From the NCBI RefSeq assembly GCF_019059575.1, contig NW_024882990.1:89340-153339 (forward strand): DNA of 64,000 nucleotides, written 5' to 3'. Within the stretch, counting starts at the first letter, position 1, and each line of letters starts with the position of its first letter. This document shows positions 1 to 64,000 of the stretch, one piece after another. This stretch comes from Amphibalanus amphitrite (taxonomy: Eukaryota; Arthropoda; Thecostraca; Balanomorpha; Balanidae). The position numbers were made by a program, and so were the translations under genes. The notes under the pieces are model-generated. The model saw only the letters and a list, made by a program, of their open reading frames with translations. It made no database searches and was not told where the DNA came from.

Positions 1-36
1 GTGTTCACAGTCACCTCACCGGTCCGGGCGTTCACG
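1..36 (-). CDS. Cadherin exon 18 (EC8), cut by window edge
   Basis: After acceptor tttctttcag the frame gives VNARTGEVTVNT, completing FSRWLAVNARTGEV across the joint with exon 17. It continues outside the window. Confidence 0.85.
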
Positions 37-3000
37 CTGAAAGAAACAGAGGTTATAGTTAAAATGGTGACTTACGGATGGATTGACGGGAATTGGAGGG
101 GAACTTTCGGGAACGTTGACCCATTGTGCAACTAAAAACAGCAAGTGCTATAATGATGTTACCGTTGGTATGCGAAATCCGTTGTTTTGAAACGTATTTG
201 CTTACTTTTCGAACAACCTGACATGCCAGTAGTTTGAAATCTACCTAGTTACGTTGCAAACTATCTGACCGTTTAGTTATGGATATTTTTGAATTGGTAA
301 GCGCCCTAATTTGGCTTCCTTTGATTAACACCCATCAGTATTATTTTTGTTAGCTTAAGTAAATAAACAAACGCTATCAGATTTGGTCTACTCACGCCAG
401 CCACCGGCTGAAGTCGGTGACGTTAGCGGGCACGGTGACACCGGCCCGGTCCCGCGCCATGATCGGTAGGACCAGCTGGTAGCGCAGTTCGGCCGTCTGG
501 TCAGGGTCGGCCGCGGCGACGGTCACCACAGAGCGACCCGGCTGGGAAGAAACGGGGGCATTAAACAGCTGCCTGGCTTGGAAGGGGAGTCTGGGGAAGG
601 GAGAGGCCACCACAGAACGACCCGGCTGGAGAGGAGAAGGGGGGAGGCCATTAACTCATCACAAAATAACACGGTTATGTACAGGGTTATTTCAGAGCGA
701 CGCGACCTGGCTGGGGTTAGGGGATAGTTTTATTTTCTTTTTTCTTTTTTTCTTTTTCTTTTTATTACGTCACCGTCAGGGCGGCGGGAACCCTATGAAG
801 TGCAAGTTGTATGTAGTGATTATTGCAAAGTGAGCTGGCTGGGAAGGGTGCAAGGAGCAGGTGATTGAAGGGTTGTCTGTTCGAGGAAAGCGATGGACTA
901 GGGCGACAGTGCAGACTGCAGAGGTCATAAGTGCAACAGGGAAAAATTTACGACCAGACAGAAGCGCTGCAAATAAAAAGAGCGGAGAGAATGACAGGGG
1001 GTGGAGAGAGGACTGGGGGTAGGAGCGAGGGAGGAAGCCAATATTCTAACTTGCACTCTAATGGGAAACATCCACATCACCATGTAATTAGCGAGTTCTC
1101 GGAAAATGACAGGCGGATAAAAGCGAATGCATCATCCCGGACTTGCGGAACAATGGGTCTCCACTTCAGCTAAAAAGAACAAAAACTAATTAAAGGTTAA
1201 ATTTGATCTCGTGTTACTCATCCATTTGATCCACCGTGATATTAGTTATTAAATCCCACGAACAAGCAGTTCAATGTCACCCATTGAAAAAGCAACATCA
1301 AATACGATTAGTGCTCACTTTCCACCCATACACCGTATCATTTGCTCCAACCGGACATACGAAAACATCACATCAAACAATCACATCATAGTGTGAATAA
1401 CTGCCTTACATCACCCCTAGCCACCAAATACCACTTCCTACACACTGAAAGCATTCTCATCGCTCATTACACGTTGCTACCCGCGATGATTCCATCCAAC
1501 AACCCCTCCCCCATCAAACCCCACACCTGCATTTAGTTCACTCCCCAGATAGCGCACTGAGTTCACTCACTTGGGAATTTTCCGGCACATATTCTACGTA
1601 GGAGTTGGGTTCAAAGCGCGGTGGCGAGTCGTTGATATCCCCGACTGTAATGGTGACCTGTGCGGTGCCCGTTTTCCTCGGTTGACCTCGGTCAACGGCG
1701 TGGATGATGAGGTCGTACTCGGGCTGACCTCCACGCTCGAGGTCCAGCACCGCTCCTGGACGAGAGGTCATGGGTCAGGTCAGGGGAAGGTCACGGTCAG
1801 CTCACTAGTCAGTAAGACACGTGTTTGGGTGGCAGAAGGAGCGTGATAGCGAGTCCTACATGTGTATAAGTACGAAGGGGGACCTAGAAAAGACTTATGC
1901 CGGACATCCTTCAACCAGGAGCTACAAGCATGTAGCTTCAGCCCGAAAGTATTTCAGTCCCCAGTCACTCGCGTTACGGAATACATCCCAGTAATACGAC
2001 GTGGGCTAACCATCAACCTTCTCTTCTCATGCACATTTCCAAGAGGCCAACCGACCTGCCTTGATCTCTAAACACACCCACGTACGAACCCTCCCTGATT
2101 CCCAGAGCCCAACCCACAACTTCTCCAACATCCGACAAACCCTGCCTACCTTCCCTCACGGATATCTCTCCTCGCCCGTTGATCTGAAAAGTATCAGCAG
2201 CTCCCTCCTGCAGATAATACGCCAGCTCGGCATCAGAGGCGTCCGGGTCATTGGCGGAGACACGCAGCACGCGCTGACCCGCCGAGGCCGTCTCATTGAT
2301 AGATGCCGAGTAGGGCGATGAGCGGAAGATGGGAGCTTCGTTGGAGTCGCGACCGACCACCACAAACACACTGTGGGCAGGGGGAGGGAAGGGGAGCTGT
2401 AAGGCTTGGTACTAAGTATAGGGTATGATTGGCTCACGCTAGAGTTCTGACAATCGCTTATTGCAGCAGTGATGCAATCGATGTACGCATCGGTGGTAGA
2501 TTAGTCTGACGTTTTTATTATATCATAATCTTAGCAGTGGTACATAAGCGGAATATATTACACATTGATCGTCTTATGCAAGCGCACGAAAAAGTGCACA
2601 TCAAATACAGCTATCATCTCTCTCTAAAAAACTGGCTCTATTATGATTAGACACAATCGGCTTATGAATATGGCAAGGATAAAACCACATATCATACACA
2701 TTATTTATTACCCATTATGTGATCCTAATGGACCCTGATGTGATTTTCCGCTGAATCTCCCACTCGAATAATCTGTCGATAATGTTGTTTATTTATAATT
2801 TGTTCTAAGGTGCTCTTTGGGTGCGGGAGCTGCTGGGGAAGTGACGGGAGTTCCCCGTGGATAGCTTTCCGCTTCTCTGTTGCATCCAAGCCTACACAAA
2901 GAAGATGTTTTGTAGCGGCATCCGCTAAGTTTTTCATTTATGTCCATTATTCCAGTCCAACAATTTGGAACAGAATGGAATGACTCGTTCTCATTGTTGA

Positions 3001-6000
3001 CTACCGTGTGTTGTGCTCTACATAGCTGACAAACAACTCCTCGTGCTGTTTTCTTCTTACCATCCCCGCGGCGAGAGTCACTTACCGCACGTTACTGCTG
3101 AGAGGAGGCTGACCACTGTCCGTGGCTTCAACGACCAGGTCAAACCGGCCACTGGCGGTGTCACTGTGTCGCACGGCGCGTGCCACAGTGACCTGACCCG
3201 AGGTCGGGTCAACGACGAACGTAGCGTTGAGGTTACCCTCGATGATTGCGTAGGTGACGGCTGATTGACTATCCTCGTCAGTGTCAGTTGCCTGGGGACA
3301 GGGACGGGTCAGGTCAGTCAGGTCATCCAGGTCAAATCGAGTGTGCCTGGTCGGGTCAGGTCAGGTCAGGCTAGTACAGGCTAGTCAGGTCTTGACCTGA
3401 GTGACAACGGTTGACCTGACTCAGGGAAACGTAGAGATTTGCACTAGAGACTGAGTTACCGGGTCTGATACAGGTAAGAGTGAATTTTATGGTTTGAACG
3501 ATGATTTTGATGTTCGGTGGCATGGTGTTTTGATATTATTTCATTAACCTTTCAACATATTGTTTGATGTAACTTTTTTGTGAGGTTTAAGCTCTTTCGA
3601 TGCAAGTTGCTGTGCTTTATCCTGGTGTTCATCTTTGCAATTTTCTAAATATTAGGAAGGGTGCTGACAGATAATCAGACTGGGGAATAAGCATCCCAAA
3701 AAGCTTAACATCATCAAAGGCGTGGGTTCCGAGAAACTCAAAAGCAATAAGCGCCAAACCCAGTGTCATAACCACACACAGGAGCATCATAAAGATGACC
3801 ATAAGCAGGCCAGAGAGAGAATTCAAAGACGAGAGCGCCTTTCATTCCACGGCCAAAGAAGGGTGTTTGGCTTGTCTCATAATTAAGTCCTTTATTCGAT
3901 AATGAACTTTCTTCAAACTATACTTGCCCTGCACTCTACACAGTGTTGATGCCAAAATATGGAAAAAAGCGGCATATAAGCTATCTTGAGATTATTTTGT
4001 TTCAAAGTCAAGAAATCCCAAGCTTGGAATAGATTCCATCTACAAACAGCTATCATCATCATCATCATCATCAATTGTATTACGTCTAGAGACAAGACAA
4101 GCATGGGCATAACAAACATACACAATGCACACAAGACATACGCCAGAAAACATATGCACAATCATACCTACACCAAAACATAGGCATACCAAAAACAACA
4201 TAACACTATCATATGGGTGGCGCTAATATCATTTGTATTAGTGCCCATGCCTCCCCAGTGTTCTGAGCCAGGAGCCAACTGAGCGAGTCGGATATAAATT
4301 GTAGCGCTTGGAACTATTGGATCAATCAAAATCCAGAAACGCAGAGGCCATCGACCACAATCTCGTTAAAGTTTGGAGACAAAGATGGACTATAATGATC
4401 AGAAAACACCCAAGTACAGATAAATTGAGCATTATGTGCACTTGCACGCAATTCACAGACCATTGCCAATATAGAAATTAAAAAGCATCAGGCACAGCCG
4501 GAGAGACAGGTTACCTTTGTCAGTGAAACACGAGCAGCTAGAAATAAATATGAACGCATATGCACAGTCACTATTAAGCCTGAAACAGACTCTTTCCGCA
4601 GTCAGGAAATCGCATACGAGAGCCTGTTCAAATACATGGAAGCACGCTCGCATCAATCGCACGCACCTCCCGCAAGCGATTGATGCGAGAAGAATTGCAA
4701 TGTATTTGAATAGGCTCTCGCATGCGATTTCCTAAACGCGGAAAGAGTCTGTTTCAGCCTTTAGTTTCTTTCATGCTATTTGCAGTGCACTGATTTCAAT
4801 TTACTACAATAAATATTTAATTACTTTAGTTCACACTCACACATTCGGTGTACCTTCATACACCGAGTCACGTGTGTCTCACCTTGACGTAAAAGTCGGG
4901 GAAGAAGGCATCACTCCCGTCTTCCAGCGTTCTCCTGTACTCCCTCTCGGCGAACTGGGGTCGGTTGTCATTCACGTCCGTCACGTCCACAAATACAGAG
5001 GCCGTGGATGTTCGGTTACCGCCGTCACGTGCCACCACGGTCAGCGCGTAGCTGGGGACAAGGTGTGCGGTCAGCAGAATAAGAGGTTTTCTTAGATGTT
5101 GTTGGTGCACATTTTTGATATTTGTATGGATTTATGTTATGCTGCTTTGATTTATGTTGCAATCTTATTCATTGCCCGCGTAACGGTGTTGAATGTTAAC
5201 CCGCGCCGTGCTGGTGGCCTGAACTTTCCGCCGAGTGCTGGGGGGGGGGGCGTTTTCACGCCCCCCCGTCTAACTCGGCTCCTGGGCCACGTAGCGACAC
5301 GCGGTAAGCGGCAATCGAAAGAGCGTCAAAAATAAGGACGAAAACACTTCGGTCATTTTTTGGGTCAGGTCAAAGGTCAGGTCACCAGAGGTCACCAAAG
5401 GTAAAATGTTGACTATTTCAACATTTTGGAAACTGCCAACGGCTATCTCGGGAACCGATAGAGCTACAGCGCCGCGGAAAAGCGCATTCGATAGCCCTTT
5501 TACAGACCTTTCTGAGTAATGTTCTCAGATTTGACTTAGGTCAACGGTTTAGCCTCCAGAGGGCAAAAACTCCAAAAATAGCCGTTTTTACGAAAAACGT
5601 TTTTTCGTCAATAACTTTTGACTCATAAGCGCCATGACATTACTTTTGCCAGCATCGTGTTCCTCTCGTCGAGACGCGTCGAATGAACTATTTGTTGACC
5701 TTGAAAGGTCATTTTGAAAATTTGACCTCAGGTCAAGGTCATGACCTGACCGAAAAGGGTCATGTTGCATATCAGTCGATCCGTATCGTCGAGCTGAACA
5801 CATCTGACGTGTTTTCACCGCTCTAGCACGTCTCTATCAAAAGTTATAACAAAAAAAAACTGCTGGCGACCGTTCATGACCTGAGATGACCTCAGGGGCA
5901 CACAGAGGGGTCACAGGTGCATTTTTCCTATTCAGTGTGTCATGTTTACCTATGAACCGATGTTTGAGAGCGTTTTGAACGATATTCGTCCAAAAGAGGC

Positions 6001-9000
6001 GCATTTCAATTTTCTCCCATTGACTTATAATGGAGAGGTCGCAAAATTGACCTGACCTTAGGTCACAGATATCAAAAATCCGAGATATACATTTTATACA
6101 TACTGTTACTCATATCAATCGCTGAAAGTTTCAAAGTGATCGTTCAGTCGGTGTAGCTATAGCGAGCCTTTGAACTTTTTCTGAGGTAAGGTCACTTGAC
6201 GTGACCTGGTGACCTGACCTTGAACGGCCTAGGTCTGAAATTTTCACAACATGTGCGGAAATGATGTAGGAACACGTGTACCAAAAACGGCGGCGCTGCG
6301 CGCCGCCGTTTTTGAGATATTCGCAAAAAACCTGAGGGGGGGGGCGTAAAAACGCCCCCCCAGCACGGCGCGGGTTAACAGACTCATCTAAACGTATCAT
6401 TTATTATGTATATTACGCTCATCTTCAATGCTTCGTTCATGGACCCTTGTCACCCAAGGAACCTTGTCATGAAACCTCGTTTTTCGTTTTTCATAATAAA
6501 AATAAAACTAGGAGGAAAGATCAGTTTATCAGCACCGTTTGTTTTCATCTACCTTTGGCATAACCACAAAACGTCAACACTCCAAAACGGCATTACCCCC
6601 AAAACCAGCATTGCTCGCGCACTCATGCTGTCCCAGCTGCTATATGTAACCAGTCCAAAGTTACCCATGTCTGTGTCAAGACTCCCAACCTCACCTCTTC
6701 TGGTCCTCATAATCGAGGCACGGCACGAACGTGCACTGTCCGACGCTCAGCTGCCCCGTGACCTTGTTCACGTGGAACCTCTCTGCTCCGAACCCCCTCA
6801 GGCGGTAGTGCACCGCCCCCAGCTGACCGCTGTCCCGGTCACGTGCCGTGACGTCACCGAGCACGTGACCAGCGGCCGCGTCCTCCGGCACGGAGAAACT
6901 GCCGGAGACAAGACATGGGTCATTGGTTGGTCAGAGAAGCGAATAATCAAAGTCGTGGGAGTTTTGATCATTGACCTGACTCTCCGCCCAGTGTTGGCTG
7001 TTGGAACAATCGGCAGATTCTTTATTTTAGCAAATAGTTGTGCCTGTTGTTGCCACACTGGACAGAGACAAACTGAACACAAATAATAAATAAATCAAAC
7101 GGCAACTAAACCGAACTCGACCCACCTGAACGAATCCCGGTCGAACTCTGGCGCGTTGTCATTAGCATCAGTGACGAGTACGGTGACGGTGGCAGAGACC
7201 TCAGCCTCGCCCTGGGAGGCGACCACTGCAAACACGAACTGACGCTCCGTCTCCTGCTCGTAGTTTAGTCTGTGGACGCCGGGGGAGGGGGACAGGTGGG
7301 TTAGATGAAGTCAGATTAGGTCATACGGGTCAGAGGGGATGGGTAGGTTAGATGAGGTCAGATAAGGTCAAACGGGTCAGGTGGAGTAGGTACTAGGAAG
7401 GTCGGACAGGGTAGAGTGGAATAAATATGTTGCAGGCATGTCATAGAGGGTAGGAAGGTCAAATAAGGTCACATGGATAAAGTGGGGTCACATCAGTCGT
7501 GGACCCGATAAAGTCACATGTGGGATGGGATCACGTAGGGCATGTAAGGTCAAACGTTGGGGTTTTGAGAATGGGGCGATAGAATTAACGGACAAAAGTA
7601 AAAGTGAAAAAATGATGAAGTAATAGATAAAAGTGGAAGATCACAGGCAGGGATAACAAAGTTCAGCAACCACAGGGACTAAGATGAAAGAAGAGCATTC
7701 AGGAATCTGGTTCGCTCGTGAGCAGCAAGTCACAAAAACAAGCGTGGATGTTGGCGGAAAAAGTGAAAGTCTTAGGTGTCAGGCATGTTATACCTGTACC
7801 GTAACACCGAGAGGCTCGCTCAACCATAATTGATTTCGCCATCAGGTTACATGCTTGCCGTGTTGCTCATGTTGCGCCCATAATAAAAAAACACTGGTAT
7901 AGGCTTCGTCGTGGAAACCCTGAAGCCTATCGGTGTGACCCTAATCCCGTGGTGAAAATTGCAAGCAGTCAGATATAATTAGGAGGCAAAAGTGTGATAA
8001 TGAGACGCCGAACCTACCACCATGAGGTCCCTAATAACTTGACCGAAGTCGCCGTGAATGAAATGAACGTTACGTTATGAATATTTAATATTAAAGTTCA
8101 TCTGCCATAGTGGACGGACAGAATATATTTTCATACTGTATATTTTTATCATAAATTTAAAACAAAAAATAATTGTTTAATTATGAGCTGTATGTACGGC
8201 TCTCGCGAGATTAAGCGGTAGGTTTTGCACTTTTACATTTCCGGTTATATCTAATAAACTGATCGATCTACGATGAATCCATTTTACACGATCATGGCCG
8301 GCTTGTTACCCAACAAGTCGATCGCATCTTCAACACTTAAAAGCTTACATTGTACGTGACCCTGCGTTGACCTCTTACCTGGACGAGTCGGTGACCTTGA
8401 TCAGAACGGGGGTGCGTCCGGCGGCCGAGGTGGGAAATATGTCGAACACACCCTCACTGGCCTGGACGTCCCTCAGTCGCAGATCGAACTGAGACCCGGC
8501 GCCCTCGTCCGAGTCCGAGACCAGCATCTCCAGACCAGGGAGAGGGGTGCCGTTCGCTGGGGGTAAGGAGGAGAGAGAGAGAGATAAAGAGTCAGAGATG
8601 TATGAATTGTCGAACAATCATTGGTTAGCCAAAAATACGTTTAGCGATAATTATCAAATGGATAGTGTGTGAAAAAAACTTTGTCATGGTACTTAACCCG
8701 TTAATAAATTGGTGAGATTTATATCAGCAATTTGTCATGATTTCAAATGAGCAAAAATAATTTTCTTTTGGCGTAATGCTACTGTAAAGAAACATAGACG
8801 GTGAACTTTATAAAAAAAAGCGAGCGACCAGCCCAGCCGTGTCAGATCCTCGCGCCGTTATGAGCGGAGCGCTATCTCATCCGCTGCTCACCGGTATCCT
8901 CCGGTATGAAGACGAGGAACTGGTTCTTGTTGAAGACGGGCAGCTGGTCGTCCTCGTCTGTGACCACCACAGTGACGTTGGTGACCACTTTCTCTCCCAC

Positions 9001-9412
9001 ACCGCCCTCGGGAACCACTTCTTCGGCCTGCAGGTGGAGCACAAGAGAGCGATAGTTGTAAGGGTTCATAATGAGAGATAAGAGGGTGATATTTGTTACG
9101 TTCCTGAGTGGAAGACATGGTTGAGCGATCTTTGGAAAGTTCCTGAGTGGGAGACAAGTGAGGGGTATTTGTGATGTTCTTGAGTGGAAGACGCGGGTAG
9201 GCGATGTTTGTAAGGTTCCTCGTCACCAATCATCTTACGTTTAAACAGGTTGACTTTAATTTTAGTTCAAAAGCTATGTCAATCACTCACATTTCTCTGC
9301 ATCGGATCACCCTTCCTTTCAAGTTTTGTAAAAATATAATACCGGAGTAGGTAAGTGAAACATGTAGCTTCACGGCATATTAATTTTAGCAAGACAGACA
9401 GCCAAAGACAGA

Positions 9413-9478
<66 letters not shown>

Positions 9479-9488
9479 AGAGAGAGAG

Positions 9489-9582
<94 letters not shown>

Positions 9583-12500
9583 GGCCATACCACGTCTATG
9601 ATGCAAGATCATCCTTATTTTTCCTGTTGAGTGCATCCTAGCCTTGTTTCCACAGGCCAAAAGCCACGCGTTCGATCCGGATTCCGCCTGTGCCAGCCGC
9701 ACCGCGCGCCGTCTGGGTTTGTCACTCTCGTGATAAGTCTGACGCCGTCCCCCACGGGTGTACGTTCGTCATCAATAATTCTCTCAGTTCTGGCAAACTC
9801 ATCTGACGTCTGGCACAGGCCCGCTGGGTATTGACAGAGCCTTCGCTCCACTGCGCCTCGAATGTCGACAATTGCGCCGCCCCGAGGGGCTATGTCGCAC
9901 TGTCTGGACAAGTGAGGTGGCGCAAGGAGACAAAGGAGGCGGGGCGTAAAGGTATTCCATTTATTATTTATTTATTTCCATTTTATAAATGCGATTTGGG
10001 AGGTACTGTAGTCGTCCAAGCATTAATTACCATGAGTTTTTGGAAGAGCTGTCATTTTTAATATCACTTTGCTTTCATTAATGCTTCATTGGATTATTGT
10101 CAATGCGATAAATTCGTGGATGTGATAAATGAAAGTACTTTGATTGGATTCGCAGCAGAGTTGTCTGACTATTCATCAGCATATTGCGATTCCTGCAAAA
10201 GGTAATATTGACGCACTCGCCCTCCTTCCTCGGATGCATTGCCTGCCAACATGATTTCGGACTTATTTGTCATTGACGGCAAAAGCAATAACGCAAATCC
10301 AATACTCGTAAAATGAATGTTTAGCTAAAAGATTCACTTTGAAAGTCCAACAATCCGAAAAACGCAGTAGTTACCTTGTGATGTCCAAATGTTTTTCATC
10401 AGAATGTGTTTTAAAATTGTGATAAGGCAATAAAACCGGTCGATCGCCTCAAACCTGTTTGTTAACATTATTGTAAAGTGCAATTATAAAGAGTACACAA
10501 CTTTTCAGAATGAGTGTATGCCGGCATTGTGACTAAATGATAGCATATAGGGCGACGGCTCTTTGCCGAGCGTTTACAAATTGTTTAGTAGGTCGTTAAT
10601 ACGATTTATACCAAGAAGAAACTATTCATACGGTTCTCACCTCGAGGCGAAACTGGTAAAGTCCCACGTTTCGAAGAATATCGGGATTTTCTCTGTCCAG
10701 TGTGGTATTCCCTGTGACCAGTTTTGTACTGTATGCACCATTTGGTCCTGAAAAAAGAAACAAAGTGGCTTCAAATGTAACGCAATTGCCCGGGAAGCCG
10801 CGAAACATGTTAAGAGGTAGGTAAATGCCACATCTCATATCATGGGTGCTCGACGATTATGAAGGTACCTGCATGTTCTTTAGACATTGCAGCATGCGTG
10901 ACCTCAAATCGTCCCCCTAGCCCAGCTATCCGCTTCCTGCACCTGAAAACCATCTTTCCATCTTCTAAGCAATATCGCCTCCGGTATTTGCATCTATCTC
11001 CCCATAACTCTGACCTCTCAACCTTGACCTTTGCCCTCCCGTCGCTGACCTTTGACCTTACCTCTGACCGGGTCCTCTAGCCGGAAGTAGCCGAGGTTGT
11101 CGCCGATAATGGCCAGCTTGAGCTCGCGGGGAATGCCCGTGTCTCCGTCTCTGGCCAAAATATCGAGCACCGGTGTGCCCTGGAGACATGCGGCCGTGAG
11201 TACGGTAAAACACATCGTAATACACTTTTTGCGGTAGCTTTCGACCATTGCACAAAACATTTGTTCACATTCGCCATACAGGTAGCACTACAAATGGGCG
11301 GTTGGTCACAAAGAATCACCATTGTGCAAAAACTATTCAGCGGTCTTCATCTACAACTCGACATTGAGCGAATGGTTCAACATTGGGCAAAACAAATCGT
11401 CAATGGTCGAAACTAATCGTCATACGCCGAGCTGGCTCGCTCAATGCCGAAGTCTGACGAACTGTCGAACTGTTTTGCAGATCGTTCATTTCAGTGTTCA
11501 ATCTGTTATGCCGAATGGCTGAAATGAAACACACAACGCCGGAATAGTTGTGTGCTCAATGCCAATTGTCGGAATGGTTCCTCAAACAACTATGGCCAAT
11601 GATTGAATTTAAATGCAAAAAGGAATAGTATTAGCAGAAGGCGGCAATATGGAATAGCGCATCTTGAACATGATGCCAAACATATACCACGTTGCAAATA
11701 AGCGTTCATGCTTTATGGTAATTGTATGTAATTGATCGTGGGAAATGACAAGGTCTGATGCTAAGGAACCACGTCGTGTCGAAATAACGATTAGATGGCA
11801 AGTCTTATTCCATCTGGTTCAGCTTTTAAATTTCAGCCCTTTTACGGTATCCACGTCGTAAGAAAAAACAAAGTCACTACGTGAAGGTTAAGGTAAACAA
11901 ATCGCCTGGCGAAGGTAACTAAGAAAGAACGGATTCAAAGCGCAAAGGTAAACAATGCACGCTCTTCATTTATTCCCGTGTATCCGAGAGAAATCCTCTC
12001 ACGGGTTTTTAGTTACGTGGCTTATCCGATGCTTATCCGGGCTATCAGCGAAGAAACACGTGTAAAATGGTGCAAGGCGCTTTAATTCCGTTTTCTCTTA
12101 CGTTTGGCAGACTATAGACGAAGCAATTGACACTGGCATAAAATCTGTACCAACAGTCATAACTGAAACATACTTTTTCCGCAGTCAGGAAATCGCATGC
12201 GAGAACCTATTCAAATACCATAAATCTGTTTGTACGTTAATCGTATAAACCTCCGTGCGAGCGGTTGAGGCGAGCGAGAGCTAAACATTCTGGCATGCTA
12301 TTTTCTGACTACCGAAGGACTATTTCGGCCTTCACGGAGCTCTGATCGTGCTTACCGGGGGCGTGTTTTCGGCCACGGTAGCCGAGTAGGGTCCATTGAC
12401 GAACTCTGGAGGTTGGTCCTGCACATCTTCAACAGAAATCACCATCCGCGCGGTGGCTGTAAGTTGAGCTAAAGACGGCGCGGGGGCAGGACAAGTCAGT

Positions 12501-15500
12501 AGAGTGAGTGGGAGAACGGGTCAAATCACCAGCGCAGGGAAGGTGTGGGCCAGGTCAAGGGGAAGGGAGCGAGGACCAGATCGTCACCAGGACACGTTGG
12601 ATCAGAGCTGAGATAGTGAGAAAAGATAGGTCTAGAATGTGATAGGTTTGTGGGTGGACGTGCGCGTCTGTCCTGGATAACATCTCTATGAGGGTAATTT
12701 TCGGCATACATGAATAACATGAGTCGCGAGAAGCAGATGGTTATTTTCTGTTTGCGCTAGACAGTCATGACGGACAATTACGGTCATACCGTTTCTAGTT
12801 AATTACAGAATGTCGACTTGCCATCACCAGGAACCAAATTCTCATCCAGGGCCACAGGTACTAAAAAAGTGTCAGCTGCCCTTTACTCTCATGAAACACT
12901 TTGCGACGGGGATCGCGCAACACAGCAGTCGTTGATCGTATTTCTGTGGAAGGTGGAATCGCTTACGGGTGGACGTAAGCGAATTACGGTGGACGTAAGC
13001 GAGAGTCCCTCTGTTTCTCAGAGGGACTGAGGGACATTCGCTCACGTTTCCCGTTGTCTGTAGCGCGGACGCTGAGGTCAAAGTGTTTCTCGGCCTCAAA
13101 GTCGACGGGCTCGCGCAGAGTGACGATACCGATGAACACGCCACTTCTCAGGCCCACTCCGCGGACATCGAACCGCTCGCACGCCTCCGGGGTCTGCGAA
13201 AGAAAGGCCGTGCGGTTCTAAGACATCGTCTACAGAGTACAGATACAAACAGCAGATATAAGTACAAGTACAAGTTAGTACTAGGTACAAATAATAGGAG
13301 ATCACCAATTTTAATGCTCCAATTCAGCACTGTAAAGAGTTTGGACGAAAAAAAAAAAACAGGACGAAGGAAAAAAGATGACGGGAATTTTCGCGTAATT
13401 CACAAGTCCGCAAGAGGAAAAAAAATACATAAATAAACATATGGGATCAGCGGGAATGGAACTTGGGTTTCTAGAGAATATTTGTACTAAGATTTTAATT
13501 GCATAGACTCGGAACTCGAACGTAATAGTGCTCAGTCAATAAGGTGAAATACCTCACCCTTCAAATGGTATTACGGCATTACATTTACAAATACCGAACC
13601 GTAACGACTTTGCTATTTACTTGAAAATGTAAAGCATTTGTTGCTTGTCAATATCCACTCTCAATGCCATTCATTACGACGTCTGTGCCTTCTTATTACC
13701 GCGTCGCGAGTTCTTTTCATTGGAAGTAAATCGAACTCGTCAAACTGACCTAGACATTGATGCTTTAGCGACGTTAGTCCATTCTGCAGAAAAGGCAATG
13801 CTGAGTACATATTGTGGCTATTTGGCCAGTGACGTTTGTCCGGTGGCCAGAATACACAATGCATGTGTCTAAATGCAATTTATGTGCTGAAAGCTTCGCT
13901 ACATCAAAGAAATGATGCAGTTTTGAGAAGGCATACAATTCTGTAATGTGACTGAATGGAACTTGTGGCTATCTAGAGTGCTTGTGTGCGGGAAAATTAG
14001 AACCTTCATCATATCTTTATGTGGTCCAAGAAATGGAATTCATCTCAGCTTTGCAGTGAGGTGAAGATCATTCACAGAACGAAGTTGAATATTCTTAACG
14101 AAAATTACATTCTATACTTTTAAATACAGACGTTACGTCGCGAATGGGTTTTGTAGGGTGATATTATTATCATAAAAACTTTATTCCTTCACGAGTGAAA
14201 TCGACCTATTTATAAGAACGCGAAGATGTTTGATGAAGTGAGCAGGCCTGTATTCAGAAAAGTCGCAACCGCTGAGCACCACGCAGGGTCAGAACGACAG
14301 GAAAAACGCTATACAACAAATATAAACAAAGATAAATGACTGCAAACTCTGACGCTTCAACATCCTTGAAAATCTAACTTTATGAACTCAGCTCAAAAGA
14401 TAGGAAGGAGATCAAGGAGCTATTGGATCAAAGGTGATCGTTTACCTATCTCTCTTAGCCCTGAGACAATATATTCCTGCCCGGGTCCGGGATAATTCAA
14501 TAAATGTCACCGAGGTTTTTTAGCAAAAACTCCGAGGGCCGTTAGGCCCGAGGTGATTTTGCTAAAAAAGCGAGGTGACATTTATTGAATTCCCGGCCTT
14601 AGGGCTGGAAGGTGTTTCCCATACCTGCCAAAAAGCTCACAACTATATGATAGTGACGTCAGCAGCCGTGTGGTTCAACGTGTTTAACCACACCCCTTGA
14701 ACCACACGGCTTGTAATATTAAAGCATTGCATTAAACTTTGAAAAGTGTGGTACAGTGCAGGTGCCGTTTAAATGCCTGGATGTCTCGATTTAATCATGC
14801 AATGTAGCAGGTATGGGAAAACTGCATTCTACCCTTTCCCCGACCGAAAAAAAATCGGTTATCTTCCTTACCCATCAGACAGCTATACAAATGACCTTTT
14901 CTCTCACTAACCTTGTTAGAGTCGCAGACCAGATTGACCTCGCCGTTCATCCCAAAGTCGGCGTCGGTGACGTTGACCTTTGAGAATACCGTGGAGCCCA
15001 CCTCCGACGTCTCGCTGACACTGAGGGTCAGACGAAGACACACATGGCTTAGAGGTACGGTCCGTATTCATTAGTGTTTCTTAGGTACTAGTCATGGTTA
15101 TTTCGTTTGTCAAATCAATGTAGATCTTGTGTGATACGTGCTAGTAGAACATCTGTTCTGTCGATGGTGAGGGGCTTACTAGTTAAGAACAACCGGATGC
15201 CGTAGCAATCTCAACTTTGCATGATGTGCTATTTTACCAGAGCTATTTATTTGTGCTGTTTGATGTGTAAGTTCATTTTCATATAGGTAGGTAGTTAAAT
15301 CGATTTATGCCTTTTTAAGAGTGCAAACAAAATACCTGCGCCCTAAAGTATTCGTGTTAAGTCGAACAAAGGCCGTAAATTGGTAAGTAAAATTAGTGCA
15401 GTCGGCGATGGCTTCGCAAGACAACTTTTATCGGAGCATCGATTTGAGTCTACTGCAATGACCACAATTGATGAAGTAACGTCTATCATCATCACCACTG

Positions 15501-18066
15501 ACATGCTGGAAACGCCACCTACCTGAAGCGGTAGGCTCCGTTGTCGAGGCCGTTGAACACGGGCGGATTGTCATTGGCATCGACAATGGGCACCAGTCGT
15601 CTCACCGATACCAGGTTCGGCTCTTCGCCGTCGGTGCCCGTGTCTGAAACAAGGCACGTGCGGAGTCAGTTTTGTGAGCTCGATAAGGATGTCGGTTCGA
15701 TGCAAAAGGTCTACGGTTCGATTCCCGTCCGGTTCGCGGTGCGGATCAATGCTTACTAAACTTTCTAACGGCAAAAAAGTTGGGTTCGGTTTTACAGTTT
15801 TTGTAACGTCCACACTCAAATGCTCGCTGTATAGGTTCTTTACCTCTTCTACAGTGTAAATTGATGGTGATGCTACTGGTACTGTTAGTGCTCTCACCTG
15901 TGATTGTGAGGATGACCTCCACCGACCGCATGCGTTCTCGGTCGATGGGTTTGACCAGCGTGACCCGGCCGTTGATACGGTCAATGCTGAAGAAGTCGCC
16001 ACTGATCGAGTATGATACACGGTCTCCGTCAGCATCCGATGCTACCACCTGAAGAGGGGGCGGGAGGGGAGTCAGCAAAGAAAAAAACTTTAAAAATGGT
16101 TTGGATATTGTGGATCATATTACTGGACGCCTATAAATTTTGCAGTTTGGGCGCCCGAAAAAAACATCATCATGGGACATCACGTTGGATTCCTGGGTCA
16201 TTGAAGCATTTATTCATTTGAATAACTAATACAGGGTAAATATACATCAGTGCTAAGTCAACGTCGAAATCCGCAGGCTTGCACTTGTTTCACAACCAAT
16301 GGTGTTGAACTTCAAAAAGTCGACCCATTCATCAGTAATTTGTTCCGACTTCCGAGTATTGCATATACCTAAAAACATAACAGATCGCACAGATATTAAG
16401 CCGGGAATAGAGCCCGTAAACTTAGCTTTAACTTGTAGCATTGACGTCTATCCGTGTTCGTAGAAATTCTTTTTATCATAGGCTTCGAGTTACAGAAGAT
16501 AAGCGTTCGAATTAGGTTCGAATTAACGAGACAGGCCACTAATTCAAAGCTCCACGTGAAGACCTGAGCGGCGCACTTCTCCCTAGAGATGTCATCGTTC
16601 CCAGGAGACCCCATTTCTCGGAGCTGTCACTGATCCTGCACTGTCCAAAACGCGGCCATCAGGAGAGTGTCGCACAGCGCTGTGACGTATAACGTGATTA
16701 GTGCGGGGAGCACACAAAAACAACCGGTCATTCCCGATAGAACGCGGTGTCTGCGACGGCGGCCGACGCTCGCTCGGCAAAGACGACAAGTCAGAGCGTT
16801 AGGTAAGTACAAGTGGTTTTCAACTTCCGACTCGGTGGTCATATTAACGTGACGTCATGGGATTAATGACGTCATCAGACATTTTGCATGACCCGCGATT
16901 TAGAACCACATCACAGGTGAACGGGGGGGGGGGGGGCGTAGCGGAGGCGTAGGAAAGGCGTTTACACTTAATGCGCGAGTTTTTTATCATTTGAGACTTA
17001 TCATTATTTTTGTTAAGGGGGATTTTTTGCGAGAGCTGTAGGTAGGTAATGCAAATGGTAGCAGAGCCCCCCCCCCCCCCAAAAGAAGCAAAAACGCGTA
17101 CGTTGGCCCTCTATAAAAAGAGGGCTGGGATAAAACATTTTATATTTCTTCAATCTTCATGTATCATGTGCGATATAGGTAAAGTCATGGTAGTCATAGA
17201 TGGAACGGTAGAAGATGAAACAGATGGATTTGTAAACTCACTAAGCGGTTCACTTTTTTCGTAAAAAAGATACATGAAGAGCATTTATGACGGTAAGACA
17301 CCGTGCGGTGGTACCTATAGTTTAGGCCCCGATGGGCTACCGTATACTTATACCAAACGGTTTTTGAACCATTGAACATGTTAGCTACAGACGACATCCC
17401 AATTTGCACAAAAAAAAAAACTTAGTCGTCCTTAATAACGGAAACCGTATGTAGGGCAAAACGGTCAGTGACATTCCTCAATGCAATGGAATCCCACTAC
17501 ACATGACTTATTATCCAAGGAAAATCTCTTTATGAAACGTATTACGTGACTGTTGTGTGATATTTTCCCCGTACAACGGGCTACTACATTGCAAAGCACA
17601 CGTGCGATCTCATTCAACACTGTCAGTGCAGAAAATGACAGCGGATCAAACCATGGAACGTGACTTGTAAACGGTAGGGCGTCTTCGCTTCCGAGATAAA
17701 CGTACGAGCGTTGGACTTACCAAAAGCTGTAGCTGAAGTAAGCTATGGCTGAAGCATGGTTGTGACAAAGACTGTCCTTGCACCAGCAGTAAGAAGGCAA
17801 CACGGGCACGAAGTACACCATAACCGAAAGATCGCTCACCTGATAAACTTGTGAGCCGACTTCCGCGTCTTCTCTGATGGCAAAATCCAGCATGTCGCCA
17901 CCCTTCTCGAACTGGGGTGGCGTGTTCTGACCCAGTGCAGACACGCACCAGAGCAGGGTCACAACAAACCGCAGCATGATTTTGGGATCTTTCCAATGGA
18001 GGTACCGCACGTTTGGCCTTGCTGATGACTGGTGCGTCTAGATGGCGTAGGTAATCCGGACCATAG
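1..18066 (-). CDS. Large cadherin (Cad87A / cadherin-23-like), 5' 18 exons, partial
   Basis: Cell-surface calcium-dependent adhesion receptor. Exons read leftward: 17840-18066 (5' UTR plus start), 15898-16048, 15523-15643, 14912-15020, 13046-13193, 12356-12456, 11062-11179, 10641-10747, 8892-9027, 8379-8556, 7126-7269, 6695-6898, 4883-5051, 3086-3291, 2150-2370, 1571-1755, 396-541 and 1-36. Each has AG/GT borders and all phases join, giving about 872 residues. A signal peptide (MLRFVVTLLWCVSALG) is followed by EC repeats whose ends show DxNDN-type calcium motifs: DANDNPPVF, DVQDQPPEF, DEDDQLPVF, DANDNAPEF, DVNDNRPQF, then the degenerate RDSNEAPIF and DINDSPPRF. That makes seven repeats plus a partial eighth. 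The C-terminal repeats, membrane segment and tail lie off the left edge. EC3 and the C..PCLDYE insert in EC5 resemble the Cad87A/CDH23 group; this subfamily call is from memory and moderate. The cadherin identity is near certain. Confidence 0.93.
396..541 (-). CDS. Cadherin exon 17 (EC8)
   Basis: Reads GRSVVTVAAADPDQTAELRY then QLVLPIMARDRAGVTVPANV and TDFSRWL. Acceptor gtttcttcccag; donor GTGAGT. Confidence 0.92.
518..715 (+). repeat. Diverged copies of the exon-17 acceptor segment
   Basis: The segment around 520-548 (CCACAGAGCGACCCGGCTGG) recurs with changes at 606-630 and more weakly at 693-711. The exon 17 splice acceptor and first codons thus seem partly duplicated just upstream of the exon, perhaps by slippage. 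Confidence 0.4.
1571..1755 (-). CDS. Cadherin exon 16 (EC7)
   Basis: Reads AVLDLERGGQPEYDLIIHAV then DRGQPRKTGTAQVTITVGDI and NDSPPRFEPNSYVEYVPENS. Acceptor tctcgtccag; donor GTGAGT. Confidence 0.93.
2150..2370 (-). CDS. Cadherin exon 15 (EC6/EC7)
   Basis: Reads VFVVVGRDSNEAPIFRSSPY then SASINETASAGQRVLRVSAN and FQINGRGEISVRE. A GTGAGG donor ten bases earlier looks stronger, but only the GTAGGC donor after 2150 keeps phase with exon 16 and yields the expected continuation EISVREGAVLDLE. The donor choice is therefore by phase. Confidence 0.86.
3086..3291 (-). CDS. Cadherin exon 14 (EC6)
   Basis: Reads ATDTDEDSQSAVTYAIIEGN then FVVDPTSGQVTVARAVR and FDLVVEATDSGQPPLSSNV. No Met, found by composition and splice sites (acceptor ccctgtccccag, donor GTAAGT). 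Confidence 0.92.
3296..3425. repeat. GGTCA-rich minisatellite in cadherin intron
   Basis: Irregular tandem GGTCA/CAGGT units (for example GGGTCAGGTCAGGTCAGG near 3353) directly upstream, on the minus strand, of exon 14. Same core as the arrays inside the TTAA elements, but no element ends were seen here. Confidence 0.6.
4037..4070. repeat. (ATC)n microsatellite
   Basis: Short perfect ATC run in the intron between exons 13 and 14. Confidence 0.8.
4576..4761. mobile_element. Foldback MITE-like element
   Basis: Left arm from 4576 (AAGCCTGAAACAGACTCTTT) is the near-perfect reverse complement of the right arm ending at 4761. An inner stem (CTCGCATCAATCGC / GCGATTGATGCGAG) makes almost the whole 186 bp self-complementary. 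A related, decayed copy lies at about 12165-12340. No ORF. Confidence 0.75.
4883..5051 (-). CDS. Cadherin exon 13 (end of EC5, start of EC6)
   Basis: Reads YALTVVARDGGNRTSTASVF then VDVTDVNDNRPQFAEREY. Textbook end of an EC repeat. Acceptor ccttgtccccag; donor GTGAGA. Confidence 0.93.
5196..6378. mobile_element. TTAA element, copy 1 (complete, 1183 bp)
   Basis: Flanked by TTAA (5196-5199 and 6375-6378). Perfect 15-bp terminal inverted repeats CCCGCGCCGTGCTGG / CCAGCACGGCGCGGG at 5200-5214 and 6360-6374. Next to each lies a G-run/C-run hairpin with core CGTTTTCACG on the left and CGTAAAAACG on the right. The left (A) end carries a second partial terminal repeat (GAGTGCTGGGG). The interior has GGTCA half-sites, including a DR1 at 5367-5379, and a GGCGGCG/CGCCGCC hairpin near 6290-6310. 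No transposase. TTAA targets and 5' CCC ends fit the piggyBac superfamily; non-autonomous. It sits in the cadherin intron between exons 12 and 13. Confidence 0.85.
6695..6898 (-). CDS. Cadherin exon 12 (EC5)
   Basis: Reads FSVPEDAAAGHVLGDVTARD then RDSGQLGAVHYRL and VTGQLSVGQCTFVPCLDYED. The Cys pair before LDYE is an insertion I associate with the Cad87A/CDH23 group. Donor GTGAGG. Confidence 0.92.
7126..7269 (-). CDS. Cadherin exon 11 (end of EC4)
   Basis: Reads LNYEQETERQFVFAVVASQG then AEVSATVTVLV and TDANDNAPEFDRDSF. Contains the L-x-Y-E-x-x and DxNDNxPxF signatures. No Met inside. Acceptor gcgtccacag; donor GTGGGT. Confidence 0.92.
7290..7560. repeat. Degenerate GGTCA/AGATAAGGTCA repeats in intron
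   Basis: Loose repeats of GGTCA, GATGAGGTCAGATAAGGTCA and similar units in the intron between exons 10 and 11. No coding signal. Confidence 0.5.
8379..8556 (-). CDS. Cadherin exon 10 (EC4)
   Basis: Reads NGTPLPGLEMLVSDSDEGAG then SQFDLRLRD and VFDIFPTSAAGRTPVLIKV. DSDEG is the internal calcium motif. Donor GTAAGA. The split codon with exon 11 gives Arg. Confidence 0.9.
8892..9027 (-). CDS. Cadherin exon 9 (end of EC3)
   Basis: Reads EEVVPEGGVGEKVVTNVTVV then TDEDDQLPVFNKNQF, giving the EC3/EC4 linker, with DEDDQLPVF in place of the usual DxNDN motif. Acceptor tccacctgcag; donor GTGAGC. Confidence 0.9.
9417..9580. repeat. (GA)n microsatellite
   Basis: About 160 bp of almost pure GA in the intron between exons 8 and 9. 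The long Arg/Glu and Ser/Leu reading frames across it are artefacts. Confidence 0.98.
10641..10747 (-). CDS. Cadherin exon 8 (EC3)
   Basis: Reads YSTKLVTGNTTLDRENPDIL then RNVGLYQFRLE, the L-D-R-E-N strand of EC3. Acceptor tttcttttttcag is strong; donor GTGAGA. Confidence 0.88.
11062..11179 (-). CDS. Cadherin exon 7 (EC3)
   Basis: Reads GTPVLDILARDGDTGIPREL then KLAIIGDNLGYFRLEDP. Continues the N-T-P-P of exon 6 as the usual 'ENTPPGTPV' start of an EC repeat. Donor GTAAGG. Confidence 0.9.
12165..12340. mobile_element. Decayed foldback element related to 4576-4761
   Basis: Shares CCGCAGTCAGGAAATCGCAT, GCGAGAACCTATTCAAATAC and a GAGCGGTTGAGGCGAGCGAG region with the foldback at 4576. The right arm is diverged (TTTTCTGACTACCGAAGGAC). 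Intron between exons 6 and 7. Confidence 0.55.
12356..12456 (-). CDS. Cadherin exon 6 (EC2/EC3 linker)
   Basis: Reads TARMVISVEDVQDQPPEFVN then GPYSATVAENTPP. The DVQDQPPEF linker is a divergent DxNDNxPxF. Acceptor caacttacag; donor GTAAGC; phase 2 in, phase 0 out. Confidence 0.88.
13046..13193 (-). CDS. Cadherin exon 5 (EC2)
   Basis: Reads TPEACERFDVRGVGLRSGVF then IGIVTLREPVDFEAE and FDLSVRATDNG, the second half of EC2 with D-F-E and A-T-D-N-G motifs. Acceptor ttctttcgcag; donor GTGAGC. Confidence 0.9.
14488..14597. repeat. Imperfect 110-bp palindrome
   Basis: Left arm ...AATTCAATAAATGTCACC...TTTTTTAGCAAAAACTCCGAGGGCC and right arm GGCCCGAGGTGATTTTGC...GGTGACATTTATTGAATTCCCGG meet at a GTTA centre (14541-14544). 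Outer bases CCCGGGTCC and GGCCTTAGGGC extend the symmetry. Probably a foldback transposon end pair; no ORF. Lies in the intron between exons 4 and 5. Confidence 0.7.
14912..15020 (-). CDS. Cadherin exon 4 (EC2)
   Basis: Reads VSETSEVGSTVFSKVNVTDA then DFGMNGEVNLVCDSNK, the first half of EC2. The split codon with exon 3 (AG+T = Ser) supports the joint. Donor is GTTAGT. Confidence 0.86.
15523..15643 (-). CDS. Cadherin exon 3 (end of EC1)
   Basis: Reads GTDGEEPNLVSVRRLVPIVD then ANDNPPVFNGLDNG, the EC1/EC2 linker. No internal Met, so it is found only by splice sites and phase. Acceptor ttgtttcag at 15643; donor GTAGGT after 15523. Confidence 0.88.
15669..15749 (+). repeat. tRNA-like sequence (possible SINE head)
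   Basis: GAGCTCGATAAGGATGTCGG resembles a Pol III A box region and GGTTCGATTCC at about 15715 is a perfect B box. The acceptor and T stems do not pair well, so this is more likely a tRNA-derived SINE remnant than a tRNA gene. It lies in the intron between cadherin exons 2 and 3. Confidence 0.35.
15898..16048 (-). CDS. Cadherin exon 2 (EC1)
   Basis: Reads VVASDADGDRVSYSISG ... INGRVTLVKPIDRE ..., the core of EC1 with its DxDGD calcium motif and G-x-V-x-L-x-x-x-x-D-R-E strand pattern. Acceptor cag precedes 16048; donor GTGAGA follows 15898. Starts in phase 0 and leaves one base. Confidence 0.9.
16922..17081. repeat. Poly-G / poly-C pair
   Basis: A run of about 15 G (16922-16936) and a run of about 14 C (17068-17081) could form a stem around 130 bp. 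No matching flanks. Lies in the first coding intron of the cadherin gene. Confidence 0.4.
17840..18066 (-). CDS. Cadherin exon 1: 5' UTR, start codon and signal peptide
   Basis: The exon begins after a pyrimidine-rich acceptor (ctctgttgcag, minus strand) at 18066. The chosen ATG is at 17977 and gives MLRFVVTLLWCVSALG, a clear signal peptide, followed by QNTPPQFEKGGDM, the start of EC1. The upstream in-frame extension has no ATG. The 5' UTR contains an ATG at 18064 opening an 8-codon ORF ending in TAG. The donor GTGAGC follows 17840, phase 0. The acceptor implies a further non-coding first exon upstream that I could not place. Confidence 0.88.
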
Positions 18067-18147
18067 CTGCAACAGAGAAGGGAAGTGTGTACAGCAACAT
18101 AATGATGAATGCCAGCGTACCTGACCGGCAAGGGCCACTGGTTTCAT

Positions 18148-18808
18148 ATAAATAAATCCGTATCGTAGAAATTAACTGTTTTCACTGCTTTAGCATTTCC
18201 GTATCAAAAGTTATAGTCTAAAATAGTTATGTGCATTTCATGACCTTGGGTGACCTCAGGGGCATAAAGAGAGATCAGGAGTGCAATTATACTATTCGAT
18301 ATTCCATGTTCACTTGTTACCTGAAGTTAACAGGTGAATGGTAATGCACCGTTTTTCACCTTTTATCCGATGTTTGAGTGTTAAGAATGACTTGTTCAAA
18401 AGAAGCACAGTTCAATTTTATCGTATTAACTCAGATATATTGGCAAGATCGCAAAATTGACCTAACAGGTCACCGATATCGGAGTTCTGCGGCATACTTC
18501 TTACACAAGCAATGCCCAATGCCCATATAAATCACTGAAAGTTTCTAAGAATCTAAGCGATCATTCAGTCGGTGTAGCTACGACAAGCATTATCAATTTT
18601 CCTGAGGGTAGGTTACTTGTCGTGACCTGGTGACCTGACATTGAAGGACCCGGGTCTGAAATGTTAACAATAAGTACAGAAAGGATGCTTGATAAGTTGT
18701 GTCAAATACGGCTGCGCGTGATGCCGTCTTTTATTAGCTATTCGCGAAAGCCCGCGAGGGGAGCTGTGTTCAAGCTTCAAACACCTATCTCAGCAGGGCG
18801 CGGGTTCA
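18148..18808. mobile_element. TTAA element, copy 2 (truncated, decayed)
   Basis: From ATCCGTATCGT at 18151 to a terminal repeat CAGCAGGGCGCGGGTTCA at 18791-18808, this follows the right half of copy 1, including the gatcattcagtcggtgtagc segment. The left end is lost and the TTAA has become TTCA. It lies just upstream of the first recognised cadherin exon. Confidence 0.7.
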
Positions 18809-21661
18809 ATAACGGCACAGGCCACAGATAAAGATCTTGGTAAAGAAATATATATTTTTGAGCATGCTTTCGAGTTTCGACGTACTTTCGTTAACCGAGT
18901 AAAACGTTACAATTTACATGAATTCTCTTGCGTGTTGCTGTTACATTTGCCATGTTCTTTTACGCTAGGTCCTGCATTTTTGTCGTAAATCACGCAATAC
19001 TGAACTGTTTTAAACTGGAATAGTTGCATGACTCGAATGCCACGTTAAAACTATGACTGCTGCTGAACATGAAACCAAAATTTTCCCGGTAAACATGAAC
19101 AAAATTACCGTTGCAATGAAAGCCATGACATGATGACAACATACAGGTAGGTAATCATTTTTGATAAACATCTTGAATGGTTCAGGTTCAGCTAATCATC
19201 ATTCATCAGCGGATATATAAAGATGGAGTCTGAATCGCAAGGCGTCACTGACCGCGCCTGTCACTGCCATTGGGTTCCAGTTGTGAGTTGATACTTGATA
19301 GTAGGCATTTGCTATTTACCATGCAGTACCACGGTAATAAGAAATTTGCACATTTCCGGTATTCATCAATACCTACAGTATCCATTCTCAGTTTTGTCAC
19401 ACAACTACGAGTTACGACGTGACAATTTATTTATTTAGCACCACGCTCATTGTATTCGCGTGCACCACCATTTGAAATTCCCTGCCGGAATTTCTGGCGA
19501 TGCATCTCGCCGCCGGCGGTCAGCCCAGGAGCACCTCAGCGGCACACTTCGTCCGGGGTCCGGCCAGCGTCAAATCCCGTGGGACCGGTCCCACTGGCCG
19601 GGGCTGCCTTACCCGTCCGAGCACGTCCCACGTAATCGGCACCAATTCGCCCGACCGGGCCTGACACCCATTTAGATTTGGCAAAGTTCGGTGGTTCGAC
19701 AGCCCGGCTGCAGTGCTGTCGTTAGGGTAGATGCAAAGAAATGATAGTTGGATGGTTTGGTCAGCTCACATGCGGGTCATTGGTAAGTCGGGTGGACATT
19801 ACGGCATGCGGGTATGTCTTTAACTTTAGGATCAGTGCCTGTCTGCCCCTACAAAGGATCGTTTGGAGTGTCTGATAGGTCACCAGGTTCATGCGACATG
19901 CTGGTACGGCACAGCACCGGATGACGCGTCGCCGAGAGACGCGTGCCTTCGCCTCCAGGTCAAGCCAGGACGCTGACCCGTCCCGAGCCGGCCGGCCAGA
20001 CATTCCCACCACTGACCTTCGCTGGACTCCTCGACTCCTCCGGGCTCCCGCGACTCCCCAGTGTCCTCCGCGACTCTGGTGACTCGCACACCGATTCCGA
20101 GTCACGCAATGACCTCGCGCACACCACACACTTACACCTGCACGCAGAGGTGCTCACAAGTCTCCCCCACCACGCGTTGAACTCTCCGAGACTCTGCTGG
20201 CCCGCCGTACAGCTGCACTGCTTCCACCGACACCTGGACCGGTAGAGCACCGTTAGCCGCCCGGGGTCGGTCTACCTCTGCGCGGACCGGTAGACTGGCC
20301 GCTCACCTGTGGTTTGAGACCGGCCGGGTTCGGTGGGAATGTACGGATAGCCGCAGGAGACAGCGTCAGGCTCGAGCGGGCTGGGACGGTGGCCACCCGC
20401 ACACCTTGAGACTGGGGGACCGGCTAGGTGGGGAGGGGTATGGGTATACTGTCTCGATGGGGAGGGGCGCCGGTCGCCGGCGGGGGAGGGTTGTCGGCTC
20501 CGTGGGGACAGGGGAGGGGTACCGGCTCGAGCGGGGGAGGAGGGGGAGGGGCAAAGAAAGCACTCGCGCGGCACGACAGAGGAAGGTCAGTCAGGCAGAG
20601 CGATTGTAAAAGCAGCGGAGACAGAAGGGGCGGGGCGGGGCTGGCCTTGGGTCAGACGAGTGCCGGACGCTGCGCCGGCCTAGATGCAACGCCTGTCAAA
20701 ACACATTGAGACAACTGAAATGAAAGTTTTGTTTAAGGATTTTTCAGGCGTTGCCTACATTTTTGGTCATCGCACATTAGAAATTACCTGTATTATTTCT
20801 GATTTAAACAGCTTGGCATCAGCATGGTAAGAATTAAGATGCATTCGGGCGAAGGTGACGACAAATCAACCATGACTTCATGTAGATGTCAGAGCTGTGG
20901 ATGTGAATTTCATGTTTCATGTTTCATGTGTGTATAAAGCTAGATTTAGAAGAAGTTGGCAAATAGGCAAGTGTTCATTACACATATTAATCAAATTCAG
21001 CGTGTCACACTCCGCAGTATGAAGAAGTACGCTTTTTTGTTTTCAAGTTCTCAAGGGCGGTGTAGCGAAGAATGGGATAATTAGGCGGTGTTGAGCCCCG
21101 TGCCATTATCAGGGCATATTTTAAGGATTTTTCACTGCGTCCCAAAGGTGGCATAGGGCACACGCTTTGATCGGAAAGGGCACATTGCAAGCGAAATAGT
21201 ATATAATGCAAGTGAGATAATGTACAGATACATTGTGTACTGTGCTGGTGGAGGGGCACTGCAAGCGGGATATTGGGAGCGGGCTGTGATTGCTTTTGGC
21301 CAGTCTTGAAATTCGCCCAGTCGTAGTGCGTTCTTTATCCGCATTCAAAGGGCGGACCGGCGATTTCATGACATTTACATTGTTGTTAGTCACTCGTTTT
21401 CCTGAACGACGTTGGGCGTGTTTGACCCCCTTGACGCACCAAATTGTACCTATGCTTGGAGAATAAAAATGAATATGCACATGATTAAAATGTGATACAT
21501 ACGTCTCTTCATGCGTTTTTCACCCTTATCAATCGATTCAAAATAGAGGTTGACGTGTGAAACATTGCCAATTTGCATTGAAGATACTATGTGTTTGAAA
21601 TAATTAGATGACATAAGGTCAAACAGTACCCACCTAAGTTGTGACAAGAAATCATCGGATT
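18809..21661. other. Intergenic; GC-rich block at 19480-20690
   Basis: No coding sequence supported. The block at about 19480-19680 and 19880-20690 is strikingly GC- and CpG-rich against AT-rich neighbours. It could be a CpG-rich promoter, or the missing non-coding first exon of the cadherin gene, whose exon 1 has an upstream acceptor. Several overlapping Pro/Arg-rich frames there on both strands look like composition artefacts. Confidence 0.35.
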
Positions 21662-22861
21662 TTAACCCGCGCCCTGCTGGGGGGGGGGGGGTGTTTGAAC
21701 ACCCCCCCTTGTGGTTTTTCGCGAATATCTCGAAAACGGCGGCGCGGAGCGCCGCCGTTTTTGGTACACCTTATCATACATCAATTCTACACATGTTGTG
21801 AAAATTTCAGACCAAGGTCATTCAAGGTCAGGTCACCAGGTCACTTGAAGTGACCTCACCTCATAAAAAGTTTCAATGTCCGTCATAGCTACACCGAGTG
21901 ACCGATCGCTTTGAAACTTTCAGCGATTGCTAAGAGCAATAGCATGTACAAAATGTATATCTCAGAATTTTGATATCGATGACCTAAGGTCAGGTCAATT
22001 TTGCGACCTCCCCATTATAAGTCAATGGGAGAAAATTGAAATGCGCCTCTTTTGGACGAAAGACATTATAAACACTCCCAAACACTGAATTACAAGTGGT
22101 TTAGACACACTGAACATGAAAATGGTGTCCGTGACCCCTGTTTATGCCCTGAGGTCATCTTAGGTCACGAATGGTGTCTAACAATTTTTCGCAAATAACT
22201 TTTGATAGGGGCATGCTAGAGCGATGAAAACGCCTTAGATGTGTTCAGCTCGACGATACGGATCGACTGATATGCAACATGACCCTTTCCGGTCAGGTCA
22301 TGACCTTGACCTGAGGTCAAATTTTCAAGTTGACCTTTAAAGGTCAAGTTATGGTTCATTCGATGCGTCTTGACGAGAGGAACACGATGCCGGTAAAAGT
22401 AAGCTCGTACAAGGTCTGGGTCAAAAGTTATTGCAGAAAAACTGTTTCCGAAAAAATCGGCTATTTTTGCAGTTTTTGCCCCCTGCAGGCAAAACCGTTG
22501 ACGTTAGGTCAAATCTGAGAAAATTACTCAGAAAGGGCGTTAATAGGGCTATCGAATGCGCTTTTCCGCGGCGCTGTAGCTCTATTGGTTCCCGAGTTAT
22601 GCGCTGGCTTCTTGGAAATTGTCGACATCCGACCTGGAAATCGGCAAAATTTTGCCTTCAATGACCTCTGGTGACCTGACCTTTGACCTGACCAAAAAAT
22701 TGACCGAAGTGATTTCCTCATTATTTTTGACGCTCTTTCGAACGCCGCCTTCCGCGTATCGCTACGTGGCCCAGGAGCCGAGTTAGAAGGGGGGGTGTTC
22801 AAACACCCCCCCCCCCCAGCAGGGCGTGGAAATCCAGGACCCCCAGCCGGGCGCGGGTTAA
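21662..22861. mobile_element. TTAA element, copy 3 (complete, 1200 bp)
   Basis: TTAA at 21662-21665 and 22858-22861. Ends CCCGCGCCCTGCTGGGGG and CCCAGCAGGGCG; hairpin cores GTGTTTGAACAC (left) and GTGTTCAAACAC (right). Opposite orientation to copy 1: the GGCGGCGCGGAGCGCCGCC hairpin is near the left end and the ACTCGGCTCCTGGGCC region near the right. The duplicated terminal repeat (CCAGCCGGGCGCGGG after CCCAGCAGGGCG) is at the right. DR1 TGACCTTTGACCT at 22677-22689. No ORF. Confidence 0.85.
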
Positions 22862-24399
22862 AATATGCCCTGGCCATTATGGTTCTTAGCTCTAACATTT
22901 TTCATTTACGCGATGCAATCTGTTCCGCTAGTGGAAGCTAATGAGATGCTTAGTTATCTCTTCATTAGAACGAACTACCCTCCGCAAATACGATATGATG
23001 GAAGATGATGAAATAGAAGGAACCCGAAAGCAGATGGAATGGAACGTAATTTCGGAGAAGCATGCCATTACGTATTCCGTTCTGGTTTACCCTGTTGTTG
23101 ACTCCCAACTTTCTGATTCTCCGTCTCACTCCGGCCTTTTCATGGGTCGTAACTTTGATTGAATGCGCACATGCCTTGCAATTTCGGGTTCTCGCAGAAA
23201 ATATGAACACCACTCAGTATTCTGGAACGCAGAGGAGCAAAAGTGCGAGCGAGGGTCTGATTTTCGCGCGCTCAAATCACTTCACTAATAATTGGGGACG
23301 CTTCGAATGTTGATAGCAATCGTGGTATCGCAAAGAGGACATAAACGTCAAGTAACGGCGACGGTGATTTTTTTTCTCCACAAATTCTTCTTCAGCCGAC
23401 CTTAATTTAGGCCTGACAACAGGAAATCTATGTACTGCAGCGTCGTGTCATTTGCAAAATCACGTTAGGAGTGGACACCTTTATTTAAGCGATTTACTCA
23501 GGGGTTCAGCCATTTGCAAAGAAGTGTTCAAAAGCCGACGATTGTGATATCGCTACCAGAGTACCTCTCGCTGATGAAATGCGGCAAATAAAAAGTGGAA
23601 TACAGCGCCATTAATTGTCGACGATGACAAACGCAATATGGTGAAGTAATGTTAGCTGATGTTTGAGAGGCCTCCATAACATTGGCATTCTAATGTGCGA
23701 AAATCAAGTTCTTTATTTTGGATACTTTGCTAGTCTAAACTTTTTATCAAGGATGGCTTAGTGCTACGCCTGTTCAAACAACAGCAAGAAAACGCATGCG
23801 AAGGTATGCATTTTATTCACTCATACGATCCTCCCAATGAAAGACATGCGACCTAAAAGCTTGGATTCTTTTTTACAAGGTCGGCAACAAATCGTTAAAA
23901 AAAGGAGCAAAACATTGCAGAACATCTCTCATCACTACCAACAGGATCAATTTCAGTTAGTTTTAAACCAAGCCTGAAGTCAAGTCGCTTCCAACGCTTC
24001 TTCAAACTGTATACTCTAGTTTCAGTTGCTTAAAAATTTCTATTTTTACATTAACGTCGCAGAAAACCTTAAATAAAGGTTGGGATACGACAAGTGATGG
24101 CACGTGATGACATAGGCCGCCCGTGAACACTTTATATTTTGTTTTATAACGTATGGATCACCTTAATTTCACGTGCGATGAATAGCTCAATGCTCAAAAC
24201 ACCATGCAGCGCCAACCACTGCTTCCACCTAACGCTGTCATATCGACAACCCCACCCCATTTTCGTCCTTTCATAATTCATCCTGCGAATCTACAAACGC
24301 CATGCCATGCTTCATTGTTCCATCCTACAAACCACGACTCCAACAAACTAGACTCTAGACTAAATCCGGCATCGACAAGCCCTCTTCAGCAGCTGCATC
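22862..24399. other. Intergenic, nothing recognised
   Basis: AT-rich sequence with stops in all frames and no recognisable splice-bounded exon or repeat end. It includes the 3' flank of the leftward lectin gene. Confidence 0.5.
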
Positions 24400-24642
24400 C
24401 TATTCCTCCAGCGCTTCATCAGTGGTGAAGCAGACGACGCTGAAGGTCGAGTTGACACAGTCCATGTTGTACCAGTAGCCGTCCTTGGTGTAGGCGCAGT
24501 CTCCGAGAAAGATATCTTCATCGGGGTTGTCGGTGGCCCAGCGGTAGTAGGAGACGTTGGAGCTCGGCCAGAACCAGGGGTCGTACTCGGAGTCGCGGTA
24601 GAGGCCCAGCCAGACGGCCAGGCCGTCAGCTAGCTGGTCGAG
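24400..24642 (-). CDS. Lectin 1, exon 2
   Basis: LDQLADGLAVWLGLYRDSEY then DPWFWPSSNVSYYRWATDNP and GDCAYTKDGYWYNMDC. 80 codons plus TAG. Confidence 0.88.
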   Translation of the reverse strand, partial: LDQLADGLAVWLGLYRDSEYDPWFWPSSNVSYYRWATDNPDEDIFLGDCAYTKDGYWYNMDCVNSTFSVVCFTTDEALEE

Positions 24643-25206
24643 CTGTGGATGAAGGTGATACATGCAATTGCACATGAGATGAGCGAAAGGAGCATCTGTG
24701 GTCTGAGCGGGGTCTGGCGGGTGTGGTGGATCACTACAAAGAGCTCGAGGGGTCTGAGCAACGTTTGAAGTGAGCAACGCTGTACATATGCTGGGCAATT
24801 GACAGTAACTGTGTGAGGAGAAAGTGGGTGCTTGGGTTTGGCGGCAGCCCACTTCTTGAGCTCACAAAACTTGGGTACTGTCACTGACGTAATTGCCGTG
24901 ACTTATCATCAATTAAATGACATCATTGCACAGGACCATTTAAAACTCTCAATTATCATGTAAAGTCGCCGGAACTTCGACAGTCATTACCGTGAGCTGG
25001 TCCTCGTAGTTGTGTACTTCTGGCAGCGTTGCAGTCGGCTCAAAATCTCGACAGGCCACTTCTGCATCTTCTGCGGTAGTTTTGAAGAGATCTCCAGGCA
25101 GCGGCAAATAACAATCGCCGTCTCCCGTGGCAACCCAGTTTGAGTCTGGGCACAGCAGCGCCGCCCTGGCGGTGAGAAGGAGAACTACGGTGGCAAGGGG
25201 CGACAT
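24400..25206 (-). CDS. Secreted C-type lectin-like protein 1 (two exons, 152 aa)
   Basis: Secreted carbohydrate-recognition-like protein. Exon 1 is 25206-24991, exon 2 is 24642-24400, with a 348-bp phase-0 intron (donor GTAATG, acceptor ttcatccacag). Residues 1-17 (MSPLATVVLLLTARAAL) are a signal peptide. One long-form CTLD follows with six Cys: C in LLCPDSNW, GDGDC, VACRDF, GDCAY, MDC and VVCF; and the core WLGL. The usual EPN/QPD position reads DNPDED, and WND is replaced by WYN, so classical calcium site 2 is doubtful. It ends ALEE, TAG at 24402-24400. Same exon structure as the lectin at 28216, with which it is head to head. Role unknown; immune or adhesive lectin by family. Confidence 0.88.
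24991..25206 (-). CDS. Lectin 1, exon 1
   Basis: ATG at 25206; reads signal peptide then LLCPDSNWVATGDGDCYLPL ... YEDQLT. Exactly 72 codons, ends in phase 0 before GTAATG. The frame stays open past the donor, so an intronless reading would add MTVEVPATLHDN; the lectin fold continues only in exon 2. Confidence 0.87.
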
Positions 25207-25984
25207 GGTGCAGCCGTCTGGAGGGAAGCGCTCGCTGCAACCGGCTTTTGATGCTGCGGTTTCTCAGGGGCGGAGCCGGAGGTAAGATAGGACGCTGGTC
25301 ACTGAGTTTGAAGGTGCCTTATCGGTGGGGACAGATGCGAATTTCACGCGGAGCTTTGGAAGCTCTCGCTTCTCGAAAGTGTTCTAGCTGCTAAAACCTA
25401 AAACCAACAACTTACCTAGGTATATTAAAAATACATTTTTTTGGACGATCGGCTGGCTAATAAGTTAATATCCATGGCGCATGGTATTGGTGCTCTATAC
25501 TAACCGAAACCTCTGATTTTATCGCATGTCAACATGACCTAACCAATAAATGAAAATAAAATCGTTAGGTGATGTTCGAGACAGAAAACAATGTTAACGT
25601 CAAAACACTGGATAGGCACCTATACGCCGGGGCATCAAAAAGTTTCGTTCTTCACCATGAACTAGAAATGACAGAATTTGATTTTCTGTACATGACGGCC
25701 GTTACTCTTCGACATATCACCATACATGACTGCAAACTTCTTCCGTCGTTTCTTGAGCTGCCTCTGGCAGTCATCGCTGAACTCTTCCCACTCCGGTAAA
25801 TGACTGCTTCACCTGATCAATGACGTCATTTGTCATCAAATCACCGGTCATGCTGTGGATTCTTCATTTCTCGGAACACTCCAGAGTCACTTAATACCAG
25901 GTCAGATGAGATGCGATAGGATTTAATGCCCACTTCATTAAGTTTCTTCAATCGCATCTCCAAACTTCTTCAAAATGCTTAAAA

Positions 25985-26215
25985 GTAAATGCTAATTATT
26001 ATCTGAACCTCATCAAGGCAGTCGGTAATGACTTTCCTACGCCAGATCCAGAACACTGACAGCATTGGCCTTCTCGGCTTCTGCATTTTCGCCTTATATG
26101 ATAAGAACTGAAGGGCAGATGCGCTTTGCCTTAACTTCTTGATCATCTCTTCTGTCTCTGGATCCAATGCATATATACCCAGCATTCGTCAAAAGTCCCC
26201 AAACTATCGAAGGTC
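25985..26215 (-). pseudogene. Mariner-type transposase remnant
   Basis: The minus strand gives DECWVY in one frame, then YALDPETEEMIK and KPRRPMLSVFWIWRRKV in another. These match the D-E-x-W-V-x-x-x-D-P-E and V-M-x-x-V-F-W-D blocks of mariner transposases, with the Asp of the second block lost. Frameshifted and lacking the rest of the protein. No terminal repeats found. Confidence 0.55.
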
Positions 26216-26249
26216 ATTGTGATATCCGTTTCGGAACGAAAAATTAGTG

Positions 26250-27986
26250 TAGGGGAGGATGGGGTAATTTGGCCGGCAATATAATTAAACCGCCCCCACC
26301 TCTACGATATCTGACAAAAGCGAATGAAATTCTAGCCACTATTTATGTGTCATTGGTGGAACTAATCCGTGGAAAATTTTCAAAAAATCTCCCCTTCGTA
26401 ATTTTCGTCAAAATCGTTAAAACATGAATTTGATTAGAAAATGGTAACTTTTACCTACTTATTCCGTTCGAAAAATTATATAGCATATGTGCCATGTACA
26501 CGGGTGATTTTTTTTACAGGGCAAAAAGTTTTTAAGCCTAGAGAATACCAAAACATATAACAAACGCCAAAAAAGTATATCCATGTGAAAGGAAATTGTT
26601 TGTCATTTTGTTTTCAGGATCTTTTAAAGACTTCTTGGGACTCATTCTGTTGTGAAGTTCCGTGAAAATGGCGCACAACAAAATGTTTTCCCCAAAATCG
26701 CCAATTACTCCAGGCTTGCGTGCATTAATTAAAACTGTGCTCACTTCGAGCACGTTCTGTAAGCCTAAACGGAGCTGAAACTCAAAGTTTGTGTGTGCAA
26801 ATGAAATGTCACTGTCAGAATGTGCTTTTTACAAAGATATACATTTGCTGTCAGTTGATCTGTTTTCTGGTACCGCCATTGCTCTTTACTTTTTGCCCTG
26901 TATAAAAATCACCCTGTAGAATTCGGGCTGTGGATAAATTTCGACAATGTGGTCCCATTGCTTAGGATATTCAGCGTTTTCAAGAGTAATTTTATGCATT
27001 TCCGTATTACCGTAACGACTTTATAGACACAGCTTTTCAGAATGGCAATGCGGGGTAATTTGGCCGGTGCCAATAGAGCAGCTTTGACGGTGCTCTCAGG
27101 ATCGCTATGCTGGGACGGCCGACTTGATAAGGTCGTGCCGAGCTGGTTGGGTTTACACTTTGCAGGTGGCATTGCGGCACAGTCTGCCTCCTAGGGGCTC
27201 ACTAAGACACTGCGCAATGCAACACGAAGACGATGTTAGGGATCTATTCAACCCAAACTGATAGTCACATCTCCAGCTCACAAACACTATCGACAACTCG
27301 TTAGTTTGCAGACATCGGAAAGTTACGAGATGTGAGGATTTGAGACTGAGTTCGGGTTATTTCATTGATTGCTAAAAAAATTTAATTGAAATTAGTCGAT
27401 TTTTTCCTTACTAGAAAAAGTTAACGTTTTTTCCCAAACAATGTCTTCTCACTAATCATTAATTACAAGTTTCACTGTAAAATATTTTTACCACAAATAA
27501 AATGGAAATGTTTGACTGAGCAGTGTATGCACAGGAAGCGCATTTTCAGTTGTGCTGGAAAATGCTGAAATAAGACCTGAGTCAAAATCATTTGAATATA
27601 AGTCCGACACTGAGTCAGCCTAAAAATGCGCGTAGGACACATGTCATTGCTGACGCTGAAGCTGACTCGCCTGTAAAATCAAATCAAGGCCGTAAATAAT
27701 CACCGGCCAAATTGTCCCACCCCACCGGCCAAATAATCCTGCTAGTGGGGCAATTTGGCCGCTTTGCAGACCTTTGTAAATGTCAAAATTCGGCCCTAAG
27801 TAGCTACTCAACTCAATCATTTTCAGTTTACTATACAAGAAAACTTACAATGAATGTTTCACCTGTCCGCGCTGAGAGAGTGCAGAAATATGTCGCCAAG
27901 TTCGAGCTACAGCGCTTCCTAAAAAAAAACGACCAAATTACCCAGCGCTTCCTAAAAAATCGACCAAATTACCCCATCTTCCCCTA
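26250..27986. mobile_element. TA-target element with GGGGTAATTTGG ends (1737 bp)
   Basis: Bounded by TA. The left end TAGGGGAGGATGGGGTAATT mirrors the right end AATTACCCCATCTTCCCCTA, matching over about 23 of 25 bases. Internal GGGGTAATTTGGCCGG motifs recur at about 27053-27068 and, inverted or altered, at 27701-27765. The right end is partly duplicated in tandem (GACCAAATTACCC at 27929 and 27962). TA duplication suggests the Tc1/mariner group. No intact transposase; non-autonomous or decayed. Lies between the two head-to-head lectin genes. Confidence 0.75.
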
Positions 27987-28215
27987 ATATCTTATGTCGG
28001 TTTCGAGGAGAGCTGACGAATCGGGATGCAACTCACACCTGCAGCTGCTATCTAACCTCTACCAGCTGTGAGAATCTCACGAACCGTCTCACACCAACAT
28101 ATCTAGCCCCTCCCTCCTCGTCACGTGAGCGCCTAAGCCACGCCCTCTTGACTCCGCCCCCTCCGTCACCGCCAAAAACTGCGCCGTTGTTCTCTCCTTC
28201 AGACACAACCTCACC

Positions 28216-28434
28216 ATGCTCGGTCCGAACACCTGGATAGTTCTCTTTTTGGCCACCAGGGCGGCGCTGGGGTGCCCCAATAGCCAATGGCTTGCTACGG
28301 GAGACGACGACTGCTTTTTGCCGCTTCCACCTTCTATGGCAAATGTGACGGCTGATGACGCGCTGGAAATTTGTCACGACATCGAGGCCACGTCTTCACT
28401 TCCAGAAATTCTCGACGACGAAGATCAACAAATG
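28216..28434 (+). CDS. Lectin 2, exon 1
   Basis: ATG at 28216, context CTCACCATG. 73 codons ending ...LDDEDQQM at a GTAAGA donor, phase 0, the same site as in lectin 1 (...YEDQLT). Confidence 0.9.
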
Positions 28435-29445
28435 GTAAGATGATGAAAATGGTAAGACTTGGAGATAAGGACAGCACTGAACTAGAGCCGCCGGGGTTGG
28501 ATGCAGCTACCCGAGTGAATTAGATTGGAAATCTGTCGCAAGCTGTAATTGACTTGGATGTCGTTGTGTGCAAACAGGTGCGCGTGCTTCCGGAAATGTT
28601 TGCCGTCAGCCATTTGGATGTGTTTGGCATGTTCGCTATTGCATCTTTTTGAAAGCTGCAAGGGATCAACGTAGTTTTTTGAAGCCCCAGCAACTTGTGT
28701 AATGTCATGTTTGACATATTGGATAATGCTTAGGATACTACATACCCAGTACGAAGCGTAACATTCAGATCAGCATGAAAATTGCGTGGGAGGGGAGGGG
28801 AAAGGCGCAGAGGGTGGTTCATGGACCGAAAAACAACTGAAGTTCTGAATCTGGTTCATCCACATAACCTGCTCAAAATTTAAAATCTAAGTCATGGTTG
28901 CCGTTACACTCAGGCTTTTATGTGTGTATTGTATCACTTACACTCTCTCCCTGTCACTCTTACACCCGTCGTGTGTGTTTTATTATCATTACACTCATCG
29001 GTACACTTAATATGTTCATTAAGTTCACTGACTCCGATAAACTCATTGTCTCGTGACGCTTCCTCTTTTGTATCCCCACTGCGCCCCTTGAACTCATCCA
29101 GCTGGTGTCGCACGCCTCCAGTGAATCCTTGAAGTTCATGTCGTACGCCTCAATTGGGTCCCTTGACGTCCCCTCGTTGTGCGGCAGGTTCACGAGCTCA
29201 GTGGCGGTTCGAACATCTGGCTGGGCCTGCGCCGCAGCTCCTCCACCAGTGCCTGGGTGTGGCCCTCCGGCAAGGCCGCCATCTTCACCAAGTGGGCCAA
29301 CGAGCAGCCGGTGCAGGGAGACGAGAACTGTGTCTACATGAACTTCGCGCAGGGAGCGTGGTACAACTCCTACTGCAACAGCGGCTCCGACACCAACATC
29401 GCGCTCTGCTACGTCAAGTGGAAGGAGGAGATGGATAAGCAGTAG
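28216..29445 (+). CDS. Secreted C-type lectin-like protein 2 (two exons, 158 aa)
   Basis: Exon 1 is 28216-28434 and exon 2 is 29188-29445, with a 753-bp phase-0 intron (GTAAGA ... gtgcggcag). Signal peptide MLGPNTWIVLFLATRAALG, then one CTLD: CPNSQWLATGDDDCFLPL, EICHD, WLGLRRS, ENCVYMN, WYNSYC and ALCYV. Six Cys in the same order as lectin 1, and the N-terminal motif (C-P-x-S-x-W-x-A-T-G-D-x-D-C) is nearly the same, so the two are paralogues by inverted duplication. EQPVQ stands where QPD/EPN is usual and WYN replaces WND. The alternative downstream frame over exon 2 is a shadow. Polyadenylation signal at 29636. Confidence 0.9.
29188..29445 (+). CDS. Lectin 2, exon 2
   Basis: VHELSGGSNIWLGLRRSSST then AWVWPSGKAAIFTKWANEQP and CNSGSDTNIALCYVKWKEEM. 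85 codons then TAG. Confidence 0.9.
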   Translation, partial: VHELSGGSNIWLGLRRSSSTSAWVWPSGKAAIFTKWANEQPVQGDENCVYMNFAQGAWYNSYCNSGSDTNIALCYVKWKEEMDKQ

Positions 29446-29635
29446 AGGAAGAGAGGAGAATAGGTGAAGAGGAGGAAGACAATGGAAAGCAGAAAAATCG
29501 CATGTGGTCATTTTTTATGGTGAAGGTACCTATATTAGGAAACTACTTCGACGTCGTCCCAAGCGAAACAGAAATGACATTTTGTGCCCGGATGATGCTG
29601 CATTGTGCATTGGCTGTGCATGAACTGTCTCTGTC

Positions 29636-29641
29636 AATAAA
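29636..29641 (+). terminator. Polyadenylation signal AATAAA (lectin 2)
   Basis: Canonical AATAAA 190 bp after the lectin 2 stop. Confidence 0.65.
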
Positions 29642-29817
29642 TTCTTATTCGAAACCATTAACAATGATTGTTCAGTTGGTGAGCAATATATTTTTGTGCC
29701 AATATGGTGTCTATAAAGGTAAAGAGCTTCGTCATCCATGAAGATGCTTTCGACGTCTGTTGCCATCCGTCGCTTGATAGTGGGGACACCCGTCACTGGG
29801 CGTTCTGTTGATGGCTG

Positions 29818-29834
29818 GGGGGGGGGGGGGGGGC
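29818..29834. repeat. Poly-G tract
   Basis: Run of about 17 G with no matching partner nearby. Confidence 0.8.
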
Positions 29835-30129
29835 ACAGGATTCTTCAGATCAGACGTTCTCCCCACAATACTTCGTGTCCACATGAGCCGTGATCCCGTG
29901 AGTATACACTCAGTATTTGGTGCGACATCATCGGCTACACCACTTCATTCCCTGGAAATAAGCAGTGCTTGCGGGCATGCTGACCGCGTCACGAGCCCAA
30001 GGCCTTTGCCGAGGCCAAGGCCTGGAGGCCTTTGTTGCTACATTTGGCGCCCACGACTTCCCACGACTTTATTTCGTGACATTTTTCGCTGAATTATGCA
30101 TGTGGGCGGATTTCTAACCCTCGCCCGTA

Positions 30130-30303
30130 TTGGTGTTTTGCCAGCCGCGAACAGCCCGATCTTGTCGCCCCAAGAACGGAATTCATGAAAAGCTATCTAG
30201 TATCTTTCTTACCAAGGCTCTAAGCTGGAACAGTCTGCCCTCTCAAGAGAGGAACGCCTCAAAGAATGAAGTAATAAAGTACATTCTAACTAAGGCAGAC
30301 ATT
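30130..30303 (+). pseudogene. Possible C-terminal LINE reverse transcriptase fragment
   Basis: Frame gives FLTKALSWNSLPSQERNAS, which resembles the W-N-S-L-P block near the C end of many non-LTR retrotransposon ORF2 proteins. Too short for a family call. Confidence 0.3.
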
Positions 30304-30588
30304 GACAATACATGATTATCAGTCATATTCTTATACAATGTATCGTTTCAACGTGTGCAATTGCCAGTGTTTCATTTGATGTCACTCGCCAGTCACTGTA
30401 TTATCCGTTTGAGGACAATGTCTTTGTATCAGGATTCAGGAGAATATGAGCAAATGAGAACCGAATCACCGGATGCCACTTGTACCAGAAAGAAAGGTCT
30501 TCTTTCCGACTTTGTTCCCAGCTTTGGAAATATAACCCGTTTTGGAAACAGTTGGCTCCAATTAAGGACTGACATGACTGCTGCTTCC

Positions 30589-31590
30589 TTAACCCTATTC
30601 CTGGCGGGCTCCACCGGGACAAGAAACTGGCGGGGGGGGGGCCGATTCGGCCCCCCCCCCCTGAGATCTCGAGAACGAAGCAAGATAGCGACAAGCGGTA
30701 AACGGCATCGGATACGCATGGACAAGGTCTACAATTTTTACACAGGTCATTTTCAGGTCAGGTCAAAGATGACGTCACAGGGGTCGAAAAAGTCAAAATG
30801 GCGGCGCTAGATATGGAGAGAGTTTTTCTCGAATAACTTTCGAATTAGTCAAGATAGGAACAAACTAAGGGCATCATCGTGATCCTCTCGTCAATCCGCA
30901 TCGAATGATATATATGTTGACCTCGAAAGGTCAAGGTCAAAGGTTGACCTCAGGTCACGTGACCTCGAGGTCATCATGTATATCATTCGATGCGTCTTGA
31001 CAAGCTGAACACAATGAGACCATCCACGCGTCTGTATCTTGTTCCTGTACGGAGTTATTGGCCAAAAACCTTTGGTGACCTTTGATGACGTCACATGACC
31101 TCACAGCTGCCCAACAGCAAAACAGACCTCAAGGTAGTGAAGGTTGATCGTATATGAAGTCATGTATGGTATATGGGGCCATTCCGACCCGTTTTAGTGG
31201 TAAAAACAGGGAGTTGATTTTTCCCCCATTGACTTATAATGGGGAGGTCGCGAAACTGACCTGACCTTAGGTCACCGATATCAAAATTCCGAGATATACA
31301 AATTGCACATACTGGTACCCTAACTAAAGCCTGAAGAGAAGAAATTGATCGGTCAAAAACTCTAGCTCTGGCGTGATTGCAAACTTTTCTGAGGTAGGGT
31401 CACCAAACCGCCTCTGGTGACCTGACCTGAGGTCAGATCAACTCAAAATTTCAGACATGTTGCGTAGAAGCCTTATAGGAAAAGTCAGAAAATTTGAGCT
31501 TCCTAGCTCAACGCGTTGGGGAGAAATAACCAAAAAACCTCAGGGGGGGGGGGCTCCTGAGGCCCCCCCCCCCGCCAGGAATAGGGTTAA
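30589..31590. mobile_element. TTAA element, copy 4 (complete, 1002 bp, second subfamily)
   Basis: TTAA at 30589-30592 and 31587-31590. Perfect 16-bp ends CCCTATTCCTGGCGGG / CCCGCCAGGAATAGGG. Hairpin cores GGCCGATTCGGCC (left) and GGCTCCTGAGGCC (right). The left end carries the duplicated terminal repeat (CTGGCGGG twice within about 45 bp). Contains CGAGAACGAAGCAAGATAGC and GGTCA arrays. No ORF. Confidence 0.85.
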
Positions 31591-31627
31591 TGCCCTCCAT
31601 GCCAATGTTTTTTTTCTGCATTCACAG

Positions 31628-31812
31628 GCGAAGTAACTTCCTACATGGATAAGCGCGGGAAAAGCTCTGACTACAAGCGGGTCGTTCATGGACAAATCAA
31701 CAAGTTCATTAACGAAAAGATACAGGATCTACGCCGGAAGACGACTCGTGAGCAGCATCCGCGAGTGCTGTCTCCGGAGACTGAAGTGAATATGGTCGAG
31801 GAGAGTGAGTGA
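31628..31812 (+). CDS. Exon-like ORF, possible 3'-terminal coding exon, unassigned
   Basis: After acceptor tctgcattcacag the frame gives EVTSYMDKRGKSSDYKRVVH then GQINKFINEKIQDLRRKTTR and EQHPRVLSPETEVNMVEESE, stop at 31810-31812. Charged, natural-looking composition. A GTGAGT donor at 31805 could instead splice it onward. An AATAAA lies 115 bp past the stop. I do not recognise the family and found no partner exon; the segment starts 37 bp after TTAA copy 4 and inside the 5.2-kb inverted-repeat interval. It may be a host exon or a captured fragment. Confidence 0.4.
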
Positions 31813-31861
31813 GTGAGTGAGTGAGTGAGTGAGTGAGTATGTGAGTGAGTGAGTGAGAGAG
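31801..31861. repeat. (GTGA)n microsatellite
   Basis: Tandem GTGA/GAGT units, one interruption; overlaps the stop codon of the exon-like ORF. Confidence 0.95.
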
Positions 31862-31926
31862 TGCTTTGTACGCCGATCGAGCGTGGATGAGAGGAAGTAA
31901 TGGCATAGCGTTTACCTTTGTTCGTT

Positions 31927-31932
31927 AATAAA
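31927..31932 (+). terminator. AATAAA downstream of exon-like ORF
   Basis: Canonical hexamer 115 bp after the stop at 31812. Significant only if that ORF is a real terminal exon. Confidence 0.35.
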
Positions 31933-32050
31933 CGGCCGCCCACGTGTGGTCCAAGCTATGTGGTTTTTGTGTCGCGGTTGATGATCGGTGATCTGGCGGC
32001 TGAAAACATTGTGACGAACGTCGATGGGTTTACACAATTTCAACATATTT

Positions 32051-32191
32051 GGTTATAATAACACGGAACAAAAATGATAGACGAACGCGTTTCGGCTAAA
32101 TTACCGTCATCAGCGTCTAAAAGGAGAACAAGAGGCACACATCGAGCAAATATCACAGTTCCTATCATTTTTGTTCCGTGTTATTATACCT
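32051..32191 (-). ncRNA. Hammerhead-ribozyme-like relic in inverted repeat (Penelope-type)
   Basis: A 29-bp inverted repeat (32051-32080 and 32163-32191, GAACAAAAATGATAG / CTATCATTTTTGTTC) encloses, on the minus strand, AGACG-CTGATGA-CGGTAATTTAGCCG-AAACG-CGTT-CGTCT. This has the hammerhead conserved blocks CUGAUGA and GAAA, a short stem II (CGGT/GCCG), a stem III of ACG/CGT and an AGACG/CGTCT pairing. Penelope-like elements are known to carry minimal hammerheads in their terminal regions. Core at 32077-32118. No Penelope ORF remains next to it. Activity untested. Confidence 0.5.
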
Positions 32192-32492
32192 GTCTCAACT
32201 GAAATATATTTGGTTATCACTTTAACACATTTTAAAACGGCGCTTTTATGGTGTCCAGCTAGGACCATTTGGAAATCATTTCAAATGGATATCAAATGGT
32301 TCAATGTAAAACCATTCCAGATGGGTTTTTAGTGGTATCAATTGGTTACCTATTTGATATGGTGGCAGTCTGAGTCTGTTCATGTAACGTGCATGTAGCC
32401 TGTGGGTCACCTGCATGTGCTCATACACGGATCTGTAGGTATGTAAAGTGTTGTGTGTGAAAATTTTGGTGATTTTGTATGTATGCATCTCT

Positions 32493-33673
32493 TAACCCTC
32501 GCCCCGTTGGGGGGGGGCCATTTTGGCCCCCCCTGTGGTTTTTCCTGAATAGCAAGAAAACGGCGGCGCGCAGCGCCGCCAAATTTTCAGTACCTTCCCG
32601 GGCATCAATTTGACACCTTCACACCAAATTTCAAGTCTTAGGTCACCTTAGGTCAGGAGTTATTGAGGTCAAACTGAGGTCATGTTCGAGCAAAAATGAG
32701 CAAAAAACATGCAAACTTGAAACGCTCACCAAATCTACAGTTATCAAGCAATTTCAAAGTTCTTTATATGGTCTAGTAGACAAAAAGCGGCGCTACAAAA
32801 CTGCTATCTCGGATTTTCAAAATTTTTGGTTTTTGACAAAAAAAAATCAAAAAATTGATTTTTTTAGAAAAAACTTTGAAAAAATCCAAAAATTTTCCGA
32901 ATTTCGAAAAAAAACCGGAATATATGTGATAGTACCAGCGCTCTTCTATATACATACCAAATTTCAGATCGATATCTCGTTTTTTGGCCAAGTTATAGCG
33001 AAAAAACTGTTCAAAAATGATGACGTCAAATTTTTGAACTCAATTTTTAGCAATTCTAGACCACGTACGGCAAAACAAAGACCACCATTGAACTCCCCGT
33101 GACGAGCTGCATCGATTTGATACCCATTTTATGCAAAAATATTAACTTTGAAATTTGACCTAATTTGACCTGACCTTGACCTGACCTTGACCTGACCTTG
33201 ACCAAAACGTGATCTAAGCTGGCCCCAAAGGCTGCCTGACCCATATAATCGCATTTGTCATGTAAAATTGACCATAAAACATGTATCACACGACACTTTC
33301 ATATTGTGACCCCCCGTGACCTGACCTCTGTGACCTGACCTGGTATCAGTGACCTCAAATAGCAAAATATAGGTTTGAAGAACATTTCCCTATCGATGAT
33401 TTTCAATGAAATACATTTTACTCGATTTTACAACGCATTTCTTGAAGTGCCTGTAAACGGTGAAAATTGGACCTTTGACCTGACCTGTGACGTCATCGGT
33501 TTGACCTAGGTCAATAAAATTGGGTCACAAGGTAGTTCCCCGTTGGGGCTATCCAACGCCGTTTACCGCTTGTCGCTATGTTGCGTGGTTCTCGAGATCT
33601 TAGGGGGGGCCAAAATGCCCCCCCCCCCCAACCGGGCGCGTTGCTCGGCAGAGCCCAACGGGGCGCGGGTTAA
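32493..33673. mobile_element. TTAA element, copy 5 (complete, 1181 bp, second subfamily)
   Basis: TTAA at 32493-32496 and 33670-33673. Ends CCCTCGCCCCGTTGGGG and CCCAACGGGGCGCGGG; hairpin cores GCCATTTTGGC (left) and GCCAAAATGC (right). The right end shows the duplicated terminal repeat (ACCGGGCGCGTTGCTCGG then CCCAACGGGGCGCGGG). Contains CCTGACCTTGACCTGACC arrays at 33160-33200. Oriented opposite to copy 4. It abuts a LINE remnant on its right. Confidence 0.85.
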
Positions 33674-33689
33674 AGGTATCGCTTCACGG

Positions 33690-34530
33690 GCTGCGGCGGC
33701 TCGGCGAACTATTCCATTCAGTTTGAGGAACCCAGCAGTGAGGTCATGGGCTGTGTCATAAAAGGTACGCTGTGACACGATCCTACGCCAGCGGCAGAAG
33801 GAGAACTGCTGTACTTACATATGACGCAGGCACCAGCAGCTGACAACTGGGTCGAAACAGGTGGAGGCCAGCCACAGAGGTCATGCTCGTATCACTCACT
33901 CTCCCTTGACGTGCGAGAGGACCAAGGCGCTGACCACGGTTGGCAGAAGTTCACAAGGGATGTGGTGACGCGCGTGGGACAGCCCAATGAGGATACCGTT
34001 GCATTTTTGGACGAGGGCCGATACGTGAGCGTCCCAGGTGAGGTGCTTGTCGAAAACCACGCCAAGGTTCCTCACCGTGGGGCCCTCACGGATCGTGTCC
34101 TCACGGAACCGAATTGAGATGGGATCCAGGCTGCGGCAATTTTGGCGCGAGCCAAAGACGATGAGCTCAATTTTGGCTGTGTTAAGTTTTAAGCCGTTGG
34201 TATGAAACCAGGCATCAAAAGGGTCCAGAATTTGTTCTATAGATAGTGGCGATGAGATGAGGGAGGGAATCTTTTTTGCCAGAAAGTGAATTTGGGTATC
34301 ATCAGCGTACTGCACCACGTGCGCCCCAGGGGCGTAGAGGGGGAGGTCATTGGCAAATATTTGGAACAGGAGCGGGCCGAGCGAGGAGCCTTGGAACACG
34401 CCGATAGGATTGGGTAGAGGATCGGAGAGGACTCGGTTTCCTCGCCCGTCAGTTGTGCATACTGATTGGGTATGGCCACGGAGGTAAGAAGAAAACCAGG
34501 TCGGATCGAAAGAATAGGTTTGAAGTTTGG
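33690..34530 (-). pseudogene. LINE (non-LTR) reverse transcriptase remnant
   Basis: The minus strand gives TWFSSYLRGHTQSVCTTDGR, then GVFQGSSLGPLLFQIFANDL and YADDTQIHFLA (catalytic Y-A-D-D), then GLKLNTAKIELIVFGSR and HLTWDAHVSALVQKCN. These are the palm motifs of a CR1/Jockey-like reverse transcriptase. The frame ends at SALVLSHVKGE with a stop at about 33896; TFYDTAHDLTAGFLKLNGIV in another frame at 33680-33775 is probably its C-terminal part. No endonuclease domain; a dead 5'-truncated copy. Confidence 0.8.
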
Positions 34531-35361
34531 ATGTTAGCTTTGGATCAAAGCTATTAAGTTATAAGCTATGAAGTTTGGATAGTAAGTTATAAGTAGAAGT
34601 TTGGATCAATGCTATTACATATGATAGTGAGCGATCCGAGCTTCTCGTTTTTCTCAAAATAATTATTCTAGCTGATAGCTGAAAAATGTCTTGTTATATC
34701 GCACACGTTCGCAAAATATCGAAGCTATGCCTGTGCTTCCACCTTCAACATATTTGGTGCAACAGAAGGACGCAGACGGAATATATAAAAGCAAATAACT
34801 AGTGATGAAGATATATGATCCCAGAGTGTATGCCATAAACAACGCAACGGCCGGATGCGTGACTTCGCGTCGCGGCAAAATTAATTCATTTACCATCATC
34901 CTGCATTATTTGCGGTCTCACCACGCCTGGGAAACCAACCACCCGGGTCCTTTGCAGGCGCGGCAGAAGCGCTCTAATCTGAGCAGAAAAATCCCCGTTT
35001 TCAGACGACTCCCGTATGCCACTTGTCCTTTCTCAGTGGTATCTTGGGTTGCAGCGGGTGACTCCCGCGCCGCTGATGCAGAAGTGTCAGGTGGCGGACA
35101 CATAGTGCGACAGAGCTAGATGGTCTCTGTCGGCAACAGTGATTCGGCATTGTGTTTCGTTCGTTATGAATATCGATGAAAGTCATGCTGAAAATCCCCG
35201 AAAATGTCATATGCGATGTACAAAAGTCCATTGAACCTTAAATCACCATTTCCGAAATTCTCACACCTGGAAATGAATGACACGGCAATGTCGATCAGGG
35301 GCCGACGCACGGTCCTATATGTTCGCAGCTGGCAAAACACCAACGCGGGCGAGGGTTAACC

Positions 35362-36506
35362 TTAACCCGCGCCGGGCCGTTGCTCCGCGACTTCCGCGCC
35401 GGGACGGGGGGGGGGGGTACCTGAACACCCCCCTTCTAACTCGGCTCCTGGGCCACGTAGCGACACGCAGTAAGCGGCATTCGAAAGAACGGCCAAAATC
35501 AGGACGAAAACACTTCAGTCATTTTTTAGGTCAGGTCCAAAGGTCAGGTGACCAGAGGTCACCAAATGTAAAATGTTGGCTATTTCAACATTTTGGAATC
35601 TGCCAATGACTAACTCGGGAACCGATAGAGCTACAGCGCCGCAGAAAAGCGTATTCGATAGCTCTTTTAACGGTCTTTCGCTAATATGTCCTTAGATTTG
35701 ACCTCAGGTCAACGGTTTTGCCTCCAGAGGGCAAAAACTCCAAACATAGCCGTTTTTACGAAAAGTGTTTTTCGGCAATAACTTTTGGTTCAAAAGTGAC
35801 ACGACATTTATTTTGCTAGCATCGTGTTCCTCTCGTCGAGGCACGTCGAATGAACTATAATTTGACCTTAAAAAGTCAACTTGAAAATTTGACCTCCGGT
35901 CAAGGTCATGACCTGACCGGAGAAGGTCATGTTGCATATCAGTCGATCCGCATCGTCGAGCCGAACACATCTAAGGTGTTTTCATCGCTCTAGCATGCCT
36001 CTATCAGAAGTTATTAGCGAAAACTGTTAAAAACTATTCGTGACCTGAGATGACCTTTGGGGACATAACGAGAGGTCACAGTTGCCATTTTTCGGTTCAG
36101 TGTTTTGATTTTACCTGCATCTCAATGTTTGAGTGTGTCTAGAATGGCGTTCGTGCAAAACAGACGCTTTTCAATTTTCTCCCATTGACTTATAATGGAG
36201 AGGCCGCAAAATTGACCTGACCTTAGGTCACCGGTATCAAAATTCCGAGGTAAACATTTTATAGATACTGGTACTCTTATCAATCGCTGAAAGTTTCAAG
36301 GCAATCGTTCAGTCGGTGTAGCTAGGACGAGCATTCTTATTTTTTCTGAAGTGTGGTCACTTGGCGTGACCTGGTGACCTGACCTTGAGCGACCTGGGTC
36401 TGACATTTTTAGAACATGTGCGAAAAAGATGCCGCCGTTTTTAAGATATCTGCGAAAAACCGCAGGGGGTGGGGTGTTCAAACACCCCCGGCCCGGCGCG
36501 GGTTAA
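35362..36506. mobile_element. TTAA element, copy 6 (complete, 1145 bp)
   Basis: TTAA at 35362-35365 and 36503-36506. Ends CCCGCGCCGGGCCG / GGCCCGGCGCGGG. Hairpins GGGGGTACCTGAACACCCCC (left) and GGGGTGTTCAAACACCCC (right). Left end carries a second terminal-repeat copy (CCGCGCCGGGACGGGG). Same subfamily and orientation as copy 1 (ACTCGGCTCCTGGGCCACGT near the left). It starts two bases after the right end of the 5.2-kb interval. Confidence 0.85.
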
Positions 36507-36850
36507 CACATTTCAAGCACAGTTCGAATCACAAAATGCTACGCAACATGTCAACGTATTTCAACATTCGTATTTGGTGGCAGGTCACGTGACTCTTGAC
36601 CCGTGAGCATCTAATATTAGCCGTATGTACAAATTAGCCAGCTGTCTAGACGTTGTGTGCAGCCGATTTTTTTTGCTCGCTGAGTGGGCCTATCGCATCC
36701 AGGTGCTTGTGCGGCCATGGCGATGAGAGAACTGCAAACTAATAGGACTGGACGGTGCTGATTGGGATAGGCCGCGCCCCGCGGTTTTCGGTTCCGTTTG
36801 TTCCTGGCGGTGATGGACTATCGGGGCGCCGGCACTCTGTCGGCCGCTGG

Positions 36851-37409
36851 CGACTGTATGGGGACGATATGGCGGCAGTATGGGGACGATATGGCGACAG
36901 TATGGGGACGATATGGCGGCAGTATGGCGACAGTATGTATGGGACAGTATGGGACATATGGCGACAGCTCGTGCCTCGTGGACAGCAGTATGTGATAATA
37001 GTCATTTAAGTAGCGATATTGGGACAATATGGGTCGGTATGGGGACAGTATGGTGACAGTATGGTGACGGCATGGGATAGTATGGCGACACTATTGCGAC
37101 AGTATGTCGACAGTTCGGGGACAGTATGGTGACAGTGTGGGACAGTATGGGGCAGTGTAGCGACAGAACGGGACAGTAGTGACATATGACATTGTACGGG
37201 ACAATGTGCCGACAGTTTGGGACAATATGGCAACAATATGGCGACAATATGGGACAATATGAGGCAGTATGTGATGGCAGGGATATTATGGGACTGTATG
37301 GGACGGTATGGGGACAATATGGGGACAGTACAGCGACAGTGCAGGATGGTACGGAACAATGCGGTACAGTACGAGACGGCTCTTTACGAGACGGGACGGT
37401 GCGAGACAA
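36851..37409. repeat. Degenerate GGGACAGTATGG minisatellite
   Basis: Irregular tandem units of about 10-12 bp (GGGACAATATGG, GCGACAGTATGG, GGGACGATATGG), interrupted at about 36962-37018. Met/Gly/Asp/Tyr-rich frames on the plus strand and Ser/Pro/Tyr-rich frames on the minus strand are by-products. Confidence 0.92.
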
Positions 37410-37421
37410 CTTAGGTAAATT

Positions 37422-37467
37422 CATAGACCTCTGTACACCAGGGGTCTATTGTGTACAGAGGTCTATG
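37422..37467. repeat. Perfect 17-bp stem hairpin
   Basis: CATAGACCTCTGTACAC (37422-37438) and GTGTACAGAGGTCTATG (37451-37467) with a 12-base loop, at the edge of the minisatellite. Confidence 0.8.
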
Positions 37468-37736
37468 GTTAATTACAAGGCGACAGTATGACCGACGGTA
37501 CGGGACGCGTATCGGGAAAATACGGCACTTTTTGACATGTGAACGGCCATCGAAGCTTGCGCTGGCTTTTCAGTTAAAGTTGATATTCGTGGAACTTATT
37601 AACGATAATTAAAATTGAAATCACAAAGCGACAACGTTAGAAATAACAACATTCAACCTACATACACGGGCATATTTGATCAGCAGCAATGATCCACGCT
37701 TCACTGCTTAGTCTTCCGTAACAAGTCTCGTACTTA

Positions 37737-39094
37737 TACAGGGTGTCCCAGAATTACCCGGACATTTATTTTCTTGCTAAAAGTACGATTGCGCTCGATT
37801 CTAATGATATACAAGCATCATACTTTCATAAGATATCCCTTAGCTATCGAGCTTGGGGACTGTGTGCTTTTGGTGACCGGTAACGACTTGAGTCAAGTAT
37901 TATCCAGAGTCAAGTAAGAGTAGTCCTTTTCCGTTTTCAGCTTAAGCCACTAATAGGCAACCATGGTGAATCAACTCCCGTTTTCAACTTTGTAAACGGA
38001 CTTTCGGCATGGTTTTTGCTGGAGAGCTTCAGCAGCTCATCTGCAAGCAGTTAGGATTGAGCAAAGCGCAATTATATTAGCTAACAAAGCCAGAGAGAGC
38101 CAGAGATAAACCTGATTGACAAGCTTGGGCTCGGCCAAAAAGGGCCATGCACCAGTTGTCAAACGGGTGGTTGCTTGTCATGGACAACAAACGTCACTGA
38201 TCTAGCTAAAAACTAGCTAAACGATAGATCAGGATTATCTGAAGAACATCAGTCTACTTTCCACCACTATCTTCGCAAAATTTTGGAATTTGGGGTCCCT
38301 CGCCTGAAAAATATGCGAAAACTTCGGGAAAAGCAGCGAAAATCACTACAATTCATCCCAAAAAATATAACATATACAACAAAAAATTATATTGAAGCAC
38401 ACTTTGTGGTCTAACGAAGGTATGCTGTCATTTGAACCGCCCGAAAAAGGCGTGTGTGAACGTCAGATGGCTACAACGCCCCAACAGCAGAGACGGCCAG
38501 GCACCCGTCGAAAATCAAATTGTGAGACATTTTGAGCCACCGTGCACTCATTCGGCTTGATATGATGGCCCAACGATAGCCGTTAGCACAGAGTACTACT
38601 GCGGTAATATTCTACCAGTACAAAAACTGGATGCCGTGAACCAAACGGCCATGAACGGGTTTGTTTTGGAAACCAAATCTGTTGGAAGCCAAAGGTCCCG
38701 CCATGTTCAGACATGGAGCTTCTCCACTTCAGATGTAAAAAACGCGGCAAAAGTGGTGTAGGCAGCAATTTTTGTTTTGGGGGATAATGCCTTATGACCT
38801 GGGAACACTTTGATGTTAAGTTTATTTTATATGATCGTATTATCATCCGGCAACAGGTCAAAGAAAACAGGCCTTCGCCCAATTTCGGGAGAGCCGTAAA
38901 ACAACTGAGACCAGCAATGGCTGGCATTTTCAATCATTGTCGGCTGATCTTGTAACAAGCGTATCTATTGCATGTGCTATTTCACAGCCACCCTAGTTGA
39001 CTATATAGGACGATAAAAAGAAAAAAGCGCAATCATGTTTGCCTTATTTTATACGCTAATTAACAATGTCCGGGTAATTCTGGGACACCCTGTA
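37737..39094 (+). mobile_element. Dead mariner-like element with perfect termini (1358 bp)
   Basis: Perfect 28-bp inverted repeats at 37739-37766 and 39065-39092 (start CAGGGTGTCCCAGAATTACC), each flanked by TA. The plus strand holds transposase debris: GLSKAQLY, HQLSNGW, a region around 38400-38460 like the V-W-G block, and EYYCGNILPVQKLDAVNQTA then HVQTWSF. Many stops and frameshifts. Inactive as a source of transposase, but its intact ends could have been mobilised in trans. Confidence 0.85.
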
Positions 39095-40137
39095 GTTTCT
39101 TGCGCAACGTTCGCCTTGGCTCCGGAGAACTCCGAGAAAATGTCACCTGTTGATTGCTATCCTTGCTGCGCAGTTCTCTTATTGCCTCTTCCCTCAGTCG
39201 ACTTCCACCCGCGGCAAGATCTGTTGATCAGTTGATCATTGCTGTCGCAGGCAACAGGTCTCTCGAGCATTGATCGAACTGCTGAGATGCGTGTACGCTC
39301 CGGAAATTGAATCCTCGGAACTAAGGCGCCGCGAGGAAATCTGTGGTGTCGCCGGGATTGCAGCCTGTGTGTCACAGTGTGTGTCTGTCACTACAAAGTA
39401 CGGTATGCTTGTATCTCGTTTTGTCTAATGTCATCTTCATTCTAAGAGTCATTTTAAAATAGCACCGACTTTGTTCAGATAATGGTTTGGAGCAATGCGG
39501 TTCAACTCGGCGTTGTGCCTCGAAACAAAGCTCACTTCAGCATTCGAGTTTCCTTTGTACGTGACGTAAGCGTGGACATCTGAGGGTGCCCGAACCTGTC
39601 TCGTTGGCTCTCAGAACGAGTCGACCCGTGTTTGTTATCCTCTTCCCAATTGTGCTGGAGCACTTAGATGTCATCCAACTGTGAGTCAGTGACGGCACAA
39701 CACCCTCTGGATATATCCACAGTCACCAACAGATGTTTGAAGTTCGCGGCTAGGGCGTGGGACAAAGGCTGGATGTGTTTATCTTTCATCGAGTTATTTT
39801 GATGTTTGTAATGTATGTAATGTAATGTAATGTACGTACATAATGTAATGTAATAACGTATTACATCATCAGACACCCCAATCGTGCCGTCGAGGCGTTT
39901 TTTTTTTTTTTTGCAGCCATAGTCTCTAAAGTTGATTCTTGATATGCTCAATGGGGGGGGGGGGAGGTCATGTCTATATTTGCCATTTTTTATCATCCAC
40001 TTTACATTTTCATCCGTTCTATTTCTTGACTTTTGATTCGTAGAACCACACTGCCGTAAATTATTTCATATGTTCAATCATAAACAATGATATAATATGA
40101 TGCAATAAAATGCCATAATGCAGGTCTACCCTCCCAG
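39095..40137. other. Intergenic, nothing recognised beyond simple repeats
   Basis: No supported exon. The only structure seen is the ATGTA tract, poly-T and a G-run at 39953-39963. Confidence 0.5.
39805..39915. repeat. (ATGTA)n tract and poly-T
   Basis: TGTAATGTAATGTAATGTAC units at 39808-39865 and about 15 T at 39898-39913. Confidence 0.8.
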
Positions 40138-40256
40138 GCGACCTCTGTGACCCCGCCGCCACCACCGCTACCATCGACACCGTCCCTCACCCGACCCTGT
40201 GGGCGTCATCTGTAGCTGACAATGCCTCTCTGGCCGGCGAAGAAATGCCGTGCTGA
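40138..40256 (+). CDS. Weak candidate terminal exon, unassigned
   Basis: After acceptor ctaccctcccag the frame reads DLCDPAATTATIDTVPHPTL then WASSVADNASLAGEEMPC and TGA. Natural-looking composition but short, with no family match and no partner exon. Confidence 0.2.
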
Positions 40257-40784
40257 CAGCCCCACTATGGCACAATGGCATCGGCCACTCCAGCCGCAAA
40301 AGTGGGACGATGGCCGGTGACATAACTCTAGCGACCCCAGTGGAGGACCTGATGTGACAGGGAGGACACAGGGTTCAGCGCCGGGGCCTGGACAAGGAAG
40401 GGTATGTTACTATGAGATGATACTTTTATTATATCATTTATTGTTGAAGACTGTGTTCTGAGCAGGGTACTGAGAAATTGCGGCTTGAACTGCCCTGCAA
40501 ATGTTCCATGGCATAGTTAACGCTTTGAAGACCAATCCAAAGCACACCTAAATAACAGGCAACACTCCAAGACTGGCTCATTTTTACTCGTAGGTCTTAA
40601 AATAGCAGGCATGAGATGTTTTCTGTTTTTATTTTATTACTGTGTTAATAGTCTCGACAAATGATTGACAGATGCTTGACAGACAGTCTCTGACAGTCTT
40701 TCTGTGCTCGTAACATAGACCCTAGTCTAAATAATGTCGTAACCTCCACATCCATTCTTAGCGTGACCTTGTCCGATATCGACC

Positions 40785-40872
40785 GACTGACCGATCGACC
40801 TATACCGGCCGACCTAACCTGTACCGACCGACCGACCGACCTAACCTACCCGACCCGACCGACCGACCTCAG
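40785..40872. repeat. (CCGA)n / CGACC-rich tract
   Basis: Imperfect CCGACCGA units with CTAACCT interruptions. Confidence 0.8.
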
Positions 40873-41098
40873 TCAGAAAAAGTGTGTGTACGAGTGCGTA
40901 GGTGTGTACTACATACAACCCCAGCCCATTGTGCACGCCCATCTGGCGCAGCAATTGTCCGTGTTGATAGCAGGCAGATTTCCAGAAATGTCCCTAAAAG
41001 CGGAGCCCATGGGCACAATGGGTGGAATACAAAGCCGAGCTATTACGGCGTCTGCTTTTGAAAGGCTGGTCCGGTCTTTTGTTTCCGGGGAAATCTTG

Positions 41099-41339
<241 letters not shown>

Positions 41340-42073
41340 GGCCACCATCTCCGGAGCCACTGCAACCGTTGGACCACCCACAGAAGACATGTCGCTATCT
41401 GCGGGAGCGTGGTTTCAAATCGGGACCTGCCTCAGGCGCCGCCCGCCGCTCCACCAGTGACGTCACTGGATAGGATTTGTGGTCCACTGTGGTCATCGCC
41501 AGCGGCCGCCCTGGAAAAATATCCGGTCAGATATATGAAATAATGGTGGAATGCGTCTTCATGGCTCGGTATAAAACAATGTAAAAAAGGCTTCCTGGCT
41601 GGGCATTTAGATAGCTATTTTAGGGGAAGCGTGAGGGGTTTGGATAGGCTGGTTTTGATGAAAAAAGGACGGCTGGTCAATTGCCTTTCCTCACGGGCAA
41701 TGCACATATGACTGGACTTCATGACAGCACACAGATGCACGTAGCTATAGGTAGGTAAATTGGTAGCTTGGCTAGGTAGCTACTGTTCTCTAGCCTCCGT
41801 GGGTAGGGCCACTAAACTTGACCGCTTTAGCCCACATGTGCTTTGAAAACTAATAGCCATTTAGCATATATCCAAGTTTGAGCTCTGTATTACTAATTTG
41901 ATCCAAAGATTCCGATATTTAAAACGGGCTAATTGTTTTCATATCCGAGATGCAGTAAGTAGCTCACTTGGAATGAGTCGATGTGTTTTGAGGTGCTGCC
42001 ACTAGATGGCAGTAATGGCCCAGCCGCCAGGGGACAGCAGCGAAGCTTGGTTGCTTCCAACCAGGCTGCTTGT

Positions 42074-42214
42074 AGACTCAGGGCTGCGGAGTGCGGAGTC
42101 ACTGAGTAGGAGTCGGAGTCGGTCAGAGTCGACAGTTCTAGCCGGAGACGGAGTTGTTTTTTGGAAGCTGGAATCAGGTCGGAGTCATTAAAGTTTCGCC
42201 GACTCCGCAGTCCA
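42074..42214. mobile_element. MITE-like sequence with GGGCTGCGGAGT ends
   Basis: AGGGCTGCGGAGTGCGGAGT at the left and GACTCCGCAGTCC at the right are inverted, with GGAGTCGGAGTCGG repeats inside. Resembles widespread short GGAGTCGG MITEs. Target duplication not seen. Confidence 0.45.
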
Positions 42215-42606
42215 GCTTATATGGGTTGACAGCAGGGAGACGGACTGAGGCTGCAGATTGTCTAAAAGTGCGCCCTCGGACGCACTTATAGCGGGCCACC
42301 GTTCCGTGCTTCTATCCTCAGGATACTGAAATCCTTCTCCTCCACGCCGCAACCCCCTCCGGGCTGGACAGGCAACTTTATCTCATGCGGGCTGGGCTGC
42401 TCCCTTGGAGCGGCACCGCTGCTCCCGAGGGAGCGCACCCCGTAGCCGGGTGCAGTGAGTACTGAGTACCTTGGGGCTGGGTGGCCTTCGCCGACTCCGC
42501 AGTCCAGCTTATATGGGTTGACAGCAGGGAGACGGACTGAGGCTGCAGATTGTCTAAAAGTGCGCCCTCGGACGCACTTATAGCGGGCCACCGTTCCGTG
42601 CTTCTA
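42195..42606. repeat. Two identical 120-bp direct repeats, 292 bp apart
   Basis: 42195-42314 and 42487-42606 appear identical and include the right MITE end plus a stem AAGTGCG/CGCACTT. The 172-bp spacer (42315-42486) is unrelated to what follows the second copy. Confidence 0.85.
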
Positions 42607-42729
42607 GGCTCAGCCCCGGTGACTCACTAGGGTGCCTGCCCAGACCAATGTCTCCCCCTATATCCTATCATCCTCCCGGCTGGTCTCATTGGACCGAAAG
42701 CGCCTAGCCCAACAAAACAAAACAAAAAC
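42591..42729 (+). mobile_element. Short retroposon with (AACAA)n tail
   Basis: Flanked by the 12-bp direct repeat TATAGCGGGCCA (42579-42590 and 42730-42741), with an A-rich tail CCAACAAAACAAAACAAAAA. Fits a SINE or 5'-truncated LINE copy of about 139 bp. Confidence 0.6.
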
Positions 42730-43244
42730 TATAGCGGGCCAGCCGATGCTGAAAGGGCAGCTATAGCCTATAATACTTAATTCGAGAGTCGAGAGTTCGT
42801 ATCTATCTATGCATTGATACCTATATGCGTACTGTTAAAATCGGGCCCTGAAATGAGACGACTATAGCCGTTATTCCTTGTGGCCGCCGGTATCGGTGAA
42901 CTACCTGTATACACATCAAGGTGGACGATTGTTATGAAGCTTTCAACAAATCAAAAGGGTTTCAATATGTGCATGCAAAATATCCTACCAAGAAAATGTT
43001 GATTTTTTGCATCGGTGACCTAACACAAATCATTTCCGCTTCTTTCCTTTAGTAAGTCTAATTTAAACCAGGAATAGTTTTGATATTTTTCCATGTAATG
43101 CTAAGTGCCACTTTAACAACTTTGCTTAAAAACACTGTTATGTTATTGTTAAAAACATATTTCATGTATTTTATTATTGCAAGCCTTTCAATGACTGAAT
43201 AATTGGAAGCTGCACCAAAATAACAGCCAAACGTGCCATTCCAG

Positions 43245-43342
43245 CTGTATGAAGACTTTCAGGCGATTGCGAGCGACCACATCTCGGCGGCGACCATCAC
43301 TGGCACGGAAGTACTGAACGCCGAGAGCTGGGGGCGATCGAT
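43245..43342 (+). CDS. Candidate internal exon, unassigned
   Basis: Acceptor ccattccag and donor GTGAGG bound a frame reading LYEDFQAIASDHISAATITG then TEVLNAESWGRS. Unspliced, it would stop at 43344-43346. The composition looks coding; the family is not recognised and its phase does not match the exon-like ORF at 31628. Confidence 0.35.
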
Positions 43343-45993
43343 GTGAGGTCGTTTCCTGTAAACATTTCCATTTTTATCTGTCTGGACGGGTCGTGCCGTT
43401 CATGTTTTAAGTTTGTTTGACACATGTCACTGTTGGTATACAGAGTCCGTGAGAGCGTTGTTTAGGCGTGGACACGAACCCCTCACAAACCAGCTATATT
43501 CTCCCTGCTGGGATGCGTGCCGGAGTGCCTAACAGACGGGAACTGTGCCCTGTAAATCGCATGCCGAATGGATTTGGGTCAAACGAATGGCGACGAGGGA
43601 ATGATGACGAAACGTAATGATGTGCGCCCGAGGCAAACGAGTTTTTTTTTGCGTTGGCAACGAAGGAATGCTAAAAATACAGGCCAAGTCTCAAGTTGCT
43701 ACGTGCGAACTGAGGGAGTTCTATAGCCTTGGAACTGAGCAATGCGTTTATGCTACAAGGTTCAAGCACTAGTTAGTATGTGCGCTATACCAAGTGTTGG
43801 CATGTTAGTTAACACTGCACTACCTATCCGGCACACTGCTTAACTTTTTGCGTATCGGCTACAACATATCTAATGACGTAAAAGAATAAATGTTAAATGG
43901 AAAGTGAATTCCTTTTCGACCGTTAAATTGTTCGTAGAATATAAATCTAAGATTAGAATGAATTCAAATGTAACCAACGCCTCATCGGAATATGTGCTTG
44001 GCACGTCTTTGCTGGCGTCCTGATGTTCATATTTTTCAACGAATATGGTGTCAGCTGATACCAGAAATATGGTGTTTTACCATTTTACATTCAGCAGCTT
44101 CGCCGAAGCGTGCTACAAAGGGATACGGAGGTAAAAGTATTACCATTTCAATGGAGGCAGTGCCTGTGTTGTCATTTGTAAGGCTTTATATAGCATGCAT
44201 GCTGCCCCCACAGAATATTTCATTCAGAAGCTTCTAGAGAAAGTGGGCTTCAAAAGTGAATTTTACGAAACACATCGTACGATGTACCGTGACTGCATCG
44301 TGGCCTAGTACATAAAAGCAAAATACCTAAGCTAATGGTAGGTATATCACGATGCACCTCTTTGCAATTTGACGGATTGAAATCAACGTTGTGGAATGAA
44401 CAACACTTCAACATACAAAGACATGCGCTTCAATTTTCTTGGGTCATTCAGGTTGAATGATTTTCTTTTCAACACACCCTTTACGACAGTGACCTTGGCC
44501 GTTTATTCGAGTCGTCAGTTTTAGCTGGGCTCGGGCACGGTCGATACAATTCCGCTGTAAGGTTGTCATGCTCGGGCAGAAAGGCTGCCTATCGCACTGT
44601 CCAGGTGACATGCCATTGGTAGTGACACGACGCCGACGGGGTAGGGGGAGGGGGGAGCTCACTGGGCAGCTGGGAAGATGTGAAAGGCTCTACGGGTCGC
44701 CCTCGACCATCAGTCCGCGAATGAATCTGTGCTTGGACGCTTGTAGGTCAGCTCACTTTGGTAGAAGTTTGGTAAGAAGGTAAGTAGCATTAGCCAATTA
44801 TATTCATCAGTCAACTGATATCGTCAACTTCTGTCCAATTCCATTTACCCAAGACTCTTCTATTCCTTTCATGTTTGGAGAACAATTGCTCATTTTGTTC
44901 TAACATCGATGAATCGACCGAACCGCCTTTGCGAGTGGCGTCAACAGGTTTGAAAATGATTGAACGTAATGATGTGAGTAGGAACAGCCGTCTATCATCA
45001 TATCCTCGATAGGTATTTGACCGTTTTATTATCACACGGCATGACTTTCATATCGCATTTTAAACTACATTAGCCGTTTTCACAACAGGCTATCTGGCGA
45101 AAGGACCAAACCCGACCAAATCTGACAAAACTCTTTTACAGCAAAGGTCTTCATACCGTGCCTTTATTCCAATATTTAAAAGTCCAGAACAATGTCAGAT
45201 GTTAAAATAAAGTATCAAGTTCAAGGCAAGCTGAAACTACAAACAATCGACTATGAACGTTATTTGACCAAATCGCACCAAATGTAACCATATGTGTGCC
45301 ACACAACCATCGTAAAAATGGGCATTATGCTACGTTATCACACTACATTACATTATCATGCACATTACCTTATTAAATTTACGTAAAAATGTGATGGCGT
45401 AATCTATTGCGCCGAATAAGCCCATTGATAAGCTAGAAACGAAACCAGAACAAGCCACTCATAAGTTCTGCTAATGCCTTTCCTACTAGCCCACTCACCA
45501 AGCAAATGCTCATCACCTCTGAATTCGGTATACCACAATGTCATTTCTGGATCGCTCTCCTAAATTGGCTTTCGCATCATGACGGTGGCATTTTGTAAAA
45601 CACAACTCGCCACTCAATACGCACGCTCGGCCTGGGCAATGTCGAACGCCCGAATACGTTCTTGCCCTGTATTGATTGTCCATTTGAGCTTTGACCTTTG
45701 CATTTGGCCCTGATCCGGGCCGCTCGTAAGCCGTAATAGGGCCTGTTTCGGAGACGCTTAAGTCCATGAAAGCTCGCAAGTTGGTGGCTCTGTTCCTTCA
45801 GTCGTACTATACTGGAGGCGCAGGATTCGCTAAGGATTGTGGCCTTGAACTTTTGGTTATGAGTTTTGACGTAAAGAGATATTTTGGTGCTGGCAGTGAA
45901 TTGATGTGTCGAATTCGAGATTGTTTAATTTTGTTAGAGTCGTGATTGATTTACCTATAGATGTAGCCAGAGAGTAGACGCACGCTCGCCGTT
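43343..45993. other. Intergenic, nothing recognised
   Basis: AT-rich with frequent stops. A short GC-rich stretch at 44560-44780 has no clear exon. The left flank of the LTR element ends with CCGTT. Confidence 0.5.
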
Positions 45994-46755
45994 TGTTGAG
46001 TTTGTATATGTTTTCGCGCAAGTAATCTATTTTGTAACTAGCGGTCGTAACTGTTCGCCGCGTGCGTGTCGCCGACGGCCACGGTAGCGCCGGCGCGCCG
46101 GCGGGCCGTGCGGCACAGTATGTTTGCGGGCGCGGTGCTCGGGCGCGCGGTGATTGGCGGTCGCTTACATGTCACGTGACCCGCAGTGACCTCCGGTCTG
46201 TCCGGGAGGAGCGGGCCACTCGTGTCTCAGCATTCGTCTGGACCGGGTCGGTCTCAATGCGCGCTAGCCTCTGGAGTGGCACTGCACGGCTCTCCTGGCT
46301 GTAGCGCTTGTGGCCGCCGAGTGTAGGAAACGGACTTGGCGGTCCTTTCCTGAGCCTCACTCGGACAAAATTAACGCCTAACCCTCTTTGGCACCCAAAT
46401 CCTGACGGGGCATTATATGATACAGATCAGACGTGTGTCTTTGATACCGTTCATAATGTATCATTAATGCACCCTTTACCTGATACAAGTATAATGTAAT
46501 CGTGCCTGTCGTTACTGTGCACGTTTCACGGCGAATTTAGAGGGGCTGTCCGTAAGCCCCTCCTTGGATGTACGAGAAAAAGCAATGAGCTGTACTTGAT
46601 TTGTGCCTTATCATTACTGTGCCTGGTCGTTAAATGATACGGTGACTACCTCTCAACCTGTTGGTGACGAAGCTGTTGCACCCCAATACAGCACTGAGGT
46701 CAATTATATTTCTGTTCTGTTTATACCGGCGCAAAGAACGGACGGATTCTTAACA
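45994..46755 (+). repeat. 5' LTR of the BEL/Pao-like element
   Basis: 762 bp, TG...CA borders, GC-rich first half (CGGTAGCGCCGGCGCGCCGG near 46080). The small frames inside are repeated exactly in the 3' LTR and are not genes. I could not match the bases after 46755 (TAGTCCTCCGGG) to a primer-binding tRNA. Confidence 0.92.
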
Positions 46756-46879
46756 TAGTCCTCCGGGCCGGATAGTCTTTTCGGTTTCAAAATTTGTACC
46801 TTGTTAATCGGACAGACATTGATATTCTTGTTTGATACAGTCCACTTTTACCCACTTGTTAAAATCCGTTTAGTTCAAC

Positions 46880-49399
46880 ATGGATGATTTATTGAGCACA
46901 AGAACGAGGCTTCGTTCAAAGGCAACCAAACAGTGTAACGACCTCAGGTCATGCCGGGAGGGGGATCAAAAGGCACTTGATGTGGATCAGCTGGCTCTCA
47001 AGCTCCATCACTTGGAGAAGCTGCAGCACGAGCTTCAGCAGGTCCAGGACCAGCTCGACAAGCTTGGTCAGCCTGACGATTCCAGTCACAGCCAAAACAT
47101 GGAGGATGAGATGTTCCTCGGCTCCAGGCTACTCACCCGGCTTGAGAAAGCTGGTGACACTGTTCAAAGGGTCGACTCCCAAAACCCGACAGGAAATGCA
47201 GACCTCAAAGCATCAGTCGCAGTCAAGATTCCCATTTATCATGGCGACGTGATGAAATGGTCCGAGTTTTGGGAACTCTTCACAATTTCCGTTCACGACA
47301 ACCCAGTTTACGCTGACGTGCAAAGGTTTGTCGTTCTTAAGTCGCATTTGGCCGGCGCGGCGCTGCGCACAATCCAAGGGATTCCGGTGTCGGGTGAAGG
47401 CTACGCTGAAGCCGTAGCAGTCCTCAAAGAGCGCTTTGACCACAGCGAGGTGCGGCGAGAGCTTCTGATGCGCGAGCTCTTGAGCATGCCCTCTGTCCGC
47501 CACAATGACCTACGAGGCATGCGAACCTTGGTTGATCACCTGTCTTCTCACACGCGCGCTCTAAACACCCTCGGTGTGCCCGCCGAGAGCTTCTCGAGCC
47601 TCCTCCTACCAGTCGTGAAAGACAAAATTCCGGAAGACTGGCGGCTGGAATGGGCTCGGCTGGAGAGCGCGGACTTTGACGTTTTCCTTAAATTTCTCAA
47701 TCGAGAGTTACGGATCCGCGAGGCAGCCAAGGGAGTTTCTGCGTCTGTCGCAAACGCAGAAGCACCGCCTTCGGCGCCGTCTGTCACCAGCATTATGACG
47801 GCACGGCTTGAGCCTCGGAGGGAGCGGTCACAGCCATCTCAAAGGCCAAGGAAGACGGCTTGTAGCGCGTGTGGACAAGGTCATCATTCGCTTGCCCAGT
47901 GTGTGACATTTCGTGGCATGACTGTACAGAGCAGATGGTCACTCGCGAGAAACTCGAAGGTATGTTTCCGCTGTCTCCGTCCTGGTCATCGAGCCCGTGA
48001 TTGCAAAGAGGGATCATGTGTGGAGTGCAGCAGGCCCCATCACGTCCTGCTGCACCATTCGGGACCCTCGTCAGGGGGTCACTCGGCGGTCCCAACGTCC
48101 AAACTGTCGCCGGATGCGGCCAGCTTCTCGACGGCACAGCCCCCTCAAGAGGCGGGTATGAGTGCCGCAGAAGTAGATGCCCAGCGACAGTGCCATCGTC
48201 GTTTCAACGCCCAGAGAGCTGACGGAATCCGAAGCTTCTTCCAGACGGCTCTGGTTGAGGCTGTGGGCCCGAATGGTCGGCGCCGGGCCCGTGTCTTGCT
48301 GGACGGAGGCTCCGACTCCTCCTATATCCGTGGCGCTCTGGCAGAAGAACTTGGGCTACCTGTTGTCGGCTCGGGAACCTTCTCCTGCATTGGCTTCCAG
48401 GAGAAAACTGAACAGGCACGCCAATATCGCAAAGTCCGAGTCGAGCTTCAGAGCCGTTTTGACGGCAGCTCTGTGCACCTGGACATGTGGAGCACAGGTC
48501 GTCTATGCTCACCCCTTCCGGCCACATCACCTCCCCAGATGCCCTCCCGATTGGAGATGGCGGACGACTTTGGGGGAGGTGAGATCGATCTCCTAATCGG
48601 CGTTGATAGTATATATCACGTCGTGTTGTGGGAGCAAGTGGATCTCGGTGAGGGGCTTCGAGCTGTTGAGACAATCTTTGGATATGTTCTGCATGGGAAG
48701 CAGAGCGGAGTCCTGTCACACGATCAGCCACGTCATCAGACGTTCCACTGTCGCCAAGTGGAAGCGATGTGGGACTTGGACACGATTGGGATCAGTGAGC
48801 ATGAGGTGGTCGACTCAAACCACAGGCTCTACCCCAAGCCTACATGGAATGAAGCTGAGCAGCGCTATGAGATGGGTTTAGTATGGCGCTCCGAGGATAG
48901 GCCCGTCTCCAACAGAGGTCCTACGCTGGCTCGAACGCTTCGAATGTCGGATCGCCTCAGCAAAGAGAAAGCTGTCATGTCCAACACGCACGGCGATGGC
49001 GTGCCGATGAATGCAGCTGTCGATCTCTTTGATCTCAAGTATGAACAATCACCAATGGAGCTTTCCGAGTCGGACGCTGTGGGCTCGTGCACGGTGGGGA
49101 GCCGTTCTGCTGCTCAAGCGCCTGATCTGCCGGATGTCTCTGCCGAGACGAGGCGGAATCTTGAGCAGGGCCAGGAGCTGTTGCATAGGCCGATTGCCTT
49201 TGAAGCTTTCTGGTCCCCCCACCAAAGGGCACTCCAATGCCTGCAGTCAGACGTGCATGAGAAAGTCTTTGAAGTGGTCAACCCAAATGACCAAAGGAGC
49301 AGAGCATGCTCATGGCTCTTGTCGGAAACACGTCAGAGGTCTTGCCGGATTCCGTTTGGGCAGACCGGACGTCCCCCAGAACCGATGCGTCGGGGGTGA
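46880..49399 (+). CDS. Gag plus aspartic protease polyprotein of BEL/Pao-like element (839 aa)
   Basis: Forms the particle and processes it in the intact family. Residues 1-90: a helical, coiled-coil-like start (LEKLQHELQQVQDQLDKLG). About 110-260: a DUF1759-type gag domain with YHGDVMKWSEFWELF and VLKERFDHSEVRRELLMREL. Zinc knuckles: CSACGQGHHSLAQC at about 327, CFRCLRPGHRARDC at about 362, then CVECSRPHHVLLHH. Protease-like region from about 460 with LLDGGSDSS, Gly replacing the second residue of the usual D-S/T-G. About 650-700 (VWRSEDRPVSNRGPTLARTL) matches the linker that precedes RT in Pao polyproteins. After that the sequence is unrelated and the frame stops where RT should begin. ATG at 46880 is the first in frame. 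Confidence 0.88.
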   Translation: MDDLLSTRTRLRSKATKQCNDLRSCREGDQKALDVDQLALKLHHLEKLQHELQQVQDQLDKLGQPDDSSHSQNMEDEMFLGSRLLTRLEKAGDTVQRVDSQNPTGNADLKASVAVKIPIYHGDVMKWSEFWELFTISVHDNPVYADVQRFVVLKSHLAGAALRTIQGIPVSGEGYAEAVAVLKERFDHSEVRRELLMRELLSMPSVRHNDLRGMRTLVDHLSSHTRALNTLGVPAESFSSLLLPVVKDKIPEDWRLEWARLESADFDVFLKFLNRELRIREAAKGVSASVANAEAPPSAPSVTSIMTARLEPRRERSQPSQRPRKTACSACGQGHHSLAQCVTFRGMTVQSRWSLARNSKVCFRCLRPGHRARDCKEGSCVECSRPHHVLLHHSGPSSGGHSAVPTSKLSPDAASFSTAQPPQEAGMSAAEVDAQRQCHRRFNAQRADGIRSFFQTALVEAVGPNGRRRARVLLDGGSDSSYIRGALAEELGLPVVGSGTFSCIGFQEKTEQARQYRKVRVELQSRFDGSSVHLDMWSTGRLCSPLPATSPPQMPSRLEMADDFGGGEIDLLIGVDSIYHVVLWEQVDLGEGLRAVETIFGYVLHGKQSGVLSHDQPRHQTFHCRQVEAMWDLDTIGISEHEVVDSNHRLYPKPTWNEAEQRYEMGLVWRSEDRPVSNRGPTLARTLRMSDRLSKEKAVMSNTHGDGVPMNAAVDLFDLKYEQSPMELSESDAVGSCTVGSRSAAQAPDLPDVSAETRRNLEQGQELLHRPIAFEAFWSPHQRALQCLQSDVHEKVFEVVNPNDQRSRACSWLLSETRQRSCRIPFGQTGRPPEPMRRG

Positions 49400-49537
49400 G
49401 GTTGGAGTCGTGGACTCCTCCTCCAAGTTGTGCAGTGTGCACTCAGAGTCTGGACAGTTGATTTAGTTTTTTTTAAGGAATTGAATTTAACTTTTGTTGA
49501 TATCATTGCCAAAGCCCTTGAACTTCGCCAGATCCAA

Positions 49538-49675
49538 GGTTCTCATGAGCGTGATCGCCCATGACGTGGAAAGCTTGTCGGCTTCCACGCGAGCCTTTCG
49601 TTCTTAGGGTTCTCATTGAGCGTGTCCGCTCGTGACGTGGCAAGTCTGTTGGCTTCCACGCGAACCATTGGTCCT
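49538..49675. repeat. Two-copy ~70-bp tandem repeat inside the LTR element
   Basis: GGTTCTCATGAGCGTG ... GGCTTCCACGCGAGCC (from 49538) recurs as GGTTCTCATTGAGCGTG ... GGCTTCCACGCGAACC (from 49608). Non-coding spacer. Confidence 0.75.
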
Positions 49676-50177
49676 CCTGCACTGTTCAAAGCTATGTTTC
49701 ACGCATGTCTCTTTCCCACAGCATGGACGTGTCGTGTGCTGCTGACCTGACGTGGTTCGTGGCAGGAGGCGCGGCTGCTGGTGACTACGTCGGCGACTCC
49801 GTCGCTCACGACGGGGAACGCCGTCCTGAGCCAGCCGAGCTAGGGGTGTTGCCCCCTGGAGCTGTCGCCGACGTACATGCGTCCAGGAGATCGTGGCGGA
49901 CGCTGATGCGTCCCATCTGGCTGCCCACGGGTGCAGCCGCTGAGCAGTGCCAGTGACGCCCCACTACCGTCGTAGCGGTGCGTAAGCGCAAGGGGCGTGC
50001 CATCCGGTGCGTCTGGCGGGCGATGTATGCGGACGCACTACATGGACACTTTCGCAAGTGATGCGCGACCGCGACAGACGTAATCCGGTGCGCGAGAAGT
50101 GTTTTTAAGTAGTTTGTCAGTGATGTGCCCATGTATTTTAAAATGTGCATCCGAGACGCACATTTTGGTGGGGAGTA

Positions 50178-50939
50178 TGTTGAGTTTGTATATGTTTTCG
50201 CGCAAGTAATCTATTTTGTAACTAGCGGTCGTAACTGTTCGCCGCGTGCGTGTCGCCGACGGCCACGGTAGCGCCGGCGCGCCGGCGGGCCGTGCGGCAC
50301 AGTATGTTTGCGGGCGCGGTGCTCGGGCGCGCGGTGATTGGCGGTCGCTTACATGTCACGTGACCCGCAGTGACCTCCGGTCTGTCCGGGAGGAGCGGGC
50401 CACTCGTGTCTCAGCATTCGTCTGGACCGGGTCGGTCTCAATGCGCGCTAGCCTCTGGAGTGGCACTGCACGGCTCTCCTGGCTGTAGCGCTTGTGGCCG
50501 CCGAGTGTAGGAAACGGACTTGGCGGTCCTTTCCTGAGCCTCACTCGGACAAAATTAACGCCTAACCCTCTTTGGCACCCAAATCCTGACGGGGCATTAT
50601 ATGATACAGATCAGACGTGTGTCTTTGATACCGTTCATAATGTATCATTAATGCACCCTTTACCTGATACAAGTATAATGTAATCGTGCCTGTCGTTACT
50701 GTGCACGTTTCACGGCGAATTTAGAGGGGCTGTCCGTAAGCCCCTCCTTGGATGTACGAGAAAAAGCAATGAGCTGTACTTGATTTGTGCCTTATCATTA
50801 CTGTGCCTGGTCGTTAAATGATACGGTGACTACCTCTCAACCTGTTGGTGACGAAGCTGTTGCACCCCAATACAGCACTGAGGTCAATTATATTTCTGTT
50901 CTGTTTATACCGGCGCAAAGAACGGACGGATTCTTAACA
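50178..50939 (+). repeat. 3' LTR of the BEL/Pao-like element
   Basis: Same 762 bp as the 5' LTR at an offset of 4184. I saw no differences in the segments compared. Confidence 0.92.
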
Positions 50940-51118
50940 CCGTTCCCAATCCCGTGCCGTTATGCGGTGAATCAATGGTGATTTCCGTTTCTCGTGACGA
51001 CTACACGGTAGTTCTACACATATGTATTTCAGGAATACTTGCGACCAATGATAGACGATGCTGAGATAAAATACTCGATTCATTTTATTTTGTTTAACTC
51101 GTGCTTTTTGACTGTTAT

Positions 51119-51174
51119 ATGTATGTGTGCGTGCGTGCGTGCGTGCGCGTGCGTGTGTGGGTGCGTGCGCGCGA
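51119..51174. repeat. (GTGC)n microsatellite
   Basis: TGTGTGCGTGCGTGCGTGCG tract with variants. Confidence 0.85.
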
Positions 51175-51867
51175 AATGACAGTGGTGCTGCATAACTTGA
51201 GAATGCAGTCAATGCGGAAGATCAAATTTTAATAAAAGTTCAGGCATACCAAATTTCATCTCTGGACCTGTAATACTTCTAGAGGCATCGCTAAAAAAAC
51301 AGGGATTGCACAAAATCCCGACTACTAGGCTCAGTGTACTGCCATTTAATGCATACTCATATTCATATTTTAATTAGACTTTCTGAATAACTGCGATTAA
51401 AAATTGATGCATTATTCAATACACTTGCTAATTTGTAATACTTGTAAGACGTAAATCAGCACACTGTAATGCATTATGAAGGCAAACCGTGAGTGAGTGA
51501 GCGCCCCAAATAATTAAGTCCTGCAATCTGCATCGTATTTCCATTCAAACCGTGCACTAGCAACGCTTTTCCGGAATAAATTTTGGAAGGATCGTGGCAC
51601 CTACAAGGCGCAATTTACATTAGCGGCTAGTATTTTCACGTTTATTATGCCTTTCATAATTGTTCCATCATTATGTCCAATGCCACTGAAAAATGATTAT
51701 AAATTGAAATATAAGTCACCCGTCTGTATAGGCATGACGATTTGAATGCAAATGGAGAGGTAAACATTTAGTACAATCTCCTTAAAGTCACGCTAATCAC
51801 ACACAGGCAGCTCAAACAAACGAAACCCAATGAAAATGAGTGTTACAAGTCGGTTAACGACTTCACT

Positions 51868-51880
51868 AAATATATTTAAA
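51868..51880 (+). promoter_or_regulatory. TATA-box candidate for lectin 3
   Basis: AAATATATTTAAA lies about 45 bp before the start codon at 51921, in range for a TSS near 51900. Weak on its own in AT-rich sequence. Confidence 0.35.
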
Positions 51881-51920
51881 CAGCGAAGTGGAGAAGGAGG
51901 CTTCATTATCACTTGCAGCC

Positions 51921-52215
51921 ATGGTCCGGCCGGGAGCGGTACTGCTGCTGCTTCTGGTGACTTCAGCGGCCGCGGTCCGGTACCGCTGGCTGGACCCGGT
52001 GTCCCTGCACGGTCCGGCTGTGCAGACCGTCTCAGCAGTCTCAGCAGTCGACTGCGGTCGCCGCTGTGACGCGCAGACCCCTCAGGAGTGTAGCGGCTTC
52101 ATGTACGGCCCAGAGGACGGCATGTGCCGCCTGTTCTCTGGCGACTGCCGCGGTCCGGCTGTCAACAAGTCAAAACAGACTAGCAACCACTATATGGCTA
52201 GAAACCAATGTCCAG
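51921..52215 (+). CDS. Lectin 3, exon 1 (signal peptide and PAN-like module)
   Basis: 98 codons plus one base, ending NHYMARNQCP-G at a GTAAGT donor. Six Cys within about 60 residues. Confidence 0.9.
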
Positions 52216-55200
52216 GTAAGTCATCGTCTAGCCAAGAGCTATTCTTAGATACGACCAGTGGCGTATTTAGAAAATCACGAGGGGGTTCAAGAACCTTATC
52301 AAAAACCTAAAAAATATACTCACGCCGACCAACAAGAGGGGCGGGCGCTAAAGGTTGAGAGGATGGCGATCAACACGAGAGCGCCAATGGCCCAATAGGT
52401 AGGAGGGCCTTGATCAACATTAACCCACGCGGGGCTGGGGGTAAATTTTACCCCCACTCGCGAATTTTTGCAATATCTCAAAAACGGCGGCGCGCAGCGC
52501 CGCCAAACTTCCAGTACCTTTTCTCACATCAATTGGACACGTTTCCTGAAAATTTGAGCGAAATCCTTCTGAAATTTTTTGAGAAAATGGCGTTTTAGTG
52601 ACGTCATGTTCGCCATTTTCGCCTCAAAAATGGCAAAAATTCCAACGCCGCTAACATCTTCATTTTTAAGGGAATCAAGACGTAACAAAAAGGTAATACG
52701 TGATTTTACTTTGTCTATCAAATTGCTATCTCGGTTTTTTGAATTTTTTTATTTTGGCCCATTTTTTTCAAAAAACTGACTTTTTTGGGAAAATAATTAT
52801 AAAATCCAAAATTTTGCGTGTATCGGAAAAACCGGAATATTTGTCAGAGAAGTGGTCCATGTGCACCTACCTACATACCAATTTTTAGAAGAATCGGTTA
52901 AAAATGTGGGAGTTATTCAAAATTTTATGACGTAACGACAAACAATTTTTTGAAAAATGAATTTTTTGGAATTTCTAGACCTCGTACGGAAACAAAATAG
53001 CACCATTCGATTCGCCGTGAAAAATTGCATCAAATAGACACCTTTTTAGACCTTAACAACCAGCTTCAAAATTTGACCTCACTTGACCTGACCTTGACCT
53101 GAGCTCGACCTGAAATTCATCCAGATGTGGTCCATATCACCTATTGAGTGTGCCTATTGAATTATATGAATAAAATGACCTATAAAACATGTGTCGCACA
53201 TGCCCTTTTCTATATTTTCTTTTTGGTGACCTGACCTGACCTGACCTTGAGCTTGACCTCTGAATGATGTTGTATGCAACGAATATTGTCTTGGTAGCCT
53301 AAGAACACGTTTTGCACAATCAGTCTCAGTCCATGACTCCATTCTTCGGCAACTACGGTGCAAGGCCGATACTGAAGAAACTTGCAATTTGTACCCTTGA
53401 CCTGACCTTGACCTTGACCTCAAACTTTAAATTAAGTACATGTTTTTAGTTGCTCGTGATGAGATCTTTCGATCGGCGTTTGAATTTTCCAAATCGGATC
53501 ATTAGCTCGGGAGATAACAGGGGGGGGGGGGTAAAATTTACCCCCTCCCACCAGCCCCGCGCGTTCGGCTGGAGACCCCAGCCCCGCGCGGGTTAAACAG
53601 GAGGGCGCCAAAAAGAAGGACACCGAGCAAAAGGAGGGCACCATTGATTACGAGGGTGGTGATCAACAAAGAGGAGACAAAAAAAAACAAGGGCAACAAA
53701 AAAAAAGAATAAAAAACAAGAGTGCGCCAAACGATGGGGGGGGGGGGACATCAACAGGAGATCGCCAGTTGGTAGAAATGTGATTATTAGCCCGCGCCCT
53801 GCTGGAGGGAGGGGAAGGGGGTTGAGCAGCCCCTGCGTTTTTTTTTTTCGCGAATAGCCGCCGTTTTAGGCACACCTCATCATACTTTTTCCGCAAATGC
53901 TGTGAAAATGTCAGACCAAGGTCACCCAAGTTCAGGTCACTGGGCCACCTCACATGATCTTACCTAAAAAGTTTCAACTCCTTCCATTGCTACACCGAGT
54001 GACCGATCACTTTAAAACTTTCAGCAATTGACAAGCTCAGCAATGCGTATAATTTTTTTTACATAGGAATTTCGATATCGGTGACCTATGGTCAGGTCAA
54101 TTTTGCGATCTCTCCATTATAGGTCAAAAGGAGAAAATTGAAAATAAATTGAGAGACGCCTCTTGTTAAGGTTAGCCTTCGACTTTCCATGAATAATTCA
54201 CGAACCGTTAAGACTAGCAACATGAAACGTGGCATACCCTCTTCTACATCAAGCTCTCATCCTCCCATGAAATTTCCTTGTGGAGCAAAGACCGTTTTAA
54301 TATATAACTTATTCGACCTCCACATCATGTCATTAAATGATCTTTTGTCTATTGGCAATGGAATACACCACCAGATAATCAGATCATCGCCCTAATTCCC
54401 ATTGAATATGTCAGCATTATGAAAAAAGTGTCTGCTAGTGAAGGGTTTCCAGATATCCACATTTCGCTAGATGAGCTCAAATGCGCAATCAAGATCTAAG
54501 CTGTCATTTTAACACTTATATTGTATAATGAATAATGTATATGCAGCGATGAAGGGCCTTTTTGTCTTTTGACCTTTCGTATTACCTATGCTTCATCGAC
54601 ATCGACCGACTGGGGAGATGGTCTGTTGTTTTTTTTTCACATGAAAAAAGGGGTGCGGAATTTCGATAGCAATTGCCGAATAAATATCAAACCAGCATAG
54701 TGTTGATCAAAACTGTTTCTTACTTTAATGAAATGCTTCCCGCAACAACTTCAGAGAAAATTTTATATTGTTTCAGGGACCATGTCCAACCGCTGCGCCT
54801 GCCCGGCCGGCTTCAGCCGCTGTGCCGGCCGCTGTCTGAAGCGACTGGACCTGGCAGTCGCCTACACTGAAGCGGAGAGCCAGTGCAACGCGCTAGGCGC
54901 CCACCTGGCCGTGCCCCGCTCTGACGAGGAGAACCGATGCGCCATAATTGCCGCTGGCGGCACCACTGTCTGGCTCGGCCTCACCGACGTCGTCACCGAG
55001 GGCCAGTTCGTCGGCGCCGACGGCTGCGGCACCGTGCCTTCCACCGGTCCCCTCTGGGGAACCGGACAACCCAACAACGCAAACGGAAACCAGCCTTACG
55101 TTGTCCTGGGGCTGATGGAAGCTGGAGTGTGGTATTCTGAGTGGAACGACTACTGGGGCGATGAATCAATCAACCCTCTGTGTCAGCTAGCGGTCTGTTA

Positions 55201-55219
55201 TCGGCCCGACTGCCAGTGA
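51921..55219 (+). CDS. Secreted PAN-like plus C-type lectin protein (two exons, 245 aa)
   Basis: Exon 1 is 51921-52215 and exon 2 is 54777-55219; the 2561-bp phase-1 intron (GTAAGT ... attgtttcag) holds TTAA copies 7 and 8. The ATG at 51921 sits in a strong context (GCAGCCATGG); the frame extends upstream without another ATG. Signal peptide MVRPGAVLLLLLVTSAAAV. Residues 25-97 are Cys-rich and PAN/apple-like: VDCGRRCDAQTPQECSGFMY then MCRLFSGDC. A Cys-rich joint (CACPAGFSRCAGRCLKRL) follows, then a CTLD with WLGLTD, GTGQPNNANG (QPN at the sugar site) and WND intact in YSEWNDYWG, so calcium-dependent sugar binding is plausible. Ends YRPDCQ, TGA at 55217-55219. Confidence 0.9.
52420..53596. mobile_element. 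TTAA element, copy 7 (complete, 1177 bp)
   Basis: TTAA at 52420-52423 and 53593-53596. Ends CCCACGCGGGGCTGGGGG and CCCCAGCCCCGCGCGGG; hairpin cores GGTAAATTTTACC (left) and GGTAAAATTTACC (right). Duplicated terminal repeat at the right (CCAGCCCCGCGCG then CCCCAGCCCCGCGCGGG). GGCGGCGCGCAGCGCCGCC near the left. TGACCT arrays at 53085-53105, 53225-53260 and 53397-53423. Within the lectin 3 intron. Confidence 0.85.
53787..54175. mobile_element. TTAA element, copy 8 (one end only)
   Basis: TTAG plus CCCGCGCCCTGCTGGAGGG at the left, then CGCGAATAGCCGCCGTTTTA, CTACACCGAGTGACCGATCA and TCGATATCGGTGACCTATGG, following the left third of copy 3. It stops after about 390 bp. Same lectin 3 intron. Confidence 0.75.
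54777..55219 (+). CDS. Lectin 3, exon 2 (CTLD)
   Basis: Starts GG-ACC-ATG after tttcag, completing Gly. Whole CTLD in one exon, unlike lectins 1 and 2, whose CTLD is split before WLGL. Confidence 0.9.
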
Positions 55220-55402
55220 AAGAATCCCTTCATTTCGGTGTTACCAGTCCGAGTGCCAGTGAAGGAATTCCTTTAGCTGATCTATGAACTTTGACAGACT
55301 TCCAGTTACAATTCCTTATTTGGATATAAGTCGTTCTCAATCAGCCCGCCTATGGCAGCGATATTGAATGTTTGTTGATTTGATTTCTCTTTGTTATATG
55401 AA

Positions 55403-55408
55403 AATAAA
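55403..55408 (+). terminator. Polyadenylation signal AATAAA (lectin 3)
   Basis: Canonical hexamer 184 bp after the lectin 3 stop. Confidence 0.65.
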
Positions 55409-55409
55409 A

Positions 55410-57140
55410 TTTTCGGTATGCTACTGGTCATTTTCATATATATTTGAGTGTTGTATTTACAACCAAACCAATTACCCAACCCGGTGAAAAGTTATGACTG
55501 TCATTGACCCTTCATTCAGGCACCCGACTGGAAGGAAATGTGGTTAATTCTCGTGGAAAAATCAGAACAGATGGCGATTGCAAACCAATTTTATGCAAAC
55601 TAATATCTAACCGATGCCAACTTGGTAAGATTTGGTGCTTGGAAGATATTTTTGGTGTTTTACTAGGAACTTTGAACTTTGCAAATGCACTGTATTATTG
55701 TTGGAAATTGATAAACTGATAGTATTGCTTGTATTATTGTTTTTTGTTTTTTTGTTTTTTGACAAAGCACTAGCGTGCGAGGCATCCGCAAATGGCTTTT
55801 TCGATTGCAACTTTAAAGAAAACGTATACTTTCCGCCACCTTTATTCTTTATTTTTTACTCTACCTCCTACGCTACCGACTTAGCAGCTTTATTCCTGAC
55901 GACAAGGACATCGATTCGACCCACGCCGACTACTTACGTGCTGATCCCTGCCCCCTACCCGCGCCCTCATCCCCCATCACTGTCATCGTGGCAGAGTGGA
56001 ACGTTTAACCTCCTGATGACCCTGTCGACACCGATAGCCCCACCCCTCCCCGATGTCGAGCTTGAAAGGTCCGAACGGCTCGAACTGCATGCATTATGCA
56101 CGATTGGCGCCGCGCCTGACGGTGGTTTGACATCATGACCAGGGCACCTTCCTGGAAAGGCAGCGAGGCGACGTGAGACTTGAGAGTTCACTTTGGTGCC
56201 CGATTAGACGTAGGCATTGGGGCCATCAACTGTCTGTAAAACTAGAGATGGGTGGAGGCAGGCTAATTTGTGTTCGATTTAGTGATATGTCCCGCCCGAT
56301 GGCGTTTGGTTGTAGGTTTGACTTGACAAAGCAGGACCAGAAAGTTGATAATATGAGAAACATAATATGTTTCAATTATTGCAATGGTCGAGGATAGATC
56401 AAATTTGTTCGAGATCGATGAATTATAAGGAGAAGCCCAGCCTTTCATCAGGTAAAACATGCGATTGGTAGTCGCCATCTATCGATCTATCGCCCTTGAA
56501 GGCTGCGCTTCACTGATTGCGAATTGATCTTCCATTTGTGAGTGGTCCGAAAGTCTTACAAATGATTTGCCTAAAGTCTGCGTTGGCGACCAGACAGACA
56601 TGGGATAATTACTTTAAACGTCTAGCCTTACTAAGTACTGGACCCAAGCTGCATCCTAGCATTCGGCTTTTCCTTGAACTCATGGTTTGCTGATATCTTT
56701 AGATTTGCATGATTTCCAGATGGTTTAGCGTAAGCAACGGATATATCAAACAAATAAATGCGACTCGCCATGCTATTTTAGTAAATGCATTGGCAAAGTC
56801 GTTTTCTGTGATCCAGACATTGCCTTTGCGTTCCAGACATCCGCCAGTTGTGAGTTGCGACCGTCTCGCTGATTATCATTCAGTAACCATAGGTTGTTTG
56901 AGAAGGCAAACACTTCGTTAGAATTGTGTTTTTCTATTGAAAAACAACCGGAGCAGTCCTTCACCGGGCTATGTTTTCCATAGTTCGTGATCCCATATCC
57001 TGCATTATATGATTAGGGCATGTTAGCAGTAAAGTTTTTGAGGATGGAGATGCTAGTACTGAGCATTGTGTTACATATGATGATGAAGATGATTAGCCAG
57101 ATGCTCATTATTTAGGATCAAAATTGATAGAATAGTTGTA
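55410..57140. other. Intergenic, nothing recognised
   Basis: A T-rich stretch at 55735-55765 and a long proline-rich frame at about 55890-56138 without splice context. No supported gene. Confidence 0.5.
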
Positions 57141-57170
57141 TTACGTTTCACCCACGGGGCTTCTTCGGAT
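57141..57170 (-). ncRNA. Degenerate hammerhead-like core downstream of the Penelope ORF
   Basis: Minus strand CCGAAGA-AGCCCCGTGGGT-GAAACGTAA: one change from CUGANGA, a CCC-CGT-GGG stem II, then GAAAC and a GTA triplet. It lies about 640 bp past the stop of the Penelope-like ORF, on the same strand, where such elements carry a terminal hammerhead. Stem I was not found. Confidence 0.35.
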
Positions 57171-57311
57171 ACATATAGGTAAATTCAACAAATAGAACAC
57201 AGAGATGCAGGCCAAGCTCAGACACAAATCATGCGCATGCAATAAATATCGTGAAAGGATTAACAGATATCTTGAGATTTAGACGAATAATAATTTTAAG
57301 ATCGACCCCTA

Positions 57312-57661
57312 AGTGCGTACTGCGCGCTATTATTTGTCTTTGTTAATAAATACGTATACCTATTTAACAGTCGACAACACAATACGTACTACGCGAATTA
57401 CGCTATCATTCCATCTCAGAATTCGTACTACGCGCACACTAATACATACACATCATTCTAAATCACAGCTAACAATGACCTATAATAGTGCGTACTGCGC
57501 GCTATTATTTGTCTTTGTTAATAAATACGTATACCTATTTAACAGTCGACAACACAATACGTACTACGCGAATTACGCTATCATTCCATCTCAGAATTCG
57601 TACTACGCGCACACTAATACATACACATCAACCTAAATCACAGCTAACAATGACCTATAAT
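57312..57661. repeat. 175-bp tandem duplication
   Basis: Units 57312-57486 and 57487-57661 are almost identical (CATTCTAAATC versus CAACCTAAATC). Each contains GTACTGCGCGC and GTACTACGCGAATTACGC. Adjacent to the 3' side of the Penelope-like element and possibly part of it. Confidence 0.9.
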
Positions 57662-57808
57662 ACCCAATCATAATCAGTGTTCGGCGGTACAGCATATCTA
57701 CAGGCGCTGCCTACTGGAGCCATCTGTTAGACACGAAAGGAACTACTGCTACTATGTAGGTATCGGTGTCATATAACGCTACCAACAGAACAAGCCAAGG
57801 AACAAGCG

Positions 57809-59589
57809 CTAATGTGCATATGATGATGTGTAGGGAACTGGATGGAGTAAGCGCCATGATGATGTGTTTTTGTTAAGTGCTGGTTTTTTGTTTCTTATCT
57901 CAATTGATTCAGTTATTAAAAGGTTCGCTTCGTCCTTGCATCTATGAAGAATAGAAATTTCGAAGTCAGTGTTCATCGGTTGTGCTGTGGGGTGTGCTGT
58001 CAGTATATGATCACCTAGGTCAGTACCTTTCCTTTTGTTCCTAGCGTCTCCCAAGTGTTCCATAAATCTAGTCCTCACCATGCGTTTAGTTTTACCAATG
58101 TATGTATCTCCACACATTTTACATTTAATCTCATACACAACGTTTTTGGTATGGCATCTACCTTTGAGGCCACCCTCACACGTACTGCAAGTCTTACGAC
58201 ACCCCCTGGGACAATCAGGGGGTTGCAGTGCAGACGAGGTCAGTTGATTTGAGAGTGTAGGTCCGCTTTTCCACGCAACTCGAATATCCAAATCTGAGGA
58301 CTTCACTGCTGCGTTGACTTTACGTGTGAGGGTTTCGTCAATGTAAGGTAGAGATATGTAGGTAATATTGGGAGAAGACTTTTTCTTTTGAGATTGTTTG
58401 TTTTTATATCTGATTGCGTTTTGTATGTTACGAATCAGTTTAATCGGATAGCCGCTGGAAATGAATATGTCCGTTATTTTTTGTAGACCCCGGTCCTGTG
58501 CTGCTTTATCAGACCCCAAACGAACAGCTCTAAGCGACTGAGAGTGTATGAGGCTCCTTTTGGTCTGCATAGGGTGGCTGGAGTCAAAATGTAATATGAT
58601 AGGGGCTGCTGATGGCTTAACATAAAGTTCTGTGGTGTATGCTCCTGAGGGTTCTACAGTGATTAGTGTATCAAGGAAGGGAATTTGTCTTTGTGACGAG
58701 AGATCGGTGCGTTCGAAGCTGAATTTTAGACAAGGATGGAAGCTATTAATGAACTGTATGTATTCATCTAAGTTTTGCGAGCCATGGGTCCAAATACCAA
58801 AAATATCGTCGATGTATCTAAGGTAAAGTGCAGGTTGTAGTCTATCCGATGCTAGTATGCGTGTTTCTACTGCGTTCATGAAGAGGATAGCCAGGGGAGG
58901 GGCTATACGGCTTCCCATAGCTATCCCCTGGGTTTGCTTGTAATATTTTGTACCGAAGCGTACATAGTTGTTTTCCAGACAGTGCTCAAGTAATTTTTTC
59001 ACATCAGGGATGGTGAGACCATATAAGTTCACCTTTGACGAGTGGGTACGTAGCATAGCTATAGTCGCCTCTATCGCTTCTGCTGTGGGGATGTTACCGT
59101 AGAGATTGTTCACGTCTACTGTGAATGCGATGGCACCGGGTGGGAGGCCAGAAGGGAATCGAGTGCTCAGGTGTTGCAAATAGTCATAGGTGTTAGTTAA
59201 GTGGGCTGGTACTAGGATCAGAAGCTGGGTGATTATTCTCTCTAGGAACCACGAGAGCTTGTCAACTGGGTCCCCACATGCTGATACTATGGGTCTCATC
59301 GGGTTGCCTGGTTTGTGTGTTTTCGGAAGTCCATAAAGTTCTGCCGTGCGTGACTCGTTAGGTTTTAGAGCGTGTATGATTTTGTCGGGTAGTTTACCTG
59401 CCAAAGTCTCGGTGATGAGGTCAGAAGTCTCGACGTCTAGTTTTTTGGTTGGATTTTTGTCAATGGGCTGATAATCATTCACTATAGTTTCAGTCTTGTG
59501 TACGTACTCTGATTTCTCCAAAAGGACTAATCCCTTGCATTTATCTGAGCGCTTGACGATAAGGTCGTCATCATTCTTTAGGTCTGTTC
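57809..59589 (-). CDS. Penelope-like element polyprotein (RT plus GIY-YIG endonuclease), 5'-truncated
   Basis: Retrotransposon enzyme. The frame is open from about 59589 with no usable ATG at its start (first coding motif NDDDLIVKRSDKCKGLVLLE), so the N end is lost. RT motifs: LYGLPKTHKPGNPMRPIVSA, FTVDVNNLYGNIPT, QTQGIAMGSRIAPPLAILFM, catalytic RYIDDIFGIW (about residue 235 from 59521) and FLDTLI. Then a Cys-rich linker (CPRGCRKTCSTC ... CH) and a GIY-YIG-type nuclease with VVYEIKCKMCGDTYIGKTKR and R-x-x-x-H-L. Stop near 57809. Order RT then GIY-YIG is diagnostic of Penelope-like elements. The frame is uninterrupted, so the insertion is fairly recent. Confidence 0.93.
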
Positions 59590-59637
59590 TTTAGGTTAGC
59601 AGTAAAGTATTCTTCTTTAGGTTAGCAGTAAAGTATC
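59588..59637. repeat. Two-copy 22-bp-class tandem repeat
   Basis: CTTTAGGTTAGCAGTAAAGT occurs twice at the 5' truncation point of the Penelope-like element. Confidence 0.85.
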
Positions 59638-60079
59638 TCACAAGTCACATATGTATGTGATGGGCTTTTGAGCGAATGACAATTTGTCCACGTGGGGTCG
59701 GGAACTTGAAATACAGGTTATCAATAATTTATAAGGCATCATGGGTCATTTATTTATCATTATAATTGACAGAACGTCTGATAAAATTTGCCTTTATTAA
59801 CAAAAAAGAAATAGTGGGGACATCAGAGCAGATGTGTTTATCTTGGAAATCAAAGGCAATGTGACATCTGTTGTTTTATCGGCCGGAATCTGGAACCTGT
59901 GTCCCATGCATGTTTTACACTCACAATAGATAAATAATAACATGTAGAGGACTGGATGACATCAAGAGGGCGGCACAACACTAGCGTGGTCGGGCCAACA
60001 CGTTGTACCACCAGATCACTGACTTGTATCTTCAAGATGAGATGTAGAGTAAATCGTTCGCTGTTAAATAATGTATTTC

Positions 60080-60619
60080 ATCATCCGCTCGTGCAGGGCA
60101 GCTTTTATGCGGCATGTGATGCGCACGGTGGTTGACGGCCTGGTCCTCTCGCGCGTGAGGTACTGTATTGCGATTTATGGCTGTGGCACTTCCAAGAATG
60201 ACGCTAGACTGATGAGCGTGGTTAACTTCTCCACCAGAGTCGTCACTGGCCTGCGGAAGTATGACCATGTGTCTCGCGCGCGGGAGGAGCTTGGTTTTAT
60301 CTCCCCTCGACTGATGTGTGACGTGTCCACCATGACTGTGGCTCAGAAGGCGATTGTGTGCGGGGAGCCCACGGACATCTCATCCCAGTTTGTGACATTT
60401 GTGGACTCACGTCAGCGCTGTGATCGTGGTACCCGGCAGGACCGGCGGCTGCGGCCTCCACTCATGCGTACAGCCGCCGGCCAGCGGTCTTTTACCTACC
60501 GTGCCGCATCACTCCTGAACGAACTGCCTGCGAGCACATTGGAGCTGAACCCGGCACGCTTTAAGCGAGCAGTCAAGTCGGTGGTGTGCAATAGGGGTGG
60601 GGAGGGTGGACGGGGTTAG
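60080..60619 (+). pseudogene. LINE reverse transcriptase C-terminal fragment
   Basis: Open frame reading VVDGLVLSRVRYCIAIYGCG, then LMSVVNFSTRVVTGLRKYDH and SFTYRAASLLNELPASTLEL with a stop at about 60619. This is the region after the palm of CR1/Jockey-type ORF2; no YADD or endonuclease. A 5'-truncated copy. Its start overlaps the point where the 33690-34530 copy ends (LVLSHV), so both may belong to one family. Confidence 0.75.
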
Positions 60620-62440
60620 CATTTTCTGACGTATGAGTGTTGTTTGACTGTGTGCCTGTTTTTACCCCCCACCATATTTCCCGTTGATCGTTTTATCTTT
60701 TGACTTGTGACACAGAATAGCCACAATGAGTGATGTGGAGTTGTCAGCAATTGTCAATACAATATGAGGAAACTTGTATTCACTAATTTAATCTGCCATC
60801 GATTAAGTCATAAATCCATGCAATGTAGCCAGTTGCTATCACAATCCTAATTCAATATACCCTGATGACAATCACTTCTGCACGACATGCTCAGCGCATG
60901 ACTCATTAACGCTCATTAATTAACTTGTGAGCGTGGCTCGTGACTTTTGCTGCTGATGTCTTCGGAAATCCGGGTTTGTGAAGACGTTCTTTTTTTTCGC
61001 CGCCTTCTGCAACAATTGGATTAGAAGATGTATCATAAGACACAGTGTCATACATATTCCATGTCGCCACCAGCCTGAGCTCAATGACACCGTTGCATTC
61101 TGTAATGTTGCACGTGCCCAGTTTGAAGAACGACTTTGATTTTAGTGACGCCAGTGGTCTGAGACATAAACCGACGCGGTGCTCTCCATGTGGGTCTATC
61201 TGACGTGCTTTGCTGGAGGTGTGTCTAACCGTATTAGTCTCAAGAAGATAATGGGGTGATGTTTGAGGTCATGAAGGATGCAACATCCTGTTCAATGCCT
61301 CTCATTTGTTTGAACTGGTTATAGATAGGCTTCATAGAAATATACAAACCATGTATGTAGGTACATACAAGCATCGTGTACGGTGAAAACGTTTCACTTG
61401 TCATTTAAAAGATAAATATGCTTAATTCAGTGAAAAAGCTCAACCAACCATTCCGGGAATGGTCGAGCACATCATCAGATGTATCCGTATCCGATGCGTA
61501 TAAATCGCAAACTTCACAGTGTTATTTCAACCTGGAAACATTTTTATATTTAAACTCCAATAAACCTGCACAGATAATGTTTCTGTTCAAATGTATTCAT
61601 TCTTCAAGCTCGAATATAGGTCTGGCATGATTGAGCTATCGCTTGGACTGGGATCGATCTGCTTCTGCAAGTCGTGCGCATGCCCTCAGGCTAATTACGA
61701 GTTTTTTTTTTGTTGCTGCAGGGAAAAACTGAGCTTCCCTTAGAGTTAGCATTGTCATCGTAGTAGCATTGCTATTTAGTGTTAACTAGTTACAGAGAAT
61801 CGCCACCAGGGACAAGTCCGATTTACAGGCTAGGTCGAAAGAAAAAACATGTTTTTTTCTAATGACGTTACATCAGTCTTTTCATCAGACTGAGCTGAGA
61901 CTCTTGAAACATTTGATCATTCGCTGACTAGCCGGTCGCGTGATGAAAAAACGTTCGCGTGGGTACGACAAGCGGCTACCTAATGCTATGTTCAGCTCGA
62001 CATCAGAAAGGTGCACATGGAGCATCCGGAGATGCGCGACAACATATCCAACGTGTGACAGCTTTGATGTTTCCACAAAATGTCAACGCACATGAATGCA
62101 CTTTTGGCGGTGACAGTCCTCGGAGAAAATCAGCACAAGGGATTTCCACGATTTTTCCAGGCAGGTAAGACATGTCGATAATGTCACGTGGTATATCTAC
62201 CATTTACTGGATGGTGACAATTGTTATATTTACCTGCGCTCTAGGGCGGGGAGAGAGGGGTCTTATTGTCCCTGTGGCGTTTTCTCCCATTTGGTCTTGC
62301 CGTATTTAGACACGGGTGTAACGCTTCACAGTGACAGGGACGCCCAATCATGGAACAAATTCACCGTCGTATACCTCTGAAGAGTTGCCCCTCTCGTTTG
62401 TTTGGGATCCAGCGCATACAATACGCAATTGCGCTTTTTG
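60620..62440. other. Intergenic, nothing recognised
   Basis: No repeat ends or splice-bounded exons supported. AT-rich. Confidence 0.5.
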
Positions 62441-62605
62441 CTAATCAGCTATCCGCCAGATCTTTTCACCGGATTCGGTGTCACCCAACGACGCTTTAAG
62501 ACGTCTGGAGGCGGTGATTTTGGAGTCGGTGCCTTTCTTGGCTGGTTCGTCCGACGATTTAGAGATGACCTTACGCCTGAGCCGGGGTGACGGCCTGGTG
62601 GTGCT
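62441..62605 (-). CDS. Weak candidate 3'-terminal exon, Lys/Ser-rich, unassigned
   Basis: Minus strand reads RLRRKVISKSSDEPAKKGTD then SKITASRRLKASLGDTESGE and KIWRIAD, stop near 62441. Composition is coding-like, and acceptors exist at gctatcag or ccggctcag. No family recognised. Confidence 0.25.
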   Translation of the reverse strand, partial: STTRPSPRLRRKVISKSSDEPAKKGTDSKITASRRLKASLGDTESGEKIWRIAD

Positions 62606-62617
62606 GATAGCGATGGC

Positions 62618-62690
62618 GGCGGAGCGCGATGTGGTCCGATGGTGGTGACGATGGTGGGTGTCACTATCGACAATGGTGGTGGTGGTGATA
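62618..62690. repeat. GGT/GGTGAT-rich low-complexity tract
   Basis: GGTGGTGGTGGTGATAATT and GATGGTGGTGACGATGGTGG; a similar tract lies at about 62975-63035. Confidence 0.75.
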
Positions 62691-62724
62691 ATTAGTGATG
62701 TCAATTGCATATAATTGGGAAACC

Positions 62725-62930
62725 GATACCAAGCCAAATACCAACCGAAACCATGGGCAAATACCGAAAACCCAACCAAATTGAAAAAAAAAACTGAGGG
62801 AAATACCAACATTTTACCAAAGCCAAAGCATTTAATCCATCGATAAGGATCCAAAACGCCAGCAAAATACCAAGCACATAAGGATTGAACTACCAACTAC
62901 CTGGTTGGTATCTGTTTGGTATTGGTATGC
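62725..62930. repeat. ATACCAA / CCAAAT-rich degenerate repeat
   Basis: Recurrent CCGATACCAAGCCAAATACC, ATACCAACC and, inverted, TTGGTATCTG and TTGGTATTGG units, giving weak inverted symmetry across the block. Confidence 0.5.
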
Positions 62931-63389
62931 CAAAAAGATGGTTGGTCCGATTGACATCTCTGGTGACAATATATCGATGGCGGCGTCACTACCCATGGTG
63001 ATGGTGCTACTGCTGTTGATGGTGGTGTCGATGGCGTCTGTCCAAGTCATGAGGCTGCAATTCTGTCGCTTTTTCAGCGGAGCACCGACGAATCACCACG
63101 GTGCCACCCCGTGGCGTGGTCGTGTTATTGATGATATCATCACGAAGAGGGGTGGTATCCGACACCGGAGAAGGGCTGGTTTCCAGGGGCGTACCGTACC
63201 AGAGCCTAGGAGATGGTGCCGTGGGGATATAATTACATTCATACAGCGGTGACTGATACAAAAAATAATGAATTGTTGATGTGGGCACCTGGGGAAAAGA
63301 GGTAAAAAAGAGTGGAAACAAGGGAGGATAAGAATGTCATGACGAATGATCCCTGGTCGAAGGGTATATGTGATCAAACATCTTTTTAA

Positions 63390-63503
63390 CGTGTTTTTTT
63401 ATCGGTGCCAGTTGTGGCTTTTTTGGCATCATCAGCGGGAGAAGCGTGAATGATGAGAGCAATCATTGCGTTAGGCCTCTGATTGAACTGGACCATCGAA
63501 AAA
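63390..63503 (-). CDS. Weak candidate 3'-terminal exon, unassigned
   Basis: After a pyrimidine-rich acceptor (tttttttcgatggtccag) the minus strand reads FNQRPNAMIALIIHASPADD then AKKATTGTDKKTR and TAA. The ADDAKKATTGTDKK tail loosely echoes DEPAKKGTDSK at 62441-62605. Not recognised. Confidence 0.22.
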
Positions 63504-64000
63504 AAAGAGGAAAGGCTTGCCTCTGCCGTCAAGAGGTAGTAAGAATTGACATCCGTTGTGAGGACTCGTGTCAGCCGGCGGTGATCTCAAGGGGCAAGGA
63601 TCATGGTAATTGGAAAATAGTTAACTTCCAATGAGCTAATGGCAACTGCACCGGATAAGCAGCCGAAGTATGTATTGTTAGAAAGCAGGCAGTTACATGC
63701 ATATCCAGCGTAACTTTCGAACTAATTTATCATTCCAATGTCATACACAATACATACGCACTGCAGACAGGACAGTCCGAAAACATTTAGGCATCGGATT
63801 ATTTCAGTAAAAGTCTTTGTGACCATGTTTGACATTTTCATGGTAGCTGAGAGCTTCGACTGGGTTTACCACTAGCATGGAGCGTAGGACTTCTCCCGGG
63901 CATTGCCCGCCGATTTCGCAGTCTCACTATAGCATATGTATCTAGCGAATCACCATGTCTAAATAGCCAACTCCAAATCCCCGATATCTATCGCATTACA
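63504..64000. other. Right edge, nothing recognised
   Basis: No repeat ends or coding segments that I can support. Confidence 0.4.

Follow-up and report, generated by a model that had tools for sequence, protein, structure and literature searches.

Non-coding TTAA elements of Amphibalanus amphitrite with the single-end/double-end layout of T. ni piggyBac

Six complete non-coding elements (E1-E6) were delimited in the window, i.e. the whole stretch of 64,000 nucleotides of Amphibalanus amphitrite DNA that was analysed (contig NW_024882990.1, positions 89,340 to 153,339). Each has one single (A) end and one double (B) end. Taken together with this end geometry and a model of transposition in trans, they are very probably non-autonomous members of the piggyBac clade proper. 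The double end is the LE/RE layout of T. ni piggyBac (RE63 versus LE35), and not a new type of terminus. The elements also carry conserved AGGTCA arrays, which are a new feature beyond tip core and palindrome.

Results

Complete elements and fragments in the window

The complete elements, of 1.0-1.2 kb each, were located at 5196..6378 (E1, minus strand, with the A end on the right and the B end on the left), 21662..22861 (E2, plus strand, A end left and B end right, approximately 82% identity with E1), 30589..31590 (E3, minus strand, with a diverged core, TATTCCTGGCGG), 32492..33673 (E4, plus strand), 35362..36506 (E5, minus strand) and 52420..53596 (E6, plus strand). An earlier note on this DNA, made from the sequence alone, had given the same six copies, and only the start of E4 had to be moved by one base, from 32493. 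For an E1 copy present elsewhere (L030), E6 provides the homologous site without the insertion. The B tip of E5 lies 2 bases from the end (35353-35359) of a lone E4-like element tip of about 22 bp (35338..35359, minus strand), which adjoins E5 and is without a palindrome. Two partial copies, also expected from the note, were A-side portions: P1 (18119..18808, minus strand) was E1/E2-like with the tip TGAACCC, and P2 (53787..54164, plus strand) had the tip TTAGCCC.

All 12 tips of E1-E6 in the window read TTAACCC, so that the elements run from CCC to GGG. In agreement with the note, no coding sequence was found in E1-E6; the longest frame was of 162 aa, and none of the eight longest frames reached a Pfam cut-off, with one match at half its cut-off. 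Rfam and tRNA scans gave no matches.

Single and double ends

At the A end of each of E1-E6 the order is TTAA, CCC, core and G/C palindrome, and at the B end a second core is placed ahead of the palindrome. The second cores were at 5230..5241 in E1 (plus strand; offset 27, 9/12 matches), 22816..22827 in E2 (minus; offset 27, 10/12), 30622..30633 in E3 (plus; offset 26, 7/12), 33628..33639 in E4 (minus; offset 27, 11/12), 35396..35407 in E5 (plus; offset 27, 10/12) and 53551..53562 in E6 (minus; offset 27, 12/12). The palindromes at the B and A ends, respectively, were at 5240..5267 and 6336-6361 in E1, 22789..22817 and 21679-21708 in E2, 30632..30661 and 31543-31573 in E3, 33603..33629 and 32509-32533 in E4, 35406..35433 and 36471-36489 in E5 (imperfect at the B end), and 53520..53545 and 52437-52455 in E6. 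Their centres were at 23-31.5 at the A ends and at 54-57.5 at the B ends.

When the core was compared with the shifted core and summed over the six B ends, 57/72 positions matched at offset 27, versus no more than 35/72 at the other offsets from 18 to 39, and the same count at the A ends never exceeded 31/72. The second repeat was thus confined to one end in 6/6 elements, as the note had claimed, and the left/right asymmetry that it had proposed is real. Each end was also scored against 5000 composition shuffles. The number of shuffles that did equally well was 0 for E6, 11 for E4, 74 for E2 and 109 for E5, where the second core is clear; it was 557 for E1, where the second core is weak, and 2355 for E3, where it is not significant. 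In these last two elements a second core is argued from the position shared with the other elements, not from the per-end score. In a swap control the A core best matched the second core of its own element in 5/6 cases; the exception was E1, whose A core fitted the second cores of other elements equally well.

Two segments had been named as neighbours of the double end. This was so for E1, E2 and E5 (ACTCGGCTCC) and for E3 and E4 (TCTCGAGA), but the B end of E6 adjoins TATCTCCCGAG, which is merely similar to them. The GGCGGCG hairpin, described as usually lying near the other end, was close to the A end in E1, E2, E4 and E6, but was truncated in E5 and absent from E3. In viral contigs a search with the hairpin pattern gave 0 matches; 4 matches to a piggyBac TIR pattern and 1 to a subterminal word were obtained, none with ends of this kind.

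Ends and target sites across the host genome

A survey of 360,649 bases of the host genome yielded 42 non-redundant ends, after the removal of 60 of 104 ends, which were the tips of the 30 E1 copies selected by the query, and of 2 near-duplicates. These were 21 single ends (palindrome centre 22-30) and 21 double ends (centre 51-60), 3 of the double ends still belonging to the autonomous family AUT described below. With offsets 24-30 tested, 18/21 double versus 2/21 single ends had a second core at offset 26-28 that matched in 8/12 or more positions, and the offset was exactly 27 in 16/21 double ends. In these 18 double ends the second repeat is fixed rather than random in position, while 18 distinct, often similar, tip cores occurred among the 21 double ends. 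Fourteen complete elements were delimited by pairing ends by eye from the end lists, and each had one single and one double end. Six other piggyBac families (12 ends) gave at most 5/12 at offset 27, their best match elsewhere being 8/12 at offset 37.

The 30 top-ranked E1 copies, including that of the window, were approximately 99.9% identical to their majority. TTAA was present on both sides of 30/30 copies, which together with the tips upholds the piggyBac-type assignment made earlier from TTAA and 5' CCC. The flanks of these copies all differed, except for L022 and L031, which had common flanks, and the empty-site paralogues of L030 and L007 retained a single TTAA.

At another locus (L055) a piggyBac of a different family was nested inside an E4-like element. 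Among three unoccupied relatives of this site, one had TTAA and two had TGAA and TCAA, making it a weaker witness for TTAA.

Transposases of related families

An autonomous relative, AUT (copy C527), was 3,971 bp long and encoded an intact transposase of 646 aa, with the single end 5' and the double end 3' of the transposase gene. The protein matched PF13843 at 234.9 bits. Its alignment with T. ni piggyBac (6x67) spans residues 89-638 and takes in the cysteine-rich domain (CRD), with an E value of 2e-78; the two transposases are approximately 30% identical. The DDD residues that we take to be the catalytic triad and the C-terminal CRD were present in this alignment; the CRD is read through in the C527 copy, and its frame is altered in the C44 copy. 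In a midpoint-rooted tree of 21 rows, AUT, L063, L072 and T. ni piggyBac were split off, at 100/100 support, from 14 further sequences; the T. ni piggyBac row covered just residues 52-593, and its composition was marked as deviating from that of the other rows. Because E1-E6 encode no protein, this grouping applies to AUT and not directly to E1-E6.

At the double (B) end of a second transposase family, C33, 10/12 positions matched at offset 27, versus no more than 5/12 at any other offset from 18 to 39. Among the transposases compared, the CRD of C33 matched only the AUT/T. ni piggyBac clade. The tip cores of AUT (TAGAACGCCTAG / TCGCACGACCAG) and C33 (GCGCCCTGGTGT) had none in common with E1-E6 (GCGCCGTGCTGG and others), and as the cores differ neither family is supported as the partner of E1-E6. 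No transposase with E1-family ends was found in the sampled host stretches, and 1.6 kb of sequence lying 3' of a further transposase, C72, contained no end of this type. The search for an autonomous partner, suggested in the note, thus produced a relative whose ends are of the same kind but whose tip cores differ.

AGGTCA arrays

Arrays of AGGTCA/TGACCT sites were present at 5367..6220 in E1 (20 sites), 21815..22689 in E2 (21 sites), 30744..31435 in E3 (18 sites), 32640..33513 in E4 (20 sites), 35528..36385 in E5 (19 sites) and 53074..53420 in E6 (14 sites, in the B half only). The sites begin at about 110-180 bp inside both tips. They occurred in 13/13 elements of the group examined, several of which are close relatives. 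Measured from the B tip, the nearest site was at 156-177 bp; in C33 the first AGGTCA was at 171 bp from the double tip. The partial copy P1 retained 6/9 sites, and decay of the sites, which would have pointed to relaxed constraint, was not seen in it.

The best periods of the AGGTCA clusters were 162-169 bp in E1-E6 and 188 bp in the 5' part of AUT. Against a cluster-placement null, periodicity was supported for E1, E2, E3 and E5 but not for E4 (171/2000) or E6 (1354/2000). The 5' region of AUT plainly consists of a tandem array, of about 187 bp, that has degraded, with masked units scoring 166 versus a shuffle maximum of 26. Duplication is therefore the simpler origin of the spacing, and nucleosome phasing was dropped as an explanation; the masked segments of E1, E3, E4 and E6 themselves were barely above shuffles.

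The reading that we favour, from sequence patterns, is that the AGGTCA sites are binding sites needed for transposition. It is possible, though somewhat unlikely, that they are instead a functionless mutational by-product, composed of leftovers of tandem duplications of 166-187 bp and of slippage of the TGACC type. The tandem array of AUT fits such an origin, as does the commonest arrangement of site pairs, which was that of overlapping direct repeats (spacing -1, 22 pairs). Of the 112 sites inside E1-E6, 63.8 are already predicted by an order-3 Markov model built on the elements, and the density outside (75 sites in about 56 kb) likewise exceeds the 0.5 per kb expected at equal base use. A within-family comparison of E1 copies, with 2 changes in 3,690 AGGTCA-site bases versus 25 in 23,159 other bases, is of low power. 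A by-product would however not be expected to be retained as these sites were: between E1 and E2, 19/20 sites were kept, versus 283/673 other CpG-free hexamers (Fisher p 1.2e-6), and between E1 and E3, 12/20 were kept versus a background of 8-9%. The narrow distance from the B tip also speaks against it, with the close relatedness of several elements to be borne in mind.

If the sites are bound, the protein may be the transposase itself, or else a factor of the host, for instance a nuclear receptor; AGGTCA is the classical nuclear-receptor half-site. A more specific version, in which the array is a third module of the ends and a nuclear receptor of the host, or some other AGGTCA-binding protein of the germline, is a required cofactor, is put forward tentatively and is rather unlikely. 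Were it true, a host transcription factor would license transposition, and second core and arrays together would make up a two-layered synapsis code, re-spelled by each family with its geometry unchanged. It is very unlikely that the arrays serve as regulatory cargo of the host, through binding of one of its nuclear receptors, without a role in transposition. Besides the identity of the half-site, everted TGACCT-N(0-1)-AGGTCA pairs (10 inside the elements, 0 outside) would agree with such cargo, but one would not expect every copy to have host cargo, the arrays stand within a narrow range of distances from the B tip in 13/13 elements, and 88/112 sites in E1-E6 point inward. In searches of open-licence papers, the listings gave no description of elements of the E1-E6 type and none of piggyBac elements that carry AGGTCA arrays.

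Discussion

Proposed working of the ends

Each end is modular: the TTAA target and CCC are followed by a core of about 12 bp, specific to the family, and then by a palindrome made of a G-run, a short centre and a C-run. The A end is the counterpart of the piggyBac LE, and the B end that of the RE, with the extra core 27 bp inward. By analogy with the piggyBac transpososome, the tip cores would be gripped by a transposase dimer and the palindrome by paired CRDs, while a second dimer would load further inside the B end, on its inner core and palindrome. We propose that with this second dimer an A and a B end together give an efficient synapse, and that a transposase supplied in trans cuts and pastes E1-E6 at TTAA. 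A protein needed for transposition would bind the AGGTCA sites further inside.

The second core might also be an accident of one ancestral duplication, inherited without a role in transposition, which we consider highly improbable. The families seem to have a common ancestry, and inherited geometry requires no function; the second cores of E1 and E3 are weak, and E1 failed the swap control. Against this, both copies of the core tend to change together, and the spacing was held at 26-28 among many distinct tip cores. The same offset occurs in T. ni piggyBac, at a transposase identity of only about 30%, and there randomising the inner repeat or inserting 5 bp reduced transposition by about half (PMC7351741).

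This one genome offers a natural mutagenesis series, in which core and palindrome are re-spelled while the second core is kept 26-28 bp inward; spacing and copy number are held constant more than sequence in these families. As there are autonomous families with such ends, one of them with an intact copy, the two-dimer model can be tested with new transposase/end pairs, which might also find use as piggyBac tools orthogonal to one another. A third conserved feature is provided by the AGGTCA arrays.

Comparison with known systems

Membership of the Kolobok superfamily was rejected: Kolobok and KolobokP likewise target TTAA, and part of PMC9587614 places Kolobok in many animal groups, but their termini are 5'-RR..YY-3' (PMC6004289 and the same part of PMC9587614) and not CCC..GGG, and their transposase differs from the PF13843 piggyBac transposase encoded by AUT.

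The coral CMITEs, which are piggyBac/TTAA MITEs, resemble E1-E6 in being non-coding, in their TTAA target and CC[C/T]T tips, and in having TIRs that diverge between families around a conserved internal stretch, according to passages of PMC2872659. The CMITEs are about 100 bp long; no double end is described in the same passages, and the main text is without TGACC or GGTCA.

piggyBat of Myotis lucifugus (PDB 9c0f) belongs to the piggyBac superfamily and also has a core followed by a palindrome, repeated at one end. Its LE however has three units at 44-bp spacing and its RE is without such a palindrome, which shows, as far as the excerpt of PMC11707139 goes, that quite different end organisations exist within the superfamily. 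Its transposase is farther from AUT (E 3e-30) than that of T. ni piggyBac.

T. ni piggyBac (LE35/RE63; PDB 6x67, 6x68) shares with E1-E6 the TTAA target, the tip core and palindrome of the LE, and the second core of the RE, 27 bp inward and followed by the palindrome; its transposase aligns with that of AUT across the catalytic core and CRD. End polarity was no test, because sources differ on which piggyBac end has the 31-bp spacer. One view puts this spacer on the 3' end; the relevant part of PMC1783651 assigns it to the 5' end. In T. ni piggyBac, bp 34-63 of the RE nearly repeat bp 7-35 of the LE, i.e. at offset 27, and near bp 25 lies the centre of the palindrome of the LE (PMC7351741). The view of the earlier note that the asymmetric double terminus looks unusual is therefore not supported. 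The transpososome paper termed the unequal ends 'puzzling' and 'enigmatic' (PMC7351741). The differences lie in the sequences of core and palindrome (here with a G-run and a C-run), the palindrome matching in place only, and perhaps in the AGGTCA arrays. E1-E6 are moreover non-autonomous, and in A. amphitrite many families with different cores share this layout within one genome.

Architecture of the element ends

Six complete TTAA elements (E1 to E6) were located in the 64 kb window, the first base of E4 being 32492, and, as the earlier note had stated, no recognisable coding sequence was present in any of them. All their ends begin with TTAA-CCC, followed by a roughly 12-bp core and then by a palindrome in which a short centre separates a G-run from a C-run. 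The distance from the tip to the palindrome centre was 23-31.5 bp for the single (A) ends and 54-57.5 bp for the double (B) ends, larger there because a second core comes before the palindrome. The offset of this second core was 27 in every element but E3, where it was 26. Core matches summed over the six B ends were 57/72 at offset 27, versus at most 35/72 at the other offsets between 18 and 39 and at most 31/72 at the A ends, which bears out the claim that the terminal repeat is doubled at one end only in all six copies. E2, E4, E5 and E6 gave strong results in shuffle tests of individual ends, E1 a weak one, and the result for E3 did not reach significance. The A core was best matched by the second core of its own element in 5/6 cases, the exception being E1. 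Opposite-strand profile matches showed that the centre of E1, E2, E3 and E5 (approximately element position 515-780) forms an inverted repeat, degenerate and about 265 bp long.

In the genome stretches examined (360,649 bases), TTAACCC was followed by a G/C palindrome at 104 ends; 60 from query-selected E1 copies and two near-duplicates were left out. The palindrome was near the tip in 21 of the remaining 42 ends and far from it in 21. Of the far ends, 18/21 had a second core matching at 8/12 or better at offset 26-28 (16 at 27); in these the second repeat, random placement of which would have spoken against the earlier note, is fixed in position. For the other three far ends the best of the offsets tested (24-30) was also 26 or 28, with 6-7/12 matches; 2/21 near ends reached 8/12. 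The tip cores of the 21 double ends, which include three from the family of AUT, an autonomous piggyBac relative, fell into 18 different strings, several being alike. Each of the 14 complete elements that were delimited had one single and one double end, as paired by eye; ends with a partner outside the fetched stretch stayed unpaired. At the 12 ends of six other piggyBac families delimited on both sides, matches at offset 27 did not exceed 5/12, and the best chance match at other offsets was 8/12.

Target site and copies of E1

The host assembly (807.6 Mb, 2,644 contigs) yielded 5,858 E1 candidates at first look, and the best 40, which were scored, were all full-length or nearly so with 98-100% identity; being top-ranked candidates only, they describe only the youngest copies. 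TTAA was present at both ends in 30/30 fetched copies, the window copy included, in agreement with the TTAA flanks expected in most copies. Among these 30, 35 of 35,464 compared bases deviated from the majority. Two of them, L022 and L031, had the same flanking sequence and may represent a single insertion counted twice. An E1 copy lay within an E6-like element at L030, and for L030 and L007 unoccupied homologous stretches (76-77% identity) retained one TTAA. At L055, a piggyBac of another family was nested in an E4-like element, and three unoccupied relatives read TTAA, TGAA and TCAA.

Abutting elements that share a single TTAA were also observed, as if one had inserted at the target site on the tip of another: AUT and a neighbouring element, NA_C527, on contig C527 (L077/L068), and further cases at L009:293-296 and 3373-3376, L034:110-113, L020:2686 and L029:1501-1504.

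Autonomous relatives

At least 116 scored matches to PF13843, all above the cut-off, were found in the host genome, and 30 returned transposase loci plus 10 more that were fetched were inspected. Many matches had open frames, and some formed copy sets of equal score and frame length (such as the 604-aa copies L049-L059); the genome is rich in piggyBac families, some of them apparently young. In one family (L066, L068, L070 and, by protein, L069) the double end lay 3' of the transposase. On extension, two copies of this family, AUT, proved to be complete, at 3,975 and 3,971 bp, with the single end 5'. In the C527 copy the ORF is intact and encodes 646 aa counted from the ATG; in the C44 copy the frame is altered in the last domain. 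Alignment of the AUT protein to T. ni piggyBac spans the catalytic core and the CRD (E 2e-78); that to piggyBat is weaker (E 3e-30). In a midpoint-rooted tree of 21 rows, a split with 100/100 support set the AUT family, L063, L072 and T. ni piggyBac apart from 14 other genome sequences; T. ni piggyBac was represented by residues 52-593, and its composition was marked as differing from that of the other rows. L063 and L072 belong here by their place in the tree.

A second transposase family, C33, has a 666-aa open frame and a double end with 10/12 matches at offset 27, a palindrome centre at 53.5 and the first AGGTCA at 171. Among the transposases compared, its C-terminal domain matched none but members of this clade. 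Over 1.6 kb on the 3' side of the C72 transposase, no double end was seen. The exact cores of E1-E6 were absent from AUT and C33, so neither was identified as the partner of the window elements. With regard to the autonomous partner that the earlier note proposed to look for, AUT is a relative with the same kind of ends, but its cores are not identical to those of E1-E6.

AGGTCA arrays

The hexamer AGGTCA/TGACCT, the nuclear-receptor half-site, occurred 112 times in E1-E6 (6,859 hexamer positions), 88 of the sites being oriented inward. The two partial copies contained a further 11, and 75 fell in the 56,019 positions outside the elements. Markov simulations of E1-E6 gave means of 14.3 (order 2, maximum 35) and 63.8 (order 3, maximum 85). 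The six other piggyBac families had 0-4 hexamers each. Smaller clusters were noted outside the elements at 1653-1787, 3136-3411, 7317-7546 and 10898-11052; no element end was recognised on reading through 1.5-3.6 kb.

Between E1 and E2, identity was 99.1% over 117 aligned site bases versus 81.9% elsewhere, and 19/20 sites were retained versus 283/673 other CpG-free hexamers (Fisher p 1.2e-6). Retention was 16/20 for E1-E5 (p 1.5e-4), 16/21 for E2-E5 (p 7.8e-6), 12/20 versus 8-9% for E1-E3 and 9/20 versus 9% for E4-E6. It was lower between the E1/E2/E3/E5 group and E4/E6 (2 to 6 of 18-21; other hexamers 1-6%), in alignments of low quality, whose anchor may be the motif itself. Terminal alignments of 13 elements showed conserved GGTCA columns amid variable stretches.

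The site closest to the B tip started 156-177 bp in for 13/13 elements, and a site lay 111-163 bp from the A tip in 11/13, these elements including close relatives (E1/E2/E5/L020b, E4 and the L055 host, AUT and its derivative) and not being independent cases. In the other two, E6 and L009b, the place of AGGTCA was taken by TGACGTCA, a CRE-type palindrome possibly interchangeable with it, 176-180 bp in from the A tip. The same motif recurs within the tandem units of the AUT 5' region (first 1.1 kb), and was also recorded for E3, E4 and E6. As the AUT 5' region consists of degraded tandem units of about 187 bp that carry AGGTCA sites along with TATGACGTCATA, the spacing probably arose through tandem duplication. 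The point to explain is the retention of the sites, for which a role may be inferred, rather than their spacing.

Other features of the window

A long open frame for a Penelope-like reverse transcriptase with a GIY-YIG domain occupied 57809-59590 (minus strand). An ORF with DUF1759 and a zinc knuckle (46874-49399, plus), an RVT_1 fragment (33896-34558, minus) and a C-type lectin domain (54707-55219, plus) were also present.

Proposed mechanism and comparison with piggyBac

The elements belong to the piggyBac superfamily, with which every feature that could be tested agreed; Kolobok was ruled out by the termini. What was observed is the geometry of the ends, the flanking TTAA and, for a relative, the enzyme family. 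By the piggyBac mechanism, transposase would be supplied in trans, the A and B ends would be joined in a synapse that presumably needs their asymmetry, and the inner core of the B end would take an extra transposase dimer; hairpin-protected excision would be followed by insertion at TTAA.

The double terminus, which the earlier note considered unusual, has a precedent: the end layout of E1-E6 is that of T. ni piggyBac, whose LE35 and RE63 are asymmetric according to a cryo-EM study (PMC7351741). There, LE bp 7-35 are almost identical to RE bp 34-63, i.e. offset 27, and the 19-bp palindromic repeat is held by a dimer of cysteine-rich domains. In the same study, LE35/LE35 pairs supported neither excision nor integration, RE63/RE63 pairs supported excision without integration, a hyperactive enzyme eased the end-pair requirement, and a 5-bp insertion or randomisation of the inner repeat reduced transposition by about half; the asymmetry was termed puzzling and enigmatic (PMC7351741). 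Neither a multi-family geometry nor AGGTCA arrays were found described in the open-licence papers searched. New to us are the AGGTCA arrays and the way in which the offset geometry recurs, with re-spelled cores, in many families of a single genome.
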